From an uncultured Bacteroidales bacterium (GTDB taxonomy: Bacteria > Bacteroidota > Bacteroidia > Bacteroidales > Paludibacteraceae): DNA of 43,305 bases. The translations under genes were made by a program, and so were the position numbers. Below, one piece after another: positions 1 to 43,305 of the stretch. Positions within the stretch are counted from its first letter, which is position 1; the number at the start of each line of letters is the position of its first letter. The DNA lies in the NCBI GenBank assembly GCA_902798965.1, contig CADBYS010000034.1, forward strand, positions 1-43,305. The letters are read 5' to 3'. The notes beneath the pieces were generated by a model. That model was given only the letters and a program-made list of their open reading frames with translations. It had not been told where the DNA came from and made no database searches.

Positions 1-774
1 GCTCGGAGTTGGCAACCATCTTCAAGGTATAATCACCTACCGGCAGCCCGCTAATATTCAAATCAAACGAACCGCTGGCTGCAGCTGCCTGTGCTGTTGA
101 CAATGCCGTCTTGCCGACAATATAATACTTGTACGTCGTAGCATCCGTCGTCGTGTAGTTCACGGTTGTAGTGGAAGCAACACCACAAGGATTGTCTATA
201 CTCGAGATCGTTACGGCAGGTTTCGGATAAACAGTGAACGTCTCACTTACCGTATCGCTCACGCAGTTGGCGGAGTTGGCAACCAACTTCAAGGTATATG
301 TGCCAGCACTCAGGCTACTGATATCAAGCGTGAATGTGCCGCTTGCTACTGCCGTTTGCGCAGCCGATAGACTCGTCTTGCCTACAATGTAATACTTGTA
401 TGTCGTCGCATCCGTCGTCTTATATGTTACCGTTGTACCGTTCTCATAGTCGCATTGGTTATCGATGCTCTCGATGCTTGCAGTCGGTTTGGGATAAACT
501 ACGAACGTCTCACTTGCCGTATCGCTGACACAATGATCGGAATTGGCAACCAGCTTCAAGGTATAAGTGCCTGCATCCAGACTGCTGATATCCAGCGTAA
601 ACGTTCCGCTGGCGGCAGCCGTCTTGGCTTCGGACAATGCCGTTTGACCTACAATGTAATACTTGTACGTCGATGCATCCGTCGTCTTATACGTTACGGT
701 TGTACTGTTTACGTAATCGCACAGGTTATCGATACCCTCGATACTTGCCGTTGGTACAGCATAGATATCAAACG
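1..774 (-). repeat. tandem 267-bp (89-aa) Ig-domain repeats in the adhesin
   Basis: The same sequence recurs with a period of 267 bp: CGGAGTTGGC at 4 and at 271, and TCTCAC at 241 and at 508. It encodes about three copies of an 89-residue Ig-like domain with strong DNA-level similarity, unlike the more divergent domains upstream. The similarity suggests recent duplication and possible copy-number change by recombination. The array continues beyond the window edge. Confidence 0.85.
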
Positions 775-3700
775 AACTCTTTACCTCTTTCGTGGAATGT
801 GTGGTCGTGTTCTCTGCCGTGATAGTTATGTCGTACGTACCTTCCGTCCATCCGGTAGTCTTCTTTAGGTAGAAGTCAGTAACCGTTGCCGTTGCATTCT
901 GGTTGGTTACCTTTTGGCCATCACTGTCAATGACTACGTTGTCCTTCTTTACTACGTAATGTATCGTGTCGGCATACGTAGTCTCAACCTGAGCAAAAAT
1001 AGTGTCATCGCCTGCGCACCTACCCTCTGTCAGACTGTTGAGCTTGATGGTTGTCGGGTCGTAAATGGTAAACTGAACAGCAGCAATCGTATCGTTACAT
1101 CCATGAGCCGTTGTCACGCCGCCATACAGGTAATAGATACCCGGATTCCATTCCTCCATACCTGTCAGATTGAACGAACCGCTGGCAACCGGTGTTCCGC
1201 TCATGATTGTTCCGCTCTTGAGCACAGCGCTCGATGCCCATGTGCCCAAGTCGTAGGTCGCCTTATCAACAATATACCAGCGCGCCGAGGTAGCTTGCGA
1301 GTTATCCGCGAAGTTAACAGCATGAGTGCCATACGGTTGCGGGGCACTCAGGTCATCCGACGACGAGGTGAAGTGCATGTTCGAACGAGCAAAGATCTCA
1401 AAGCCCTTGCTTACCGTATCGCTCAAGCAACCGGTGGTCGCATTGCTCGTCAGGATGCGAATCGTGTAGCTATTGCCTTTCAGGGTATTGATGTCAGCAT
1501 CGAAATAAGCAGTTCCCACTGTTTCGGTTTCCGTGATTGCCGCTACAGATTTGTGCTTGCTTTCCGTCGTGCCTTGCATGATCCAATACTCAAATCGGTC
1601 AGCCGCATCATTGTGCTTGAACTCAACGCGCGTCTTGCTATCCTCGCACTTCTCGATTACAGTGATATCACTTACCGTCGGCTTTTCATAGATATGGAAT
1701 GTCACATCCGCTATCGTCGCGCCCTTGCAACCATACTTCGACTCGGCATGAGCACGGAACGTATAATCGCCAGCTGCCCAACCGCTTGTAGTAATATCAA
1801 ACGTGAACGGAGCGCTGCCGCTGGTGGGAACCAAAGTCTCTTGATTCGTATATTTGCCATCAACCGTCCAAATAATCTTCTTGGCATCTACCGGCGTGTA
1901 CGTTACGGTAACCTTACTTGCCGGATGGCACTCATTGGCTATCGTCAGCGAACTGATTGACGGCTGGTTGTTGATTACCAGATTCAGTGTATCGCTCTTG
2001 CTCTCGCAACCCGTTACCGTATTGAACGACTGCAGAACCAGGTAGTATGTTCCGTCTGTGTACGTCTTCAGTCCCGCGATCTCAAACGCTGTCTCGCTGG
2101 TGCGGCGCATTCCGCCTTGTGCCTTAGGTGCAGTACCCAAAGACGCTAACAAGCGATAGTAGATTGAATCGGCATGCGTAGCCGTATAGTGTACAGTCCA
2201 CGTGTTGTCTGTTCCTTCGCAGATAGAGTCGTTGCGGTTGGTAACATTTACCGTAGGTTTATGATTGATTACGAACGACTTCTCTGCTGCCACGCTGCCG
2301 CAACCGTTATCCGAAACGGCTGTCACGCGCAGTGTGTACGTGTCTGCTGCCCAGTTAGCCGTGTTCAGCGTAATGGTCGAGCCGGTCTTACCGCTATTAT
2401 GTTCGCCGGTCATCACATCCTCACCCTTCAGCACATCGTAATCATACTTCGTTGCGCCCGTGAGCGAACTGATGGTTGCCGTGACGGTAGCCGTCTGCTC
2501 GCAGATATCAGCTATATCATTCAGCGTCAGCGACGGCTGCGGATGGATAGTAATCTTACGCGTCTTAGCCTCAGCGGTGTTGCAGTTTTGCGGATCTTTC
2601 GATACAGCCGTAATGCTTACCGTGTAGTCGTGACCGCCCTCTAAGCCGCTGGTATTCACCTCTATCCATCCACTGGCAGCCAATGTGCCTGTTCCTTGAA
2701 TAGCTGTAGATATACCATAACCGGTCAATGAGTAGGTATATGTGCCGCCCACAGCCGCAGCATTGGCCGTGTAGCGGATAGATGCCTTCGCTGCCGGATA
2801 GCAAACATCCGTATCACTCGGCAAGGTGATCTCCGGCAACGGATAGACAGTGAAGTTCTTTTCAGCTACCTCACTCTCGCAACCTGCTGCGGATTTCACC
2901 TTGAACTGTAAGGTATAATCGCCGGCACTCAGCGAACCGATACCCAGCGAGAAACTGCCCTCCGACAGACTGCTTACAAGCTTCCATTCGCCTAACCAAT
3001 CAGTCTGATCCTTAATCTTGTAGTTGTACAGTTTTGCATCGGTTACCGAACAGGTGACGGATGTCGTTGTCTTGTCATCGCAAGCATTCGCAATGTTCGT
3101 TATCGTTGCCGTAGGAATAACGTTTACAGTCACTTGCACCGTATCCGCCTTGCTCGTACAGTCATAATCCTCGTGATGCGACTTGGCTATAGCGTACAAT
3201 ATATACTCACCTACCGACAACGTGTCAACCTTCGCAATCGTAAAGCTCGAGCCCAACGAAGTGATCGTTCCGGTCTTATATACCGCACTGCCTTTCTTAA
3301 GGAAGTACTCGAACGAAGTGACGTTTGCCGAACGGGTATAAGCAACCACCAGATTCTCTTGCTTGCCGTAGCAGAAGGCATCATCGTTTATCAAGTCAAT
3401 CGTCGGCTGCTCATATACCTCGAAACTAACCGACTGCTTATCGCCCGTACAACTGTGCTCCGAAACCGGCGTAGTTTCTATCGTATAGTTACCCGGGCTC
3501 AAGGTATCGGTGCGAACGGTTATCTTGCCTGCCGAAGCGGCTACCGACTGACCGGTGATCCAGTCTGCCGAACCTTTCTTGATGATATAGTTGATTGTCT
3601 GCGCATCACTGTGCGTGAACGCTACCTCACGATTTGCCACTTCCGTCTCGCACACATTATCCGGAGTTGCCAGAGTCTTAATCTGCGGAATAGGAAACAC

Positions 3701-6700
3701 CTCAAACTCCTTGCTTACCTCCGTAGCAGCACAGCCGTGATCGTTCGTGGCTTGTACATACAGCACATACTTGCCTGCCGACAAGGTGTCGGTTCCTGTC
3801 CACTTGATTGTTCCGTCAATCGTGGTGATCGGCGCAGCCGAACCGCCCTTCAGCGCACCCGCCTTCGTCTTCACCGTATAAGTGTACGAACTTGTCGAAG
3901 GCAATACGGGGAACGTGTAAGTGGCTGTCAGCGCTGTTCCTTTGCACTTACCTTCGATGTCATTCAGCACAATAGATGCCGTATCGTAAATCTCGAAGTC
4001 CAAAGTGCCGTACGCTAAACCCGTTGAATCACAGTAACTTGTCCAGACACTGTCAATCTTCAGCTGATAGTTACCCGCAGCCTGCAATTGCGCTTTCGGG
4101 ATTGTCAGCGAACTGCCTTTTGCAACCTTAAATGGCCCATAAACGCCACTCGGCTTGGTCAGTTGCCACTTGATCTGCGTGGTGTTCGCCGAAGCGGTAT
4201 AGGTGATCACCTCATCGGCTGTCACAGCTGTCACGCACTTGCTCGGAGCTGCGGACGTGATCTTTGCCGTAGGCATCGGATGGATCACGATCGGGGTCTT
4301 CACTGTATCACTCGGGCACGGACAATTAGCCACAATCAGCAAGGTATCAACATATTCCGCATCTCCTTCGGGCACATTCAGCGCGCTGACATTCAGGCTG
4401 AACGTCTGTTCTGCGCCGTTCGCCGGCTTGATGCCTTTCATCGTGCCTACACCCGCACTCTTAATATAGTAGTAGCAGGTATCGGCGTCTTGCGTGCGGT
4501 AGGTTACGGTGGCAGAGCTCTCCGTATCACAAACCGAATCAACCACAACCGACTTCACTTGCGGCTGCAAATTGATCGTAATCGTATCATGCGACCAAAC
4601 ACTGTCGCAACCCAAGGCGGATATCGGTTGAGTGTGCAGAACATACTTGCCGGCATCCCAACCATCCGTACTGATCGTAAACTTCTTGGTCGCATTGACA
4701 TCAATAACCGTCTCCGCAATCTTTGACGTGGTACTGCCGGCGGGAGTAACATGATAGCGTATCTTCACCGCATCCGTCGGAACATACGTAATCTCGTACT
4801 CACTTGCCGGATAGCATTGCGCTGCTATCGGATTGATTTTTAGCGACGGACGGTTCTTGATTACCAACGGTACTTCATCCACCACACTCTCGCAAAGCGT
4901 ATCATTAAACGCCTGCACCCTGAGTTTATACGTGCCGTCTGTCAAGGTTCCCAGAGTCCCCATGTTGAACGAGGTTTGGGTAGTACGACGCATACCGCCG
5001 CTTCGTTTCAACTCATTCCCCGGATTCGTGCGCAACTCGTAATACAGCGAGTCGGCATAGGCTGCGGTGTAATTCACTGTCCACGAGAGCGTTGCGCCCG
5101 GATAGGCTTCGCACAGAGAATCCTCCCTGTTCTCAATCGTTATCGTCGGCTTGTAACTTACATGCAACCGCAGTATATGAATCGAGTCAGGATACGGATA
5201 AACCTTCGAGAGCAAGGTATCGCGAATCTCATAGTTACCAGGCACATCCGTCGCATAAATATCCGATGATCCTTCACCGTCCACATTGTATATCATGGCA
5301 CTGGTCTTCAGATTCTCACGGCTCAACTTATGTCCCGTACCTATACCATGACCCAAATCAGTCCAATTCGTATATAGATTATGCTGACAAACAGTGTCAT
5401 ACTCCGTTGCCATGATGATGTTTTTCGTCACGTGCAACTTCAAATAGAATATTGAATCGCAATCGTAAACATCGGTATGATAAATCAGCGAGTCGAAAAT
5501 CACTTTTTCCGTCTCTCCGTCTTCCCAGCGATGCGCTGCATTCTTGATCGTATCGTTCGCACCATACTCAATCGGGGCTTTTCGTCCCTTCTCGTCAGAA
5601 TCTGCCGGATCAGAGGTGTTACCATACTTTTTCGTCAGATCCAACTCTCCCCTGTCGCGAGCTCCGGGCAAGTTAAATGCATGCTTCGAACTCTTATCCC
5701 ATAAATATTTCAGCGACTTTGCCGTTACCCATGTTTCCAACGTATCATAGTAAACCGGATGCACACTCAGCGCAACGCGTATTGAGTCTGTATCTTTAAT
5801 ATTGGTAAGCGGTGAATGACGGTAAACATAGAATCGTATGGTATGCGTTGTATCACCTTCGGAAATCTTATGACCATACATGTGCTGAGCACTGTAATCA
5901 TCCCCATCGGGATAGCTCACAAATGTTACGCCCTCGCCCAAATCCCAACGCACACTATCATGAGGGTAATCCACTTTACCGGTAAAGTGAATACCCGGAT
6001 GGCGGTTACAATAATCAAGCGATTTGCCATGAACAACCTCATTATCATCCACAAACATTACCGGTGCTGCCGGTGAAACGTTGAAACCGCTTGCATAATA
6101 GTAGGCATTGATATTACCTAAACCATATGAAGTGAGAATAAACTTGCTGAAATGATTCTCGAATTCGTGCTTCTGATCACTATTCTCGTCATTGCCTACA
6201 ACTAACTTAATTACTGAATAATCCGTTCCGGGGAAAGCAACAACCTCATATATCAAATCAGGATCAGGATTTGTTGTAATATAGTTGCCGTCAAACTTCA
6301 TTGAATCCACGGCATTTGTCGGCAGAACAATATTTACGAAAAACAGTGCCATATCGTTGGCAGTCTTACCCAATGTCATCTTATGCGTTCCTTGCCGTAA
6401 CGGAGGAATGCATGCTACAGCAGGCGCACCAACTGCCTGCCCCTCATACATATTTAACGCATTGTTCGGAATAAAAGATGACACCGTTACAGGGTGAGAC
6501 GCTGTAACATAAATATCTTCATACTGGTTAGCAAGATTGTTTGTACTGCTCGCATACGAAGATGAATTTGGGTTCGATGAAGTATTCTCCATCCACGGAA
6601 ACTCGAAGGTCGAAAAGGCACTTAGAGTTTCTGTTTTTGTCTTGCCGTTAAGATCTCGGATTGTAACTGTTGTTCCATCATATACAGCTGTTATACGCAC

Positions 6701-7678
6701 TATCGCAAACGTCTCTTCGAATAACCCTGTCGGAAGTTTTGCAACCAGAAACTCCTTGCCCCAGGCGGAGATAGGCAAAGCCTGCTCCAGGAAGTAGTTC
6801 TGCGTATGTCCACCTATATACGGAGCACGAGTAGCCTCATCTGCCTGAAAAACAGCAAATACTGAATCCGCGACTATTGACGTACCTGCTAACGTATAAT
6901 AGAAAGTAGAGAATCCCTGTTTGAATGTTTGTGTAGATTTAACAAAATAGACATCACCCTTATTAAGTGTTAACGTCTTCTCTGTATAACCACTCGGAAC
7001 CGTCAATGCAGCTGAATTACCTTTAGTCTCTCTATGACGTATCGTCAAATGGGTGTTGTTCTTTACAGCCACTATTGCATACTCGGAACAGAAAGTTGGA
7101 TGGTTGGTTCTTCCTGTCTGCACAACATACTCATTGCCCAATGCATGTTCCGGCAAAACAAATGTTGACTCATAGAATGAACCATCGCGTGCGGCTGCAT
7201 ATAGAGAAATAGTATCTGTCACTGCACCGGTTGTTACCAATACCGAATGACGATTGCCTGATTCTACCCCTGCATCCTCAGCCAAGTTATACACCTTATC
7301 CTTATTCAACGTCATGGTAAGTTGTCCCGTTGCAGGGATGGTGTGCGTTTCCGTACTATTATCTTGAGTATATGTCAACGTAACAGCAATACCGGAACGG
7401 CCTGCTGCTACAAGTGTCACCTCACGATCGGCCTCATTCTCAGCCGCTCCTTTGTTGTTACTCAGGAACGTCACCCAGAATTTTGTACCCTCGGAAGGAA
7501 CATAATCCGGCACAGACGACGTATCTGCATAACTCTCCATAACGGGATATACTGCACCCACTGCGGTTAAACCGATCATCAACGCCAACGCGGCGCGCCG
7601 CGACAGCGCACCGAACCGGGCAAGTTTCAACACTCCGATTTTCAACAATCTGCTTTGTATCATAGTCAAACGCTTCAT
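1..7678 (-). CDS. giant IgGFc-binding-like adhesin, C-terminus outside window
   Basis: Large secreted surface protein, 2559 codons visible; the frame is open at position 1, so the C-terminus lies outside the window. The start at 7678 (MKRLTMIQSR) is followed by a long basic and hydrophobic signal sequence ending near residue 50. Residues about 57-520 read like the IgGFc-binding N-terminal domain found in many Bacteroidota secreted proteins (GTKFWVTFLSNNKG, then repeated beta-rich blocks). A PKD-like segment follows (DSVRWDLGEG), then a long series of Ig-like domains with motifs such as SDTVSETFTVYPKP. The last three visible domains are near-identical 89-residue repeats. The frame was checked at both ends and agrees. 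A promoter match lies 129-160 bp upstream. A type IX secretion signal would be expected in the missing C-terminus. Role in adhesion is inferred from the family. Confidence 0.85.
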   Translation of the reverse strand, partial: MKRLTMIQSRLLKIGVLKLARFGALSRRAALALMIGLTAVGAVYPVMESYADTSSVPDYVPSEGTKFWVTFLSNNKGAAENEADREVTLVAAGRSGIAVTLTYTQDNSTETHTIPATGQLTMTLNKDKVYNLAEDAGVESGNRHSVLVTTGAVTDTISLYAAARDGSFYESTFVLPEHALGNEYVVQTGRTNHPTFCSEYAIVAVKNNTHLTIRHRETKGNSAALTVPSGYTEKTLTLNKGDVYFVKSTQTFKQGFSTFYYTLAGTSIVADSVFAVFQADEATRAPYIGGHTQNYFLEQALPISAWGKEFLVAKLPTGLFEETFAIVRITAVYDGTTVTIRDLNGKTKTETLSAFSTFEFPWMENTSSNPNSSSYASSTNNLANQYEDIYVTASHPVTVSSFIPNNALNMYEGQAVGAPAVACIPPLRQGTHKMTLGKTANDMALFFVNIVLPTNAVDSMKFDGNYITTNPDPDLIYEVVAFPGTDYSVIKLVVGNDENSDQKHEFENHFSKFILTSYGLGNINAYYYASGFNVSPAAPVMFVDDNEVVHGKSLDYCNRHPGIHFTGKVDYPHDSVRWDLGEGVTFVSYPDGDDYSAQHMYGHKISEGDTTHTIRFYVYRHSPLTNIKDTDSIRVALSVHPVYYDTLETWVTAKSLKYLWDKSSKHAFNLPGARDRGELDLTKKYGNTSDPADSDEKGRKAPIEYGANDTIKNAAHRWEDGETEKVIFDSLIYHTDVYDCDSIFYLKLHVTKNIIMATEYDTVCQHNLYTNWTDLGHGIGTGHKLSRENLKTSAMIYNVDGEGSSDIYATDVPGNYEIRDTLLSKVYPYPDSIHILRLHVSYKPTITIENREDSLCEAYPGATLSWTVNYTAAYADSLYYELRTNPGNELKRSGGMRRTTQTSFNMGTLGTLTDGTYKLRVQAFNDTLCESVVDEVPLVIKNRPSLKINPIAAQCYPASEYEITYVPTDAVKIRYHVTPAGSTTSKIAETVIDVNATKKFTISTDGWDAGKYVLHTQPISALGCDSVWSHDTITINLQPQVKSVVVDSVCDTESSATVTYRTQDADTCYYYIKSAGVGTMKGIKPANGAEQTFSLNVSALNVPEGDAEYVDTLLIVANCPCPSDTVKTPIVIHPMPTAKITSAAPSKCVTAVTADEVITYTASANTTQIKWQLTKPSGVYGPFKVAKGSSLTIPKAQLQAAGNYQLKIDSVWTSYCDSTGLAYGTLDFEIYDTASIVLNDIEGKCKGTALTATYTFPVLPSTSSYTYTVKTKAGALKGGSAAPITTIDGTIKWTGTDTLSAGKYVLYVQATNDHGCAATEVSKEFEVFPIPQIKTLATPDNVCETEVANREVAFTHSDAQTINYIIKKGSADWITGQSVAASAGKITVRTDTLSPGNYTIETTPVSEHSCTGDKQSVSFEVYEQPTIDLINDDAFCYGKQENLVVAYTRSANVTSFEYFLKKGSAVYKTGTITSLGSSFTIAKVDTLSVGEYILYAIAKSHHEDYDCTSKADTVQVTVNVIPTATITNIANACDDKTTTSVTCSVTDAKLYNYKIKDQTDWLGEWKLVSSLSEGSFSLGIGSLSAGDYTLQFKVKSAAGCESEVAEKNFTVYPLPEITLPSDTDVCYPAAKASIRYTANAAAVGGTYTYSLTGYGISTAIQGTGTLAASGWIEVNTSGLEGGHDYTVSITAVSKDPQNCNTAEAKTRKITIHPQPSLTLNDIADICEQTATVTATISSLTGATKYDYDVLKGEDVMTGEHNSGKTGSTITLNTANWAADTYTLRVTAVSDNGCGSVAAEKSFVINHKPTVNVTNRNDSICEGTDNTWTVHYTATHADSIYYRLLASLGTAPKAQGGMRRTSETAFEIAGLKTYTDGTYYLVLQSFNTVTGCESKSDTLNLVINNQPSISSLTIANECHPASKVTVTYTPVDAKKIIWTVDGKYTNQETLVPTSGSAPFTFDITTSGWAAGDYTFRAHAESKYGCKGATIADVTFHIYEKPTVSDITVIEKCEDSKTRVEFKHNDAADRFEYWIMQGTTESKHKSVAAITETETVGTAYFDADINTLKGNSYTIRILTSNATTGCLSDTVSKGFEIFARSNMHFTSSSDDLSAPQPYGTHAVNFADNSQATSARWYIVDKATYDLGTWASSAVLKSGTIMSGTPVASGSFNLTGMEEWNPGIYYLYGGVTTAHGCNDTIAAVQFTIYDPTTIKLNSLTEGRCAGDDTIFAQVETTYADTIHYVVKKDNVVIDSDGQKVTNQNATATVTDFYLKKTTGWTEGTYDITITAENTTTHSTKEVKSSFDIYAVPTASIEGIDNLCDYVNSTTVTYKTTDASTYKYYIVGQTALSEAKTAAASGTFTLDISSLDAGTYTLKLVANSDHCVSDTASETFVVYPKPTASIESIDNQCDYENGTTVTYKTTDATTYKYYIVGKTSLSAAQTAVASGTFTLDISSLSAGTYTLKLVANSANCVSDTVSETFTVYPKPAVTISSIDNPCGVASTTTVNYTTTDATTYKYYIVGKTALSTAQAAAASGSFDLNISGLPVGDYTLKMVANSE

Positions 7679-7698
7679 ATTCGCGATTATATTTTTCG

Positions 7699-7730
7699 TT
7701 TGTTAATATTCCACTTTGTTAATATTCCAC
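7699..7730. repeat. perfect 16-bp tandem duplication in adhesin 5' leader
   Basis: TTTGTTAATATTCCAC occurs twice with no gap, 21 bp upstream of the adhesin start codon. It lies in the predicted 5' untranslated leader and could alter translation or transcript stability. No known family recognised. Confidence 0.8.
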
Positions 7731-7806
7731 TGATTACGTGCGCACTGCGCGCGCAGAGTATGCGTCACACGTATATATACATACACACGCACACACAATT
7801 AACCTG

Positions 7807-7838
7807 CAAAATTACAAAAAAAAAATGACTTTTGCAAA
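7807..7838 (-). promoter_or_regulatory. Bacteroidota-type promoter for the adhesin
   Basis: On the minus strand TTTG (7838-7835), a 20-nt spacer and TAATTTTG (7814-7807) match the Bacteroidota -33/-7 consensus. Transcription would begin near 7800, giving a leader of about 120 nt. Confidence 0.6.
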
Positions 7839-7873
7839 TTTTTCAGTCATTTTTTCCCTTTCGCTACCTCAAT

Positions 7874-7919
7874 ATTGCGATTTTACAATTCTGCAAATTG
7901 CGATTTTACAATTCTGCAA
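7874..7919. repeat. perfect 23-bp tandem duplication
   Basis: The 23-nt unit beginning ATTGCGATTTTACAATTC occurs at 7874-7896 and again at 7897-7919 without mismatch, about 36 bp upstream of the adhesin promoter's -33 box. It could be a duplicated regulator-binding site or a slippage product. Confidence 0.85.
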
Positions 7920-8208
7920 AAACGTTGGAGTATGGAAGCCGCGGAATATACGGAATCCCTTGTAACCCGTCCGATCCGTCTAATCCGTACAGATTTATTC
8001 TGTCTCTTTTTCGACTCCTTTCGTCCCCCGACATATGGTCGGAAATCATGGCCTCACCGTAGGATCACCGTAGAATCCCCACAGGATCACCGTAGGATAC
8101 TCCGCCATTTTTTGCATACACATGCTAATACTATATATATACATAGTATATATATACTTTTTGTTAAATCAGGCAGGAATTATGCAAATTGAATTATTCA
8201 AATCAAAT

Positions 8209-8234
8209 AAAAGTGGACACTTTCGCCCACTTTT
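8209..8234 (-). terminator. probable terminator of the S9 peptidase gene
   Basis: Inverted repeat AAAAGTGG (8209-8216) / CCACTTTT (8227-8234) with a 10-nt loop, 112 bp downstream of the peptidase stop codon, followed on the minus strand by an AT-rich stretch. Its U-tract is weak. Confidence 0.4.
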
Positions 8235-8345
8235 GTAATATCCAAATTGCAAGAATCGATGCAATTGTCTTTAATAGTCTTTAATAGTTGACTAAAAAAG
8301 TCCAATGTAATTCGTTTAATTCGCTTAATTCGTGAACCCTCATCC

Positions 8346-10580
8346 TCATTCGTCAATCCCCCCGATCCAGCGATGCAGCCAATGGAAGAACGTCCTCTGC
8401 CAGAGGATGCCATTCTGAGGCTTCAATACCCAGTGATTCTCGTCAGGGAAGATCAGCAGCTCCGCCGGCACGCCGCGCATCTTTGCTGCGTCGTACGCCG
8501 CCATAGCCTGGTTGGCGAGGATACGGTAATCCTTCTCGCCATGGATGCACAGGATAGGCGCATCCCACTTATCCACAAACTTGTGCGGCGAGTTGGCAAA
8601 CGTGCGCTGCGCGATCTTGTTGTCCTTATCCCAATATGCGCCGCCCATGTCCCAGTTGGCGAACCATTTCTCCTCTGTTTCAAGGTATTGCATCTCCAGG
8701 TTGAAGATTCCGTCATGGGCGATGAACGCCTTGAAGCGCTTGTCGTGATGACCGGCAATCCAATATACGCTGAATCCGCCAAACGAAGCGCCGACGCAGC
8801 CCAGACGGTCTTTGTCGATGTACGGCAGGTTCTTGCAGGCCTCGTCAATGGCGGTAAAGTAATCTTTCATACATTGTCCGCCGTAATCGCCGCTGATCTG
8901 TTCGTTCCAAGCCATGCCGAACCCCGGCAAGCCGCGGCGGTTAGGAGCTACGATAACATAGTCGTGCGCCGCCATGATCGAGAAGTTCCACCTAAACGAC
9001 CAGAACTGACTTACAGGACTTTGCGGCCCACCTTCGCAGTACAGCAAGGTCGGATATTTCTTGTTCGGGTCGAAGTGCGGCGGCAGAATAATCCAGGTGA
9101 GCATATCCTTGCCGTCGGTGGTCTTCTGCCAACGCGGCTCAACGGTTGCCGAAGCCAACTGGTCGTAGATGTTCTTGTTCTCGTACGTCAGTTGCTCCAG
9201 CGGCGATGCCACAGGCTCGCCACGCTCCGTGCGGCTAAGTGTCAGGAAATATACCTCATTCGCCTCAAGCATCGAGTGGCGCAGCAGATAGATGCGGTTG
9301 TCGCACACATCGCCAAGCACATGGTCATACTGCCCCTGCGTGAGCACGGACAAAGCACCATCGAGATCGATATGATACAGCTGCACCGTTGCATGCCAGC
9401 AGCCCGTGAACACGAGTGACTGATTGTCAAACCATGCGTACTCATCCACATTGCTTTCGAACGCCTTGCTGAGGAACGTCTTCTCGCCGGTGGCCAGATC
9501 CATAACCATCAGGCGGTTCTGGTCACTCTCATAGCCGTCGCGCGCCATCGATTGCCAGGCAATCTTCGTGCCGTCGGGCGAAAAAGCAGGGTTGGTATCA
9601 TAGCCGTCGTTACCCTCGGTAATGCAGCGGGTTTCAGAGACAATGAGGCTTTTGTCTTTTGTCTTTTGTCTTTCGACTTGAACGAGATAAATATTCGAAT
9701 TGGTGCTAACCGCATAGTCCAAGCCTGTCTTCTTGCGGCAAGTGTAAGCAATGGTCTTGTTGTCAGGACTCCAAGCCAACTGCTCAATGCCGCCAAAAGG
9801 CCTCATCGGACTCTCGAACTTCGTGCCCTCGAGCAGGTTCACGCCCTCGCCGAGCTTGGCGGATTTGATGCGCTCGCCTTCCCCGTACCACTCGAGTTGC
9901 AGGTCATACACAAAGGGTTGCGGGGCTGTTTCCACCCACTCGTCCCAATGTTTGTACATAAGGTCGTCCACCACGCGTCCGCTTGCCAGCGGCAGATCGG
10001 GGTACTTGTCGGCTGTGCTCTCCACGGTCTTCACCGACTTGATCAGGATTACCTTATCCCTCATCGGCGAGAAGAGGAATCCCTCTATATCATCCGTAAG
10101 ATCCGTGGAATCCGTACCGCTTCCTTGCACCTCAATCACATCATTATCGCGCCTCAGGTACAGTTTCCCGCCTTTCAGATACGCCAGCCAGCCGCTGCTC
10201 CCGAACCACGCCGGCTCGCTGCCCACGAATTCGTCAACAACCTTCAAGCCGCTTTCGACTTTCGACTTTTGACTTTCGACTTCAAACGGATTACAAATCC
10301 GTATCCACGAAGTCGATCGGTTCTCCTCCACACTATAATAACTCACCGTATAGGCAATCAACCCTGTCTCAATATCCGCCTTCACGGCGCCGATTCTGCC
10401 CATCGCCCACAGCGCCTCAGGAGTCATTCTGTCGCCCTTAAGCGTAATCTGCGGTTTCGTAATCGGTTGTTTGTCATCGGTCTGCGGTTTCTCGCCACAA
10501 CCACTCAATCCACTCAGCACACTAATCATAGCTGCCATAATAATAATTCTCGAATATTTCATTGTTGTATAATTTTTCAT
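8346..10580 (-). CDS. S9-family (dipeptidyl peptidase IV/prolyl oligopeptidase-like) lipoprotein
   Basis: Serine peptidase of the S9 family, probably exported and lipid-anchored, that trims short peptides from proteins or peptides at the cell surface or in the periplasm. The N-terminus has a lipoprotein signal with lipobox LSGC (Cys28). Residues about 50-480 form the WD/beta-propeller part (SPDGTKIAW, SPDNKTIAY). The C-terminal alpha/beta-hydrolase has the nucleophile motif GASFGG (Ser599), Asp684 in GEKDYR and His716 in DENHWV, so the triad is complete. At 744 residues the length is normal. A second start at 10562 (Met7) is equally plausible. Odd: two heptad DNA repeats lie inside the propeller (10252-10283 and 9649-9680), giving Lys/Gln/Ser-rich stretches (ESQKSKVES, ERQKTKDKS). 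The 5' flank is occupied by a cloverleaf repeat element. Confidence 0.93.
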   Translation of the reverse strand: MKNYTTMKYSRIIIMAAMISVLSGLSGCGEKPQTDDKQPITKPQITLKGDRMTPEALWAMGRIGAVKADIETGLIAYTVSYYSVEENRSTSWIRICNPFEVESQKSKVESGLKVVDEFVGSEPAWFGSSGWLAYLKGGKLYLRRDNDVIEVQGSGTDSTDLTDDIEGFLFSPMRDKVILIKSVKTVESTADKYPDLPLASGRVVDDLMYKHWDEWVETAPQPFVYDLQLEWYGEGERIKSAKLGEGVNLLEGTKFESPMRPFGGIEQLAWSPDNKTIAYTCRKKTGLDYAVSTNSNIYLVQVERQKTKDKSLIVSETRCITEGNDGYDTNPAFSPDGTKIAWQSMARDGYESDQNRLMVMDLATGEKTFLSKAFESNVDEYAWFDNQSLVFTGCWHATVQLYHIDLDGALSVLTQGQYDHVLGDVCDNRIYLLRHSMLEANEVYFLTLSRTERGEPVASPLEQLTYENKNIYDQLASATVEPRWQKTTDGKDMLTWIILPPHFDPNKKYPTLLYCEGGPQSPVSQFWSFRWNFSIMAAHDYVIVAPNRRGLPGFGMAWNEQISGDYGGQCMKDYFTAIDEACKNLPYIDKDRLGCVGASFGGFSVYWIAGHHDKRFKAFIAHDGIFNLEMQYLETEEKWFANWDMGGAYWDKDNKIAQRTFANSPHKFVDKWDAPILCIHGEKDYRILANQAMAAYDAAKMRGVPAELLIFPDENHWVLKPQNGILWQRTFFHWLHRWIGGIDE
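9649..9680. repeat. 7-nt-period repeat inside the peptidase gene
   Basis: Units GTCTTTT, GTCTTTT, GTCTTTC, GACTT follow one another within the coding sequence and encode ERQKTKDKS on the minus strand, near residue 305. Same style as the repeats at 10252, 14418, 17749, 24643, 28361, 28547 and 29243. Confidence 0.75.
10252..10283. repeat. 7-nt-period repeat inside the peptidase gene
   Basis: Units CTTTCGA, CTTTCGA, CTTTTGA, CTTTCGA, CTTC in frame within the coding sequence; on the minus strand they encode EVESQKSKVES, near residue 105. Confidence 0.8.
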
Positions 10581-10597
10581 GAACTTTCCTTTTTACG

Positions 10598-10758
10598 AAA
10601 ATAAACCTAAATCAACCCTGCCGGTGTCTGTTGTCCGTACCGGACTTTTGCCTTAGTCGTATAAGTCTCTCGCTTAAGTGTGACTTAACGATAGCCTTAT
10701 TCGCCTAAGCCACAACTCTTCGAGTAACAGACACCGTCAGCCATAAACATAAATAAAT
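10598..10758 (-). repeat. cloverleaf repeat element, copy C
   Basis: Read on the minus strand it has outer stem CGGTGTCTGTT / AACAGACACCG, hairpin 1 ACTC-gaa-GAGT, a central branched hairpin (ATAAG/CTTAT with apical GTTAAG/CTTAA), hairpin 3 GTCCG-gta-CGGAC, and the end motif CAGGGTTGATTTAGG. It matches copies A, B and D in architecture and in the end motifs but not in stem sequence. It fills the region just upstream of the S9 peptidase start. Confidence 0.75.
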
Positions 10759-10791
10759 TACAATGAATATATTACGATGAATTTATCCAAT

Positions 10792-10952
10792 GGGTTTATG
10801 TATGTTTATCGCTGCTTGTGGGTTTGCACCTCGCAGAGGTGAGGATTAGGTTGATAAGGTAGCCATCAAGCTCGCTTGAATGAGTACCTTAGCAAGCTAA
10901 GACTCACGTGCGTTGCACAGCAAACACACAAGCAGGGTTTATGTATGTTTAT
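10792..10952 (+). repeat. cloverleaf repeat element, copy A
   Basis: Bounded by two identical 18-bp direct repeats GGGTTTATGTATGTTTAT (10792-10809 and 10935-10952). Inside is an outer stem GCTTGTGGGTTTGC (10814-10827) / GCAAACACACAAGC (10920-10933), hairpin 1 ACCTC-gca-GAGGT, a central hairpin (TAAGGTA/TACCTTA with apical TCAAG/CTTGA) and hairpin 3 GTGC-gtt-GCAC. It ends 16 bp from the recG stop codon and is back to back with copy C. Confidence 0.8.
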
Positions 10953-10967
10953 TTTCCTAAATATCCA

Positions 10968-13052
10968 TTACGATATCTCGCGGTACTCGACCACAGCACT
11001 CTTGAACTTAGCGAGGTTGTCGCGATAAACCTGCGTGTAGGCAGTTGACAACTCAGGGTCATCGTCCAACACACTATTCGCCGCTTCGCGGGCAATCTGC
11101 AGCAACTGCCCATCCGTCGCCAGGTTGGCGATCTTGAAGTCCAGCGCCATACCCGACTGCATCGTGCCATCCAGGTCGCCGGGGCCTCGAAGCTCCAAGT
11201 CGGCTTCGGCGATACGGAAACCGTCGTTCGTGGCAGTCATAATCTCCATCCGCTTGCGCGTGTCGGCACTCATCTGCGGCGGGGTGAGCAACACACAGTA
11301 ACTCTGGTCGGCGCCGCGCCCTACTCTGCCGCGCAACTGGTGCAACTGGCTGAGTCCGAAGCGCTGGGCATCCTCCACGATCATCACCGAGGCGTTGGGC
11401 ACATTCACGCCCACCTCAATCACCGTCGTGGCAACCAGTATCTGCGTCTCGCCGCTCACGAAGCGCTGCATGTGTGCCTCTTTGTCCGCAGCTTTCATCT
11501 TACCGTGCACCATCGATATGCGGTAGTTCGGGAAGGTCTGCACCAAGGTGTTGTAGCCATTCTCCAAGTCAGCCAAGTCCAGCTCCTCGTTCTCCTGAAT
11601 CAGCGGATAAACCACATACACCTGCCGCCCCATATCCACCTGCTTGGTGATAAACTCGTTGATCGATTTGCGGCGGAGATTCGAGTAGTGGTAGGTCTGT
11701 ATGGGTTTGCGTCCGGGCGGCAACTCGTCAATCACCGACACCTGCAAGTCGCCATATACGGTCATCGCCAGCGTGCGTGGGATAGGCGTAGCGGTCATCA
11801 CCAACACGTGCGGCGGACGAATGTTCTTTGACCATAGTTTGGCTCGTTGCGCCACGCCGAAGCGGTGCTGCTCATCTACTATCACCAAACCCACATTCGC
11901 AAACTGCACCGTATCCTCTATTAACGCGTGCGTACCTATTAATAGGTCTATCTCCCCGCGCTCGAGTGCCGGCAACAGTTCGGCACGTTGTTTCTTGGTG
12001 GTACTGCCTGTCAACAGCTCGACGCGCACATCGGAACCTTTGAGGAATTTTTGCAGAGTAGCCAGGTGCTGATTCGCCAGGATCTCCGTAGGTGCCATGA
12101 TACAGGCTTGGTAGCCGTTGTCGATCACTAGGAGCGCTACCATCAGCGCCACGAGCGTCTTACCCGAACCCACATCGCCTTGCAGCAGACGGTTCATCTG
12201 TTTGCCGGACTTCATGTCGGCATGTATCTCCTTGATCACGCGTTTCTGCGCGTTCGTCAGCGGGAAAGGCAGCAGGTTCTTGTAGAAATAGTTGAAGTGC
12301 CGCCCAACGACCGACATCACAAAGCCGTCGGTCTTCTGCCGGCGCGCCGAGGCACGACCGAGGATCGACAGCTGGTTGTAGAACAGCTCCTCGAACTTCA
12401 GGCGCTCGCGGGCTTTCTGCATGCTGCGAGTGTCGCGCGGGAAGTGGATCTGCTGCATCGCCTCGGTGCGGCTCATCAGGTGGTAGCGCTGCAGTATATC
12501 CGCCTGAAGGGTCTCGGGCAATCCGCGCTCCACATCGGGCATCAAGCCCGCCATGATCACGCGCAGCGCCTTGCTGTTCAGCCCGGCGTTTTTCATCCGC
12601 TCGGTGGTGTTGTAGTACGGCTCCAGCCCGCTGACCATCTGCGGCGTGACCTTGTCCATCGGCGTGAGTTCGGGATGAACGAAGTTGTACGTGCGGTTGA
12701 AGCGCGAAGGCTTGCCAAACAGCAGATACGGCACTCCGGTCTGCAGCTTGAGGTACTGTATGCCCTTGAACCAGACGAGCTCGATCTGCGACTGCCCGTC
12801 CGAGAACATTGCCGACATCCGTTGCGCCTTGCCTATACCCATGGCGTGGTACTCCAGGATCTCGCCTTTGATCTGCACGTACGTATCTTCGTCCTCTATC
12901 TCATGGATATAATAGAACCGCGAGCGGTCGATATACTTGTACGGATACACCTCCAGGAGCTCGGCGGCAGTATCTACGCCCAGCTCCTTACGCAGAATGT
13001 CAGCCCTACGCGAGCCGACATTCTTACAATATGTTATTTCTTTGTCTAACAT
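10968..13052 (-). CDS. recG: ATP-dependent DNA helicase RecG
   Basis: Branch-migrating helicase that remodels stalled replication forks and Holliday junctions in the cytoplasm. From the start MLDKEITYCK (694 residues) it shows an N-terminal wedge/OB-fold region (VQIKGEILEYHAMGIG), Walker A GDVGSGKT at 292-299, the DExH box DEQH at 393-396, TATPIPRTLAMT, and the C-terminal motifs VIEVGVNVPNA and QLRGRVGRG. The frame is open upstream to an ATG at 13130 that would add 26 residues (MSPCDIERN...); the added part does not resemble the usual RecG N-terminus, so I prefer 13052. The gene starts about 100 bp downstream of the tonB-like gene on the same strand and may be cotranscribed with it. Confidence 0.95.
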   Translation of the reverse strand: MLDKEITYCKNVGSRRADILRKELGVDTAAELLEVYPYKYIDRSRFYYIHEIEDEDTYVQIKGEILEYHAMGIGKAQRMSAMFSDGQSQIELVWFKGIQYLKLQTGVPYLLFGKPSRFNRTYNFVHPELTPMDKVTPQMVSGLEPYYNTTERMKNAGLNSKALRVIMAGLMPDVERGLPETLQADILQRYHLMSRTEAMQQIHFPRDTRSMQKARERLKFEELFYNQLSILGRASARRQKTDGFVMSVVGRHFNYFYKNLLPFPLTNAQKRVIKEIHADMKSGKQMNRLLQGDVGSGKTLVALMVALLVIDNGYQACIMAPTEILANQHLATLQKFLKGSDVRVELLTGSTTKKQRAELLPALERGEIDLLIGTHALIEDTVQFANVGLVIVDEQHRFGVAQRAKLWSKNIRPPHVLVMTATPIPRTLAMTVYGDLQVSVIDELPPGRKPIQTYHYSNLRRKSINEFITKQVDMGRQVYVVYPLIQENEELDLADLENGYNTLVQTFPNYRISMVHGKMKAADKEAHMQRFVSGETQILVATTVIEVGVNVPNASVMIVEDAQRFGLSQLHQLRGRVGRGADQSYCVLLTPPQMSADTRKRMEIMTATNDGFRIAEADLELRGPGDLDGTMQSGMALDFKIANLATDGQLLQIAREAANSVLDDDPELSTAYTQVYRDNLAKFKSAVVEYREIS

Positions 13053-13155
13053 ACGGGGTCCCCAAAGAAATAGTATATTTCGCGTGGGGAAAGCGGAAAC
13101 AATGTTGCGCTCTATGTCGCAGGGCGACATCTGTGAGCAACATTTGTTGAACGCG

Positions 13156-13836
13156 TTATTGTAACTTGAAGCTAACAGGTACGGTGTACTTTACACGTAC
13201 CGGTTTGCCACGTTGCTTACCGGGTTTCCACTTAGGCATCGACTTGATCACGCGTACGGCCTCCTTGTCCAGCGATGCGTCACCGCCCGAACGAACAACC
13301 TCTACGTCAACAATCGAACCGTCCTTGTTCACCGTGAACTGGCAAACAACACGACCCTGGATACCGTTCTCCTGAGCAATAACCGGATATTTCACGTTCT
13401 CGCTCAAGAACTTGAACAGCTGTTGTGTTCCGCCGGGGAACTCAGGCATCGTTTCTACCACCATGAACACAACCTCTTCGTCCTCCTCCTCAACCGGAGC
13501 CTCGACAGGAGCGGCAATCACTACCTCTACCTCCTTGTCATCCTCGGTCTGGATGTCGATATCCTCTACTTCCTTCTCATCCTCAACGACGTTCAGTACT
13601 TCTACCTCTTGTACTTGTGGGGGTGGGGGCGGAGGCGTAACATCCTGTTGTGTTTGTTGAATCTCGACTTCTTCCTCGAAGCTCATGTCCAAATCTGCCA
13701 CTTCATACTTGGTGACCTCTTTCTCAGTCCACTCAAGAGCGACATAACAGATGCTCAGCACGAAAGCCAAACCTATAAGGATATAGGTAAACTTCTTGTC
13801 TTCCAAGCTGGCGTTTGGTGATTTTTTCAGTTGCAT
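13156..13836 (-). CDS. TonB-family energy transducer
   Basis: Inner-membrane protein that passes proton-motive-force energy from ExbB/ExbD to outer-membrane TonB-dependent transporters. The 226 residues show a short cytoplasmic basic start, one membrane segment at 17-34 (FTYILIGLAFVLSICYVA), an acidic periplasmic spacer with a proline run at 68-73, and a TonB C-terminal domain at about 140-226 (GRVVCQFTVNKDGSIVDVEVVRSGG, KWKPGKQRGKPV). The PEFPGG segment just before the domain is typical of Bacteroidota TonB proteins. ExbB/ExbD genes are not adjacent. A consensus promoter lies 108-139 bp upstream. Confidence 0.93.
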   Translation of the reverse strand: MQLKKSPNASLEDKKFTYILIGLAFVLSICYVALEWTEKEVTKYEVADLDMSFEEEVEIQQTQQDVTPPPPPPQVQEVEVLNVVEDEKEVEDIDIQTEDDKEVEVVIAAPVEAPVEEEDEEVVFMVVETMPEFPGGTQQLFKFLSENVKYPVIAQENGIQGRVVCQFTVNKDGSIVDVEVVRSGGDASLDKEAVRVIKSMPKWKPGKQRGKPVRVKYTVPVSFKLQ

Positions 13837-13943
13837 ATAGATTTAATTTTATAATGTTTGCTTGTGTACTTATTGTAGCGCGCATCACGTGTATTCCGCG
13901 GGGCGTCACGCTACAAAATTTCGCGTTTTTACGAAATTCGCTG

Positions 13944-13975
13944 CAAATATACTATTTTTTTTTGACATTTGCAAA
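13944..13975 (-). promoter_or_regulatory. promoter for the TonB-family gene
   Basis: Minus strand TTTG (13975-13972), 20-nt spacer, TATATTTG (13951-13944). The leader would be about 100 nt. Confidence 0.6.
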
Positions 13976-14223
13976 TATTTCCGCATTTTTTTCTAAAAAT
14001 CGTTTGTTTTTTTTCATTTTTCAACCAAATCTTGCATCTTTGCCCCTTTCGTGTGCAAATTTTTCAGAAAATTCTCTGCCCAAATTTCCTGTACGGATTC
14101 CACGGATCTTACGGATTACGATGATTATTGGTTAGTCAAAAATTACCAACATATCCCAAAACACAATGAATTTTTGTTAATTTTGGGGCATTGGACTTAT
14201 AAAAGCCTATGTACTTGAGCAAC
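13976..14223. other. AT-rich intergenic stretch
   Basis: No gene seen. It includes T-rich tracts and a short 9-nt-period repeat at 14093-14118 (ACGGATTCC, ACGGATCTT, ACGGATT) like those near 7970 and inside the S9 gene. Confidence 0.5.
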
Positions 14224-14385
14224 GGGTTTATTTAGGTTTATCGCTGCTTGTAGGTTTGCGCATCGCAGAGGTGAGGATTAGAGCGATAAGGTGATCGTCA
14301 AATTTATTTGAAAGAGCACCTTAGCGAACTAAGACTCACGTGCGCAGCACGGCAAACCGGCAGGCAGGGTTTATCTTGGTTTTGG
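14224..14385 (+). repeat. cloverleaf repeat element, copy B
   Basis: Same orientation and layout as copy A: end motif GGGTTTATTTAGGTTTAT, outer stem GCTTGTAGGTTTGC / GCAAACCGGCAGGC (including G-U type pairs), central hairpin (TAAGGTG/CACCTTA with apical TCAAA/TTTGA), hairpin 3 GTGC-gca-GCAC, end CAGGGTTTATCTTGG. Relative to copy A, GGTA/TACC has become GGTG/CACC and TCAAG/CTTGA has become TCAAA/TTTGA, so pairing is kept. Hairpin 1 is partly disrupted. Confidence 0.78.
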
Positions 14386-14417
14386 TTAATTTTTGACCTA
14401 ACAAGTGCATTGTAAAT

Positions 14418-14447
14418 CTTTCGACTTTTACTATCGACTTTCGACTA
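14418..14447. repeat. 7-nt-period repeat, intergenic
   Basis: CTTTCGA, CTTTTAC, TATCGA, CTTTCGA, CTAT; same units as inside the S9 peptidase gene at 10252-10283, with one unit shortened to 6 nt. Confidence 0.6.
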
Positions 14448-14566
14448 TATAATTATTGTACGCGCACGAATACGCGCGGAAATTTCAAAAAACAGCCTCT
14501 CTGACATGCAAAAAAACGCCATTTTTGCTACAAACTTGCATTTTTCTGAAAATTTTTGCAAAAATT

Positions 14567-14598
14567 CTTGCATTATTCATATTTTTTTTGTAATTTTG
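14567..14598 (+). promoter_or_regulatory. promoter in front of a candidate structured RNA
   Basis: CTTG (14567-14570), 20-nt spacer, TAATTTTG (14591-14598). No credible protein gene starts downstream before the next promoter at 14963, so the transcript, starting near 14605, is probably noncoding or a long leader. Confidence 0.5.
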
Positions 14599-14604
14599 CC
14601 GCGA

Positions 14605-14880
14605 GATTGATAAATAGGGGTGTTGTATGGGAAAACATTAGGGTTAAATTTCTTTGATCTTGCATTGGCTATTGGCTGTCAGCCCTTGCTGTGCTGTATG
14701 GCCAATAGCATGCAAGTCATTCAATTGTGCGGGTGTTATTTCCCGCCTCTCCCCCACTCTTCCGTACAACGCAAGTGACGCTTGTTGGCAGTTTTGGCAT
14801 CATTGTCGAAACATGTCTTTATGGCTATGGCAGCCCGTTGTTTCAGCCTGCGCCTCGAGGCAATAAACCGAGGCAAAAGT
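14605..14880 (+). ncRNA. candidate structured noncoding RNA (unrecognised)
   Basis: The predicted transcript folds as a three-way junction. The closing helix is GTTGTATGGGA (14622-14632) / TTCCGTACAAC (14760-14770), 11 pairs with two G-U. Hairpin 2 is a 16-pair stem at 14659-14676 / 14701-14716 (CTTGCAT..GCTATTGGC with GCCAATAGCATGCAAG, 2-nt bulge). Hairpin 3 is GCGGG/CCCGC at 14729-14746. Near the 3' end are hairpins GCCTCG/CGAGGC (14852-14874) and GTCTC/GAGAC (14879-14894). It lacks the hallmarks I know for tmRNA, RNase P RNA and SRP RNA; a 6S-type RNA cannot be excluded. Boundaries are estimates. The overlapping 70-residue frame has unnatural composition and is probably not coding. Confidence 0.35.
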
Positions 14881-14881
14881 C
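14852..14881 (+). repeat. CCGAGGC hairpin repeat, copy 1
   Basis: Hairpin GCCTCG / CGAGGC followed by AAAAG; nearly the same 26 bases recur at 16659-16684. Each copy lies 100-190 bp upstream of a TA-type gene that has a strong ribosome-binding site. Confidence 0.7.
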
Positions 14882-14962
14882 TCAAAAACGAGACAGCGAA
14901 CATTGAAATAATGTACTTCTATTGAGAAAAAGTGATTTTTTTTCACGAAAAAGTGGAAAAAA

Positions 14963-14994
14963 CTTGCATATATCAAAAAAAAGTTGTATCTTTG
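14963..14994 (+). promoter_or_regulatory. promoter of the HTH antitoxin-like gene
   Basis: CTTG (14963-14966), 20-nt spacer, TATCTTTG (14987-14994). Confidence 0.6.
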
Positions 14995-15037
14995 CAGCAA
15001 ATCCTATGAACTATCCATATAAGAAAGGAGGCAACCT

Positions 15038-15568
15038 ATGAAAAGTATGTTAACTGACGGTGAAGCCGTATATCAAAAGGAGATGCGCGAGACAGAGTTT
15101 CGCGGCGAGAAGTTCCTTTATGAGCATCACAATGTTCGAGATTTGGATACAAACATTGAATACACGACAACCGAAATTGACGAAGGAAACGTACAACGTG
15201 TTTACGACCAGTACCGCGAGCGGCACGATATACCTTCGCCGAAAGAGTTGACGGAGATGCGCGAAAAGTACGGCTTGTCGGCCATTAAGATGGCACAAGT
15301 GCTGGGACTTGGCGTGAACCAATACACCAAGTACGAACAAGGCGAGATGCCGAGCGAATCAATCGGCAAAATGTTACGTTCGGTACAAACGCCCGCAGTA
15401 TTCATGGGATATCTGGAAGGCGCTAAACATCAGTTCAGCGAGGAGGAATATGCGAAGATTTGCGCAAAGGTGCAGAAATCTTTCTTGAAGATCATCAAGT
15501 CCAAGCCTGACTTGTCATGGTTCTGGGAGTTCTTCTCACCGCGTTTTGTTGGCAGAGTGGCGCTGTAG
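15038..15568 (+). CDS. HTH (Xre/MqsA-like) antitoxin-type regulator, partner missing
   Basis: A 176-residue DNA-binding protein. The N-terminal 60 residues resemble the MqsA-like antitoxins of Bacteroidota that are paired with or fused to Panacea/SocA domains, but the zinc-ribbon cysteines are absent. Residues about 68-115 are a helix-turn-helix (ELTEMREKYGLSAIKMAQVLGLGVNQYTKYEQGEMPSES, read in two parts: LTEMREKYGLSAIKMAQ and VLGLGVNQYTKYE). The C-terminus is short and has no Panacea domain. No toxin gene adjoins it: a terminator follows at once. It has a perfect AAAGGAGG 8 bp before the ATG, unusual for this phylum. Likely autoregulates its own promoter. Antitoxin assignment is by resemblance only. 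Confidence 0.65.
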   Translation: MKSMLTDGEAVYQKEMRETEFRGEKFLYEHHNVRDLDTNIEYTTTEIDEGNVQRVYDQYRERHDIPSPKELTEMREKYGLSAIKMAQVLGLGVNQYTKYEQGEMPSESIGKMLRSVQTPAVFMGYLEGAKHQFSEEEYAKICAKVQKSFLKIIKSKPDLSWFWEFFSPRFVGRVAL

Positions 15569-15600
15569 AGCAGCACTCTTACAACAGTTTTTCTCAATAG

Positions 15601-15633
15601 GAGCAACGGTTTATCCGTTGCTCTTATTTGTTT
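15601..15633 (+). terminator. intrinsic terminator
   Basis: Perfect 9-bp inverted repeat GAGCAACGG / CCGTTGCTC (15601-15609, 15615-15623) followed by a T-rich tract, 32 bp after the antitoxin-like gene. Confidence 0.85.
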
Positions 15634-15961
15634 GTAGAAGTACATGAAGTTTCAAGGTAAGAGGAGTTGATTACCATGTCCATCGGATTGTTGGTAATTG
15701 TCTTTAATTGTTGACAGATTAAGTCCATTATAACCGCTCATATTAGCGGGCATCAAAGGAACGCCACATAACCGCAACGGGAGCGGAAAGGGAGCCCAAC
15801 GGGGTAAAACCGTATCCTACTGAAGGTATAATATATTATATATATTATCGCGTGAAGTTGAAATGAATAACCATGTAATAAGAGGGAAAGTGCAAAGCAA
15901 AAAATGAACAAATAGCGACAATAGCGTCAAGAGCGACAACGAAATATATAACGACATAAGT
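15634..15961. other. intergenic leader of the ORF6N gene
   Basis: No gene larger than a 13-codon frame at 15863. It holds a TA-rich dyad at 15826-15850 and, just before the ORF6N start, a leader (15911-15960, GTCAAGAGCGACAACGAAAT) that recurs in similar form before the P-loop gene at 18085-18150. The 15-nt string AAATGAACAAATAG also occurs at 16633-16646. Confidence 0.55.
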
Positions 15962-16633
15962 ATGGCGAAAAAGGTTGAAATAAAGAAGCCTGTATTTATT
16001 ACAAGTACATCTATCCAACTATTGTCTGTACAGCAACAGATATTTCTGATTCGTGGCAAGCAGGTAATGGTGGATAGAGATTTGGCAGCTTTATATGGGG
16101 TAGAAACGCGCATCTTGAAACAGGCAGTCAAGCGCAACATGGAACGCTTCCCTGAGGAGTTTATGTTTCAACTTGACAATCAGGAGTTTGAAAAATGGAG
16201 ATCACAATTTGTGATGTCCAATTCCGACAAAATGGGTCTGCGCCATGCTCCATACGTGTTTACCGAGCAAGGTGTTGCCATGTTGTCAGCCGTATTGAAA
16301 AGCCCTACAGCTATTTCTGTGAGCATAGCCATTATGAATGCCTTCGTGGAAGCGCGACGGATATTGGCTCAAAGCGACAAACATGAGATGGCTATCGGCG
16401 AGTTACAATTGCGGATGAAGATGCTTGAGGATGCGTTGGATAACAACATGGGTGCAGTAGATAACCTCAACGCTGAAATGAAGGAGGAACTCAAAAAGAT
16501 CTATAAAGTTCTTGGCGTGTTGACCGAAAGATATAGGAAAGACGAAGACCGCAAGCCCATCGGTTACGAAGCCATTGATGCCGAACGGAAAAAGGAAGCC
16601 ATGGAGGAGAAAGGGGCAAAAGGGTCAAGGTAA
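15962..16633 (+). CDS. ORF6N domain-containing protein
   Basis: A 223-residue protein with an ORF6N domain at about 23-112 (IRGKQVMVDRDLAALYGVETR, read as IRGKQVMVDRDLAALYG then VETRILKQAVKRN; FPEEFMFQL; RHAPYVFTEQGVAMLS). The family occurs in phages and in Bacteroidota chromosomal islands and is thought to bind DNA. Residues 140-190 look like a coiled coil, and the C-terminus is highly charged (EAMEEKGAKGSR). Flanked by TA-type genes and probably part of transferred DNA. Exact role unknown. Confidence 0.88.
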   Translation: MAKKVEIKKPVFITSTSIQLLSVQQQIFLIRGKQVMVDRDLAALYGVETRILKQAVKRNMERFPEEFMFQLDNQEFEKWRSQFVMSNSDKMGLRHAPYVFTEQGVAMLSAVLKSPTAISVSIAIMNAFVEARRILAQSDKHEMAIGELQLRMKMLEDALDNNMGAVDNLNAEMKEELKKIYKVLGVLTERYRKDEDRKPIGYEAIDAERKKEAMEEKGAKGSR

Positions 16634-16658
16634 AAATGAACAAATAGATTAGCCGCGT

Positions 16659-16685
16659 CTCGAGGCTATAAACCGAGGCAAAAGG
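16659..16685 (+). repeat. CCGAGGC hairpin repeat, copy 2
   Basis: CTCGAGGCTATAAACCGAGG followed by CAAAAG; differs from the copy at 14854-14879 at one position in the shared core. It lies about 100 bp upstream of the second promoter/ribosome-binding-site leader. Confidence 0.7.
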
Positions 16686-16756
16686 ATCTTTGATGTATTG
16701 TGTACTTATAGAAATGAGAGAAATTCGCAGGCAAAATGCATTTTTTTGCTGATAAA

Positions 16757-16788
16757 TTTGCATATTTCCCAGAAAAGTTGTACCTTTG
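16757..16788 (+). promoter_or_regulatory. promoter of the YafQ-type TA operon
   Basis: TTTG (16757-16760), 20-nt spacer, TACCTTTG (16781-16788). It decides the antitoxin start, since the longer open frame from 16736 would begin upstream of the promoter. Confidence 0.7.
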
Positions 16789-16828
16789 CGACGTCAAAGG
16801 TAACGGACAACAAAGAAAGGAGGCAGAT

Positions 16829-17032
16829 ATGCAAGCTGCAGTAGCACAAAATTATGATGTAGTACAAGTTCAGGTACCGCACTTGGAGTTGAAAAGATTC
16901 AAAACCATCGTCAAGGCTTTAGGATGCATGGTGGAACCCCTAAGTCCTATAGAACGCTCTCTTCGTGAAGCAGAGCAAGGGAAGATTATTCACTATGATT
17001 CGTTGGATGATTTAATTAAGGAGATAGGCTGA
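16829..17032 (+). CDS. antitoxin of a YafQ-type TA module
   Basis: Small protein of 67 residues (MQAAVAQNYDVVQVQVP...) that probably neutralises the toxin encoded directly downstream and represses the shared promoter. Start chosen at 16829 because AAAGGAGG sits 7 bp upstream and the promoter lies at 16757-16788. The N-terminal half is beta-like (VVQVQVPHLELKRF) and the C-terminal half an acidic helix (SLREAEQGKIIHYDSLDDLI). The stop codon shares one base with the toxin start (TGATG), so translation is probably coupled. The C-terminal 27 residues resemble the mini-ORF at 17324. Sequence family not firmly recognised. Confidence 0.75.
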   Translation: MQAAVAQNYDVVQVQVPHLELKRFKTIVKALGCMVEPLSPIERSLREAEQGKIIHYDSLDDLIKEIG

Positions 17033-17331
17033 TGTATAGTTTGAATATTACTCCACAATTTAAACGCGATGCGAACAAATGTAAGCGACAGGGCAAAAGA
17101 ATGGAGCTTCTTTGGGAGGCAGCCCGTATTTTAATAAACGAAGGCACTCTTCCAGATTCTTATAAACCACACATGCTACACGATGAGTTTGCCGGTTGTT
17201 GGGAGTGCCATATTGAGGATGATTGGTTGCTGATCTGGAAGCAAAACGACTTTAAGTTGACATTACTTTTTACAAATACAGGTTCGCACGAGTATTTATT
17301 TAATAAAAAGAAAGGAGCACAACATGAGTGA
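17032..17331 (+). CDS. YafQ-family mRNA endonuclease toxin
   Basis: A 99-residue RelE/YafQ-superfamily toxin, a ribosome-dependent mRNA nuclease that halts translation when not bound by antitoxin. The catalytic pattern known for YafQ is present: His47 (or His50), His60 and Asp64 in ECHIEDDWLLIW, His86 in TGSHEYLF and Phe90. The length fits the family. The 3' end overlaps by 8 nt the start of a 35-codon ORF that has its own ribosome-binding site. Cytoplasmic. Confidence 0.88.
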   Translation: MYSLNITPQFKRDANKCKRQGKRMELLWEAARILINEGTLPDSYKPHMLHDEFAGCWECHIEDDWLLIWKQNDFKLTLLFTNTGSHEYLFNKKKGAQHE

Positions 17332-17431
17332 TGAATTAAGAAAAGCATTAGAGATCTCACTTGAGCAAGAAGCTCGCGGAGAAGTTACCCATTACGAATC
17401 AGTAGAAGAGTTAATGAAAGCATTAGGGTAA
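17324..17431 (+). CDS. 35-residue mini-antitoxin-like peptide downstream of the toxin
   Basis: The peptide begins MSDELRKALEISLEQEARGE and ends VTHYESVEELMKALG. It has AAAGGAG 5 bp before the ATG and overlaps the toxin end by 8 nt. It aligns without gaps over 27 residues with the C-terminus of the upstream antitoxin: SL, G, HY, S, L, K and G are shared (SLREAEQGKIIHYDSLDDLI against SLEQEARGEVTHYESVEELM). In TA modules the antitoxin C-terminus is usually the toxin-binding part, so this looks like a free-standing toxin-binding tail without a DNA-binding half. It could instead be the remnant of a second antitoxin. A terminator follows 26 bp later. Confidence 0.65.
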   Translation: MSDELRKALEISLEQEARGEVTHYESVEELMKALG

Positions 17432-17456
17432 ACAATCCGAAATTATCATTTCTATA

Positions 17457-17488
17457 AGCAACAATTCCGAAAGGGGTTGTTGCTTTTG
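17457..17488 (+). terminator. intrinsic terminator of the YafQ-type TA operon
   Basis: AGCAACAATTCC (17457-17468), GAAA loop, GGGGTTGTTGCT (17473-17484), then TTTTG. Eight perfect outer pairs. Confidence 0.8.
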
Positions 17489-18172
17489 TATGTACACAAT
17501 CATCAAAAAAAGGAACAAGCTGAGAGGTAAAGCGCACAAAAAAGGAAGCTAACAAAAAAGGGCAGGCTGAGGGGAAGATGATTAAGACTTGGTTGGGAGG
17601 TTCTCGGGAGATGGTCGCGTGATGATCAGGTGAGGACATAGTAATGACAAGGGGATGATAAGGGGATGATAAGGACTAAATAGGATGACCACGATAAAAC
17701 CATGACAAAACCCCGATAAAACCCCGTGTAAGGTTCACACTTTTTAAGGTGAAAAGTGAAAGGTGAAAAGTGAAAGGTGGATGAGGGTTGAGGAAAGGGG
17801 AAAGTGCCAAAAGTGCCAGGCAAAAATTTGGGCTAAAGAGGTAATAAGCAGGTATTGGGTAGGCAAAAAGTAGCAATTGACCCCGATTAAGATCACCTAA
17901 GAGGGAAAAGCAACCGGAAAACAGCAATCACTCCCGATATTGACCCGTAAATGGAAGGACAATGGAACGGAAGGACAATGGGATTATTTGGGTCAATCAT
18001 TAAAAACTATTAAAAACTATTACGAAGGAGTTGATTAGTCAAAAATTGCCCAAAATGATCCAAAAATTAAAAAATGGAATAACAATAGCGACAAAGCTAC
18101 AAGAACGTCAGGATCGTCAAGAACGACAACGGAAATATAGCAACATAACGGACACCATTAAACGAAAGAGTT
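17489..18172. other. 684-bp intergenic region with simple repeats
   Basis: No credible gene. It contains GGGGATGATAA repeats (17650-17672), CCCCGATAAAA repeats (17711-17725), a 7-nt-period GTGAAAR array (17749-17780), a TAAAAACTAT 10-nt repeat (18000-18019) and a leader at 18085-18150 resembling the one before the ORF6N gene. No consensus promoter was identified for the gene that follows. Confidence 0.6.
17749..17780. repeat. 7-nt-period GTGAAAR repeat
   Basis: GTGAAAA, GTGAAAG, GTGAAAA, GTGAAAG, GTGG. Very similar units occur at 24744-24779, across the stop codon of the 1373-residue protein gene. Confidence 0.8.
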
Positions 18173-18670
18173 ATGGCAAAAGACAATAATATACATATGA
18201 CACAGAAAACAATCATAGCAAATTATGGTACCGAGAATGTGGGGAAAACAACGTCGGTTAAGTTGGTGTACCATAAACTCCACCAACTTATCGCAGATGA
18301 AAACTGCCGTGACCTTCATTCGCCGGAAGATAACAACGGAGACCTTTGTGCTATCATTACTATCAATAACAAAAAAGTAGGTATCTCCAGTTTGGGCGAT
18401 AATATAGAGCAATATGCTGAATGGTTAGACGAATTAGTCGGAGAAGAATGTGATATTATCCTTGTCGCCTGTCATGATTATGATGATACGACTAAAAAGA
18501 TATATAGTCTCCAAGCAAAAGGCTATCGCATTTTGTGGACAGAAAACGCTCGTATTTACGAAGAGATAGATAAAAACATCCATAACGCTCCGAAGGCATT
18601 ACTATCTCGCTTCAACGAGCAATGGGCGGAGGAGATAGCTAACTTGATTGATAATTGGTGTTATGCATAA
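18173..18670 (+). CDS. small P-loop NTPase of unknown role
   Basis: A 165-residue protein with a Walker A motif GTENVGKT at 19-26 followed by TSV, near the N-terminus. A strand with small residues follows (KVGISSLGD, about 68-76) and a hydrophobic strand (CDIILVACHDYDD, about 93-105) that could serve as a Walker B-like segment, then WTENARIYEE. No further domain. An internal start at Met9 (MTQKTIIANY) is possible. It lies 39 bp upstream of a PIN-like nuclease gene on the same strand, so the two may act as a pair. I do not recognise the family. Confidence 0.6.
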   Translation: MAKDNNIHMTQKTIIANYGTENVGKTTSVKLVYHKLHQLIADENCRDLHSPEDNNGDLCAIITINNKKVGISSLGDNIEQYAEWLDELVGEECDIILVACHDYDDTTKKIYSLQAKGYRILWTENARIYEEIDKNIHNAPKALLSRFNEQWAEEIANLIDNWCYA

Positions 18671-18709
18671 GTATACTGATTAAATGGCTTAAAATAAAAA
18701 TTGAGCAAA

Positions 18710-19669
18710 ATGCAATATGTAATTTATGATACGAATGAGTATGTGAGAATGGTTGGTGATTCAAACAAGCCATTCAACCAAATTGAAGAAAGCGTGGCGC
18801 GCTTGCATAACTGTGAGCAACGCTTATCTTTGGTGCCCATTCTCAATACTACAGTTGCCTTTGAGCTTATTAAACATCTTGCAAGTAATGACCCCAATGA
18901 ATTGAATTTGTATATAAGAGCTTGTTATGCGTTAGCTATTCATTGTCGTCCTTCATTCCCAATTATGACAAAGAATCCCATCGCATCATATATAGAGAAT
19001 GAATTTCAAAAGCAGTTGGTAAGTATTGACTATTTGATTAAGTTCTTGCAAGAGATGATCAATAACCCAACACCACAAACGATTGCAGCAAATTCGAAAT
19101 TGATTGAGCGAGTTGACAATTATTTATATAATGTAGGGATAAACTACTTAGCGGATTTGCAACGGCTGCGTCCTCAATTTCAGACTCAAGATGATCAACG
19201 GAAATGGATGCTCCAAATAGTCAATACTAAGGATTATTTACAATATCGAGCAACATCATTCCTTGAAAGCCTGGTTGTTGCATGTCGTGAAGTTGACTCT
19301 AGGAAAGTTATTACAGCCAATACATTAAGAAAGTTCGTCCAAGAACATCCTACTTACATAGAAATATGGCGTGAATTTGACAAAAAGTACATTGAAGGAG
19401 GCTATAATCTTCAGAAACTTAAAACGGCAAACACCTTTTGGGATGCAGAGATATGTTATCATCTCGGAACAACGGTAAATAATCACAAGGTATATATTGT
19501 TACTGAAGAGAATATGTTACATCGAGCAGCAAAGAAAGCTCATCAAAGCAACTGGATGTTAAAGATTAATCAAGTCCATACATTCAACAAGATACGTTTC
19601 TATTTTCGGAACTTCTTGGCATTGATACAAAAACCATGGTGGACGATTATACGTACACAAAAGAACTAA
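18710..19669 (+). CDS. PIN-like domain protein (putative ribonuclease)
   Basis: A 319-residue protein with the spaced acidic residues of a PIN nuclease: Asp7 in VIYDTNEYV, Glu52 in AFELIKHL, Asp245 in FWDAEICYHLG and Glu266 in YIVTEENMLHRAAKKA. The middle, about 60-240, is a helical insertion longer than in VapC-type toxins (about 130 residues in all). The start is the ATG at 18710; a TTG at 18701 would add three residues. It probably cleaves RNA or another nucleic acid. The partner may be the upstream P-loop protein, and no small antitoxin gene is adjacent. Confidence 0.65.
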   Translation: MQYVIYDTNEYVRMVGDSNKPFNQIEESVARLHNCEQRLSLVPILNTTVAFELIKHLASNDPNELNLYIRACYALAIHCRPSFPIMTKNPIASYIENEFQKQLVSIDYLIKFLQEMINNPTPQTIAANSKLIERVDNYLYNVGINYLADLQRLRPQFQTQDDQRKWMLQIVNTKDYLQYRATSFLESLVVACREVDSRKVITANTLRKFVQEHPTYIEIWREFDKKYIEGGYNLQKLKTANTFWDAEICYHLGTTVNNHKVYIVTEENMLHRAAKKAHQSNWMLKINQVHTFNKIRFYFRNFLALIQKPWWTIIRTQKN

Positions 19670-19760
19670 CCCGTTGATGCCGGATGCAGGAAACGATATT
19701 TAGAAAATTTGAGGATTAGAACGGAATATGGAACAAGCAAAATAGGAGCCATTAAAGTAT

Positions 19761-20597
19761 ATGAAAGATGAAATAGAAAATAGAGCAGCAGTAGCACAAG
19801 GGATATTGAATGAGCAGTACCCTCGCTATTTGTATAAGTTCAGGACACTTGAGTCGGCGGTTAGAGATCTGAGGATTCCGTCCATCTATATGAATTCTAT
19901 TGTGAACTTTAATGACCCATATGAAGGACACTTTGTTTTAGATAGTAAAAACACAACAGTAGAATGGGAAACATTTTTACAAAATATAGGGTATAAAAGT
20001 AGTAATATAAAGAAAAAGGCAGTATATTATGCTGCTAATCCCGACAAGGCGCAGAAGTTATTAGAACCAATTATTCGAGACAATTTAGAAAAAAGTGGCG
20101 TCTTCTGTTTTAGTAAAGGGTACGACAAAATTCCGATGTGGGCATACTACGCAGAAGATCATAAAGGTATTTGTATCGAGTATGATCCATTGCAAGATGA
20201 ACAGTTATGCGATAGTTTGTTGCCGATGAATTATTCGAAAGATTATGTGCGCTTTAACTACATAAATGAGCCTTTCGGAGTAACTCGGTCAATTACACAA
20301 AAAGCTGATTGCTGGGCGGGGGAAGATGAGTTTAGGCTTATAAAGGTCGGAGAAGCACGCAAGCTTTTGACTATTAATCCACAAGCAATTACCTCTGTCA
20401 TTCTTGGTTGCAAGTTTGCAGATAGTGTAACAAAAGATCCAAAACGAAAGGAACTCACAAAGGAATTGTTGCAACTTTTGCTTAATCCCAAATATAGTCA
20501 TGTTATTTTAGAAGTATGTCAACAAAATAAAAATGATTACTTACTACAAAAGCATGCTGTAGATATTTCATTTTTACAAGCGTTAGTAACAATTTAA
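19761..20597 (+). CDS. DUF2971 domain-containing protein
   Basis: A 278-residue cytoplasmic protein with the DUF2971 pattern: YLYKFRTLESA near 24, NFNDPYEG at 49-56, VFCFSKGYDKIPMWAYYAED and HKGICIEYD at about 114-142, and WAGEDEFRLIK near 190. Biochemical function is unknown. The family is common in genomic islands, often near phage-defence genes. There are 91 bp to the gene before it and 34 bp to the next, so its place in an operon is unclear. Confidence 0.85.
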   Translation: MKDEIENRAAVAQGILNEQYPRYLYKFRTLESAVRDLRIPSIYMNSIVNFNDPYEGHFVLDSKNTTVEWETFLQNIGYKSSNIKKKAVYYAANPDKAQKLLEPIIRDNLEKSGVFCFSKGYDKIPMWAYYAEDHKGICIEYDPLQDEQLCDSLLPMNYSKDYVRFNYINEPFGVTRSITQKADCWAGEDEFRLIKVGEARKLLTINPQAITSVILGCKFADSVTKDPKRKELTKELLQLLLNPKYSHVILEVCQQNKNDYLLQKHAVDISFLQALVTI

Positions 20598-20631
20598 ATA
20601 TTGAATATTAACATATAAAAAATCATAAACA

Positions 20632-23600
20632 ATGAAAAACTTTAAAGTTAAATGGCTATTACTGAGTTTTATTCTTAGTATTGCAAGCATTAACACCGCG
20701 TGGGCGGAAACTATTCCGGCAAACACAATCATCTATGTGGATGTTGCTAATCTCAATAATGGCGATTGGGATGCATCCGGAACGGCTTACTATATGTCTG
20801 TGACGGCCTCAGAAAACTCAAGCCACACGACAACAGCAACCAACACAACAGGTGCGGGAAGTTATGCGCCTAAAAAAGATACATGGATTACGCTTGCACA
20901 AGTTGCTGGCAATTTATATGCGGGAAAGGTGACTTCGCAGTCCACAACCGGCAAAGTATCATTTTGGACAAAAAATGAAAGTTCGTATGATAACTGTTGG
21001 GAAGTAAATGCTGCTTTAGCGCAAAGTTATGTTTCTTCGAAGCGCAAGTTTACGATTTCTTCTGATCACACAAATCACGGAGACCGAAGGACATCTTGTT
21101 TTGGAACGACTACAAGTTCTATCGATTTGTTTACAGGAGGACAGAAACTTTATTTGAGAGTAGGTACTAATTGGAAAACAAAAGACGGTAGTGGTAATAG
21201 TCCTCGCTTTGCTGCATGTTTCTTAGGACAAACTGGACAAACATGGGCTAAATTCACAAAAGTAACAGGAGATTATTATGTTGTCACTGTTCCTACGTCG
21301 GGAGCGGGAGAATGGCCATATGTTATTGTCTGTCGTATGAATGGTGGCAATACTACAGATTCTTGGAGTAATGTATATAATCAAACAGATGACTTGGCTC
21401 CAAGTTCAGATGGTCAGGGATTCAATAACTGTGTTTGGATTGCTGATGATGCCTGGAGTAATAGTTCCAGTTGGACGAAATATGCACCGAGCCCTGCTGT
21501 TTGGAAAACAGATGATCATGATTACACTACGAATAAGTTCGTAGATGGATCTGTTGGAATCTCCTTAAATGCAAATACTACGTATTATTTCAAGATAGCA
21601 GATGGTGTAGAAGGAGGATGGTGGGGATGCTCGGATAATGATGATTACAGAAAATCGTTCGTGGGACAATCAGAAAAGCATACATTATATTCTGGAGGTA
21701 TAGATGCTCAAAAAGTAATTATCCTTAAAACAGCCGGAGCCGGAACATATACTTTCCATTGGAATAGTTCTACGCACCAAGTATCAGTAACTTATCCAAC
21801 TGTTACGCACCCCAGTAGCGATTATATCTATTTTAAGAATAATCGCAAATGGCCTAATGTAATGGGGCATCTATTTAATGGAACTCCGGCAAGTACTGCA
21901 TGGCATGCTTTGCCTGTTTTGGATTCCGTAAATTTTGATGGAACATACTACCATTATGCAGCAGCTGGTGGCAGCACAAATATTCTAGTAGCTAAAGAAA
22001 CTACAGATGCCTGGGATGACAAGACTGCCGATTTGACGGTAAGCAAAGGAAAGGGCAAATGGTATGATGTTGTAAACAAAAGTACGAAATCTAGTGAGGA
22101 TGCTACCAAATGGAAAACGTTTGATGCTACATTAACGCTACTTACGACTCAAGGCGAGACGAGAAATCCTTCTCCGACCAGTATTACTGTAACATATGGT
22201 GCAGGTACTAATATCAATACTGATTTTATTTCTACAAGCCCGCAACATACAAACTATTCATTCGGCGGCTACTATACTGAGCCAGGAGGCTCCGGCACAC
22301 AAGTAATAACCGCATCAGAGGTGATTCCTACTAATTTGGAAGGTTACACTTCATCCGGAAAATGGATTAAGACCGGTGCTTCTGTTTCTGCAAATCTTTA
22401 TGCAAAATGGACGCAGAATGTTACTTTGAATAAGCATAATGATGAAAGTAATGGCAGCGTGACGATGACATACAATTCCAACTCACATCCGGCGATTACA
22501 ACCCCGACGAGAACAGGTTACACCTTTACCGGTTGGTACGCTGCAGCAGATGGAAATGCTTTGGTCATTGCGACAGACGGTACGTTGCAGAATAGAACAT
22601 CCTATACAGATGCAAGTGGCAAATGGACGAACTCTGGTTCTGCTCCGACTTTACATGCTCATTGGACAGAAGACACGCACACTGTGTCGGTTGCAGCGGG
22701 AAGTCATGGATCAATAAGCGGATCTGTTTCCTCTGTTACGGGTGTAGGTATTGCAACGGCTTCATCAGAAATCACTGCAGTTCGTGATAATGGCTACGAT
22801 TTTGTGAATTGGACATTGCCTACAGGCGTAACGGCCGCTGCTGGATATTCTGCAACAAGCAACCCTATTAGCATTAATGCGACAGCGGATGGCGTAACTA
22901 TTACTGCTAATTTTACCGCACACACTTATAGTATCACGCTTGATAAGGGTGACCATGGAGCAGCTGATGGATCGGCTACGGTAGTATTTAATACATCTAC
23001 ACTAGCAAGTAGTTCTCTTGTATCGGCTAATCCGGGTTATCAACACGAAGGATATTACGATGGTAATACAAAAGTGCTTAATGTTGATGGTACGTTTGCT
23101 GGAACTAATGTATCAGGTTATATTACAAGCGGCAAGTGGAGCAAGTATGATGCCGACGCTACGTTAACAGCTAAATTTTCACCGGTAGCGCTTACATTCG
23201 AAGGCGATGTAGTAGGTCACGCAACAGAATGGAACGAGGAAGATAACTGGTCACCGGCTTGCGTGCCGACGATTGAGCATGATGTGGTTATTGACAAGCC
23301 AGTAGTTGTAAATATTACTGATGCAAAGGCCAAGAGCGTGAAGATTTACAATAAAGAGAGTACCACACACACAGGTAAGTTGACTATTGGTGCGGGTAAG
23401 GCACTGGTTGTAGCAGAGGATATCAAGAAGACTGAGGATGGTAGCACAAAGATTGCAACAACTGCTGATGTGCTGCATATCGAAGCGGGAGATGGTTTAA
23501 CCGGCAATGGCGCTCTTGTTTGGGGCACAAGCGGAACTCCCGGCGATGCACAGGTTGATTTCTATACGGCGGCTTTAGGTGTAAAAGGAAATACTACCTC

Positions 23601-24753
23601 TAAAAACCAATATATAGGAACACCGTTTAGCAATGACCAGCAAGTGCTGTATCAGTTCTATTATTCGTGGGTGTATAAGATTGAGTATTCAGATGATGGC
23701 GAACCTTACTGGACACCTCTGGCAAGCGATGCTGCCATGAATGAATTTGAAGGATACGATCTGATTTCCGCTTACAATGCAGCAACTACATATCAGATGG
23801 AAGGAACATTGGTAAGCAACGGCAATGTTACTCTCACTACAGGAACTACACCTGCTCTATATTATAATGGTTCGTCCAAGACGGAGAATGTTCTTGCCAA
23901 CTCATGGGTTGCGCCAATTAAGATAAACACCATGGATGCTACCAATAATTTCAGTAACGTTGAGGGCACAATATATATCTTTAATATGGGTAGCGAAACA
24001 GATGGAAGTGGAGGAACAGGCGGAGGAGCCGGTAACTATTCCACTTATACAATCGGATCTGCAGGTGAAACAGTTATTCCATCCATGCAGTCATTCTCAG
24101 TATATACAACAGGTTCAAGTCCAAGTCTGACTTTGAACTATACCAATTCGGTGAAGACTCCTGTGGCTAACGGTACGATGAACTCTGCCAACAGAGCCCC
24201 TGCTCGTAATCTTGCTGACGAAATGGATCTACTTAAATTGAATGTCGCGAGCGAAAATGGCTGGGGAGATGAGTTGAAGTTCTATATCCACGAGGATTTC
24301 ACAAACGAATTTGAGAATGGTTGGGATGGACATAAGATGTTCGGTTATCCTGAAGCTCCGCAATTATACGCGGTAAGCAATGATGGAGAGTTGGCCGTAG
24401 CGTGCGTACCTACAGCAGAGAACAATGTGATTGCTTTCACACCGGGTAGTGAGGATAATGAATATACATTCTCATTCACGTACGATGGCGATGAGGAGTA
24501 TTACCTCAAAGACACTAAGCTGAACATTGAGACGCTCATCAACACCGAGGCTACGTACACCTTTACCTCCGAGGCTCAGGATAGCGAAATGCGGTTCATC
24601 ATCATCAAGCATGCGCCGGCAGTGGCCACGGACGTGGAGACATCAGATATCAAAAATCAGAAATCAGATGTTCAGAAGATATTGCACAACGGGCAGCTGT
24701 ATATCATCCGCGATGGAGGAATATACTCAACTGATGGACAAATGGTGAAATGA
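20632..24753 (+). CDS. secreted Listeria-Bacteroides (InlB_B) repeat protein with C-terminal sorting tail
   Basis: A 1373-residue exported protein. Signal peptide 1-25 (KWLLLSFILSIASINTAWA). Residues about 30-480 are beta-rich with several WSNV/WSNS-type aromatic stretches of unknown family. At about 500-860 are four InlB_B-type repeats (NYSFGGYYTEPGG, YTFTGWYAAADG, YDFVNWTLPTG, YQHEGYYDGN). At about 870 the segment NWSPACVPTIEHDVVID resembles a module common in type IX secreted proteins. The tail KILHNGQLYIIRDGGIYSTD matches the tail of the 3270-residue protein and is probably the type IX sorting signal. A heptad repeat (24643-24675) lies just before the tail. Likely surface attached, with a binding or adhesion role inferred. 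Confidence 0.85.
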   Translation: MKNFKVKWLLLSFILSIASINTAWAETIPANTIIYVDVANLNNGDWDASGTAYYMSVTASENSSHTTTATNTTGAGSYAPKKDTWITLAQVAGNLYAGKVTSQSTTGKVSFWTKNESSYDNCWEVNAALAQSYVSSKRKFTISSDHTNHGDRRTSCFGTTTSSIDLFTGGQKLYLRVGTNWKTKDGSGNSPRFAACFLGQTGQTWAKFTKVTGDYYVVTVPTSGAGEWPYVIVCRMNGGNTTDSWSNVYNQTDDLAPSSDGQGFNNCVWIADDAWSNSSSWTKYAPSPAVWKTDDHDYTTNKFVDGSVGISLNANTTYYFKIADGVEGGWWGCSDNDDYRKSFVGQSEKHTLYSGGIDAQKVIILKTAGAGTYTFHWNSSTHQVSVTYPTVTHPSSDYIYFKNNRKWPNVMGHLFNGTPASTAWHALPVLDSVNFDGTYYHYAAAGGSTNILVAKETTDAWDDKTADLTVSKGKGKWYDVVNKSTKSSEDATKWKTFDATLTLLTTQGETRNPSPTSITVTYGAGTNINTDFISTSPQHTNYSFGGYYTEPGGSGTQVITASEVIPTNLEGYTSSGKWIKTGASVSANLYAKWTQNVTLNKHNDESNGSVTMTYNSNSHPAITTPTRTGYTFTGWYAAADGNALVIATDGTLQNRTSYTDASGKWTNSGSAPTLHAHWTEDTHTVSVAAGSHGSISGSVSSVTGVGIATASSEITAVRDNGYDFVNWTLPTGVTAAAGYSATSNPISINATADGVTITANFTAHTYSITLDKGDHGAADGSATVVFNTSTLASSSLVSANPGYQHEGYYDGNTKVLNVDGTFAGTNVSGYITSGKWSKYDADATLTAKFSPVALTFEGDVVGHATEWNEEDNWSPACVPTIEHDVVIDKPVVVNITDAKAKSVKIYNKESTTHTGKLTIGAGKALVVAEDIKKTEDGSTKIATTADVLHIEAGDGLTGNGALVWGTSGTPGDAQVDFYTAALGVKGNTTSKNQYIGTPFSNDQQVLYQFYYSWVYKIEYSDDGEPYWTPLASDAAMNEFEGYDLISAYNAATTYQMEGTLVSNGNVTLTTGTTPALYYNGSSKTENVLANSWVAPIKINTMDATNNFSNVEGTIYIFNMGSETDGSGGTGGGAGNYSTYTIGSAGETVIPSMQSFSVYTTGSSPSLTLNYTNSVKTPVANGTMNSANRAPARNLADEMDLLKLNVASENGWGDELKFYIHEDFTNEFENGWDGHKMFGYPEAPQLYAVSNDGELAVACVPTAENNVIAFTPGSEDNEYTFSFTYDGDEEYYLKDTKLNIETLINTEATYTFTSEAQDSEMRFIIIKHAPAVATDVETSDIKNQKSDVQKILHNGQLYIIRDGGIYSTDGQMVK
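24643..24675. repeat. 7-nt-period repeat inside the secreted protein gene
   Basis: TCAGATA, TCAAAAA, TCAGAAA, TCAGATG, TTCAG encoding TSDIKNQKSDVQK, between the last domain and the sorting tail. Confidence 0.75.
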
Positions 24754-24779
24754 AAGGTGAAAGGTGAAAAGTGAAAGGC
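24744..24779. repeat. GTGAAAR repeat spanning the stop codon
   Basis: Repeats of GTGAAAG/GTGAAAA around the TGA at 24751-24753; similar to the array at 17749-17780. Confidence 0.7.
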
Positions 24780-24800
24780 AAAAGACTTAATCTGATAAAT

Positions 24801-25193
24801 ATGAAAGATATGAAAAATAGAGTTATTGTTATGATCATGGCGGCAGTGTTCGCACTGCCTGCCATGGCGGGCTGGATCAAGCAAGAGCAACAACCAAACG
24901 CCACAGAGCAGCAGAGCGCATTCCAGTCCACAAGTGCCATGCAAGGTTCGGGTAGTCCTTATACCTCTACGCCCGCAGAACTGAACGACGAAGGCAAAGC
25001 GACGTACGAAGAGAAAACCGAGCCGGTGATCGTGGTAAGCGGCAGAAGGAAAGTTAAGCCGGTTACGCCTGATAAGGATCCTATGCCCGTGGGTGATGCG
25101 GTGTTACCGATGATGCTGATGGCTGCTGCCGCAGCCGGGGCGATGGCTTGGCGGAGACGCAAAGCTGCTGTCGATGCGGAATTAGGAAAATAA
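24801..25193 (+). CDS. small exported protein with PVGDA motif, C-terminal membrane helix and Arg tail
   Basis: A 130-residue protein: signal peptide 1-23 (MKNRVIVMIMAAVFALPAMA), then AFQSTSAMQGSGSPYTS at 40-56, a charged linker, PVGDA at 96-100, a hydrophobic helix 101-117 (VLPMMLMAAAAAGAMAW) and RRRK at 118-121. This order (short motif, helix, basic tail) is that of C-terminal sorting signals processed by a transpeptidase-like enzyme, but no such enzyme is encoded nearby. I have the impression that short proteins of this plan follow type IX secreted proteins in related Bacteroidales; I cannot confirm it here. The start is at 24801, or 24810; a GTG at 24771 would precede the signal peptide with an unlikely extension. 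Confidence 0.7.
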   Translation: MKDMKNRVIVMIMAAVFALPAMAGWIKQEQQPNATEQQSAFQSTSAMQGSGSPYTSTPAELNDEGKATYEEKTEPVIVVSGRRKVKPVTPDKDPMPVGDAVLPMMLMAAAAAGAMAWRRRKAAVDAELGK

Positions 25194-25343
25194 ACATATA
25201 TCAACCCTGCTGATGGGTTTGAAGCACATACGTGCTTGTGATGGTTTGTATGGTCAGTTTGCTTTCAAATACATTTGAGCAACAGCCCATACAAATCATC
25301 ATTCATTCTCCAACCCATCAGCAACGATAAACCAAAATAAACC
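25187..25343 (-). repeat. cloverleaf repeat element, copy D
   Basis: Read on the minus strand: GGTTTATCGTTGCTGATGGG starting the outer stem GCTGATGGGTT / AACCCATCAGC, a long central hairpin (GATGATTTGTATGG / CCATACAAACCATC with inner TTGC/GCAA and apical TCAAA/TTTGA), hairpin 3 AGCAC-gtat-GTGCT and end motif CAGGGTTGATATATG. Hairpin 1 is absent. The element touches the stop codon of the gene before it and precedes the HigBA-type operon. Its right end is part of the duplicated TA leader. Confidence 0.75.
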
Positions 25344-25460
25344 TTATCATTGAAGCCCGATTTCGTCAAAAATTACCAAAAATTGCCCCAAAATACATTT
25401 TTTTGAGGAAAAATTTGCAAATGTCAGAAATTTTTTGTACCTTTGCAGTCGCAAAGGTTT
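25323..25460 (+). repeat. duplicated TA leader, copy 1
   Basis: From GATAAACCAAAATAAACC through TTGAAGCCCGATTTCGTC to the promoter TTTG-20-TACCTTTG and GCAGTCGCAAAGG. The same leader, with few differences, recurs at 26403-26550 and 27163-27318, each time in front of a TA-type operon. Confidence 0.85.
25414..25445 (+). promoter_or_regulatory. promoter of the HigBA-type operon
   Basis: TTTG (25414-25417), 20-nt spacer, TACCTTTG (25438-25445). Confidence 0.7.
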
Positions 25461-25520
25461 CACCCCTTTCCCCGTGGCGGTTTTCCCCGTTTGTCGGGGA
25501 CAACCTAGTGTAACTTTGCG
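25450..25520 (+). promoter_or_regulatory. structured 5' leader of the HigBA-type operon
   Basis: CGCAAAG (25450-25456) can pair with CTTTGCG (25514-25520), GGTT with AACC, and CCCCG (25485-25489) with CGGGG (25495-25499). A hairpin of this size in the leader could regulate transcript stability or toxin translation. No known riboswitch class recognised. Confidence 0.4.
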
Positions 25521-25564
25521 GGCGGAATCGAAAATTGGAAACCATATATAAATAAAAAGACCAT

Positions 25565-25903
25565 ATGACTATATATTTCGCAAATCCGGAATTGGAGAAA
25601 TATGCCAACGATGAGCGCTTATGTAAACGGAAGTTGGGCGCTGCGCAGGCTAATATATTCTTTCGGCGATTGGATCAATTGCGAAATGCACAGACATTAG
25701 AGGATGTACGGCACTTACCCGGACATTTTCACGAATTGAGCGGTGACAGGAAAGGCCAATGGGCTTGTGACCTATTGCAACCAAATCGCTTGATATTTGA
25801 GCCGACAGAAAAGCCTATTCCGACTTCCGAAGCAGGAATATACATATGGTTGGAAATAGAGTCAGTTGATATCACCGAAATTGTTAATTATCATGGCAAA
25901 TAA
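25565..25903 (+). CDS. HigB-type toxin (RelE/ParE superfamily)
   Basis: A 112-residue toxin of the HigB (plasmid-maintenance killer) type, expected to cleave mRNA on the ribosome. Signature H-E-L-S-G-D-R-K-G-Q-W-A (56-67) followed by LIFEPTEKPIP (76-86) and a terminal VDITEIVNYH. Toxin gene precedes antitoxin, which is the usual order for higBA. The end overlaps the antitoxin start by 11 nt. Confidence 0.88.
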   Translation: MTIYFANPELEKYANDERLCKRKLGAAQANIFFRRLDQLRNAQTLEDVRHLPGHFHELSGDRKGQWACDLLQPNRLIFEPTEKPIPTSEAGIYIWLEIESVDITEIVNYHGK

Positions 25904-26282
25904 AACATCTACAAATATGAAAACGGCATATAATCCCATAAAGGTATTTCATCCGGGAGAGACGCTTAGCGAAAAGTTAAGCGAAATGGAAATGACAGTG
26001 GCAGAGTTCGCAACTCAAGCCGGAGTGCCGGTATTTGTTGTTGAGGCCATAATAGCCGGAAACATGTCAATAACAGCCGAGTTGGCTTTGGCGTTTGAAC
26101 AAGTGACGCAAATCCCGGCGCACTATTGGCTGAATGCACAGCATAGCTATGATGAGTATTTGCTACAACATATAGCAAACACGTTCCGCGACAGGCTAAT
26201 CGAAAGTCAAGAACAATTGGCTAATTCAATTGTGCATAGTTTCATTTACACACCGCAAACGCAACACTATGCCTATGCATAG
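25893..26282 (+). CDS. HigA-type antitoxin
   Basis: A 129-residue antitoxin with an Xre-type helix-turn-helix at about 25-75 (FHPGETLSEKLSEMEMTVAE, FATQAGVPVFVVEAIIAG, ALAFEQVTQIPAHYWLN) that binds the toxin and represses the operon. The start at 25893 (MANKTSTNMK) overlaps the toxin; a shorter start at 25917 (MKTAYNPIKV) is also reasonable. The C-terminus is longer than in short HigA proteins and ends in an aromatic stretch. Confidence 0.87.
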   Translation: MANKTSTNMKTAYNPIKVFHPGETLSEKLSEMEMTVAEFATQAGVPVFVVEAIIAGNMSITAELALAFEQVTQIPAHYWLNAQHSYDEYLLQHIANTFRDRLIESQEQLANSIVHSFIYTPQTQHYAYA

Positions 26283-26342
26283 AAAACGATCGCTTTTAGA
26301 TTGTATGCGTCTGAGCTAAAGGATAAAAAAGTTCTATTATAT

Positions 26343-26369
26343 AATTGTGTCACCACTGGTGACACAATT
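26343..26369. promoter_or_regulatory. perfect 12-bp palindrome after the HigBA-type operon
   Basis: AATTGTGTCACC (26343-26354), 3-nt spacer, GGTGACACAATT (26358-26369). A third half-site (TTGACACAATTT) follows at 26383-26394. It may be a terminator lacking a U-tract or an operator. It lies 61 bp after the antitoxin stop. Confidence 0.55.
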
Positions 26370-26402
26370 TGTATCAACGCCATTGACACAATTTAAGCAA
26401 GG

Positions 26403-26550
26403 CGCAACCCATCAGCAGCGATAAACAAACATAAACCTTATCATTGAAGCCCTATTTCGTCAAAATTATCAAAAATTGCCCCAAAATACTTTTTTTTGAG
26501 GAAAAATTTGCAAATGTCAAAAAATTTTTGTACCTTTGCAGTCGCAAAGG
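26403..26550 (+). repeat. duplicated TA leader, copy 2
   Basis: Begins with one arm of the cloverleaf element (AACCCATCAGCAGCGATAAA) without the opposite arm, then TTGAAGCCCTATTTCGTC and the promoter region. Nearly the same as copies at 25323 and 27163. Confidence 0.85.
26507..26538 (+). promoter_or_regulatory. promoter of the second TA operon
   Basis: TTTG (26507-26510), 20-nt spacer, TACCTTTG (26531-26538). Confidence 0.7.
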
Positions 26551-26607
26551 TCTCAAGCCGGGCGATGTGCTGTTCGGGGATGAGCATAACAACAAAAACT
26601 GACTACT

Positions 26608-26844
26608 ATGGCACAGGAAACATTGAACGGATTGCTGCAATATGTGTTGCAGACTTTATCTCCTGAGGACAAACAGTGGTTTGCCATTCAACTCGTAAAC
26701 GACACCTTTCGTGATGCCGATGTCACACCTTATACGTGGGATGAGGCACGTGAACGGTTGGAGACTGCCCGTGAACAATTTCGTCAGGGACAATACCTTA
26801 CACATGAGCAGGTAATGCATACACAAATGAGTGCTGCAGTATGA
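26608..26844 (+). CDS. antitoxin of a RelE/ParE-type TA module
   Basis: A 78-residue protein placed just before a RelE/ParE-type toxin and overlapping it by 4 nt (ATGA). N-terminal helix-rich (LLQYVLQTLSPEDKQWFA), C-terminal WDEARERLETAREQFRQGQY, an amphipathic helix typical of antitoxin tails that wrap the toxin. Family not firmly recognised; assignment rests mostly on position and size. Confidence 0.7.
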   Translation: MAQETLNGLLQYVLQTLSPEDKQWFAIQLVNDTFRDADVTPYTWDEARERLETAREQFRQGQYLTHEQVMHTQMSAAV

Positions 26845-27152
26845 GACCCATCTGGTCAATGCAAGCCTACGAGGCTTATTTGAAAATCTGCGACTCCATC
26901 CGCAAACATTTCGGGAGCAGAACAGAAAAGAAGTACATCGCAGCTGTTAATTTTGCCGTAAAGCAGTTGGCAAAACATCCGGGGATTGGAAAGTCGGAGT
27001 ATGAATTGGCAGAAGATGGTTCTGTTCACAGTAAGATTATTAATGGATTGAGTAAGATCATTTATTATACGGATAGCGACACGCTATACATTGCAGATGT
27101 TTGGGATATACGCCAAGACCCGAATATATTAGTGGAACGTTTCACCAAGTAA
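26841..27152 (+). CDS. RelE/ParE-family toxin
   Basis: A 103-residue toxin of the RelE/ParE superfamily: an N-terminal helix pair (SMQAYEAYLKICDSIRKHFG, EKKYIAAVNFAVKQLAKHPG), then KIIYYTDSDTLYIADVWDIR, RQDPNIL at 91-97. It poisons translation or gyrase depending on the subfamily; the ParE-like end (DVWDIRQDP) is common in Bacteroidota. Translationally coupled to the upstream antitoxin. Confidence 0.85.
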   Translation: MRPIWSMQAYEAYLKICDSIRKHFGSRTEKKYIAAVNFAVKQLAKHPGIGKSEYELAEDGSVHSKIINGLSKIIYYTDSDTLYIADVWDIRQDPNILVERFTK

Positions 27153-27162
27153 TCTCCCCGCA

Positions 27163-27318
27163 ACGCAAGCCATCAGCAGCGATAAACAAAAATAAACCTT
27201 ACATTGTGACCTTACATTGAAGCCCGATTTCGTCAAAAATTGCCAAAAATTATCAAAAATCACTTTTTTTTTGAGGAAATATTTGCAAATGTCAGAAATT
27301 TTTTGTACCTTTGCATCG
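27163..27318 (+). repeat. duplicated TA leader, copy 3
   Basis: CGCAAGCCATCAGCAGCGAT, then TAAACAAAAATAAACCTTACAT, a small internal duplication of ACCTTACATTG, TTGAAGCCCGATTTCGTC and the promoter. Only one arm of the cloverleaf element is present. Confidence 0.85.
27282..27313 (+). promoter_or_regulatory. promoter of the third TA operon
   Basis: TTTG (27282-27285), 20-nt spacer, TACCTTTG (27306-27313). The leader to the antitoxin start is about 140 nt and holds only a 14-codon frame. Confidence 0.7.
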
Positions 27319-27461
27319 TGAATTGTGCATTTTTGTATAGATGGCACAATGCAACGATATAAACTACTATTATGGCGTCGCTTTATGATTGCCAGCCACT
27401 TTGTCATCTGAATACCAGATTGATGTTTTGTGAATGATAAACAGATATTAAAATCAATTAT

Positions 27462-27635
27462 ATGGAAGCAATAAGAGAGACATTATACGATTTGGACGTG
27501 AATGTCATGATGCACCCAATTATTGATCCGGATTGGAGGAATCAGCCGAGTTATTCTCGTAAAGAATACATGGATGATTTAGCTCGCCGAGTAGGATCGC
27601 ATTATGGATTAGCCGATATTAGAGATGCACAATGA
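27462..27635 (+). CDS. 57-residue antitoxin of the third TA module
   Basis: Short protein (MEAIRETLYDLDVNVMMHPI ... DIRDAQ) that overlaps the following toxin by 4 nt (ATGA). The start at 27462 follows a 140-nt leader; no upstream start in frame was seen. Its C-terminal half is helical and charged (SRKEYMDDLARRVGSHYGLA). Antitoxin role is inferred from position, size and coupling. Family not recognised. Confidence 0.7.
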   Translation: MEAIRETLYDLDVNVMMHPIIDPDWRNQPSYSRKEYMDDLARRVGSHYGLADIRDAQ

Positions 27636-27943
27636 TAGGTGGTGCTTACATAGTCGTTTTCAAGCAGTCTGCAAAATTCGACTTATCAGAGTTGGAGAAG
27701 TATATTGTTGAGGACTGCCATGCACCATTGACCGCCAAGCGTAAGTTTGAAGACTTAGGCAAACGCTTGGATTGGTTAGAAAAGTACGCCGAGTTACCGG
27801 CAATTGATTTTAATCTAAGTTATCAGTACGGGATATTGGTTCGCACAATTCCATATGGGAAAAAGATGACCATTGTTTATACTGTAGAAGGGGAAAATGT
27901 GTACATTTTACGCATTATGCCGCAAAGCATGATTATATTTTAA
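27632..27943 (+). CDS. RelE/ParE-family toxin
   Basis: A 103-residue protein with the RelE/ParE fold pattern: helical N-terminal part (DLSELEKYIVEDCHAPLTAK), then YGILVRTIPYGKKMTIVYTV and a final VYILRIMPQSM strand. Coupled to the upstream antitoxin. The sequence stays open in the same frame for 78 codons after the TAA (see the following entry). Confidence 0.8.
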   Translation: MIGGAYIVVFKQSAKFDLSELEKYIVEDCHAPLTAKRKFEDLGKRLDWLEKYAELPAIDFNLSYQYGILVRTIPYGKKMTIVYTVEGENVYILRIMPQSMIIF

Positions 27944-28177
27944 GATAGAAATATCGTCCCCTCCCACGACTTTGAGACGTTGCCCAAAGAGCGTAAAGCC
28001 CATTATCAAAGAATCTTCGATTTAATTATTGGGCAAGATAACGAATGGATCTCTCAAGAAATGGAGAGACGTATTGCGCGTATGGCGGGGAACAACCTAC
28101 CGATTACGCTTCGGAGCGTAACGCTTGCAGGCGTAATGGATAAGCGAAGGATTGACAACGGACGAATAAACAAATAG
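27944..28177 (+). pseudogene. unexplained open frame continuing after the toxin stop
   Basis: In frame directly after the TAA of the third toxin, 77 codons read DRNIVPSHDFETLPKERKAH and continue helical and charged (RIFDLIIGQDNEWISQEMER), ending DNGRINK at 28177. A TTG at 27980 is the only candidate start. It may be a broken C-terminal part of a longer ancestor, an unrelated gene fragment, or a readthrough extension. No function recognised. Confidence 0.3.
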
Positions 28178-28178
28178 A

Positions 28179-29051
28179 ATGAATACCATATTTATTGTAC
28201 TACCGATTCTTACCATCCTGATGTTCGACTTGGGGTTGACGCTCAAGCCACAGGACTTCAAGCTGATTGCACAACGGCCGAAACCGGTGATCGCAGGCTT
28301 GATAGGTCAAATCATCTTACTGCCGCTGATTGCGTGGCTGATTATTAAGCTATCCGTTTTCAGTTATCAGTTATCAGCTCTTTTTATCATAGGTATCATG
28401 CTCGTTGCATGCAGTCCGGGGGGCAGCTCGAGTAATGTATTCTCGATGCTGGCGAAAGGCGATGTGGCGTTGTCGGTGACACTGACAGCATGCAGCAGTA
28501 TCATCACCCTGTTCACCCTGCCCCTGATCATGGCGTGGGTGGTGGACAGTATTCAGCAGTCAGCAATCAGTATTCAGTTGCCGGTAGGTAAGCTGCTGAT
28601 GCAGAACATTGTGCTGATGGTTGTGCCGATATCCATCGGGTTTGTGGTAAATATCTTCCGCGAACAGGCAGCACAGAAGATCCATAACGTGCTCAAGCGC
28701 ATCGCTATGCCGGCGTTGGTGCTGCTGGTAACCATCTTTTTCTTTCAGCACAAGCAGACGATAGTCGATGAGTTCGCCTCGTTAGGCCTGACGATGACCC
28801 TACTCATCCTTGCCACTACGGGCTGCGGAGCGCTGCTGTCGTGGCTGCTACGGTTGAGCACCAAGGAACGCCGCACCTTAGTAATCGAGATCGGCATGCA
28901 GAATGCCGCGCAAGCCATCACCATCGCTTGCAGCCCGCTGATCTTCAACAACGAGATCATTGCCATCCCTGCTATCATTTACGCCCTGATGATGAACCTT
29001 ATCCTGTTGGCGTACGTAGGAATAACCAAATTACAAAAAACGATTCAATAA
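28179..29051 (+). CDS. bile acid:sodium symporter (BASS) family transporter
   Basis: Integral membrane carrier of 290 residues with about nine to ten hydrophobic helices from the first residues on (MNTIFIVLPILTILMFDLGL). The family motif is present as ACSPGGSSSNVFSMLAKGD near 77-95. Members import organic anions with sodium; the substrate here is unknown. Length is close to short bacterial BASS proteins. Odd: two heptad DNA repeats are in frame, one between helices (28361-28381, VFSYQLSAL) and one in a loop (28547-28581, DSIQQSAISIQLP). It starts 1 bp after the preceding open frame and ends at a shared terminator. Confidence 0.92.
   Translation: MNTIFIVLPILTILMFDLGLTLKPQDFKLIAQRPKPVIAGLIGQIILLPLIAWLIIKLSVFSYQLSALFIIGIMLVACSPGGSSSNVFSMLAKGDVALSVTLTACSSIITLFTLPLIMAWVVDSIQQSAISIQLPVGKLLMQNIVLMVVPISIGFVVNIFREQAAQKIHNVLKRIAMPALVLLVTIFFFQHKQTIVDEFASLGLTMTLLILATTGCGALLSWLLRLSTKERRTLVIEIGMQNAAQAITIACSPLIFNNEIIAIPAIIYALMMNLILLAYVGITKLQKTIQ
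28361..28381. repeat. 7-nt-period repeat in the BASS gene
   Basis: CAGTTAT, CAGTTAT, CAGCTCT in frame, encoding SYQLSAL in or beside a membrane helix. Confidence 0.7.
28547..28581. repeat. 7-nt-period repeat in the BASS gene
   Basis: CAGTATT, CAGCAGT, CAGCAAT, CAGTATT, CAGTTGC: five units in frame, encoding SIQQSAISIQLP in a loop between helices. Confidence 0.8.
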
Positions 29052-29078
29052 AAAAAGCCTCGTGTGAGGCTTTTTTTA
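29045..29078. terminator. bidirectional terminator between convergent genes
   Basis: A-tract, AGCCTC (29056-29061), loop, GAGGCT (29066-29071), T-tract. It serves the BASS gene (plus) and the 3270-residue gene (minus). Confidence 0.85.
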
Positions 29079-29089
29079 TGATTGATTCA

Positions 29090-32000
29090 TCAATCCAGCT
29101 TTGATCCTGTCACGTCGTAGCGTTCGCCGCCACGGATGATCACTACGTGACCATCTTCGAGGATCTTGTAGGGGCGATCAGCATCCACAGGAGTGAGCAG
29201 CACCGGCGCGCGGAGCGAGCCGTGGTGAGAGTCAGCCTCGTAATTGACGATTTGACGATTGACAATTGACGATTGATTGTCCGATTGCTCATTATTGACG
29301 ATTGTCAGCGGTTGACCATTCATCTCGAAGCGGAGGTCGCCTACCCTGTCGCTCTGAATCGTCAGGAAGTACAGTGCCTCGCCATCAATCATGATTGGCT
29401 CGGCTACGGCTGCCAACTCATCGCCGACATAGACCGCTACGCTCAAAGACAAAAGACCGCTTGCGCTCAAAGACAAAAGATTATCAACTTTCGCAATCAT
29501 AGTCATATTGGTTGCAGCCTGCGGATTGGAGAACTGCGACCTTACGTCCGCAGCACCCGACAAAGAGGAGGCAACCCGCGAACGTTGCGCTGCTTCATCG
29601 CTGTTAGACCGCTTTGCTGACAGACCGCTTGCGCTGTTAGAGTGACGGTTGTAGAAGCGGATGGTCACATCGCCCTTAGCCATGCGGCGGAAGAGGTAGC
29701 CCTCACCCGGGCGCATGGTGGTCAGGTCGCCTTTCCACTTCCCGTCCTCGGAGAAGTAGGCGAAGTGGTTATGGCTCTTGAGCATATCGCCGGGCGTAGC
29801 CTTGTCGTAGTAGTCCGCCAGCGCCTCAGCTACCGGTGTTACTTGCTTCAATAGGCACGGCATAGCGCTCCATTGGCCGCTACCGCGAACGGGCACGTAC
29901 ATCGAATCGGCGTGCAGGTTATTGCCGCTGACATGGATGGTGTTGCCGTTCTTGCTATAGATCATATAGGTATAGAGGTAACTCAGGTAATCGAAGCCTC
30001 CGGTGAAGCGTCCCTGCGCATCGGAATAGCTGACGAACTGCCGCGTTGTGGGGTTCTTGATCATGTCACCCTCCGCCCATGGCTCGTTGGCGGTCAGGAT
30101 ATTCGCTATCTTCGCTGTGCTCTGACGCAGGTCGAGGTTGAATGATGTCCAGTTCCAGCCCGCGTTGAGGTTAACGGTCTGCCGCTCGCTACCGCTCGTG
30201 GTGAGCACGACAGGATTGCCGTCGCCGCAGCCATACACAGCACCATGCTCGAACTGGATGTTACGGCTGGCAGTCAAGTCGTACACCTTACCCGTAGATG
30301 CCTGCCACAGCTGGAAGCGGATCGCCTTTTTGTTCATCGCATCCGAGCCATAGACGGTGAGGTAGAGTTGCGACAGATTCGATACGGCATCGAAGCTGAT
30401 ATGTGCCATTCCGACGCATTCCTCCTTGTACATCGCATACACGATATCGTTTTCATCGGAATCGTACACACTTGCCAACTGCCCGTTTACCGTTTTCCCG
30501 CTAAGCATCACGTGTCCGCACACCGACATATTGAGCGGGTACTTGTTCCGGTCAACCTCACCATACGGTGCGTTAGCCCGGACGGTATATTCCACGATCA
30601 ACGGTTCCGCCAAGCCGTCCTCGTCGGTGAGGTATATCTGGTCGTTATATACGCCTACCGGCAGGTTGGCATCGAAGGTGAGTCGTATCTGCTTCTCCTC
30701 CGTCGCGTTCATCGAGCCGGATGGTTCGCTTACGGTCAGCCAGTCGGGCAGCGACTCAATCGAATATTGGTGACGACGACCGGACTGATTGACTATATTG
30801 ATCAGGTACGTGAATTCGTCTGACGTCTCGTAGTCGGTTGTGACGCGCAGCGTACGCTCGCTCCACTTGAGTGAGTTTCTGTCCACAAATGCCACCCACG
30901 ATACAGGCGAAGCCATGGGGTTACCGTTCAGGTCTTCCACGTCGCGGACGGTGAGGTAGATGGTCTGCTTGTTGATCTCGCGGTCGGCCATATTGAGGTT
31001 GATGAGCAGCTCATCGTTGTTGAACGACCAGTCGAAGTTCATCTTAGTGGGCGTACCCTGGTTGCGCGTAGGAGCGTACGAAGTCTTGTTTGCCACGTCG
31101 CTGATCTGTTTCTGCGATACCGCCATATTGTTGACCAGACGACCGATGATGAGCGGCACAACCTTGTGAATCACATTGCCGTTACCGTCACGGAACACGC
31201 GCTGGTCGTTGGGGCTGAACACCAGTTCGATGATACCGTTGTCGTTCACCTTCGTCTCTTCGAACGGCAGATAACCGAATATACCCATCTCATCGCCTGT
31301 AGGTGATAGGTTATCGAATCCCTCGACCATATACTTGGGCAGTGCCTGCTCAAAGAAGCATATATCGTCGATCTCACCATCGTAGCCGTCGCCGCCGAGG
31401 TACATTGCGCCGCTAATGCTGCCCAGCAGCGATGCGGAGAAGGACTGCTTGATCTCGCCATCGACATATACCGCGGCGTTGTTCATCGTGCGGTTGACGG
31501 TCAGCACCAGGTGGTGCCACTCGCCGTTGGCGTAATCATCGCCAATGAGCCATTGTGCCGAATCGCTGTGTAGTATCAATCGTCCGTCCTCTAACGCGAG
31601 CAGCGTACCGTGCTTGTCGTCGGTTCTGCCGGCACTGAAGATCGAGCCGCTTGCTGCGGTGGTCTTGCACCATATCATGAACGACTCGTCATATACGCTC
31701 GATCGCCCGAGCAGGTTGCCATCGAGTTGCAGCTGTTCGTTCGGTTTCAGGGTCACGGATATGCCTTTCTGATGATTCCAACTCGTCTGCGTGGTATAGA
31801 GCGTAGCTCCGTTGGCTCGGTCGGTGAGCTCGTTGCCTCGTCCCTCGTCCATACGGTAGTATGCCATCAGGTCGCGTTCGTAACCCGTCAGGTACTTCAT
31901 GTTCGTAGCCACTATCTCGTCCTGCGTCAGGGCTTTCGTCCATATACGTGCCTCGAGTATATCGCCCTCATAATCCCCGCCGAACTGCAGCGGTGCCGAG

Positions 32001-35000
32001 CCGCGGAGCACGAAGTTAGCCGGCAAGGAGTCATGAGCGTCAGCTGCTATGGGCACAGACTCTGTACCGATATAGAACCGCACATCTTTCTTGTCGTTAT
32101 CATACACGGCGAGCACACGGCTGAACACATTGTCGGGCAGCACATCCGGAACGGTAGCGAACATATATACGTAGTTTTCGCTGATCAGGAACAATGCCAG
32201 ACGTCCTTCGCCGCCGCTGAGTTGTACCAGATAGTCGCTATTGGGCTTCGAGGTAGTGAACAGCGTACCCATCGTTTCGGAATTGTTAGGTCGCACCAGC
32301 ATATCGATGGTAAACGACTTGTCGGTGAGCGAGCGCTCGACCTTCGTCTTGGCCTTGCTCTGCAAGTCATCTACGAAATGCAGACTCGTGCCCGTGGTGA
32401 TACCCGTGGCATTGGTCATACCTATGATCTGGAAGTTATTGTCCTCGTCAAGGTAGTTGCCTGCTATCGGCTCGTTGAATCGCAGCTTAAGGTCGTTGCC
32501 CACGCCGAGGATGGCATCGGCAGGCTGTGCCGCGCCGAACACACGCGGTACACGCGTATCCTTGATACCGCTGCGTACGTCCGAGGCACGGTAGATGAAG
32601 CCGTTGCCGTGCCGGCAGAACGATACGGCGCGCAGGTCGTACTGCTGCTCCATCGGGTCGCGCTCGCCGTAGAAACGTATGTTCTCGATACGCCCGCCGG
32701 TGATCATCGCTTTGGTGCCCGAAGCCTCCTGATAGAGACTGTCGGTCGCATAGTATGAGCAGAGGTTCACCCAGCCGTCGTCACTCTGCTTGCTGAGTTT
32801 GTACTGCAGTTCGATATGGTCGAAGTTCTTGTAGTTGACATCGAATCCATCGATCACAACCGGCAGGTAGTAACCTGCAGAGTCTTGCGGCGACAGGGTG
32901 TTCATTGTCCACTTGTCATGCGGCGCGGCTATGTTCACCTCGCAGCTGACAGGCATATAGTGGACGCTGAACGTACACATTGCCTTATTGAATCGGTCGC
33001 AAGGTGATGCCAGCTCCAGCACGATATCCTCGAAGTCGTAGCCCTGACCGGCATAGACCTCCATGGTCTTGTTGACGATCTGTCCGTGCATCAACCGTAT
33101 GTCACGTCCGTCGCCGGTGAGCGGCATACCGTCGATCATGATCTTTGCGCCCTTGGGGTTAGAGCCTTCCGCCAACTTGAGTTGGAAGATAATTGCTTCC
33201 TGACCGCCTCCGAACTCCTGTTGGCCTTCGTTGGTCATCGTCAGGTTGAATACGGCGGGTTTATCCACGGGCACGTTCGAGCGCTCATGCACATCGATAT
33301 CGATCTTCTGGTTCTCCAGATTGAGCGTACCGTTGCCCAGCGGAATCTTCGGTTCATAGTAATGCGTTGAGTCAGCCGGCTCCCACGGGCATCGACTCGC
33401 ACCGCCGTTCAGGTAATACACGAACGAACCGTAGCGGTTGCTGATTGTATCTTTACCCATGAAGTCCAATGTGGTGTCAACTTCCAGAGCGAAGTTATCC
33501 CCGCTCTTCTGTACGCGATACACACTCACGTCCATATATCCGTACTCGTTCGGACGCAAGGTGAAGCCTGCTTTCTTGGTATGGCTGTCGCTCTTGGAGG
33601 GGTCTTGATGGAAATCGACATTCAGGATAGGAGTCAGTTCGAATACCCACTTCGACTCCGGCGCTTCCAGAGCGAGGATGAATGGCCATCCCTTATTATC
33701 CTTAATATGCGAGCGCTGACTTGTAATCATTTGCGTGACTGTTTTGCCGAAGACATTTGTCACCGCCTTAATGATTCCTTGCCCGAAGTTCGCCGATGCT
33801 CCCGGGTAATCCACGTAATCCTGGTAGGTATTGGCGTACTCGTAGTTCTCGCTGTAACTTACTCTACTACCACCGCTCACCGACCATGTACCTACGTGGT
33901 TGCGTCCGTAGCCGTGTATGGCGTTGATCTTCTCATTCTCGTTCTGAATCATCACGCCTATCCACCCTGCTATGGCACGGTTGTAGCCTGCTACCTCGTC
34001 CGCCTGCTCCTTGCTGCTGTTAGCCGGACGAATCTGGCGGTAGTAGCCCTCGGAAGCAAAGCTCTCGTCCTCAGGTGCGACCTTCGACCAGTACAGGAAC
34101 TTTTTCTGCGTGTTCGCCATGTTCTGCACGGTAGCGCTATCCAGGGTGAGCAGCAAGGCATCACGGTCGCGCTTGAGCTTGGGCAGCAAGGTATTCTCGA
34201 TATAATCGTGCGTATAGGCAAAGGTGGAACTCATGTACGTACCTACCTCGCGCTCCAGGCCGATCACCAGGAACCACTGCTTGCCGTCGGGTGCACGGCC
34301 GCTATCCACCACCTGCATCGTGCCGTCGGCAAACTGCGGGGCAAAAGCGGCATAGGTCAGCGAGTCGATCGGCTTGACGGCGTCGGTCAGACCGTAGTAC
34401 AGGTTCTCAACCGCACCGATATAGATATCGTCCATCTCGCCCGTATGACCGTGATCTGCCTCCGTTTCTATACGCTCGGTCAGGCCGAAGGTATAGGTGG
34501 CAGTATGCTTGTAGTAATAGGTCGATTGTACAGGAATACTTACCTGATTGGTGGTGTTCATATTCATCAGGTAACCGGTAAAGAATCCTGTTCCGGCACC
34601 GGCATACGTACCCATCGCCAGGTTGGCACTCGTGCCGTAACCGATATTTACATTCAGGCCGAACTGGAACTTAACCTCCGACGAACGGCTGTACTTATAC
34701 GTCGTGCCGGCTTCCACATAGGCCGTACTGTTCGCTCCGGGCGGGTCGCGCAGCACATCCAGCAGTACGATATCGGCGGTGGTGGAAGTGACGAAGTCGC
34801 TTCCCTTGGCCTTGTTACCCATTACGTACGCACGGAAAGCCTGCTTCTCGATATAGTTGCCTTGGTACTCCACCGACAGATCGAGCGGGCGCAAGGCACT
34901 TTCGCCGGTCTTGAGGAACGATACATAATCCGCAGGGATATTGAACAGCGCCTCGCCGTTAGCGTCCATCTGCAGGGTTTGGATCTGCGTGTTTTTGGCT

Positions 35001-38000
35001 TCGTGCAGGCCGTTATATACCTTGAGCACACCATTGCTGATACGCACCTGCTCGTGGCGCGTGCTCGTGGGGTCGTTGTTATAGTAGTAGTCCTCATGGG
35101 CTGCAGCACGGAAGCTGTAGGTGCCCGTGTTGAATACCGGATGGCCGAACAGATAGCTCCAGGTCTTATCCTGTTGCTCTACCGCCAGCGGTACGTCCAC
35201 CGTGCTGTTGTCGATCGACTGCCGCTCCATCGATTGCTCGCCGTAGTACCCCACTTCCATACCGTACATGAGTTGCTTGCAACTGATGTTGATCGGGCTG
35301 TGGTAGATGATACTGTATTCGGCATTGGCGGTCATCACGTGATCGTTATGGGTCAGCTGCAATGTATCTTGGGCAGTAGGCAGCAGATCGAGCGTCTCGC
35401 TCGTCTTGCCTTCCGCATACAGCGTTGCGTAGCCGCGAGCCGTGGCTTGGGTGATCTTGTACTTCACCGGCCACAAGTCGGCGCAGTACTCACCCGTCGT
35501 CTGATCCGGACGGATGATAATACGTTTCTTGGAGTAGATGACCTGCGTGGTACCCGTCACCTGCGTATCGCCCGGCGCTATAGCCAGCTGCTGTACCGTC
35601 TGACGGATCGTATCCAATGTCGGGTCTTGCGGGTCATGGACGATCTGCGATATGTTATCGCCCTCGAGCTCCAGTACCAGTTGCAGGTCATCGCCCAGGT
35701 TGTTCGTACTCAGTCCGAAGCCCAAGGGCTTATCGCCTTGGTTCTGTCCGCCTACGATACGTCCCGTGAGGCGCACTCGGGTTTGGTCATATACGCGCAC
35801 ACCATCCAGCGCCTTATCCAGGCGCAACACGCTATCACCGTCGATGCGTACGAAGCCTCCGCCGGCAAACGTATGTCCGGGCTTGAGCACTTGCAGCGTA
35901 AAGCCGTGGTTGAACGGCACCTGAATGGTGAAGTTACCCGATCCGTCGGTCTTGTAGGCCGTATTGCCTGAGCTCACTATCTTGCCGTCCATAGCCAGGT
36001 TGGCATCGCGCACAGGAATCGTGGTGTTCTCGTACAGCACGCGTCCGCTTAATCGTACGGATGATATGTTCTCGAACGTCAGCCCGTCTGCTACGGGATT
36101 GTCCTCGCTCAGGGTCACGGTAGCCGAACCCATCGTGGAATTATTGAAGCGGAAGGTGGCATACGTGCTCGTAGGAGTGATCGTATATTCCTGCCGGTGG
36201 CCGTAGAGCAGGCTGTCGAACGCATACTCACCCGCCGCATTGGTCACGGCCGTTAACTCGTTCAGCCCTTCACCCGTTAACGTCACCGTCACATTGGCGC
36301 AGCCCATACCGTCGGAGTATTGTACGCGTCCCTGAATCTTGCCGTAAGGCGAACGCCAACCGGTGCACAGAGCCGTGTCGGTCGTGGTCGTGCCGTTGCA
36401 GCTGTAGCGCGATATGATACGGTAGTCATAGCGTTTGTCCGTCGCCGTACGGGTATCGCGGACACCTGTAGCGCTGACCGTGGTTAGCGAATCAAAGCGC
36501 GCAACGCCCTGCTCGCGGCGTTCGATCAGGTAGTCATCCACGCCGCCGGAACCCATATCCCAGGTCAGCAGCACGCCATAGCGGTCGGTGCCTTGCGTGG
36601 CTTTCTGGTTCATGATCTTCGCCGTCGCATTGTAATACAAGTTCGGACCACGAACAGGTTTAGGTGCCAGATCTTCGAGGTTCACTACCTTCAGCGACGA
36701 GTTGCTCTGATCGAGCCGCACCTCATAGCGGTAATGCACGCACGAACGGTCGGCGATATCGGTCGTGTGGATCGTCCACGAGCCGTCCTCAGCAAGCTTC
36801 ACACTGTCGTTGGGGATAGGGGTCTCTATTACCTCACCGGTCTCAATCAGCGTACGCCTCAGCCATAGCCGGGCACCGTTATCCCAGTTGCAATATGCCG
36901 TGTCGGTCGGGTACAACTGCCGCAACTCGGCCTGTATAGCATTGTACAATATGGTACGCACACTGTCACTATTGATGGTAGTGCCCCATGCCTGCTTGAT
37001 GGAGTCCGTCAGCTGACTGCTACGGTAGCGCTCGGAAGTAATGGGACACATCCCATCCCTAATCGTCACAAAGTACGAATTGCCCTCGCGCGCTACAGGA
37101 ACAACCCAATTAAAATTAAAATCAGCCCCTTTGTGCCGGGCAGCAAGTCGGAACTCGCGCGAATCCGTCGGAATGATCAATTGTTTACGCTCGCCGAATT
37201 GCTCAAACGTGTAGTACCGGTACACATAGTCGTTGCCCTCCGGCAATATATACCGGAGTTCGAATTCATAATCCTTGAGTACACTGTCCGGAGTGGACGG
37301 ATCATACTTCCTGGCATGCAGTTCCACCAGCGTAGCATTGTTCACTAACTTGGAGGTATAATCGCAATCCTCTTTCGGCTCGGGGGTCATGGCAACCGGT
37401 TGGTTCACTAAGTTGAAATGGAAATGTACCTTGCGGTTGGTATCGAAATCCTCGTCCGGGCTATAGTCCGGTTGGTCGTACGCGAGGGGTGCGAGGTAAT
37501 TATGTTTGATCACGCTGTCCGTCTTGGCGAAGTCATGATTCCATCCCCATATCGAAGCCGATGCACGGCGTACACGGTAGTAGATTGTCTGCCCGGGTTT
37601 GAACATGCTGTTACTGGTCAACGAGCATTCAAAACTATTGACAGGGTTACCATCCGGGTCATAGGTGTAGAACCTGCCGACCTTCGAGAACTTCTTGTCA
37701 ACCGTATCCATCTGCACCTCGGCTTCGCGCATCGCTTGCTGCGGGTTATCCGGATACCGATAGACGGTACTGTCTTCCGAATATGCCATCACGCCAATAG
37801 TCTGCGCATCGCTGAAATCGCGGTTGAAGGCACGCTGCATCTCAAACACATCGCCTTGGATGATATCCTCTGCAGTGGAGTTATGAATCTCCCATTGCAG
37901 GTTCACCCTGCCCGTCACGCGCTGCTGTGCATCCAGTTCCTCCGTACCCTTCAGGTCATACACGCGGTGGTAAGCAGGTATATGCACCTCGTTCGTTTTC

Positions 38001-38902
38001 AGCGTCTGGGTCGTTCCGGCTTCCTTGTTCTTGTATGTCACAAACGTAGCCGACATGAAGCGCTGTACCGTATCTTTCGTCTGCACCACGATCGTACCCG
38101 AGCGATCCGTCGTCTCTACATTTTGTGGGTTCAGCGAGGTATAGTAAGATATCGGGTCTTGGAACACCACGTACTGCACGGCGGCACAACCATACCCCGT
38201 GGCACCGTCGGCATCCAGCGTATACAGATACGGCTCGTAGAGCTGAGGCGTCTGAGGTATATCACCGCCTGTGTATATCTCCGGCCAACTCCAGTCCTTG
38301 TAGTACGACTCATCGCCGCTCGATTTCTTGTAGATCGCCGCACAAACGCCCCACTTGAACTTCTTCCCGCTCAGCGAAGCGGGCGGATACCAATCGAACG
38401 TGAGGTACGTGATCTTCTCGTGGCCGTCGTCTTTCCTACGCTTGAGCTGCATCGCGTTCTGTTTCCAGTGCGACTCGTCGAGCGAGTTGAGCACAATCTG
38501 CTGCCCATCGTACGTACTGCGAACGATACAACTTCCCTCGTGGACATACATGTATCCCTCGCCCACATCTTCCGAACTCTCGTTCTTACCTTTCTGCACG
38601 GCAGCCACCGAGGCTATACGGTGCCGCGATTGGTCAGAGCCCTCGGTCATCTGGTACCATACGTACGAGTCATGATTGCCGGTGAAGTTCGTCGAGCCCC
38701 ACAGGTAGTAGTCGTTCCACGAGCCATACACCCAGATAGGGATATAGAACCGTAGCACCCCCTCGCCCATACTTATCACGGTATAGTGATTCTGCTGCTC
38801 GAGGTAGTCGTTAGCCCGTAGGGGACTGAACTGACCAATCATAACGGAAAGGATTGCCATCAGCAGCAATCGTTTCGCTGCATACGTAGTGTTCGTTGTC
38901 AT
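29090..38902 (-). CDS. 3270-residue secreted LamG-containing surface protein
   Basis: Exported giant protein. Signal peptide 1-30 (AAKRLLLMAILSVMIGQFSPLRA). Residues about 860-930 contain a carboxypeptidase-regulatory-like beta-sandwich (GKIQGRVQYSDGMGCANVTV, GEYAFDSLLYG); a fibronectin-type-like segment lies near 800. Two LamG/concanavalin-like modules are at about 2190-2330 (KSFTIDMLVRPNN, LEARIWTKALTQDEI) and 2400-2510 (ESFMIWCKTTAASGSIFS, NGEWHHLVLTVNR). Near 2690-2760 is a BACON/Ig-like part (SLPDWLTVSEPSGSMNA). The tail KILEDGHVVIIRGGERYDVT matches that of the 1373-residue protein, suggesting type IX secretion. A 7-nt-period repeat is present near residues 3195-3220. Probably a surface adhesin or glycan-binding protein; partner unknown. 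Confidence 0.87.
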   Translation of the reverse strand: MTTNTTYAAKRLLLMAILSVMIGQFSPLRANDYLEQQNHYTVISMGEGVLRFYIPIWVYGSWNDYYLWGSTNFTGNHDSYVWYQMTEGSDQSRHRIASVAAVQKGKNESSEDVGEGYMYVHEGSCIVRSTYDGQQIVLNSLDESHWKQNAMQLKRRKDDGHEKITYLTFDWYPPASLSGKKFKWGVCAAIYKKSSGDESYYKDWSWPEIYTGGDIPQTPQLYEPYLYTLDADGATGYGCAAVQYVVFQDPISYYTSLNPQNVETTDRSGTIVVQTKDTVQRFMSATFVTYKNKEAGTTQTLKTNEVHIPAYHRVYDLKGTEELDAQQRVTGRVNLQWEIHNSTAEDIIQGDVFEMQRAFNRDFSDAQTIGVMAYSEDSTVYRYPDNPQQAMREAEVQMDTVDKKFSKVGRFYTYDPDGNPVNSFECSLTSNSMFKPGQTIYYRVRRASASIWGWNHDFAKTDSVIKHNYLAPLAYDQPDYSPDEDFDTNRKVHFHFNLVNQPVAMTPEPKEDCDYTSKLVNNATLVELHARKYDPSTPDSVLKDYEFELRYILPEGNDYVYRYYTFEQFGERKQLIIPTDSREFRLAARHKGADFNFNWVVPVAREGNSYFVTIRDGMCPITSERYRSSQLTDSIKQAWGTTINSDSVRTILYNAIQAELRQLYPTDTAYCNWDNGARLWLRRTLIETGEVIETPIPNDSVKLAEDGSWTIHTTDIADRSCVHYRYEVRLDQSNSSLKVVNLEDLAPKPVRGPNLYYNATAKIMNQKATQGTDRYGVLLTWDMGSGGVDDYLIERREQGVARFDSLTTVSATGVRDTRTATDKRYDYRIISRYSCNGTTTTDTALCTGWRSPYGKIQGRVQYSDGMGCANVTVTLTGEGLNELTAVTNAAGEYAFDSLLYGHRQEYTITPTSTYATFRFNNSTMGSATVTLSEDNPVADGLTFENISSVRLSGRVLYENTTIPVRDANLAMDGKIVSSGNTAYKTDGSGNFTIQVPFNHGFTLQVLKPGHTFAGGGFVRIDGDSVLRLDKALDGVRVYDQTRVRLTGRIVGGQNQGDKPLGFGLSTNNLGDDLQLVLELEGDNISQIVHDPQDPTLDTIRQTVQQLAIAPGDTQVTGTTQVIYSKKRIIIRPDQTTGEYCADLWPVKYKITQATARGYATLYAEGKTSETLDLLPTAQDTLQLTHNDHVMTANAEYSIIYHSPINISCKQLMYGMEVGYYGEQSMERQSIDNSTVDVPLAVEQQDKTWSYLFGHPVFNTGTYSFRAAAHEDYYYNNDPTSTRHEQVRISNGVLKVYNGLHEAKNTQIQTLQMDANGEALFNIPADYVSFLKTGESALRPLDLSVEYQGNYIEKQAFRAYVMGNKAKGSDFVTSTTADIVLLDVLRDPPGANSTAYVEAGTTYKYSRSSEVKFQFGLNVNIGYGTSANLAMGTYAGAGTGFFTGYLMNMNTTNQVSIPVQSTYYYKHTATYTFGLTERIETEADHGHTGEMDDIYIGAVENLYYGLTDAVKPIDSLTYAAFAPQFADGTMQVVDSGRAPDGKQWFLVIGLEREVGTYMSSTFAYTHDYIENTLLPKLKRDRDALLLTLDSATVQNMANTQKKFLYWSKVAPEDESFASEGYYRQIRPANSSKEQADEVAGYNRAIAGWIGVMIQNENEKINAIHGYGRNHVGTWSVSGGSRVSYSENYEYANTYQDYVDYPGASANFGQGIIKAVTNVFGKTVTQMITSQRSHIKDNKGWPFILALEAPESKWVFELTPILNVDFHQDPSKSDSHTKKAGFTLRPNEYGYMDVSVYRVQKSGDNFALEVDTTLDFMGKDTISNRYGSFVYYLNGGASRCPWEPADSTHYYEPKIPLGNGTLNLENQKIDIDVHERSNVPVDKPAVFNLTMTNEGQQEFGGGQEAIIFQLKLAEGSNPKGAKIMIDGMPLTGDGRDIRLMHGQIVNKTMEVYAGQGYDFEDIVLELASPCDRFNKAMCTFSVHYMPVSCEVNIAAPHDKWTMNTLSPQDSAGYYLPVVIDGFDVNYKNFDHIELQYKLSKQSDDGWVNLCSYYATDSLYQEASGTKAMITGGRIENIRFYGERDPMEQQYDLRAVSFCRHGNGFIYRASDVRSGIKDTRVPRVFGAAQPADAILGVGNDLKLRFNEPIAGNYLDEDNNFQIIGMTNATGITTGTSLHFVDDLQSKAKTKVERSLTDKSFTIDMLVRPNNSETMGTLFTTSKPNSDYLVQLSGGEGRLALFLISENYVYMFATVPDVLPDNVFSRVLAVYDNDKKDVRFYIGTESVPIAADAHDSLPANFVLRGSAPLQFGGDYEGDILEARIWTKALTQDEIVATNMKYLTGYERDLMAYYRMDEGRGNELTDRANGATLYTTQTSWNHQKGISVTLKPNEQLQLDGNLLGRSSVYDESFMIWCKTTAASGSIFSAGRTDDKHGTLLALEDGRLILHSDSAQWLIGDDYANGEWHHLVLTVNRTMNNAAVYVDGEIKQSFSASLLGSISGAMYLGGDGYDGEIDDICFFEQALPKYMVEGFDNLSPTGDEMGIFGYLPFEETKVNDNGIIELVFSPNDQRVFRDGNGNVIHKVVPLIIGRLVNNMAVSQKQISDVANKTSYAPTRNQGTPTKMNFDWSFNNDELLINLNMADREINKQTIYLTVRDVEDLNGNPMASPVSWVAFVDRNSLKWSERTLRVTTDYETSDEFTYLINIVNQSGRRHQYSIESLPDWLTVSEPSGSMNATEEKQIRLTFDANLPVGVYNDQIYLTDEDGLAEPLIVEYTVRANAPYGEVDRNKYPLNMSVCGHVMLSGKTVNGQLASVYDSDENDIVYAMYKEECVGMAHISFDAVSNLSQLYLTVYGSDAMNKKAIRFQLWQASTGKVYDLTASRNIQFEHGAVYGCGDGNPVVLTTSGSERQTVNLNAGWNWTSFNLDLRQSTAKIANILTANEPWAEGDMIKNPTTRQFVSYSDAQGRFTGGFDYLSYLYTYMIYSKNGNTIHVSGNNLHADSMYVPVRGSGQWSAMPCLLKQVTPVAEALADYYDKATPGDMLKSHNHFAYFSEDGKWKGDLTTMRPGEGYLFRRMAKGDVTIRFYNRHSNSASGLSAKRSNSDEAAQRSRVASSLSGAADVRSQFSNPQAATNMTMIAKVDNLLSLSASGLLSLSVAVYVGDELAAVAEPIMIDGEALYFLTIQSDRVGDLRFEMNGQPLTIVNNEQSDNQSSIVNRQIVNYEADSHHGSLRAPVLLTPVDADRPYKILEDGHVVIIRGGERYDVTGSKLD
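29243..29316. repeat. 7-nt-period repeat near the end of the giant gene
   Basis: ATTGACG, ATTTGACG, ATTGACA, ATTGACG, ATTGATT and further degenerate units, encoding NNEQSDNQSSIVNRQIVNYE on the minus strand, between the last domain and the sorting tail. Confidence 0.75.
29441..29480. repeat. 24-bp-period repeat in the giant gene
   Basis: GCTCAAAGACAAAAGA at 29441-29456 and 29465-29480, encoding LSLSASGLLSLS; related GACCGCTTGCGCT strings recur at 29455-29467 and 29622-29636. Confidence 0.7.
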
Positions 38903-38965
38903 ATAGATAGGTATAATGATTTTTTGATTGGTAATACTATCTTTTTGTTAAAACAAAATAACGCA

Positions 38966-38997
38966 CAAAGATAGTAAAAAATTTTGACATTTGCAAA
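38966..38997 (-). promoter_or_regulatory. promoter of the 3270-residue protein gene
   Basis: Minus strand TTTG (38997-38994), 20-nt spacer, TATCTTTG (38973-38966). Confidence 0.65.
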
Positions 38998-39005
38998 TAT
39001 TTTCA

Positions 39006-39037
39006 CAAAAAAAGCCGCTCACACGGCTCTTTTTTTT
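39006..39037. terminator. terminator-like hairpin between divergent promoters
   Basis: A-tract, AGCCG (39013-39017), loop, CGGCT (39024-39028), then C and a T-tract. It can act in either direction, yet no gene ends here. Confidence 0.7.
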
Positions 39038-39101
39038 ATTTTGGTAATTTTGGGTCATTTTTGGCTTTATCAATCCATCTCAATTGTACATGCCAATTCA
39101 C

Positions 39102-39131
39102 AAAAAAAGTGCTCATCTGGGCACTTTTTTT
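39102..39131. terminator. second terminator-like hairpin
   Basis: Perfect 11-bp inverted repeat AAAAAAAGTGC (39102-39112) / GCACTTTTTTT (39121-39131) just upstream of the methyltransferase promoter. Confidence 0.75.
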
Positions 39132-39139
39132 GCTAAACA

Positions 39140-39171
39140 CTTGCAAATGTCAAAAATTTTTTGTACCTTTG
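39140..39171 (+). promoter_or_regulatory. promoter of the restriction-modification operon
   Basis: CTTG (39140-39143), 20-nt spacer, TACCTTTG (39164-39171). It shows that the open frame upstream of 39195 is not coding. Confidence 0.65.
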
Positions 39172-39194
39172 TAGGCTTAAATGAAAAAATAAGT

Positions 39195-40028
39195 ATGTTA
39201 GAGCAATTTTTGAATAAAATTATCAATGGCGATTGTCTGGAGGTGTTACATCAAATTCCAGATAATAGCATTGACTTAGTGGTTACTTCCCCGCCTTATA
39301 ATCTAAAAAATTCTACAGGCAATGGTATGAAAGATGGTCGCGGAGGCAAGTGGGCAAATGCTGCACTAATCAATGGTTACGAAAACTATGATGATTGCAT
39401 GCCAAACGACGAGTATGCTGCTTGGCAACATGAGGTGTTGTTGGAATTGGTACGCGTAATTAAAGAAGATGGCGCTATCTTTTATAATCACAAATGGCGT
39501 GTGCAGGCGGGGCTCATACAAGATCGTCGTGATATTGTTTATGATGTCCCGTTGCGCCAAATTATCATATGGAAACGTAAAGGAGGTATTAACTTCAATG
39601 CCAGTTATTTCCTTCCTACATATGAGGTAATATATCTCATTGCAAAAAAGGATTTCAAACTAGCAAAAGGAGCCAATGCATATGGAGATGTTTGGGAAAT
39701 AATGCAAGAGCAAAGAAATGATCACCCTGCACCATTTCCTGTTGAACTAATAGATCGCATAATTAGTAGTACAAATGCACAAGTCATTCTTGATCCATTT
39801 ATGGGATCAGGAACAACAGCTGTTGTAGCTGCCGGTTTAGGGCGTGATTTTATTGGTATAGAAAAATCAGCGATATATTGCGAGAGTGCAATGAAACGTT
39901 TGGAGAGAAATAAGTTACAACCCGAAGTGGCAAAGTTTCATTCACAGACATTATTTACTGCATCAATTTCAACTATAAAAAAGAAAAAAACAGAGAACCA
40001 TGAGTACACAATTGCAAGCCTTTTCTAA
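39195..40028 (+). CDS. DNA methyltransferase of a type II restriction-modification system
   Basis: Modifies DNA bases at the target site so that the companion endonuclease spares host DNA. In the 277 residues the catalytic motif TSPPYNLK (31-38) precedes the AdoMet-binding motif LDPFMGSGTTAVVAA (199-213), the beta-class order. An SPPY core is typical of N4-cytosine methyltransferases, which fits a partner of the MvaI/BcnI type. The start at 39195 (MLEQFLNKII) is chosen because the promoter lies at 39140-39171. It overlaps the endonuclease gene by 29 nt, so the two are coupled. Base modified and site are inferred. Confidence 0.9.
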   Translation: MLEQFLNKIINGDCLEVLHQIPDNSIDLVVTSPPYNLKNSTGNGMKDGRGGKWANAALINGYENYDDCMPNDEYAAWQHEVLLELVRVIKEDGAIFYNHKWRVQAGLIQDRRDIVYDVPLRQIIIWKRKGGINFNASYFLPTYEVIYLIAKKDFKLAKGANAYGDVWEIMQEQRNDHPAPFPVELIDRIISSTNAQVILDPFMGSGTTAVVAAGLGRDFIGIEKSAIYCESAMKRLERNKLQPEVAKFHSQTLFTASISTIKKKKTENHEYTIASLF

Positions 40029-40827
40029 AGAGGAACTAATACAAAAATTTAAAGAAATTTACGCCAAGGGTTGGATAGAAAACGTTCGCGGTCGCAATGA
40101 TGGCGCGGTAGGCAACACTTTGGAAGATTTATTAGGAATCCCCGAAAACAATTTGCCGATACCAAATGCCGCAGAATGGGAATTGAAAGCTCAGCGTTCT
40201 GAGACATCTTCACTATTGACAATGTTCCATATGGAGCCTTCACCGCGTGCAATGCATGTTGTGTCCGATATCCTACTCTTAAAATATGGTTGGCCGTCTG
40301 CAGAGGCTGGCTTAAAATATCCAGAAGATGAGAAATCATTTCGTGGTACTCTGAATGCTCGTAATTTTTCAGATAGAGGTTTTAAAGTACAAGTCAACGA
40401 TAAAGAACGCCGTGTGGAGATAGTATTTGATAACTCACACACTGACGAGCGTCATAAAGAGTGGGAACGCAGTGTTAAGAATCGAGTAGGCCACTTAAAT
40501 AATTTTGAGATTATACCCTATTGGGGATTCGACGATTTGTTTCATAAGGCAGGGGTAAAACTGACTAATTGTTTCTATGTCCAAGCTGACGAGAAATGGG
40601 AAGGAAAGGGGCGCAAACGTAAGAACTACTTCCTCTACAACTACGTACTCAAGCTTTCGCAATTTGACCAAGAAAAATTTATCGAAGCAATTCGTCAAGG
40701 CAAAGTGTATGTAGATTTCGATGCTCGTACAGGACATAATCATGGAACAAAATTCCGGATTCGTTATACAGATATTCCTTCGCTATACAGAAACGCGGAA
40801 GTGGTATTAGATATGAGGAGTAAATAA
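40000..40827 (+). CDS. MvaI/BcnI-like type II restriction endonuclease
   Basis: Cuts unmethylated DNA at the target site. The 275 residues show the MvaI/BcnI family pattern: GAVGNTLEDLLGI (35-47), then EWELKAQR with E61-L-K63 as part of the metal-binding active site, and LLTMFHMEPSP (72-82). Known members recognise CCWGG or CCSGG and cleave as monomers, nicking one strand at a time; the specificity here is not determined. Directly follows and overlaps its methyltransferase. A terminator follows 22 bp after the stop. Confidence 0.82.
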   Translation: MSTQLQAFSKEELIQKFKEIYAKGWIENVRGRNDGAVGNTLEDLLGIPENNLPIPNAAEWELKAQRSETSSLLTMFHMEPSPRAMHVVSDILLLKYGWPSAEAGLKYPEDEKSFRGTLNARNFSDRGFKVQVNDKERRVEIVFDNSHTDERHKEWERSVKNRVGHLNNFEIIPYWGFDDLFHKAGVKLTNCFYVQADEKWEGKGRKRKNYFLYNYVLKLSQFDQEKFIEAIRQGKVYVDFDARTGHNHGTKFRIRYTDIPSLYRNAEVVLDMRSK

Positions 40828-40848
40828 CCACCTTTTTTCGTAACATTT

Positions 40849-40880
40849 CCGCACTCAGAAAGTGCGGATTTGTTATTTTA
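40849..40880 (+). terminator. intrinsic terminator of the restriction-modification operon
   Basis: CCGCACT (40849-40855), loop CAGAA, AGTGCGG (40861-40867), then a T-rich tract. Confidence 0.8.
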
Positions 40881-40924
40881 ATACCATTAGTAGTCAGTAA
40901 CATATAACAATTAACAAAACACAT

Positions 40925-41791
40925 ATGGAAAATCAAGAATCCCAAAAGTCAGAACAGAAGAAACGCCTAACAAGAGAAGATTGCAAACTTGATAGAAAGC
41001 ATTTTCACGATAAAGATGAGCAAGGAAATGAGGTAATAGAAGAAATTGATGACGAGTCACTTGAAGATTGGAAAATTGAAGATGTCGGTTGTGATGTGGA
41101 CGACCGTGCCACCGAGGAAAAATGTCGTGATTACTACTTCTATGATTACGACAAAGACTTGTTAGCCGAATATTACCACCAGAGAGGACAAGATTTTAAC
41201 CCCACAGAGTGGAAATACGCACGTTGGGGACTTATCAAAATGTTCAATGACAATTGGCTTAAATCTCCGGCATTCGTTGATTGGAGTGCTATGCGAAATT
41301 GCATACGTGAAGATCATATTGAAGATTTTATTCATAATATAAAAAGTGCTGCTACTCGTGTACAAATCCTAGAGCACATTATAAAAATTGTGGACTCAAT
41401 CTGCCAAGGCTCTTTCGTTCGCAGTTCATGGGATAAAAAAGATGTGCTACCTATATACAAACGACTGAAAGCTGAAAGTGAGGCTGCTGCAAAAGTAGAG
41501 AAACAAGAATTAGCCAAGCAAAAGGCAGCAGAGAAAAAGCAGGAAAAGAAAAAAAATAGCGATTTCGTTGTTACGATTGATGAAATTATGAACTATGCCA
41601 ACCATGAGGCCGGTGAACACCAATACGCTATTGCCGCTATGCTGAGATATTTCTGCTTTCAAAAGCAAGAATGGGATAACTCAATAGTTAGAAATAAGAT
41701 ACGTTCATTAGGTTCGAAAACTGAAATTAGCATTGAAAATAACGGAACACTTAACCAAAATGTCAACTCCGATGTTTCTATCCATCAATAA
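40925..41791 (+). CDS. unrecognised protein with acidic N-terminus and coiled coil
   Basis: A 288-residue protein, no signal peptide or membrane helix. It has an acidic N-terminus (residues 30-62), a Tyr/Asp-rich stretch (RDYYFYDYDKDLLAEYY, 68-84), a Lys/Ala/Glu coiled coil at about 183-211 and an Asn-rich C-terminus (ENNGTLNQNVNSDVSIHQ). No catalytic motif seen. The last 32 nt overlap the start of the next gene in the +1 frame, which suggests the two are translated together. It begins 98 bp after the restriction endonuclease but behind its terminator, so it is probably a separate transcript. Function unknown. Confidence 0.7.
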   Translation: MENQESQKSEQKKRLTREDCKLDRKHFHDKDEQGNEVIEEIDDESLEDWKIEDVGCDVDDRATEEKCRDYYFYDYDKDLLAEYYHQRGQDFNPTEWKYARWGLIKMFNDNWLKSPAFVDWSAMRNCIREDHIEDFIHNIKSAATRVQILEHIIKIVDSICQGSFVRSSWDKKDVLPIYKRLKAESEAAAKVEKQELAKQKAAEKKQEKKKNSDFVVTIDEIMNYANHEAGEHQYAIAAMLRYFCFQKQEWDNSIVRNKIRSLGSKTEISIENNGTLNQNVNSDVSIHQ

Positions 41792-42311
41792 TCAAACAGG
41801 GGGAATTATTAATGTCTTCAATAATGTTTCCGCAACCATTCACCAAGCCAACGGACAACAAACAATTGATATCCATTCTCCTTCATCAGATGATATAGGT
41901 AATAATGTGGAGAAGAATTCTCCCCATGTGTCTGACTGTCGGTTGGGCACCAGTGCCCAACGTGGTCGAAAAATCCAGCGTCTCTTTATCGATGAACAAA
42001 CAGCCGGACAAGAGAAAAAACGCCTCTTGAGTTTTCTCCATCAGCATAACTTAGGCTCGCGTGAATTCGATTCTTCCGAGGATTCTACTGTTAATCAAAT
42101 TGCAGTTTGCTTCTATCGTCAATGGGCTAAACGCGGATTGCTGGACAACAAAGCAGGAAGTACCGCTTATGTACGTTTCCTTAAGAATGATTGTGGACTC
42201 CCGATATCCGTTCTTGAAAAGGCGCTCGGCAACATCCTATCACGCATGATCAATAGCAAGCAGAACTATCCCCAATGGAGCGGTGATATAAGCGAATATT
42301 TCCAAAAATAA
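41760..42311 (+). CDS. unrecognised protein overlapping the gene before it
   Basis: A 183-residue protein (start MSTPMFLSINNQTGGIINVF). The first 50 residues are Asn/Ile-rich and beta-prone, like the Asn-rich tail of the preceding protein; the rest is a helical domain (EKKRLLSFLHQHNLGSREFD, YVRFLKNDCGLPISVLEKAL). An extended start upstream (41733) lies inside the preceding gene and is less likely. The genes may encode partner proteins or, with a frameshift, a fusion. Function unknown; no motif recognised. Confidence 0.65.
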   Translation: MSTPMFLSINNQTGGIINVFNNVSATIHQANGQQTIDIHSPSSDDIGNNVEKNSPHVSDCRLGTSAQRGRKIQRLFIDEQTAGQEKKRLLSFLHQHNLGSREFDSSEDSTVNQIAVCFYRQWAKRGLLDNKAGSTAYVRFLKNDCGLPISVLEKALGNILSRMINSKQNYPQWSGDISEYFQK

Positions 42312-42376
42312 TTTTGCACAATTTCGCACATTTCCGCACAAGGCATTTTTTCTAAACCTCTATAACCCCAGTAATT

Positions 42377-42410
42377 ACGGGCTTTCCGAAAGGATTGCCC
42401 GTATTTTTTT
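42377..42410 (+). terminator. intrinsic terminator
   Basis: ACGGGC (42377-42382), partly paired inner loop, GCCCGT (42397-42402), then A and eight Ts; 66 bp after the preceding gene. Confidence 0.8.
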
Positions 42411-42440
42411 TGTGCGTAATTAAAATGCACAATTCGCACA

Positions 42441-42472
42441 TTTGGCACACATTCTTATTTTCCCTACCTTTG
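42441..42472 (+). promoter_or_regulatory. promoter of the HNH nuclease gene
   Basis: TTTG (42441-42444), 20-nt spacer, TACCTTTG (42465-42472). Confidence 0.65.
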
Positions 42473-42526
42473 CATCGTTTTTCGGCAGGAGAAGGCGCCC
42501 TCCTCAACCCCGAAAGCACTACAACA

Positions 42527-43305
42527 ATGGACAAATCAAAACTCAACTGGGTGTACTACACGGGCGAGATGTTCGACCTGTATGTCACCCCCAACCTCAT
42601 CAAGCGCCTGCTCGCGCCTCTTGAGCCCGATCTGGAGTACGTAACCTCCATGCAATGCCGATGCCTGCATATCCGCCCGAGTGGTGTAGGCTTAAATAAA
42701 CACGGCGAAATAGTCTCCTACCTGTACTCCACGAATAGCGGCAGATTCTTCGACCGCGGCAAGGACGGATGGGTGGAACAAAAGTACAACTACTGTCCGG
42801 CTATGCAAAATTATAAAAAAGGAAGCGTTCATCCAATCATGCGTCAATATGGTGGCTTACTATGCCACCTGCTGGTTGCTCACGCCTGGCATGGTGCTCG
42901 CCCGGAAGGTATGGTGTGCGACCATAAGGACACGAACCTGATGAACTGGCATGCTGTCAACCTCGAGTGGGTTACCCCTGCAGAGAATAACCGCAGAGCC
43001 GGCATAGCCCGAAAGCTTCGGAATATTGGTATCAACCCCGAACTGATCTACACTAATGTCCTCGATAGAATCTTCAAACTCCCCGACGAACTTATCGGCA
43101 CGCTCACCGACATGTTCCTCTTCCTCAGCAAAACCGATTTCGGTGATCAAGAGTTGAGCGTTACAAACCTCAACGCCTGCCTCTCGGAAGCATACCGCCG
43201 CACGGATATATCCTGTAAGCTTCGGGATGTTAGTATCAACCCCGAACTGATCTACACAAATATCCTTAATAGTATCTTCAAACTCCCCGACGAACTTATC
43301 GGCAC
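42527..43305 (+). CDS. HNH endonuclease with C-terminal tandem repeats, truncated by window edge
   Basis: Partial protein of at least 259 residues starting MDKSKLNWVYYTGEMFDLYV, with the C-terminus outside the window. An HNH/HNH_3-type nuclease motif lies at about 115-155: VAHAWHGARPEGMVCDHKDT, then NLMNWHAVNLEWVTPAENNR, with His119, Asp132, His133, Asn137 and Asn145 as likely active-site or zinc-finger-like positions. From residue 163 the sequence repeats with a 68-residue period (KLRNIGINPELIYTNVLDRI, KLRDVSINPELIYTNILNSI, each ending in FKLPDELIG). The N-terminus (1-110) is of unknown family. Such enzymes nick or cut DNA and may act in phage, homing or transfer functions. GC content seems closer to the chromosomal genes than to the TA region. 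Confidence 0.8.
   Translation, partial: MDKSKLNWVYYTGEMFDLYVTPNLIKRLLAPLEPDLEYVTSMQCRCLHIRPSGVGLNKHGEIVSYLYSTNSGRFFDRGKDGWVEQKYNYCPAMQNYKKGSVHPIMRQYGGLLCHLLVAHAWHGARPEGMVCDHKDTNLMNWHAVNLEWVTPAENNRRAGIARKLRNIGINPELIYTNVLDRIFKLPDELIGTLTDMFLFLSKTDFGDQELSVTNLNACLSEAYRRTDISCKLRDVSINPELIYTNILNSIFKLPDELIG
43013..43305 (+). repeat. 204-bp tandem repeat in the HNH gene
   Basis: AAGCTTCGG at 43013 and again at 43217, with the following 80 bases nearly the same (ending in CTTATCGGCAC). The second copy is cut by the window edge. Confidence 0.85.

Follow-up and report, generated by a model that had tools for sequence, protein, structure and literature searches.

What are the four repeats of about 160 bp that lie dispersed over a contig of an uncultured Bacteroidales bacterium? 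An earlier note on this contig (CADBYS010000034.1; the window, meaning the whole stretch analysed, is 43,305 nucleotides long) described them as an unrecognised family of cloverleaf elements, either nonautonomous mobile DNA of the REP or MITE type or a structured RNA. A covariance model built from 18 copies of this genome only (model R1) found all four, with ranges that differ by 1-4 bp from those first given. Copy A (10597-10760, minus strand, 145 bits) is an RE-type cloverleaf and copy B (10792-10956, plus strand, 186 bits) an LE-type cloverleaf, the naming of LE and RE, like the length of the terminal repeat, being our reading of the alignments. Read on the minus strand, B and A form a gene-less doublet, [LE −][RE +], at 10597-10956 with a 31-bp spacer, an inverted geometry that is also found in other doublets and in the gene-bearing elements described below. 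Copy C (14224-14388, plus strand, 169 bits) is a solo LE-type cloverleaf with a degenerate right terminal repeat, and copy D (25186-25344, minus strand, 100 bits) is a solo cloverleaf of a third subtype, the right end of which runs into the last 8 bases of an open reading frame (24771-25193). Beyond these four, the window holds an internally deleted copy that has left-flank sequence in common with D (26335-26438, minus strand, 27 bits with R1 and confirmed by alignment), and a left-end fragment (27167-27198, minus strand) detected by blastn, alignment and an end motif at 27182-27197.

The end motif, GTTTATNTANGTTTAT, occurs nine times in the window with at most one mismatch, compared to 0.03 expected, and all nine occurrences fall within elements or truncated copies. 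The search for it located the right and left terminal repeats of A (10601-10616 and 10743-10758, minus strand), the left and right ones of B (10794-10809 and 10937-10952, plus strand), the left one of C (14226-14241, plus strand), and the right and left ones of D (25190-25205 and 25327-25342, minus strand), and within one unit these are direct rather than inverted repeats, as had been proposed. In the genome as a whole, 28 of the 29 exact matches to the terminal motif mark the end of an element, in two cases at the edge of a contig, and the remaining one (C10:27036) coincides with only a weak R1 match, so that there is no support for the terminal repeat being a pre-existing target site.

When folded as single-stranded DNA, the copies surpassed their shuffled versions in every case (z-scores of −10.4, −8.9, −6.9 and −7.4 for A, B, C and D; 0 of 200 shuffles as good for each copy), and in all four the plus strand folded better than the minus strand. 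The outer stem and central hairpin were present in all four folds as described; the first small hairpin, said to be clear in A and C, appeared in the minimum-energy folds of A and B and was absent from those of C and D. The proposed covariation was borne out in a MAFFT alignment of the 18 copies, using a structure from RNAalifold on this alignment plus hand-added pairs: 26 of 44 pairs varied on both sides, 89% of the cells were paired, and none of 500 shuffles reached the observed value on any of five measures. Mismatches in the stems were far more often G·T than A·C, 88 to 13 and 71 to 12 at pairs with Watson-Crick neighbours, and this excess was alike in both end types (31:6 for LE, 21:5 for RE), indicating that one strand folds, either as single-stranded DNA or as RNA. 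Since alignments fitted to a model bias such counts towards structure, the MAFFT count and the G·T to A·C count restricted to Watson-Crick neighbours are the safer ones. The inverted symmetry and the resemblance of the fold to a four-way junction, together with the PD-(D/E)XK nuclease introduced below, would also suit double-stranded cruciforms that are cut by a junction-resolving nuclease and spread via recombination only, yet both strands should then fold alike, and with a G·T to A·C ratio of about six to one we consider this very unlikely.

The R1 search placed the family, with a unit length of about 163 bp, at 42 non-overlapping places in the genome, 39 of them full-length, and found more copies in other Bacteroidales. 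The count of 42 was derived from 71 match rows, of which 29 were removed, as echoes on the opposite strand or, in a few cases, because the match was weak or short, some of the latter being at further places. Several copies follow each other on the same strand, but a gene-cassette array was rejected because the genes in between look housekeeping; by sequence recognition we take them to be GDP-mannose dehydratase, Dus, rpoA/rplQ and superoxide dismutase. An Rfam search of the window and 18 loci gave no match to the element at gathering score and returned only a tRNA elsewhere in locus L298. This bears on another idea, in which transcription running outward from the spacer or gene yields the cloverleaf as a structured RNA, and this RNA guides or regulates the associated nuclease or is processed by it, for example in an RNA-guided or RNA-templated element. 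That G·T is in excess and that the outward strand folds better at both ends suits RNA as well as single-stranded DNA, and among the 60 right ends with an open reading frame within 150 bp (97 copies examined, crude ORF calling) 27 face a start codon. However, the other 33 face a stop codon, which leaves the element with no fixed position as a leader; a constant orientation to the neighbouring genes, which had stood out in the loci examined first, was gone in this full count. We regard the RNA interpretation as unlikely.

A partner was found in a small GxxExxY gene (TIGR04256, a PD-(D/E)XK nuclease) that lies between two cloverleaves in this genome and in related ones, usually in the arrangement [−]gene[+]. 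The genome has four genes of this family, and because none of them is inside the window, the partner was invisible to the earlier note. Of 80 related GxxExxY genes taken from named Bacteroidales records, 75 had an R1 match (E up to 0.012) no more than 400 bp away, and 41 had one on both sides. A second model, R2, is partly circular, since the 103 copies used to build it come from 52 of the same 80 loci; it raised the number to 77 loci, with ends on both sides in 59 (downstream limit 700 bp), a single end in 18 and none in 3; the nearest ends had the −gene+ geometry in 44 of the 59 both-sided loci and deviated in 15. In 619,956 bases of control sequence, consisting of 20 arbitrary regions and 55 loci of other GxxExxY genes, R1 gave no match at E ≤ 1 and R2 none at E ≤ 0.1. 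The element is thus closely linked to a single clade group of the nuclease gene. The 80 loci represent about 67 distinct contexts by our grouping and include the cultured strain Xylanibacter brevis ATCC 19188, in which both genes are arranged otherwise, L336 having +gene− and L342 −gene− as the nearest ends. The complete element has a median length of 882 bp (763-1228 bp for the 43 elements listed), which leaves no space for a second sizeable gene. Divergence of the nuclease correlated with that of the RE (Mantel r = 0.545, n = 35, 0 of 2,000 permutations as high), a signal that may include host kinship; 35 of 41 entered loci were used, the others having a stop in the fixed translated stretch, and a test for clade specificity was weak for clades II and III.

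Three element-associated proteins scored about 105 bits, well above the curated cut-offs of TIGR04256 (35) and PF13366 (22), and the active site residues D83, E93 and K95 were invariant in 31 sequences. The AlphaFold2 model of the nuclease (pLDDT 94) gave four Foldseek matches with E < 0.001, every one a chain of SSO0001, which we take to be a Cas4. We place the GxxExxY nuclease among the Cas4/lambda-exonuclease members of the PD-(D/E)XK fold, with the D...ExK site present and catalysis predicted. The dN/dS ratio was 0.05-0.14 in three of nine pairs, those with a computable dS, and on these ratios the gene appears to be under purifying selection in the measurable pairs. In the available excerpts of the literature naming TIGR04256 or PF13366, we found no treatment of repeats or mobility.

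These properties matter for the question whether GxxExxY only travels along in elements that another enzyme moves, be it as a passenger or as a repair nuclease of the host. Elements do persist in genomes with no detected ECKA-type GxxExxY gene, and nuclease-driven movement is something that we infer. Ten of the 21 genus genomes with R1 matches had no such gene over threshold (for example G002, with 23 copies among the candidates scored), perhaps because repeats leave gaps in assemblies or because the gene was lost later. Against a passenger role are the ends that adjoin nearly all of the 80 genes with either model, a complete element too short to hold another sizeable gene, the co-divergence of nuclease and element, the retained active site and the purifying selection where measurable, and we judge it improbable.

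Most copies of the element lack the gene. Gene-less doublets with conserved inverted ends were found in X. brevis and in two further genomes (at most 150 candidates scored), and by eye no target-site duplication was recognised in 14 doublets. The junctions compared, rpoA-rplQ and dehydratase-fcl, offered no clean empty site because intergenic spacers diverge too fast. At rpoA-rplQ, two junctions in genome G035 each hold a doublet, and the 12 related loci shown have no element-sized insert, their spacers not being alignable; at dehydratase-fcl there is a solo RE in G001 and none in G000. Near-identical solo ends in G029 carry a common extra flanking module, and three X. brevis doublets have sequence in common beyond the right end, so that the unit that actually moves may differ from the bare ends. 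Surveys gave weak zeros: no element among the 47 candidates scored per genome in 24 genomes of other families, and none among the 14 scored per genome in 196 of 198 genomes of the order. A viral-contig scan and a phage search found no relative, and plasmid records contained five distant GxxExxY matches.

Taken together, a small mobile element with the GxxExxY nuclease as its sole gene is the probable source of the repeats, which would be its ends; the gene-less doublets and solo ends would be nonautonomous derivatives of it. The complete form, of about 880 bp, would consist of an LE cloverleaf, the nuclease gene and an inverted RE cloverleaf, bounded by imperfect inverted terminal repeats of about 20 bp; A and B would be an LE-RE doublet that has no gene, C and D solo ends, and, like MITEs and REPINs, they would presumably depend on action in trans, here by the nuclease. 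We infer that the nuclease moves the element: the outward-reading strand of an end, once single-stranded, would fold into the cloverleaf, the nuclease would recognise this folded form and cut it either at the base or at the ends, and a copy of the element would reach another intergenic site through repair or strand invasion. To our knowledge, no transposase is known that consists of a single nuclease of the PD-(D/E)XK fold, and movement would therefore require a further, unseen partner from the host. A literature search found no description of the cloverleaf-GxxExxY element, and the evidence suggests a genome parasite of bacteria that belongs to none of the known classes.

GxxExxY genes were present in 73 of 148 sampled Bacteroidota genomes. 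In other Bacteroidota genomes, 24 of 46 such genes had matching repeats in both 300-bp flanks, compared to 6 of 177 control ORFs (Fisher p = 2e-14, treating genes as independent though several share a genome); L207 (wrong frame) and L199, L201 and L245 (short flank) were left out, L199 having a strong repeat. At several of these other genes, the repeat starts at the stop codon or within a few bases of it. It is conceivable, although we would put it at somewhat below even chances, that GxxExxY nucleases mark an unrecognised class of mobile element in which each lineage has its own cognate structured repeat, with the cloverleaf family as a well-conserved branch, and that many unexplained intergenic repeats of Bacteroidota are nonautonomous derivatives of this class. 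Bacterial genomes contain many dispersed palindromic repeats without a known source, and one such family can now be linked, one gene after another, to a small family of nucleases without a known function. Should the nuclease drive the spread, the DNA would be mobile with no transposase that can be recognised, it could mark an evolutionary path leading to Cas4-like nucleases or away from them, and TIGR04256 would gain a function open to testing.

How does this element compare with known systems? An integron attC site carries an inverted pair of core sites, R' and R'', at its two ends and goes with an IntI integrase; in the arrangement of the ends, the point compared, a cloverleaf unit has direct repeats. 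An ordinary REP/RAYT or IS200/IS605-derived system would share the inverted doublets, the single-strand folding and a cognate gene nearby, but the linked gene has a different fold, no TnpA Y1 gene lies between the hairpin ends, and the loci of about 3 kb that hold the six Y1_Tnp matches of this genome (two above the family cut-off) contain no element. A Y1/RAYT partner was therefore rejected and such an origin is extremely improbable; of the earlier proposal of a nonautonomous REP- or MITE-type element, the multiple copies, the MITE-like doublets and the single folded strand stand, and the Y1/RAYT link falls. The resemblance to REP/RAYT and REPINs is nevertheless close, with intergenic palindromic units, inverted doublets outside genes, single-strand folding, a gene flanked by its own units and co-divergence of gene and repeat (REPIN features as given in excerpts of PMC3116915). 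REP palindromes are 20-40 bp long (excerpts of PMC3733652) and their partner is a Y1 (HUH) transposase, compared to a three-hairpin cloverleaf and a PD-(D/E)XK, Cas4-like nuclease here. MITEs, including BrickBuilt of Porphyromonas, are likewise short, nonautonomous, intergenic and multi-copy with inverted ends, as far as described in excerpts of PMC4596501. The gene-less copies have terminal inverted repeats, and like ends flank a gene-bearing form, but the gene between them encodes the nuclease and not a recognised transposase, and the fold is elaborate and covarying; BrickBuilt, compared by its description in the same excerpts, has a core of 23-nt tandem repeats, of which we noticed none here. 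PINSR, an unexplained 188-bp intergenic repeat with 177 and 184 copies in two strains of Prevotella intermedia/nigrescens, may be of a similar kind, though it is reported without terminal inverted repeats (by description only, excerpts of PMC4755523). The best reading of the cloverleaf family is a nuclease-associated, IS-sized element with MITE-like derivatives, which would work much like REP/RAYT with a Cas4-like nuclease instead.

The window contains four full cloverleaf elements (copies A to D), as the earlier note had described, and two truncated ones. With copy B as blastn query, 33 matches were obtained in the 2.85-Mb genome. A covariance model, R1, was built from 18 aligned full copies of this genome, using an RNAalifold structure completed by hand, and a search of the same genome gave 42 separate places, 39 of them full-length (counted by hand, leaving out 29 of 71 rows as opposite-strand echoes or weak or short matches). 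By our reading, nine of the draft assembly's contig ends fall at or inside a copy, as expected of a true repeat. The copies form two main subfamilies and a third, represented by D. A lone terminal repeat at G000:C10:27036-27051, matched weakly by R1, is perhaps the remnant of a lost copy. Four copies (L005-L008) have similar sequence past the right end, so that gene end and element were seemingly duplicated as one. In the window, clusters of small, putatively toxin-antitoxin-like ORFs (15038-17331 and 25565-27943) adjoin C and D as well as both truncated elements. Another locus, L031, carries a Y1_Tnp ORF (643-1899) interrupted internally by a short repeated insertion (ISSHGTGSAKD); the locus has 31 exact bases in common with the flank of element L012.

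Each unit opens with its left terminal repeat (GTTTATNTANGTTTAT-like) and the outer stem; next come hairpin 1, hairpin 2, which is long and bulged, and hairpin 3, and last the right terminal repeat, followed by TTTTC. The covariation proposed from the four copies was borne out in a MAFFT alignment of the 18 copies, where 26 of 44 pairs had changes on both sides and 89% of cells were paired, values equalled in 0 of 500 shuffles; pairing fell to 28-48% when the partner was shifted by 1-3 columns. Hairpin 3 reached only 60% pairing, since this alignment places the two subfamilies in different registers. Watson-Crick pairs made up 88% of the 4173 cells examined in 97 unique full-length copies. In a model-fitted alignment of 103 copies from 52 named loci, from which a second model, R2, was made, both members changed in all 44 pairs, and pairing was seen in 91.8% of cells, versus 37-45% when slid; the number of changed pairs alone was not above shuffles here (78 of 500 were as high), the other four measures were.

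G·T outnumbered A·C 88:13 and 71:12 in alignments A3 and A5, respectively, counting pairs with both neighbours Watson-Crick, and likewise 31:6 and 21:5 when upstream and downstream ends were taken separately; in the MAFFT alignment the ratio was 23:6. The outward strand also gave the more stable fold in all four window copies. A double-stranded cruciform is disfavoured by this excess and by the outward-strand stability, which argue that each end folds as a single strand, either ssDNA or RNA.

In the fetched neighbourhoods G000:C2 and G000:C13 of the own genome, a GxxExxY gene lies between a − and a + element, and in genome G018 such a gene adjoins an element. The element-linked genes of the genus form three clades with an ECKA motif; clade I genes are flanked by R1-type elements, and those of clades II and III by divergent elements whose architecture, read by eye, is the same. 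With R2, every one of the eight loci L154-L161 gave a match at E≤0.01; that of L157 was the weakest (0.0087, about 520 bp off). Beside five ELKA-type genes of the same genus, neither model gave a match. In a tally by hand over 37 genus genomes, 11 of the 21 that have R1 elements also carry an ECKA gene, as does 1 of the 16 that lack them (Fisher p 0.004); in this sole exception, G014, the R2 match beside the gene is weak.

For a broader test, GTDB species genomes were scanned with alignment A4, and of the 119 related loci we used the best 80, from Paludibacteraceae, Prevotellaceae, Muribaculaceae and other Bacteroidales records; Xylanibacter brevis ATCC 19188 and Prevotella sp. P3-122 are among them. 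R1 found an element within 400 bp of the gene in 75 loci, on both sides in 41, and none within that distance at L305, L326, L333, L336 and L341. R2 found one in 77 loci, on both sides in 59 (partly circular, with a downstream limit of 700 bp), and none at L305, L326 and L341. Neither model had a match in 619,956 bases of controls. The nearest ends at the 59 both-sided loci were arranged −gene+ in 44, −gene− in 8, +gene+ in 5 and +gene− in 2; the deviants are partly nested copies, and both X. brevis genes (L336, L342) are among them. Complete elements, listed by hand for 43 loci, had a median length of 882 bp (763-1228 bp). We regard it as nearly certain that these are genuine, structured elements tied to a group of GxxExxY clades.

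Gene and element belong together. Nuclease and right-end distances were correlated (Mantel r 0.545, n=35, 0 of 2000 permutations, host kinship uncontrolled). Between genomes, element similarity, computed with left and right ends mixed, averaged 0.632 within a clade (46 pairs) and 0.594 between clades (82 pairs), an excess resting on clade I (0.647, 33 pairs), as clades II and III gave 0.59-0.60. In genomes with two clades, the element sets were, by the same measure, about equally unlike as shuffled ones (0.587, 5 pairs, versus 0.573).

Very likely, the elements move. Flanks had no homologue among the other loci in 93 of 147 cases, contig-cut sides giving no judgement, and 19 locus pairs had both flanks in common; by our own grouping of this comparison, the 80 loci represent about 67 distinct contexts. 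X. brevis has 27 copies, and 14 of the 26 listed form seven head-to-head doublets. In 14 doublets from three genomes, the two termini resemble each other in inverted orientation (AACAAAAAC...GTTTTTGTT), the sequence outside is mostly different, and no target duplication was recognised by eye. X3_6k and X13_129k have the left flank in common, and X1_259k, X13_107k and X24 share sequence past the right end. Genome G029 has ten near-identical solo units in different places, with flanking modules common to several, and G001 a decaying insertion, reduced to its right end and a 3' portion of the nuclease gene. At rpoA-rplQ junctions (L168-L179), intergenic spacers of the genus change fast and often hold low-complexity fillers such as ATTAAACATTAAACATT.

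We lean towards the GxxExxY nuclease as what moves the elements, with confidence slightly lowered by the X. brevis geometry. Its structure model (pLDDT 94) gave four Foldseek matches below 0.001, all chains of the Cas4 SSO0001 (TM by query 0.44-0.52), ahead of LHK and lambda exonucleases (0.0055-0.0062) and, just before these, the unrelated-looking 5cw3 (0.0049). A PDB sequence relative of the nuclease at E≤0.1 was not found, nor were PADLOC or PHROGs relatives of three proteins. Fitting a Cas4-like fold, an excerpt of one paper has a GxxExxY call in place of an expected cas4 gene, next to a reverse transcriptase (PMC8934634).

In other Bacteroidota, matching repeats were present in both flanks of 24 of 46 GxxExxY genes versus 6 of 177 control ORFs (p 2e-14, several genes coming from one genome), and the pair was absent at 22 of the 46. 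The repeats there differ in sequence from the cloverleaf elements, many being palindromic or tandem, and neither R1 nor R2 matched them. At L197-L246, other-type GxxExxY genes often lie inside other repeats, whose motifs include ACGGATNNAACGGAT and CTTTGCGATCTTTGCG; some of the repeats begin directly at the stop codon. The gene of Prevotella nigrescens (L398 11690-12795, NZ_CP082843.1) lies among ~120-bp repeats, which begin 3 bases past its stop codon; conjugation genes are nearby. This points to a general GxxExxY-repeat association, with the cloverleaf system as one of its branches. We found no published account of the cloverleaf system in the open-access literature searched. Related work on repeats and RAYTs concerns REP, MITE, BrickBuilt and PINSR (PMC4596501, PMC4755523, PMC10969869, PMC3116915), the PINSR repeat being known from the P. 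nigrescens species group (PMC4755523).
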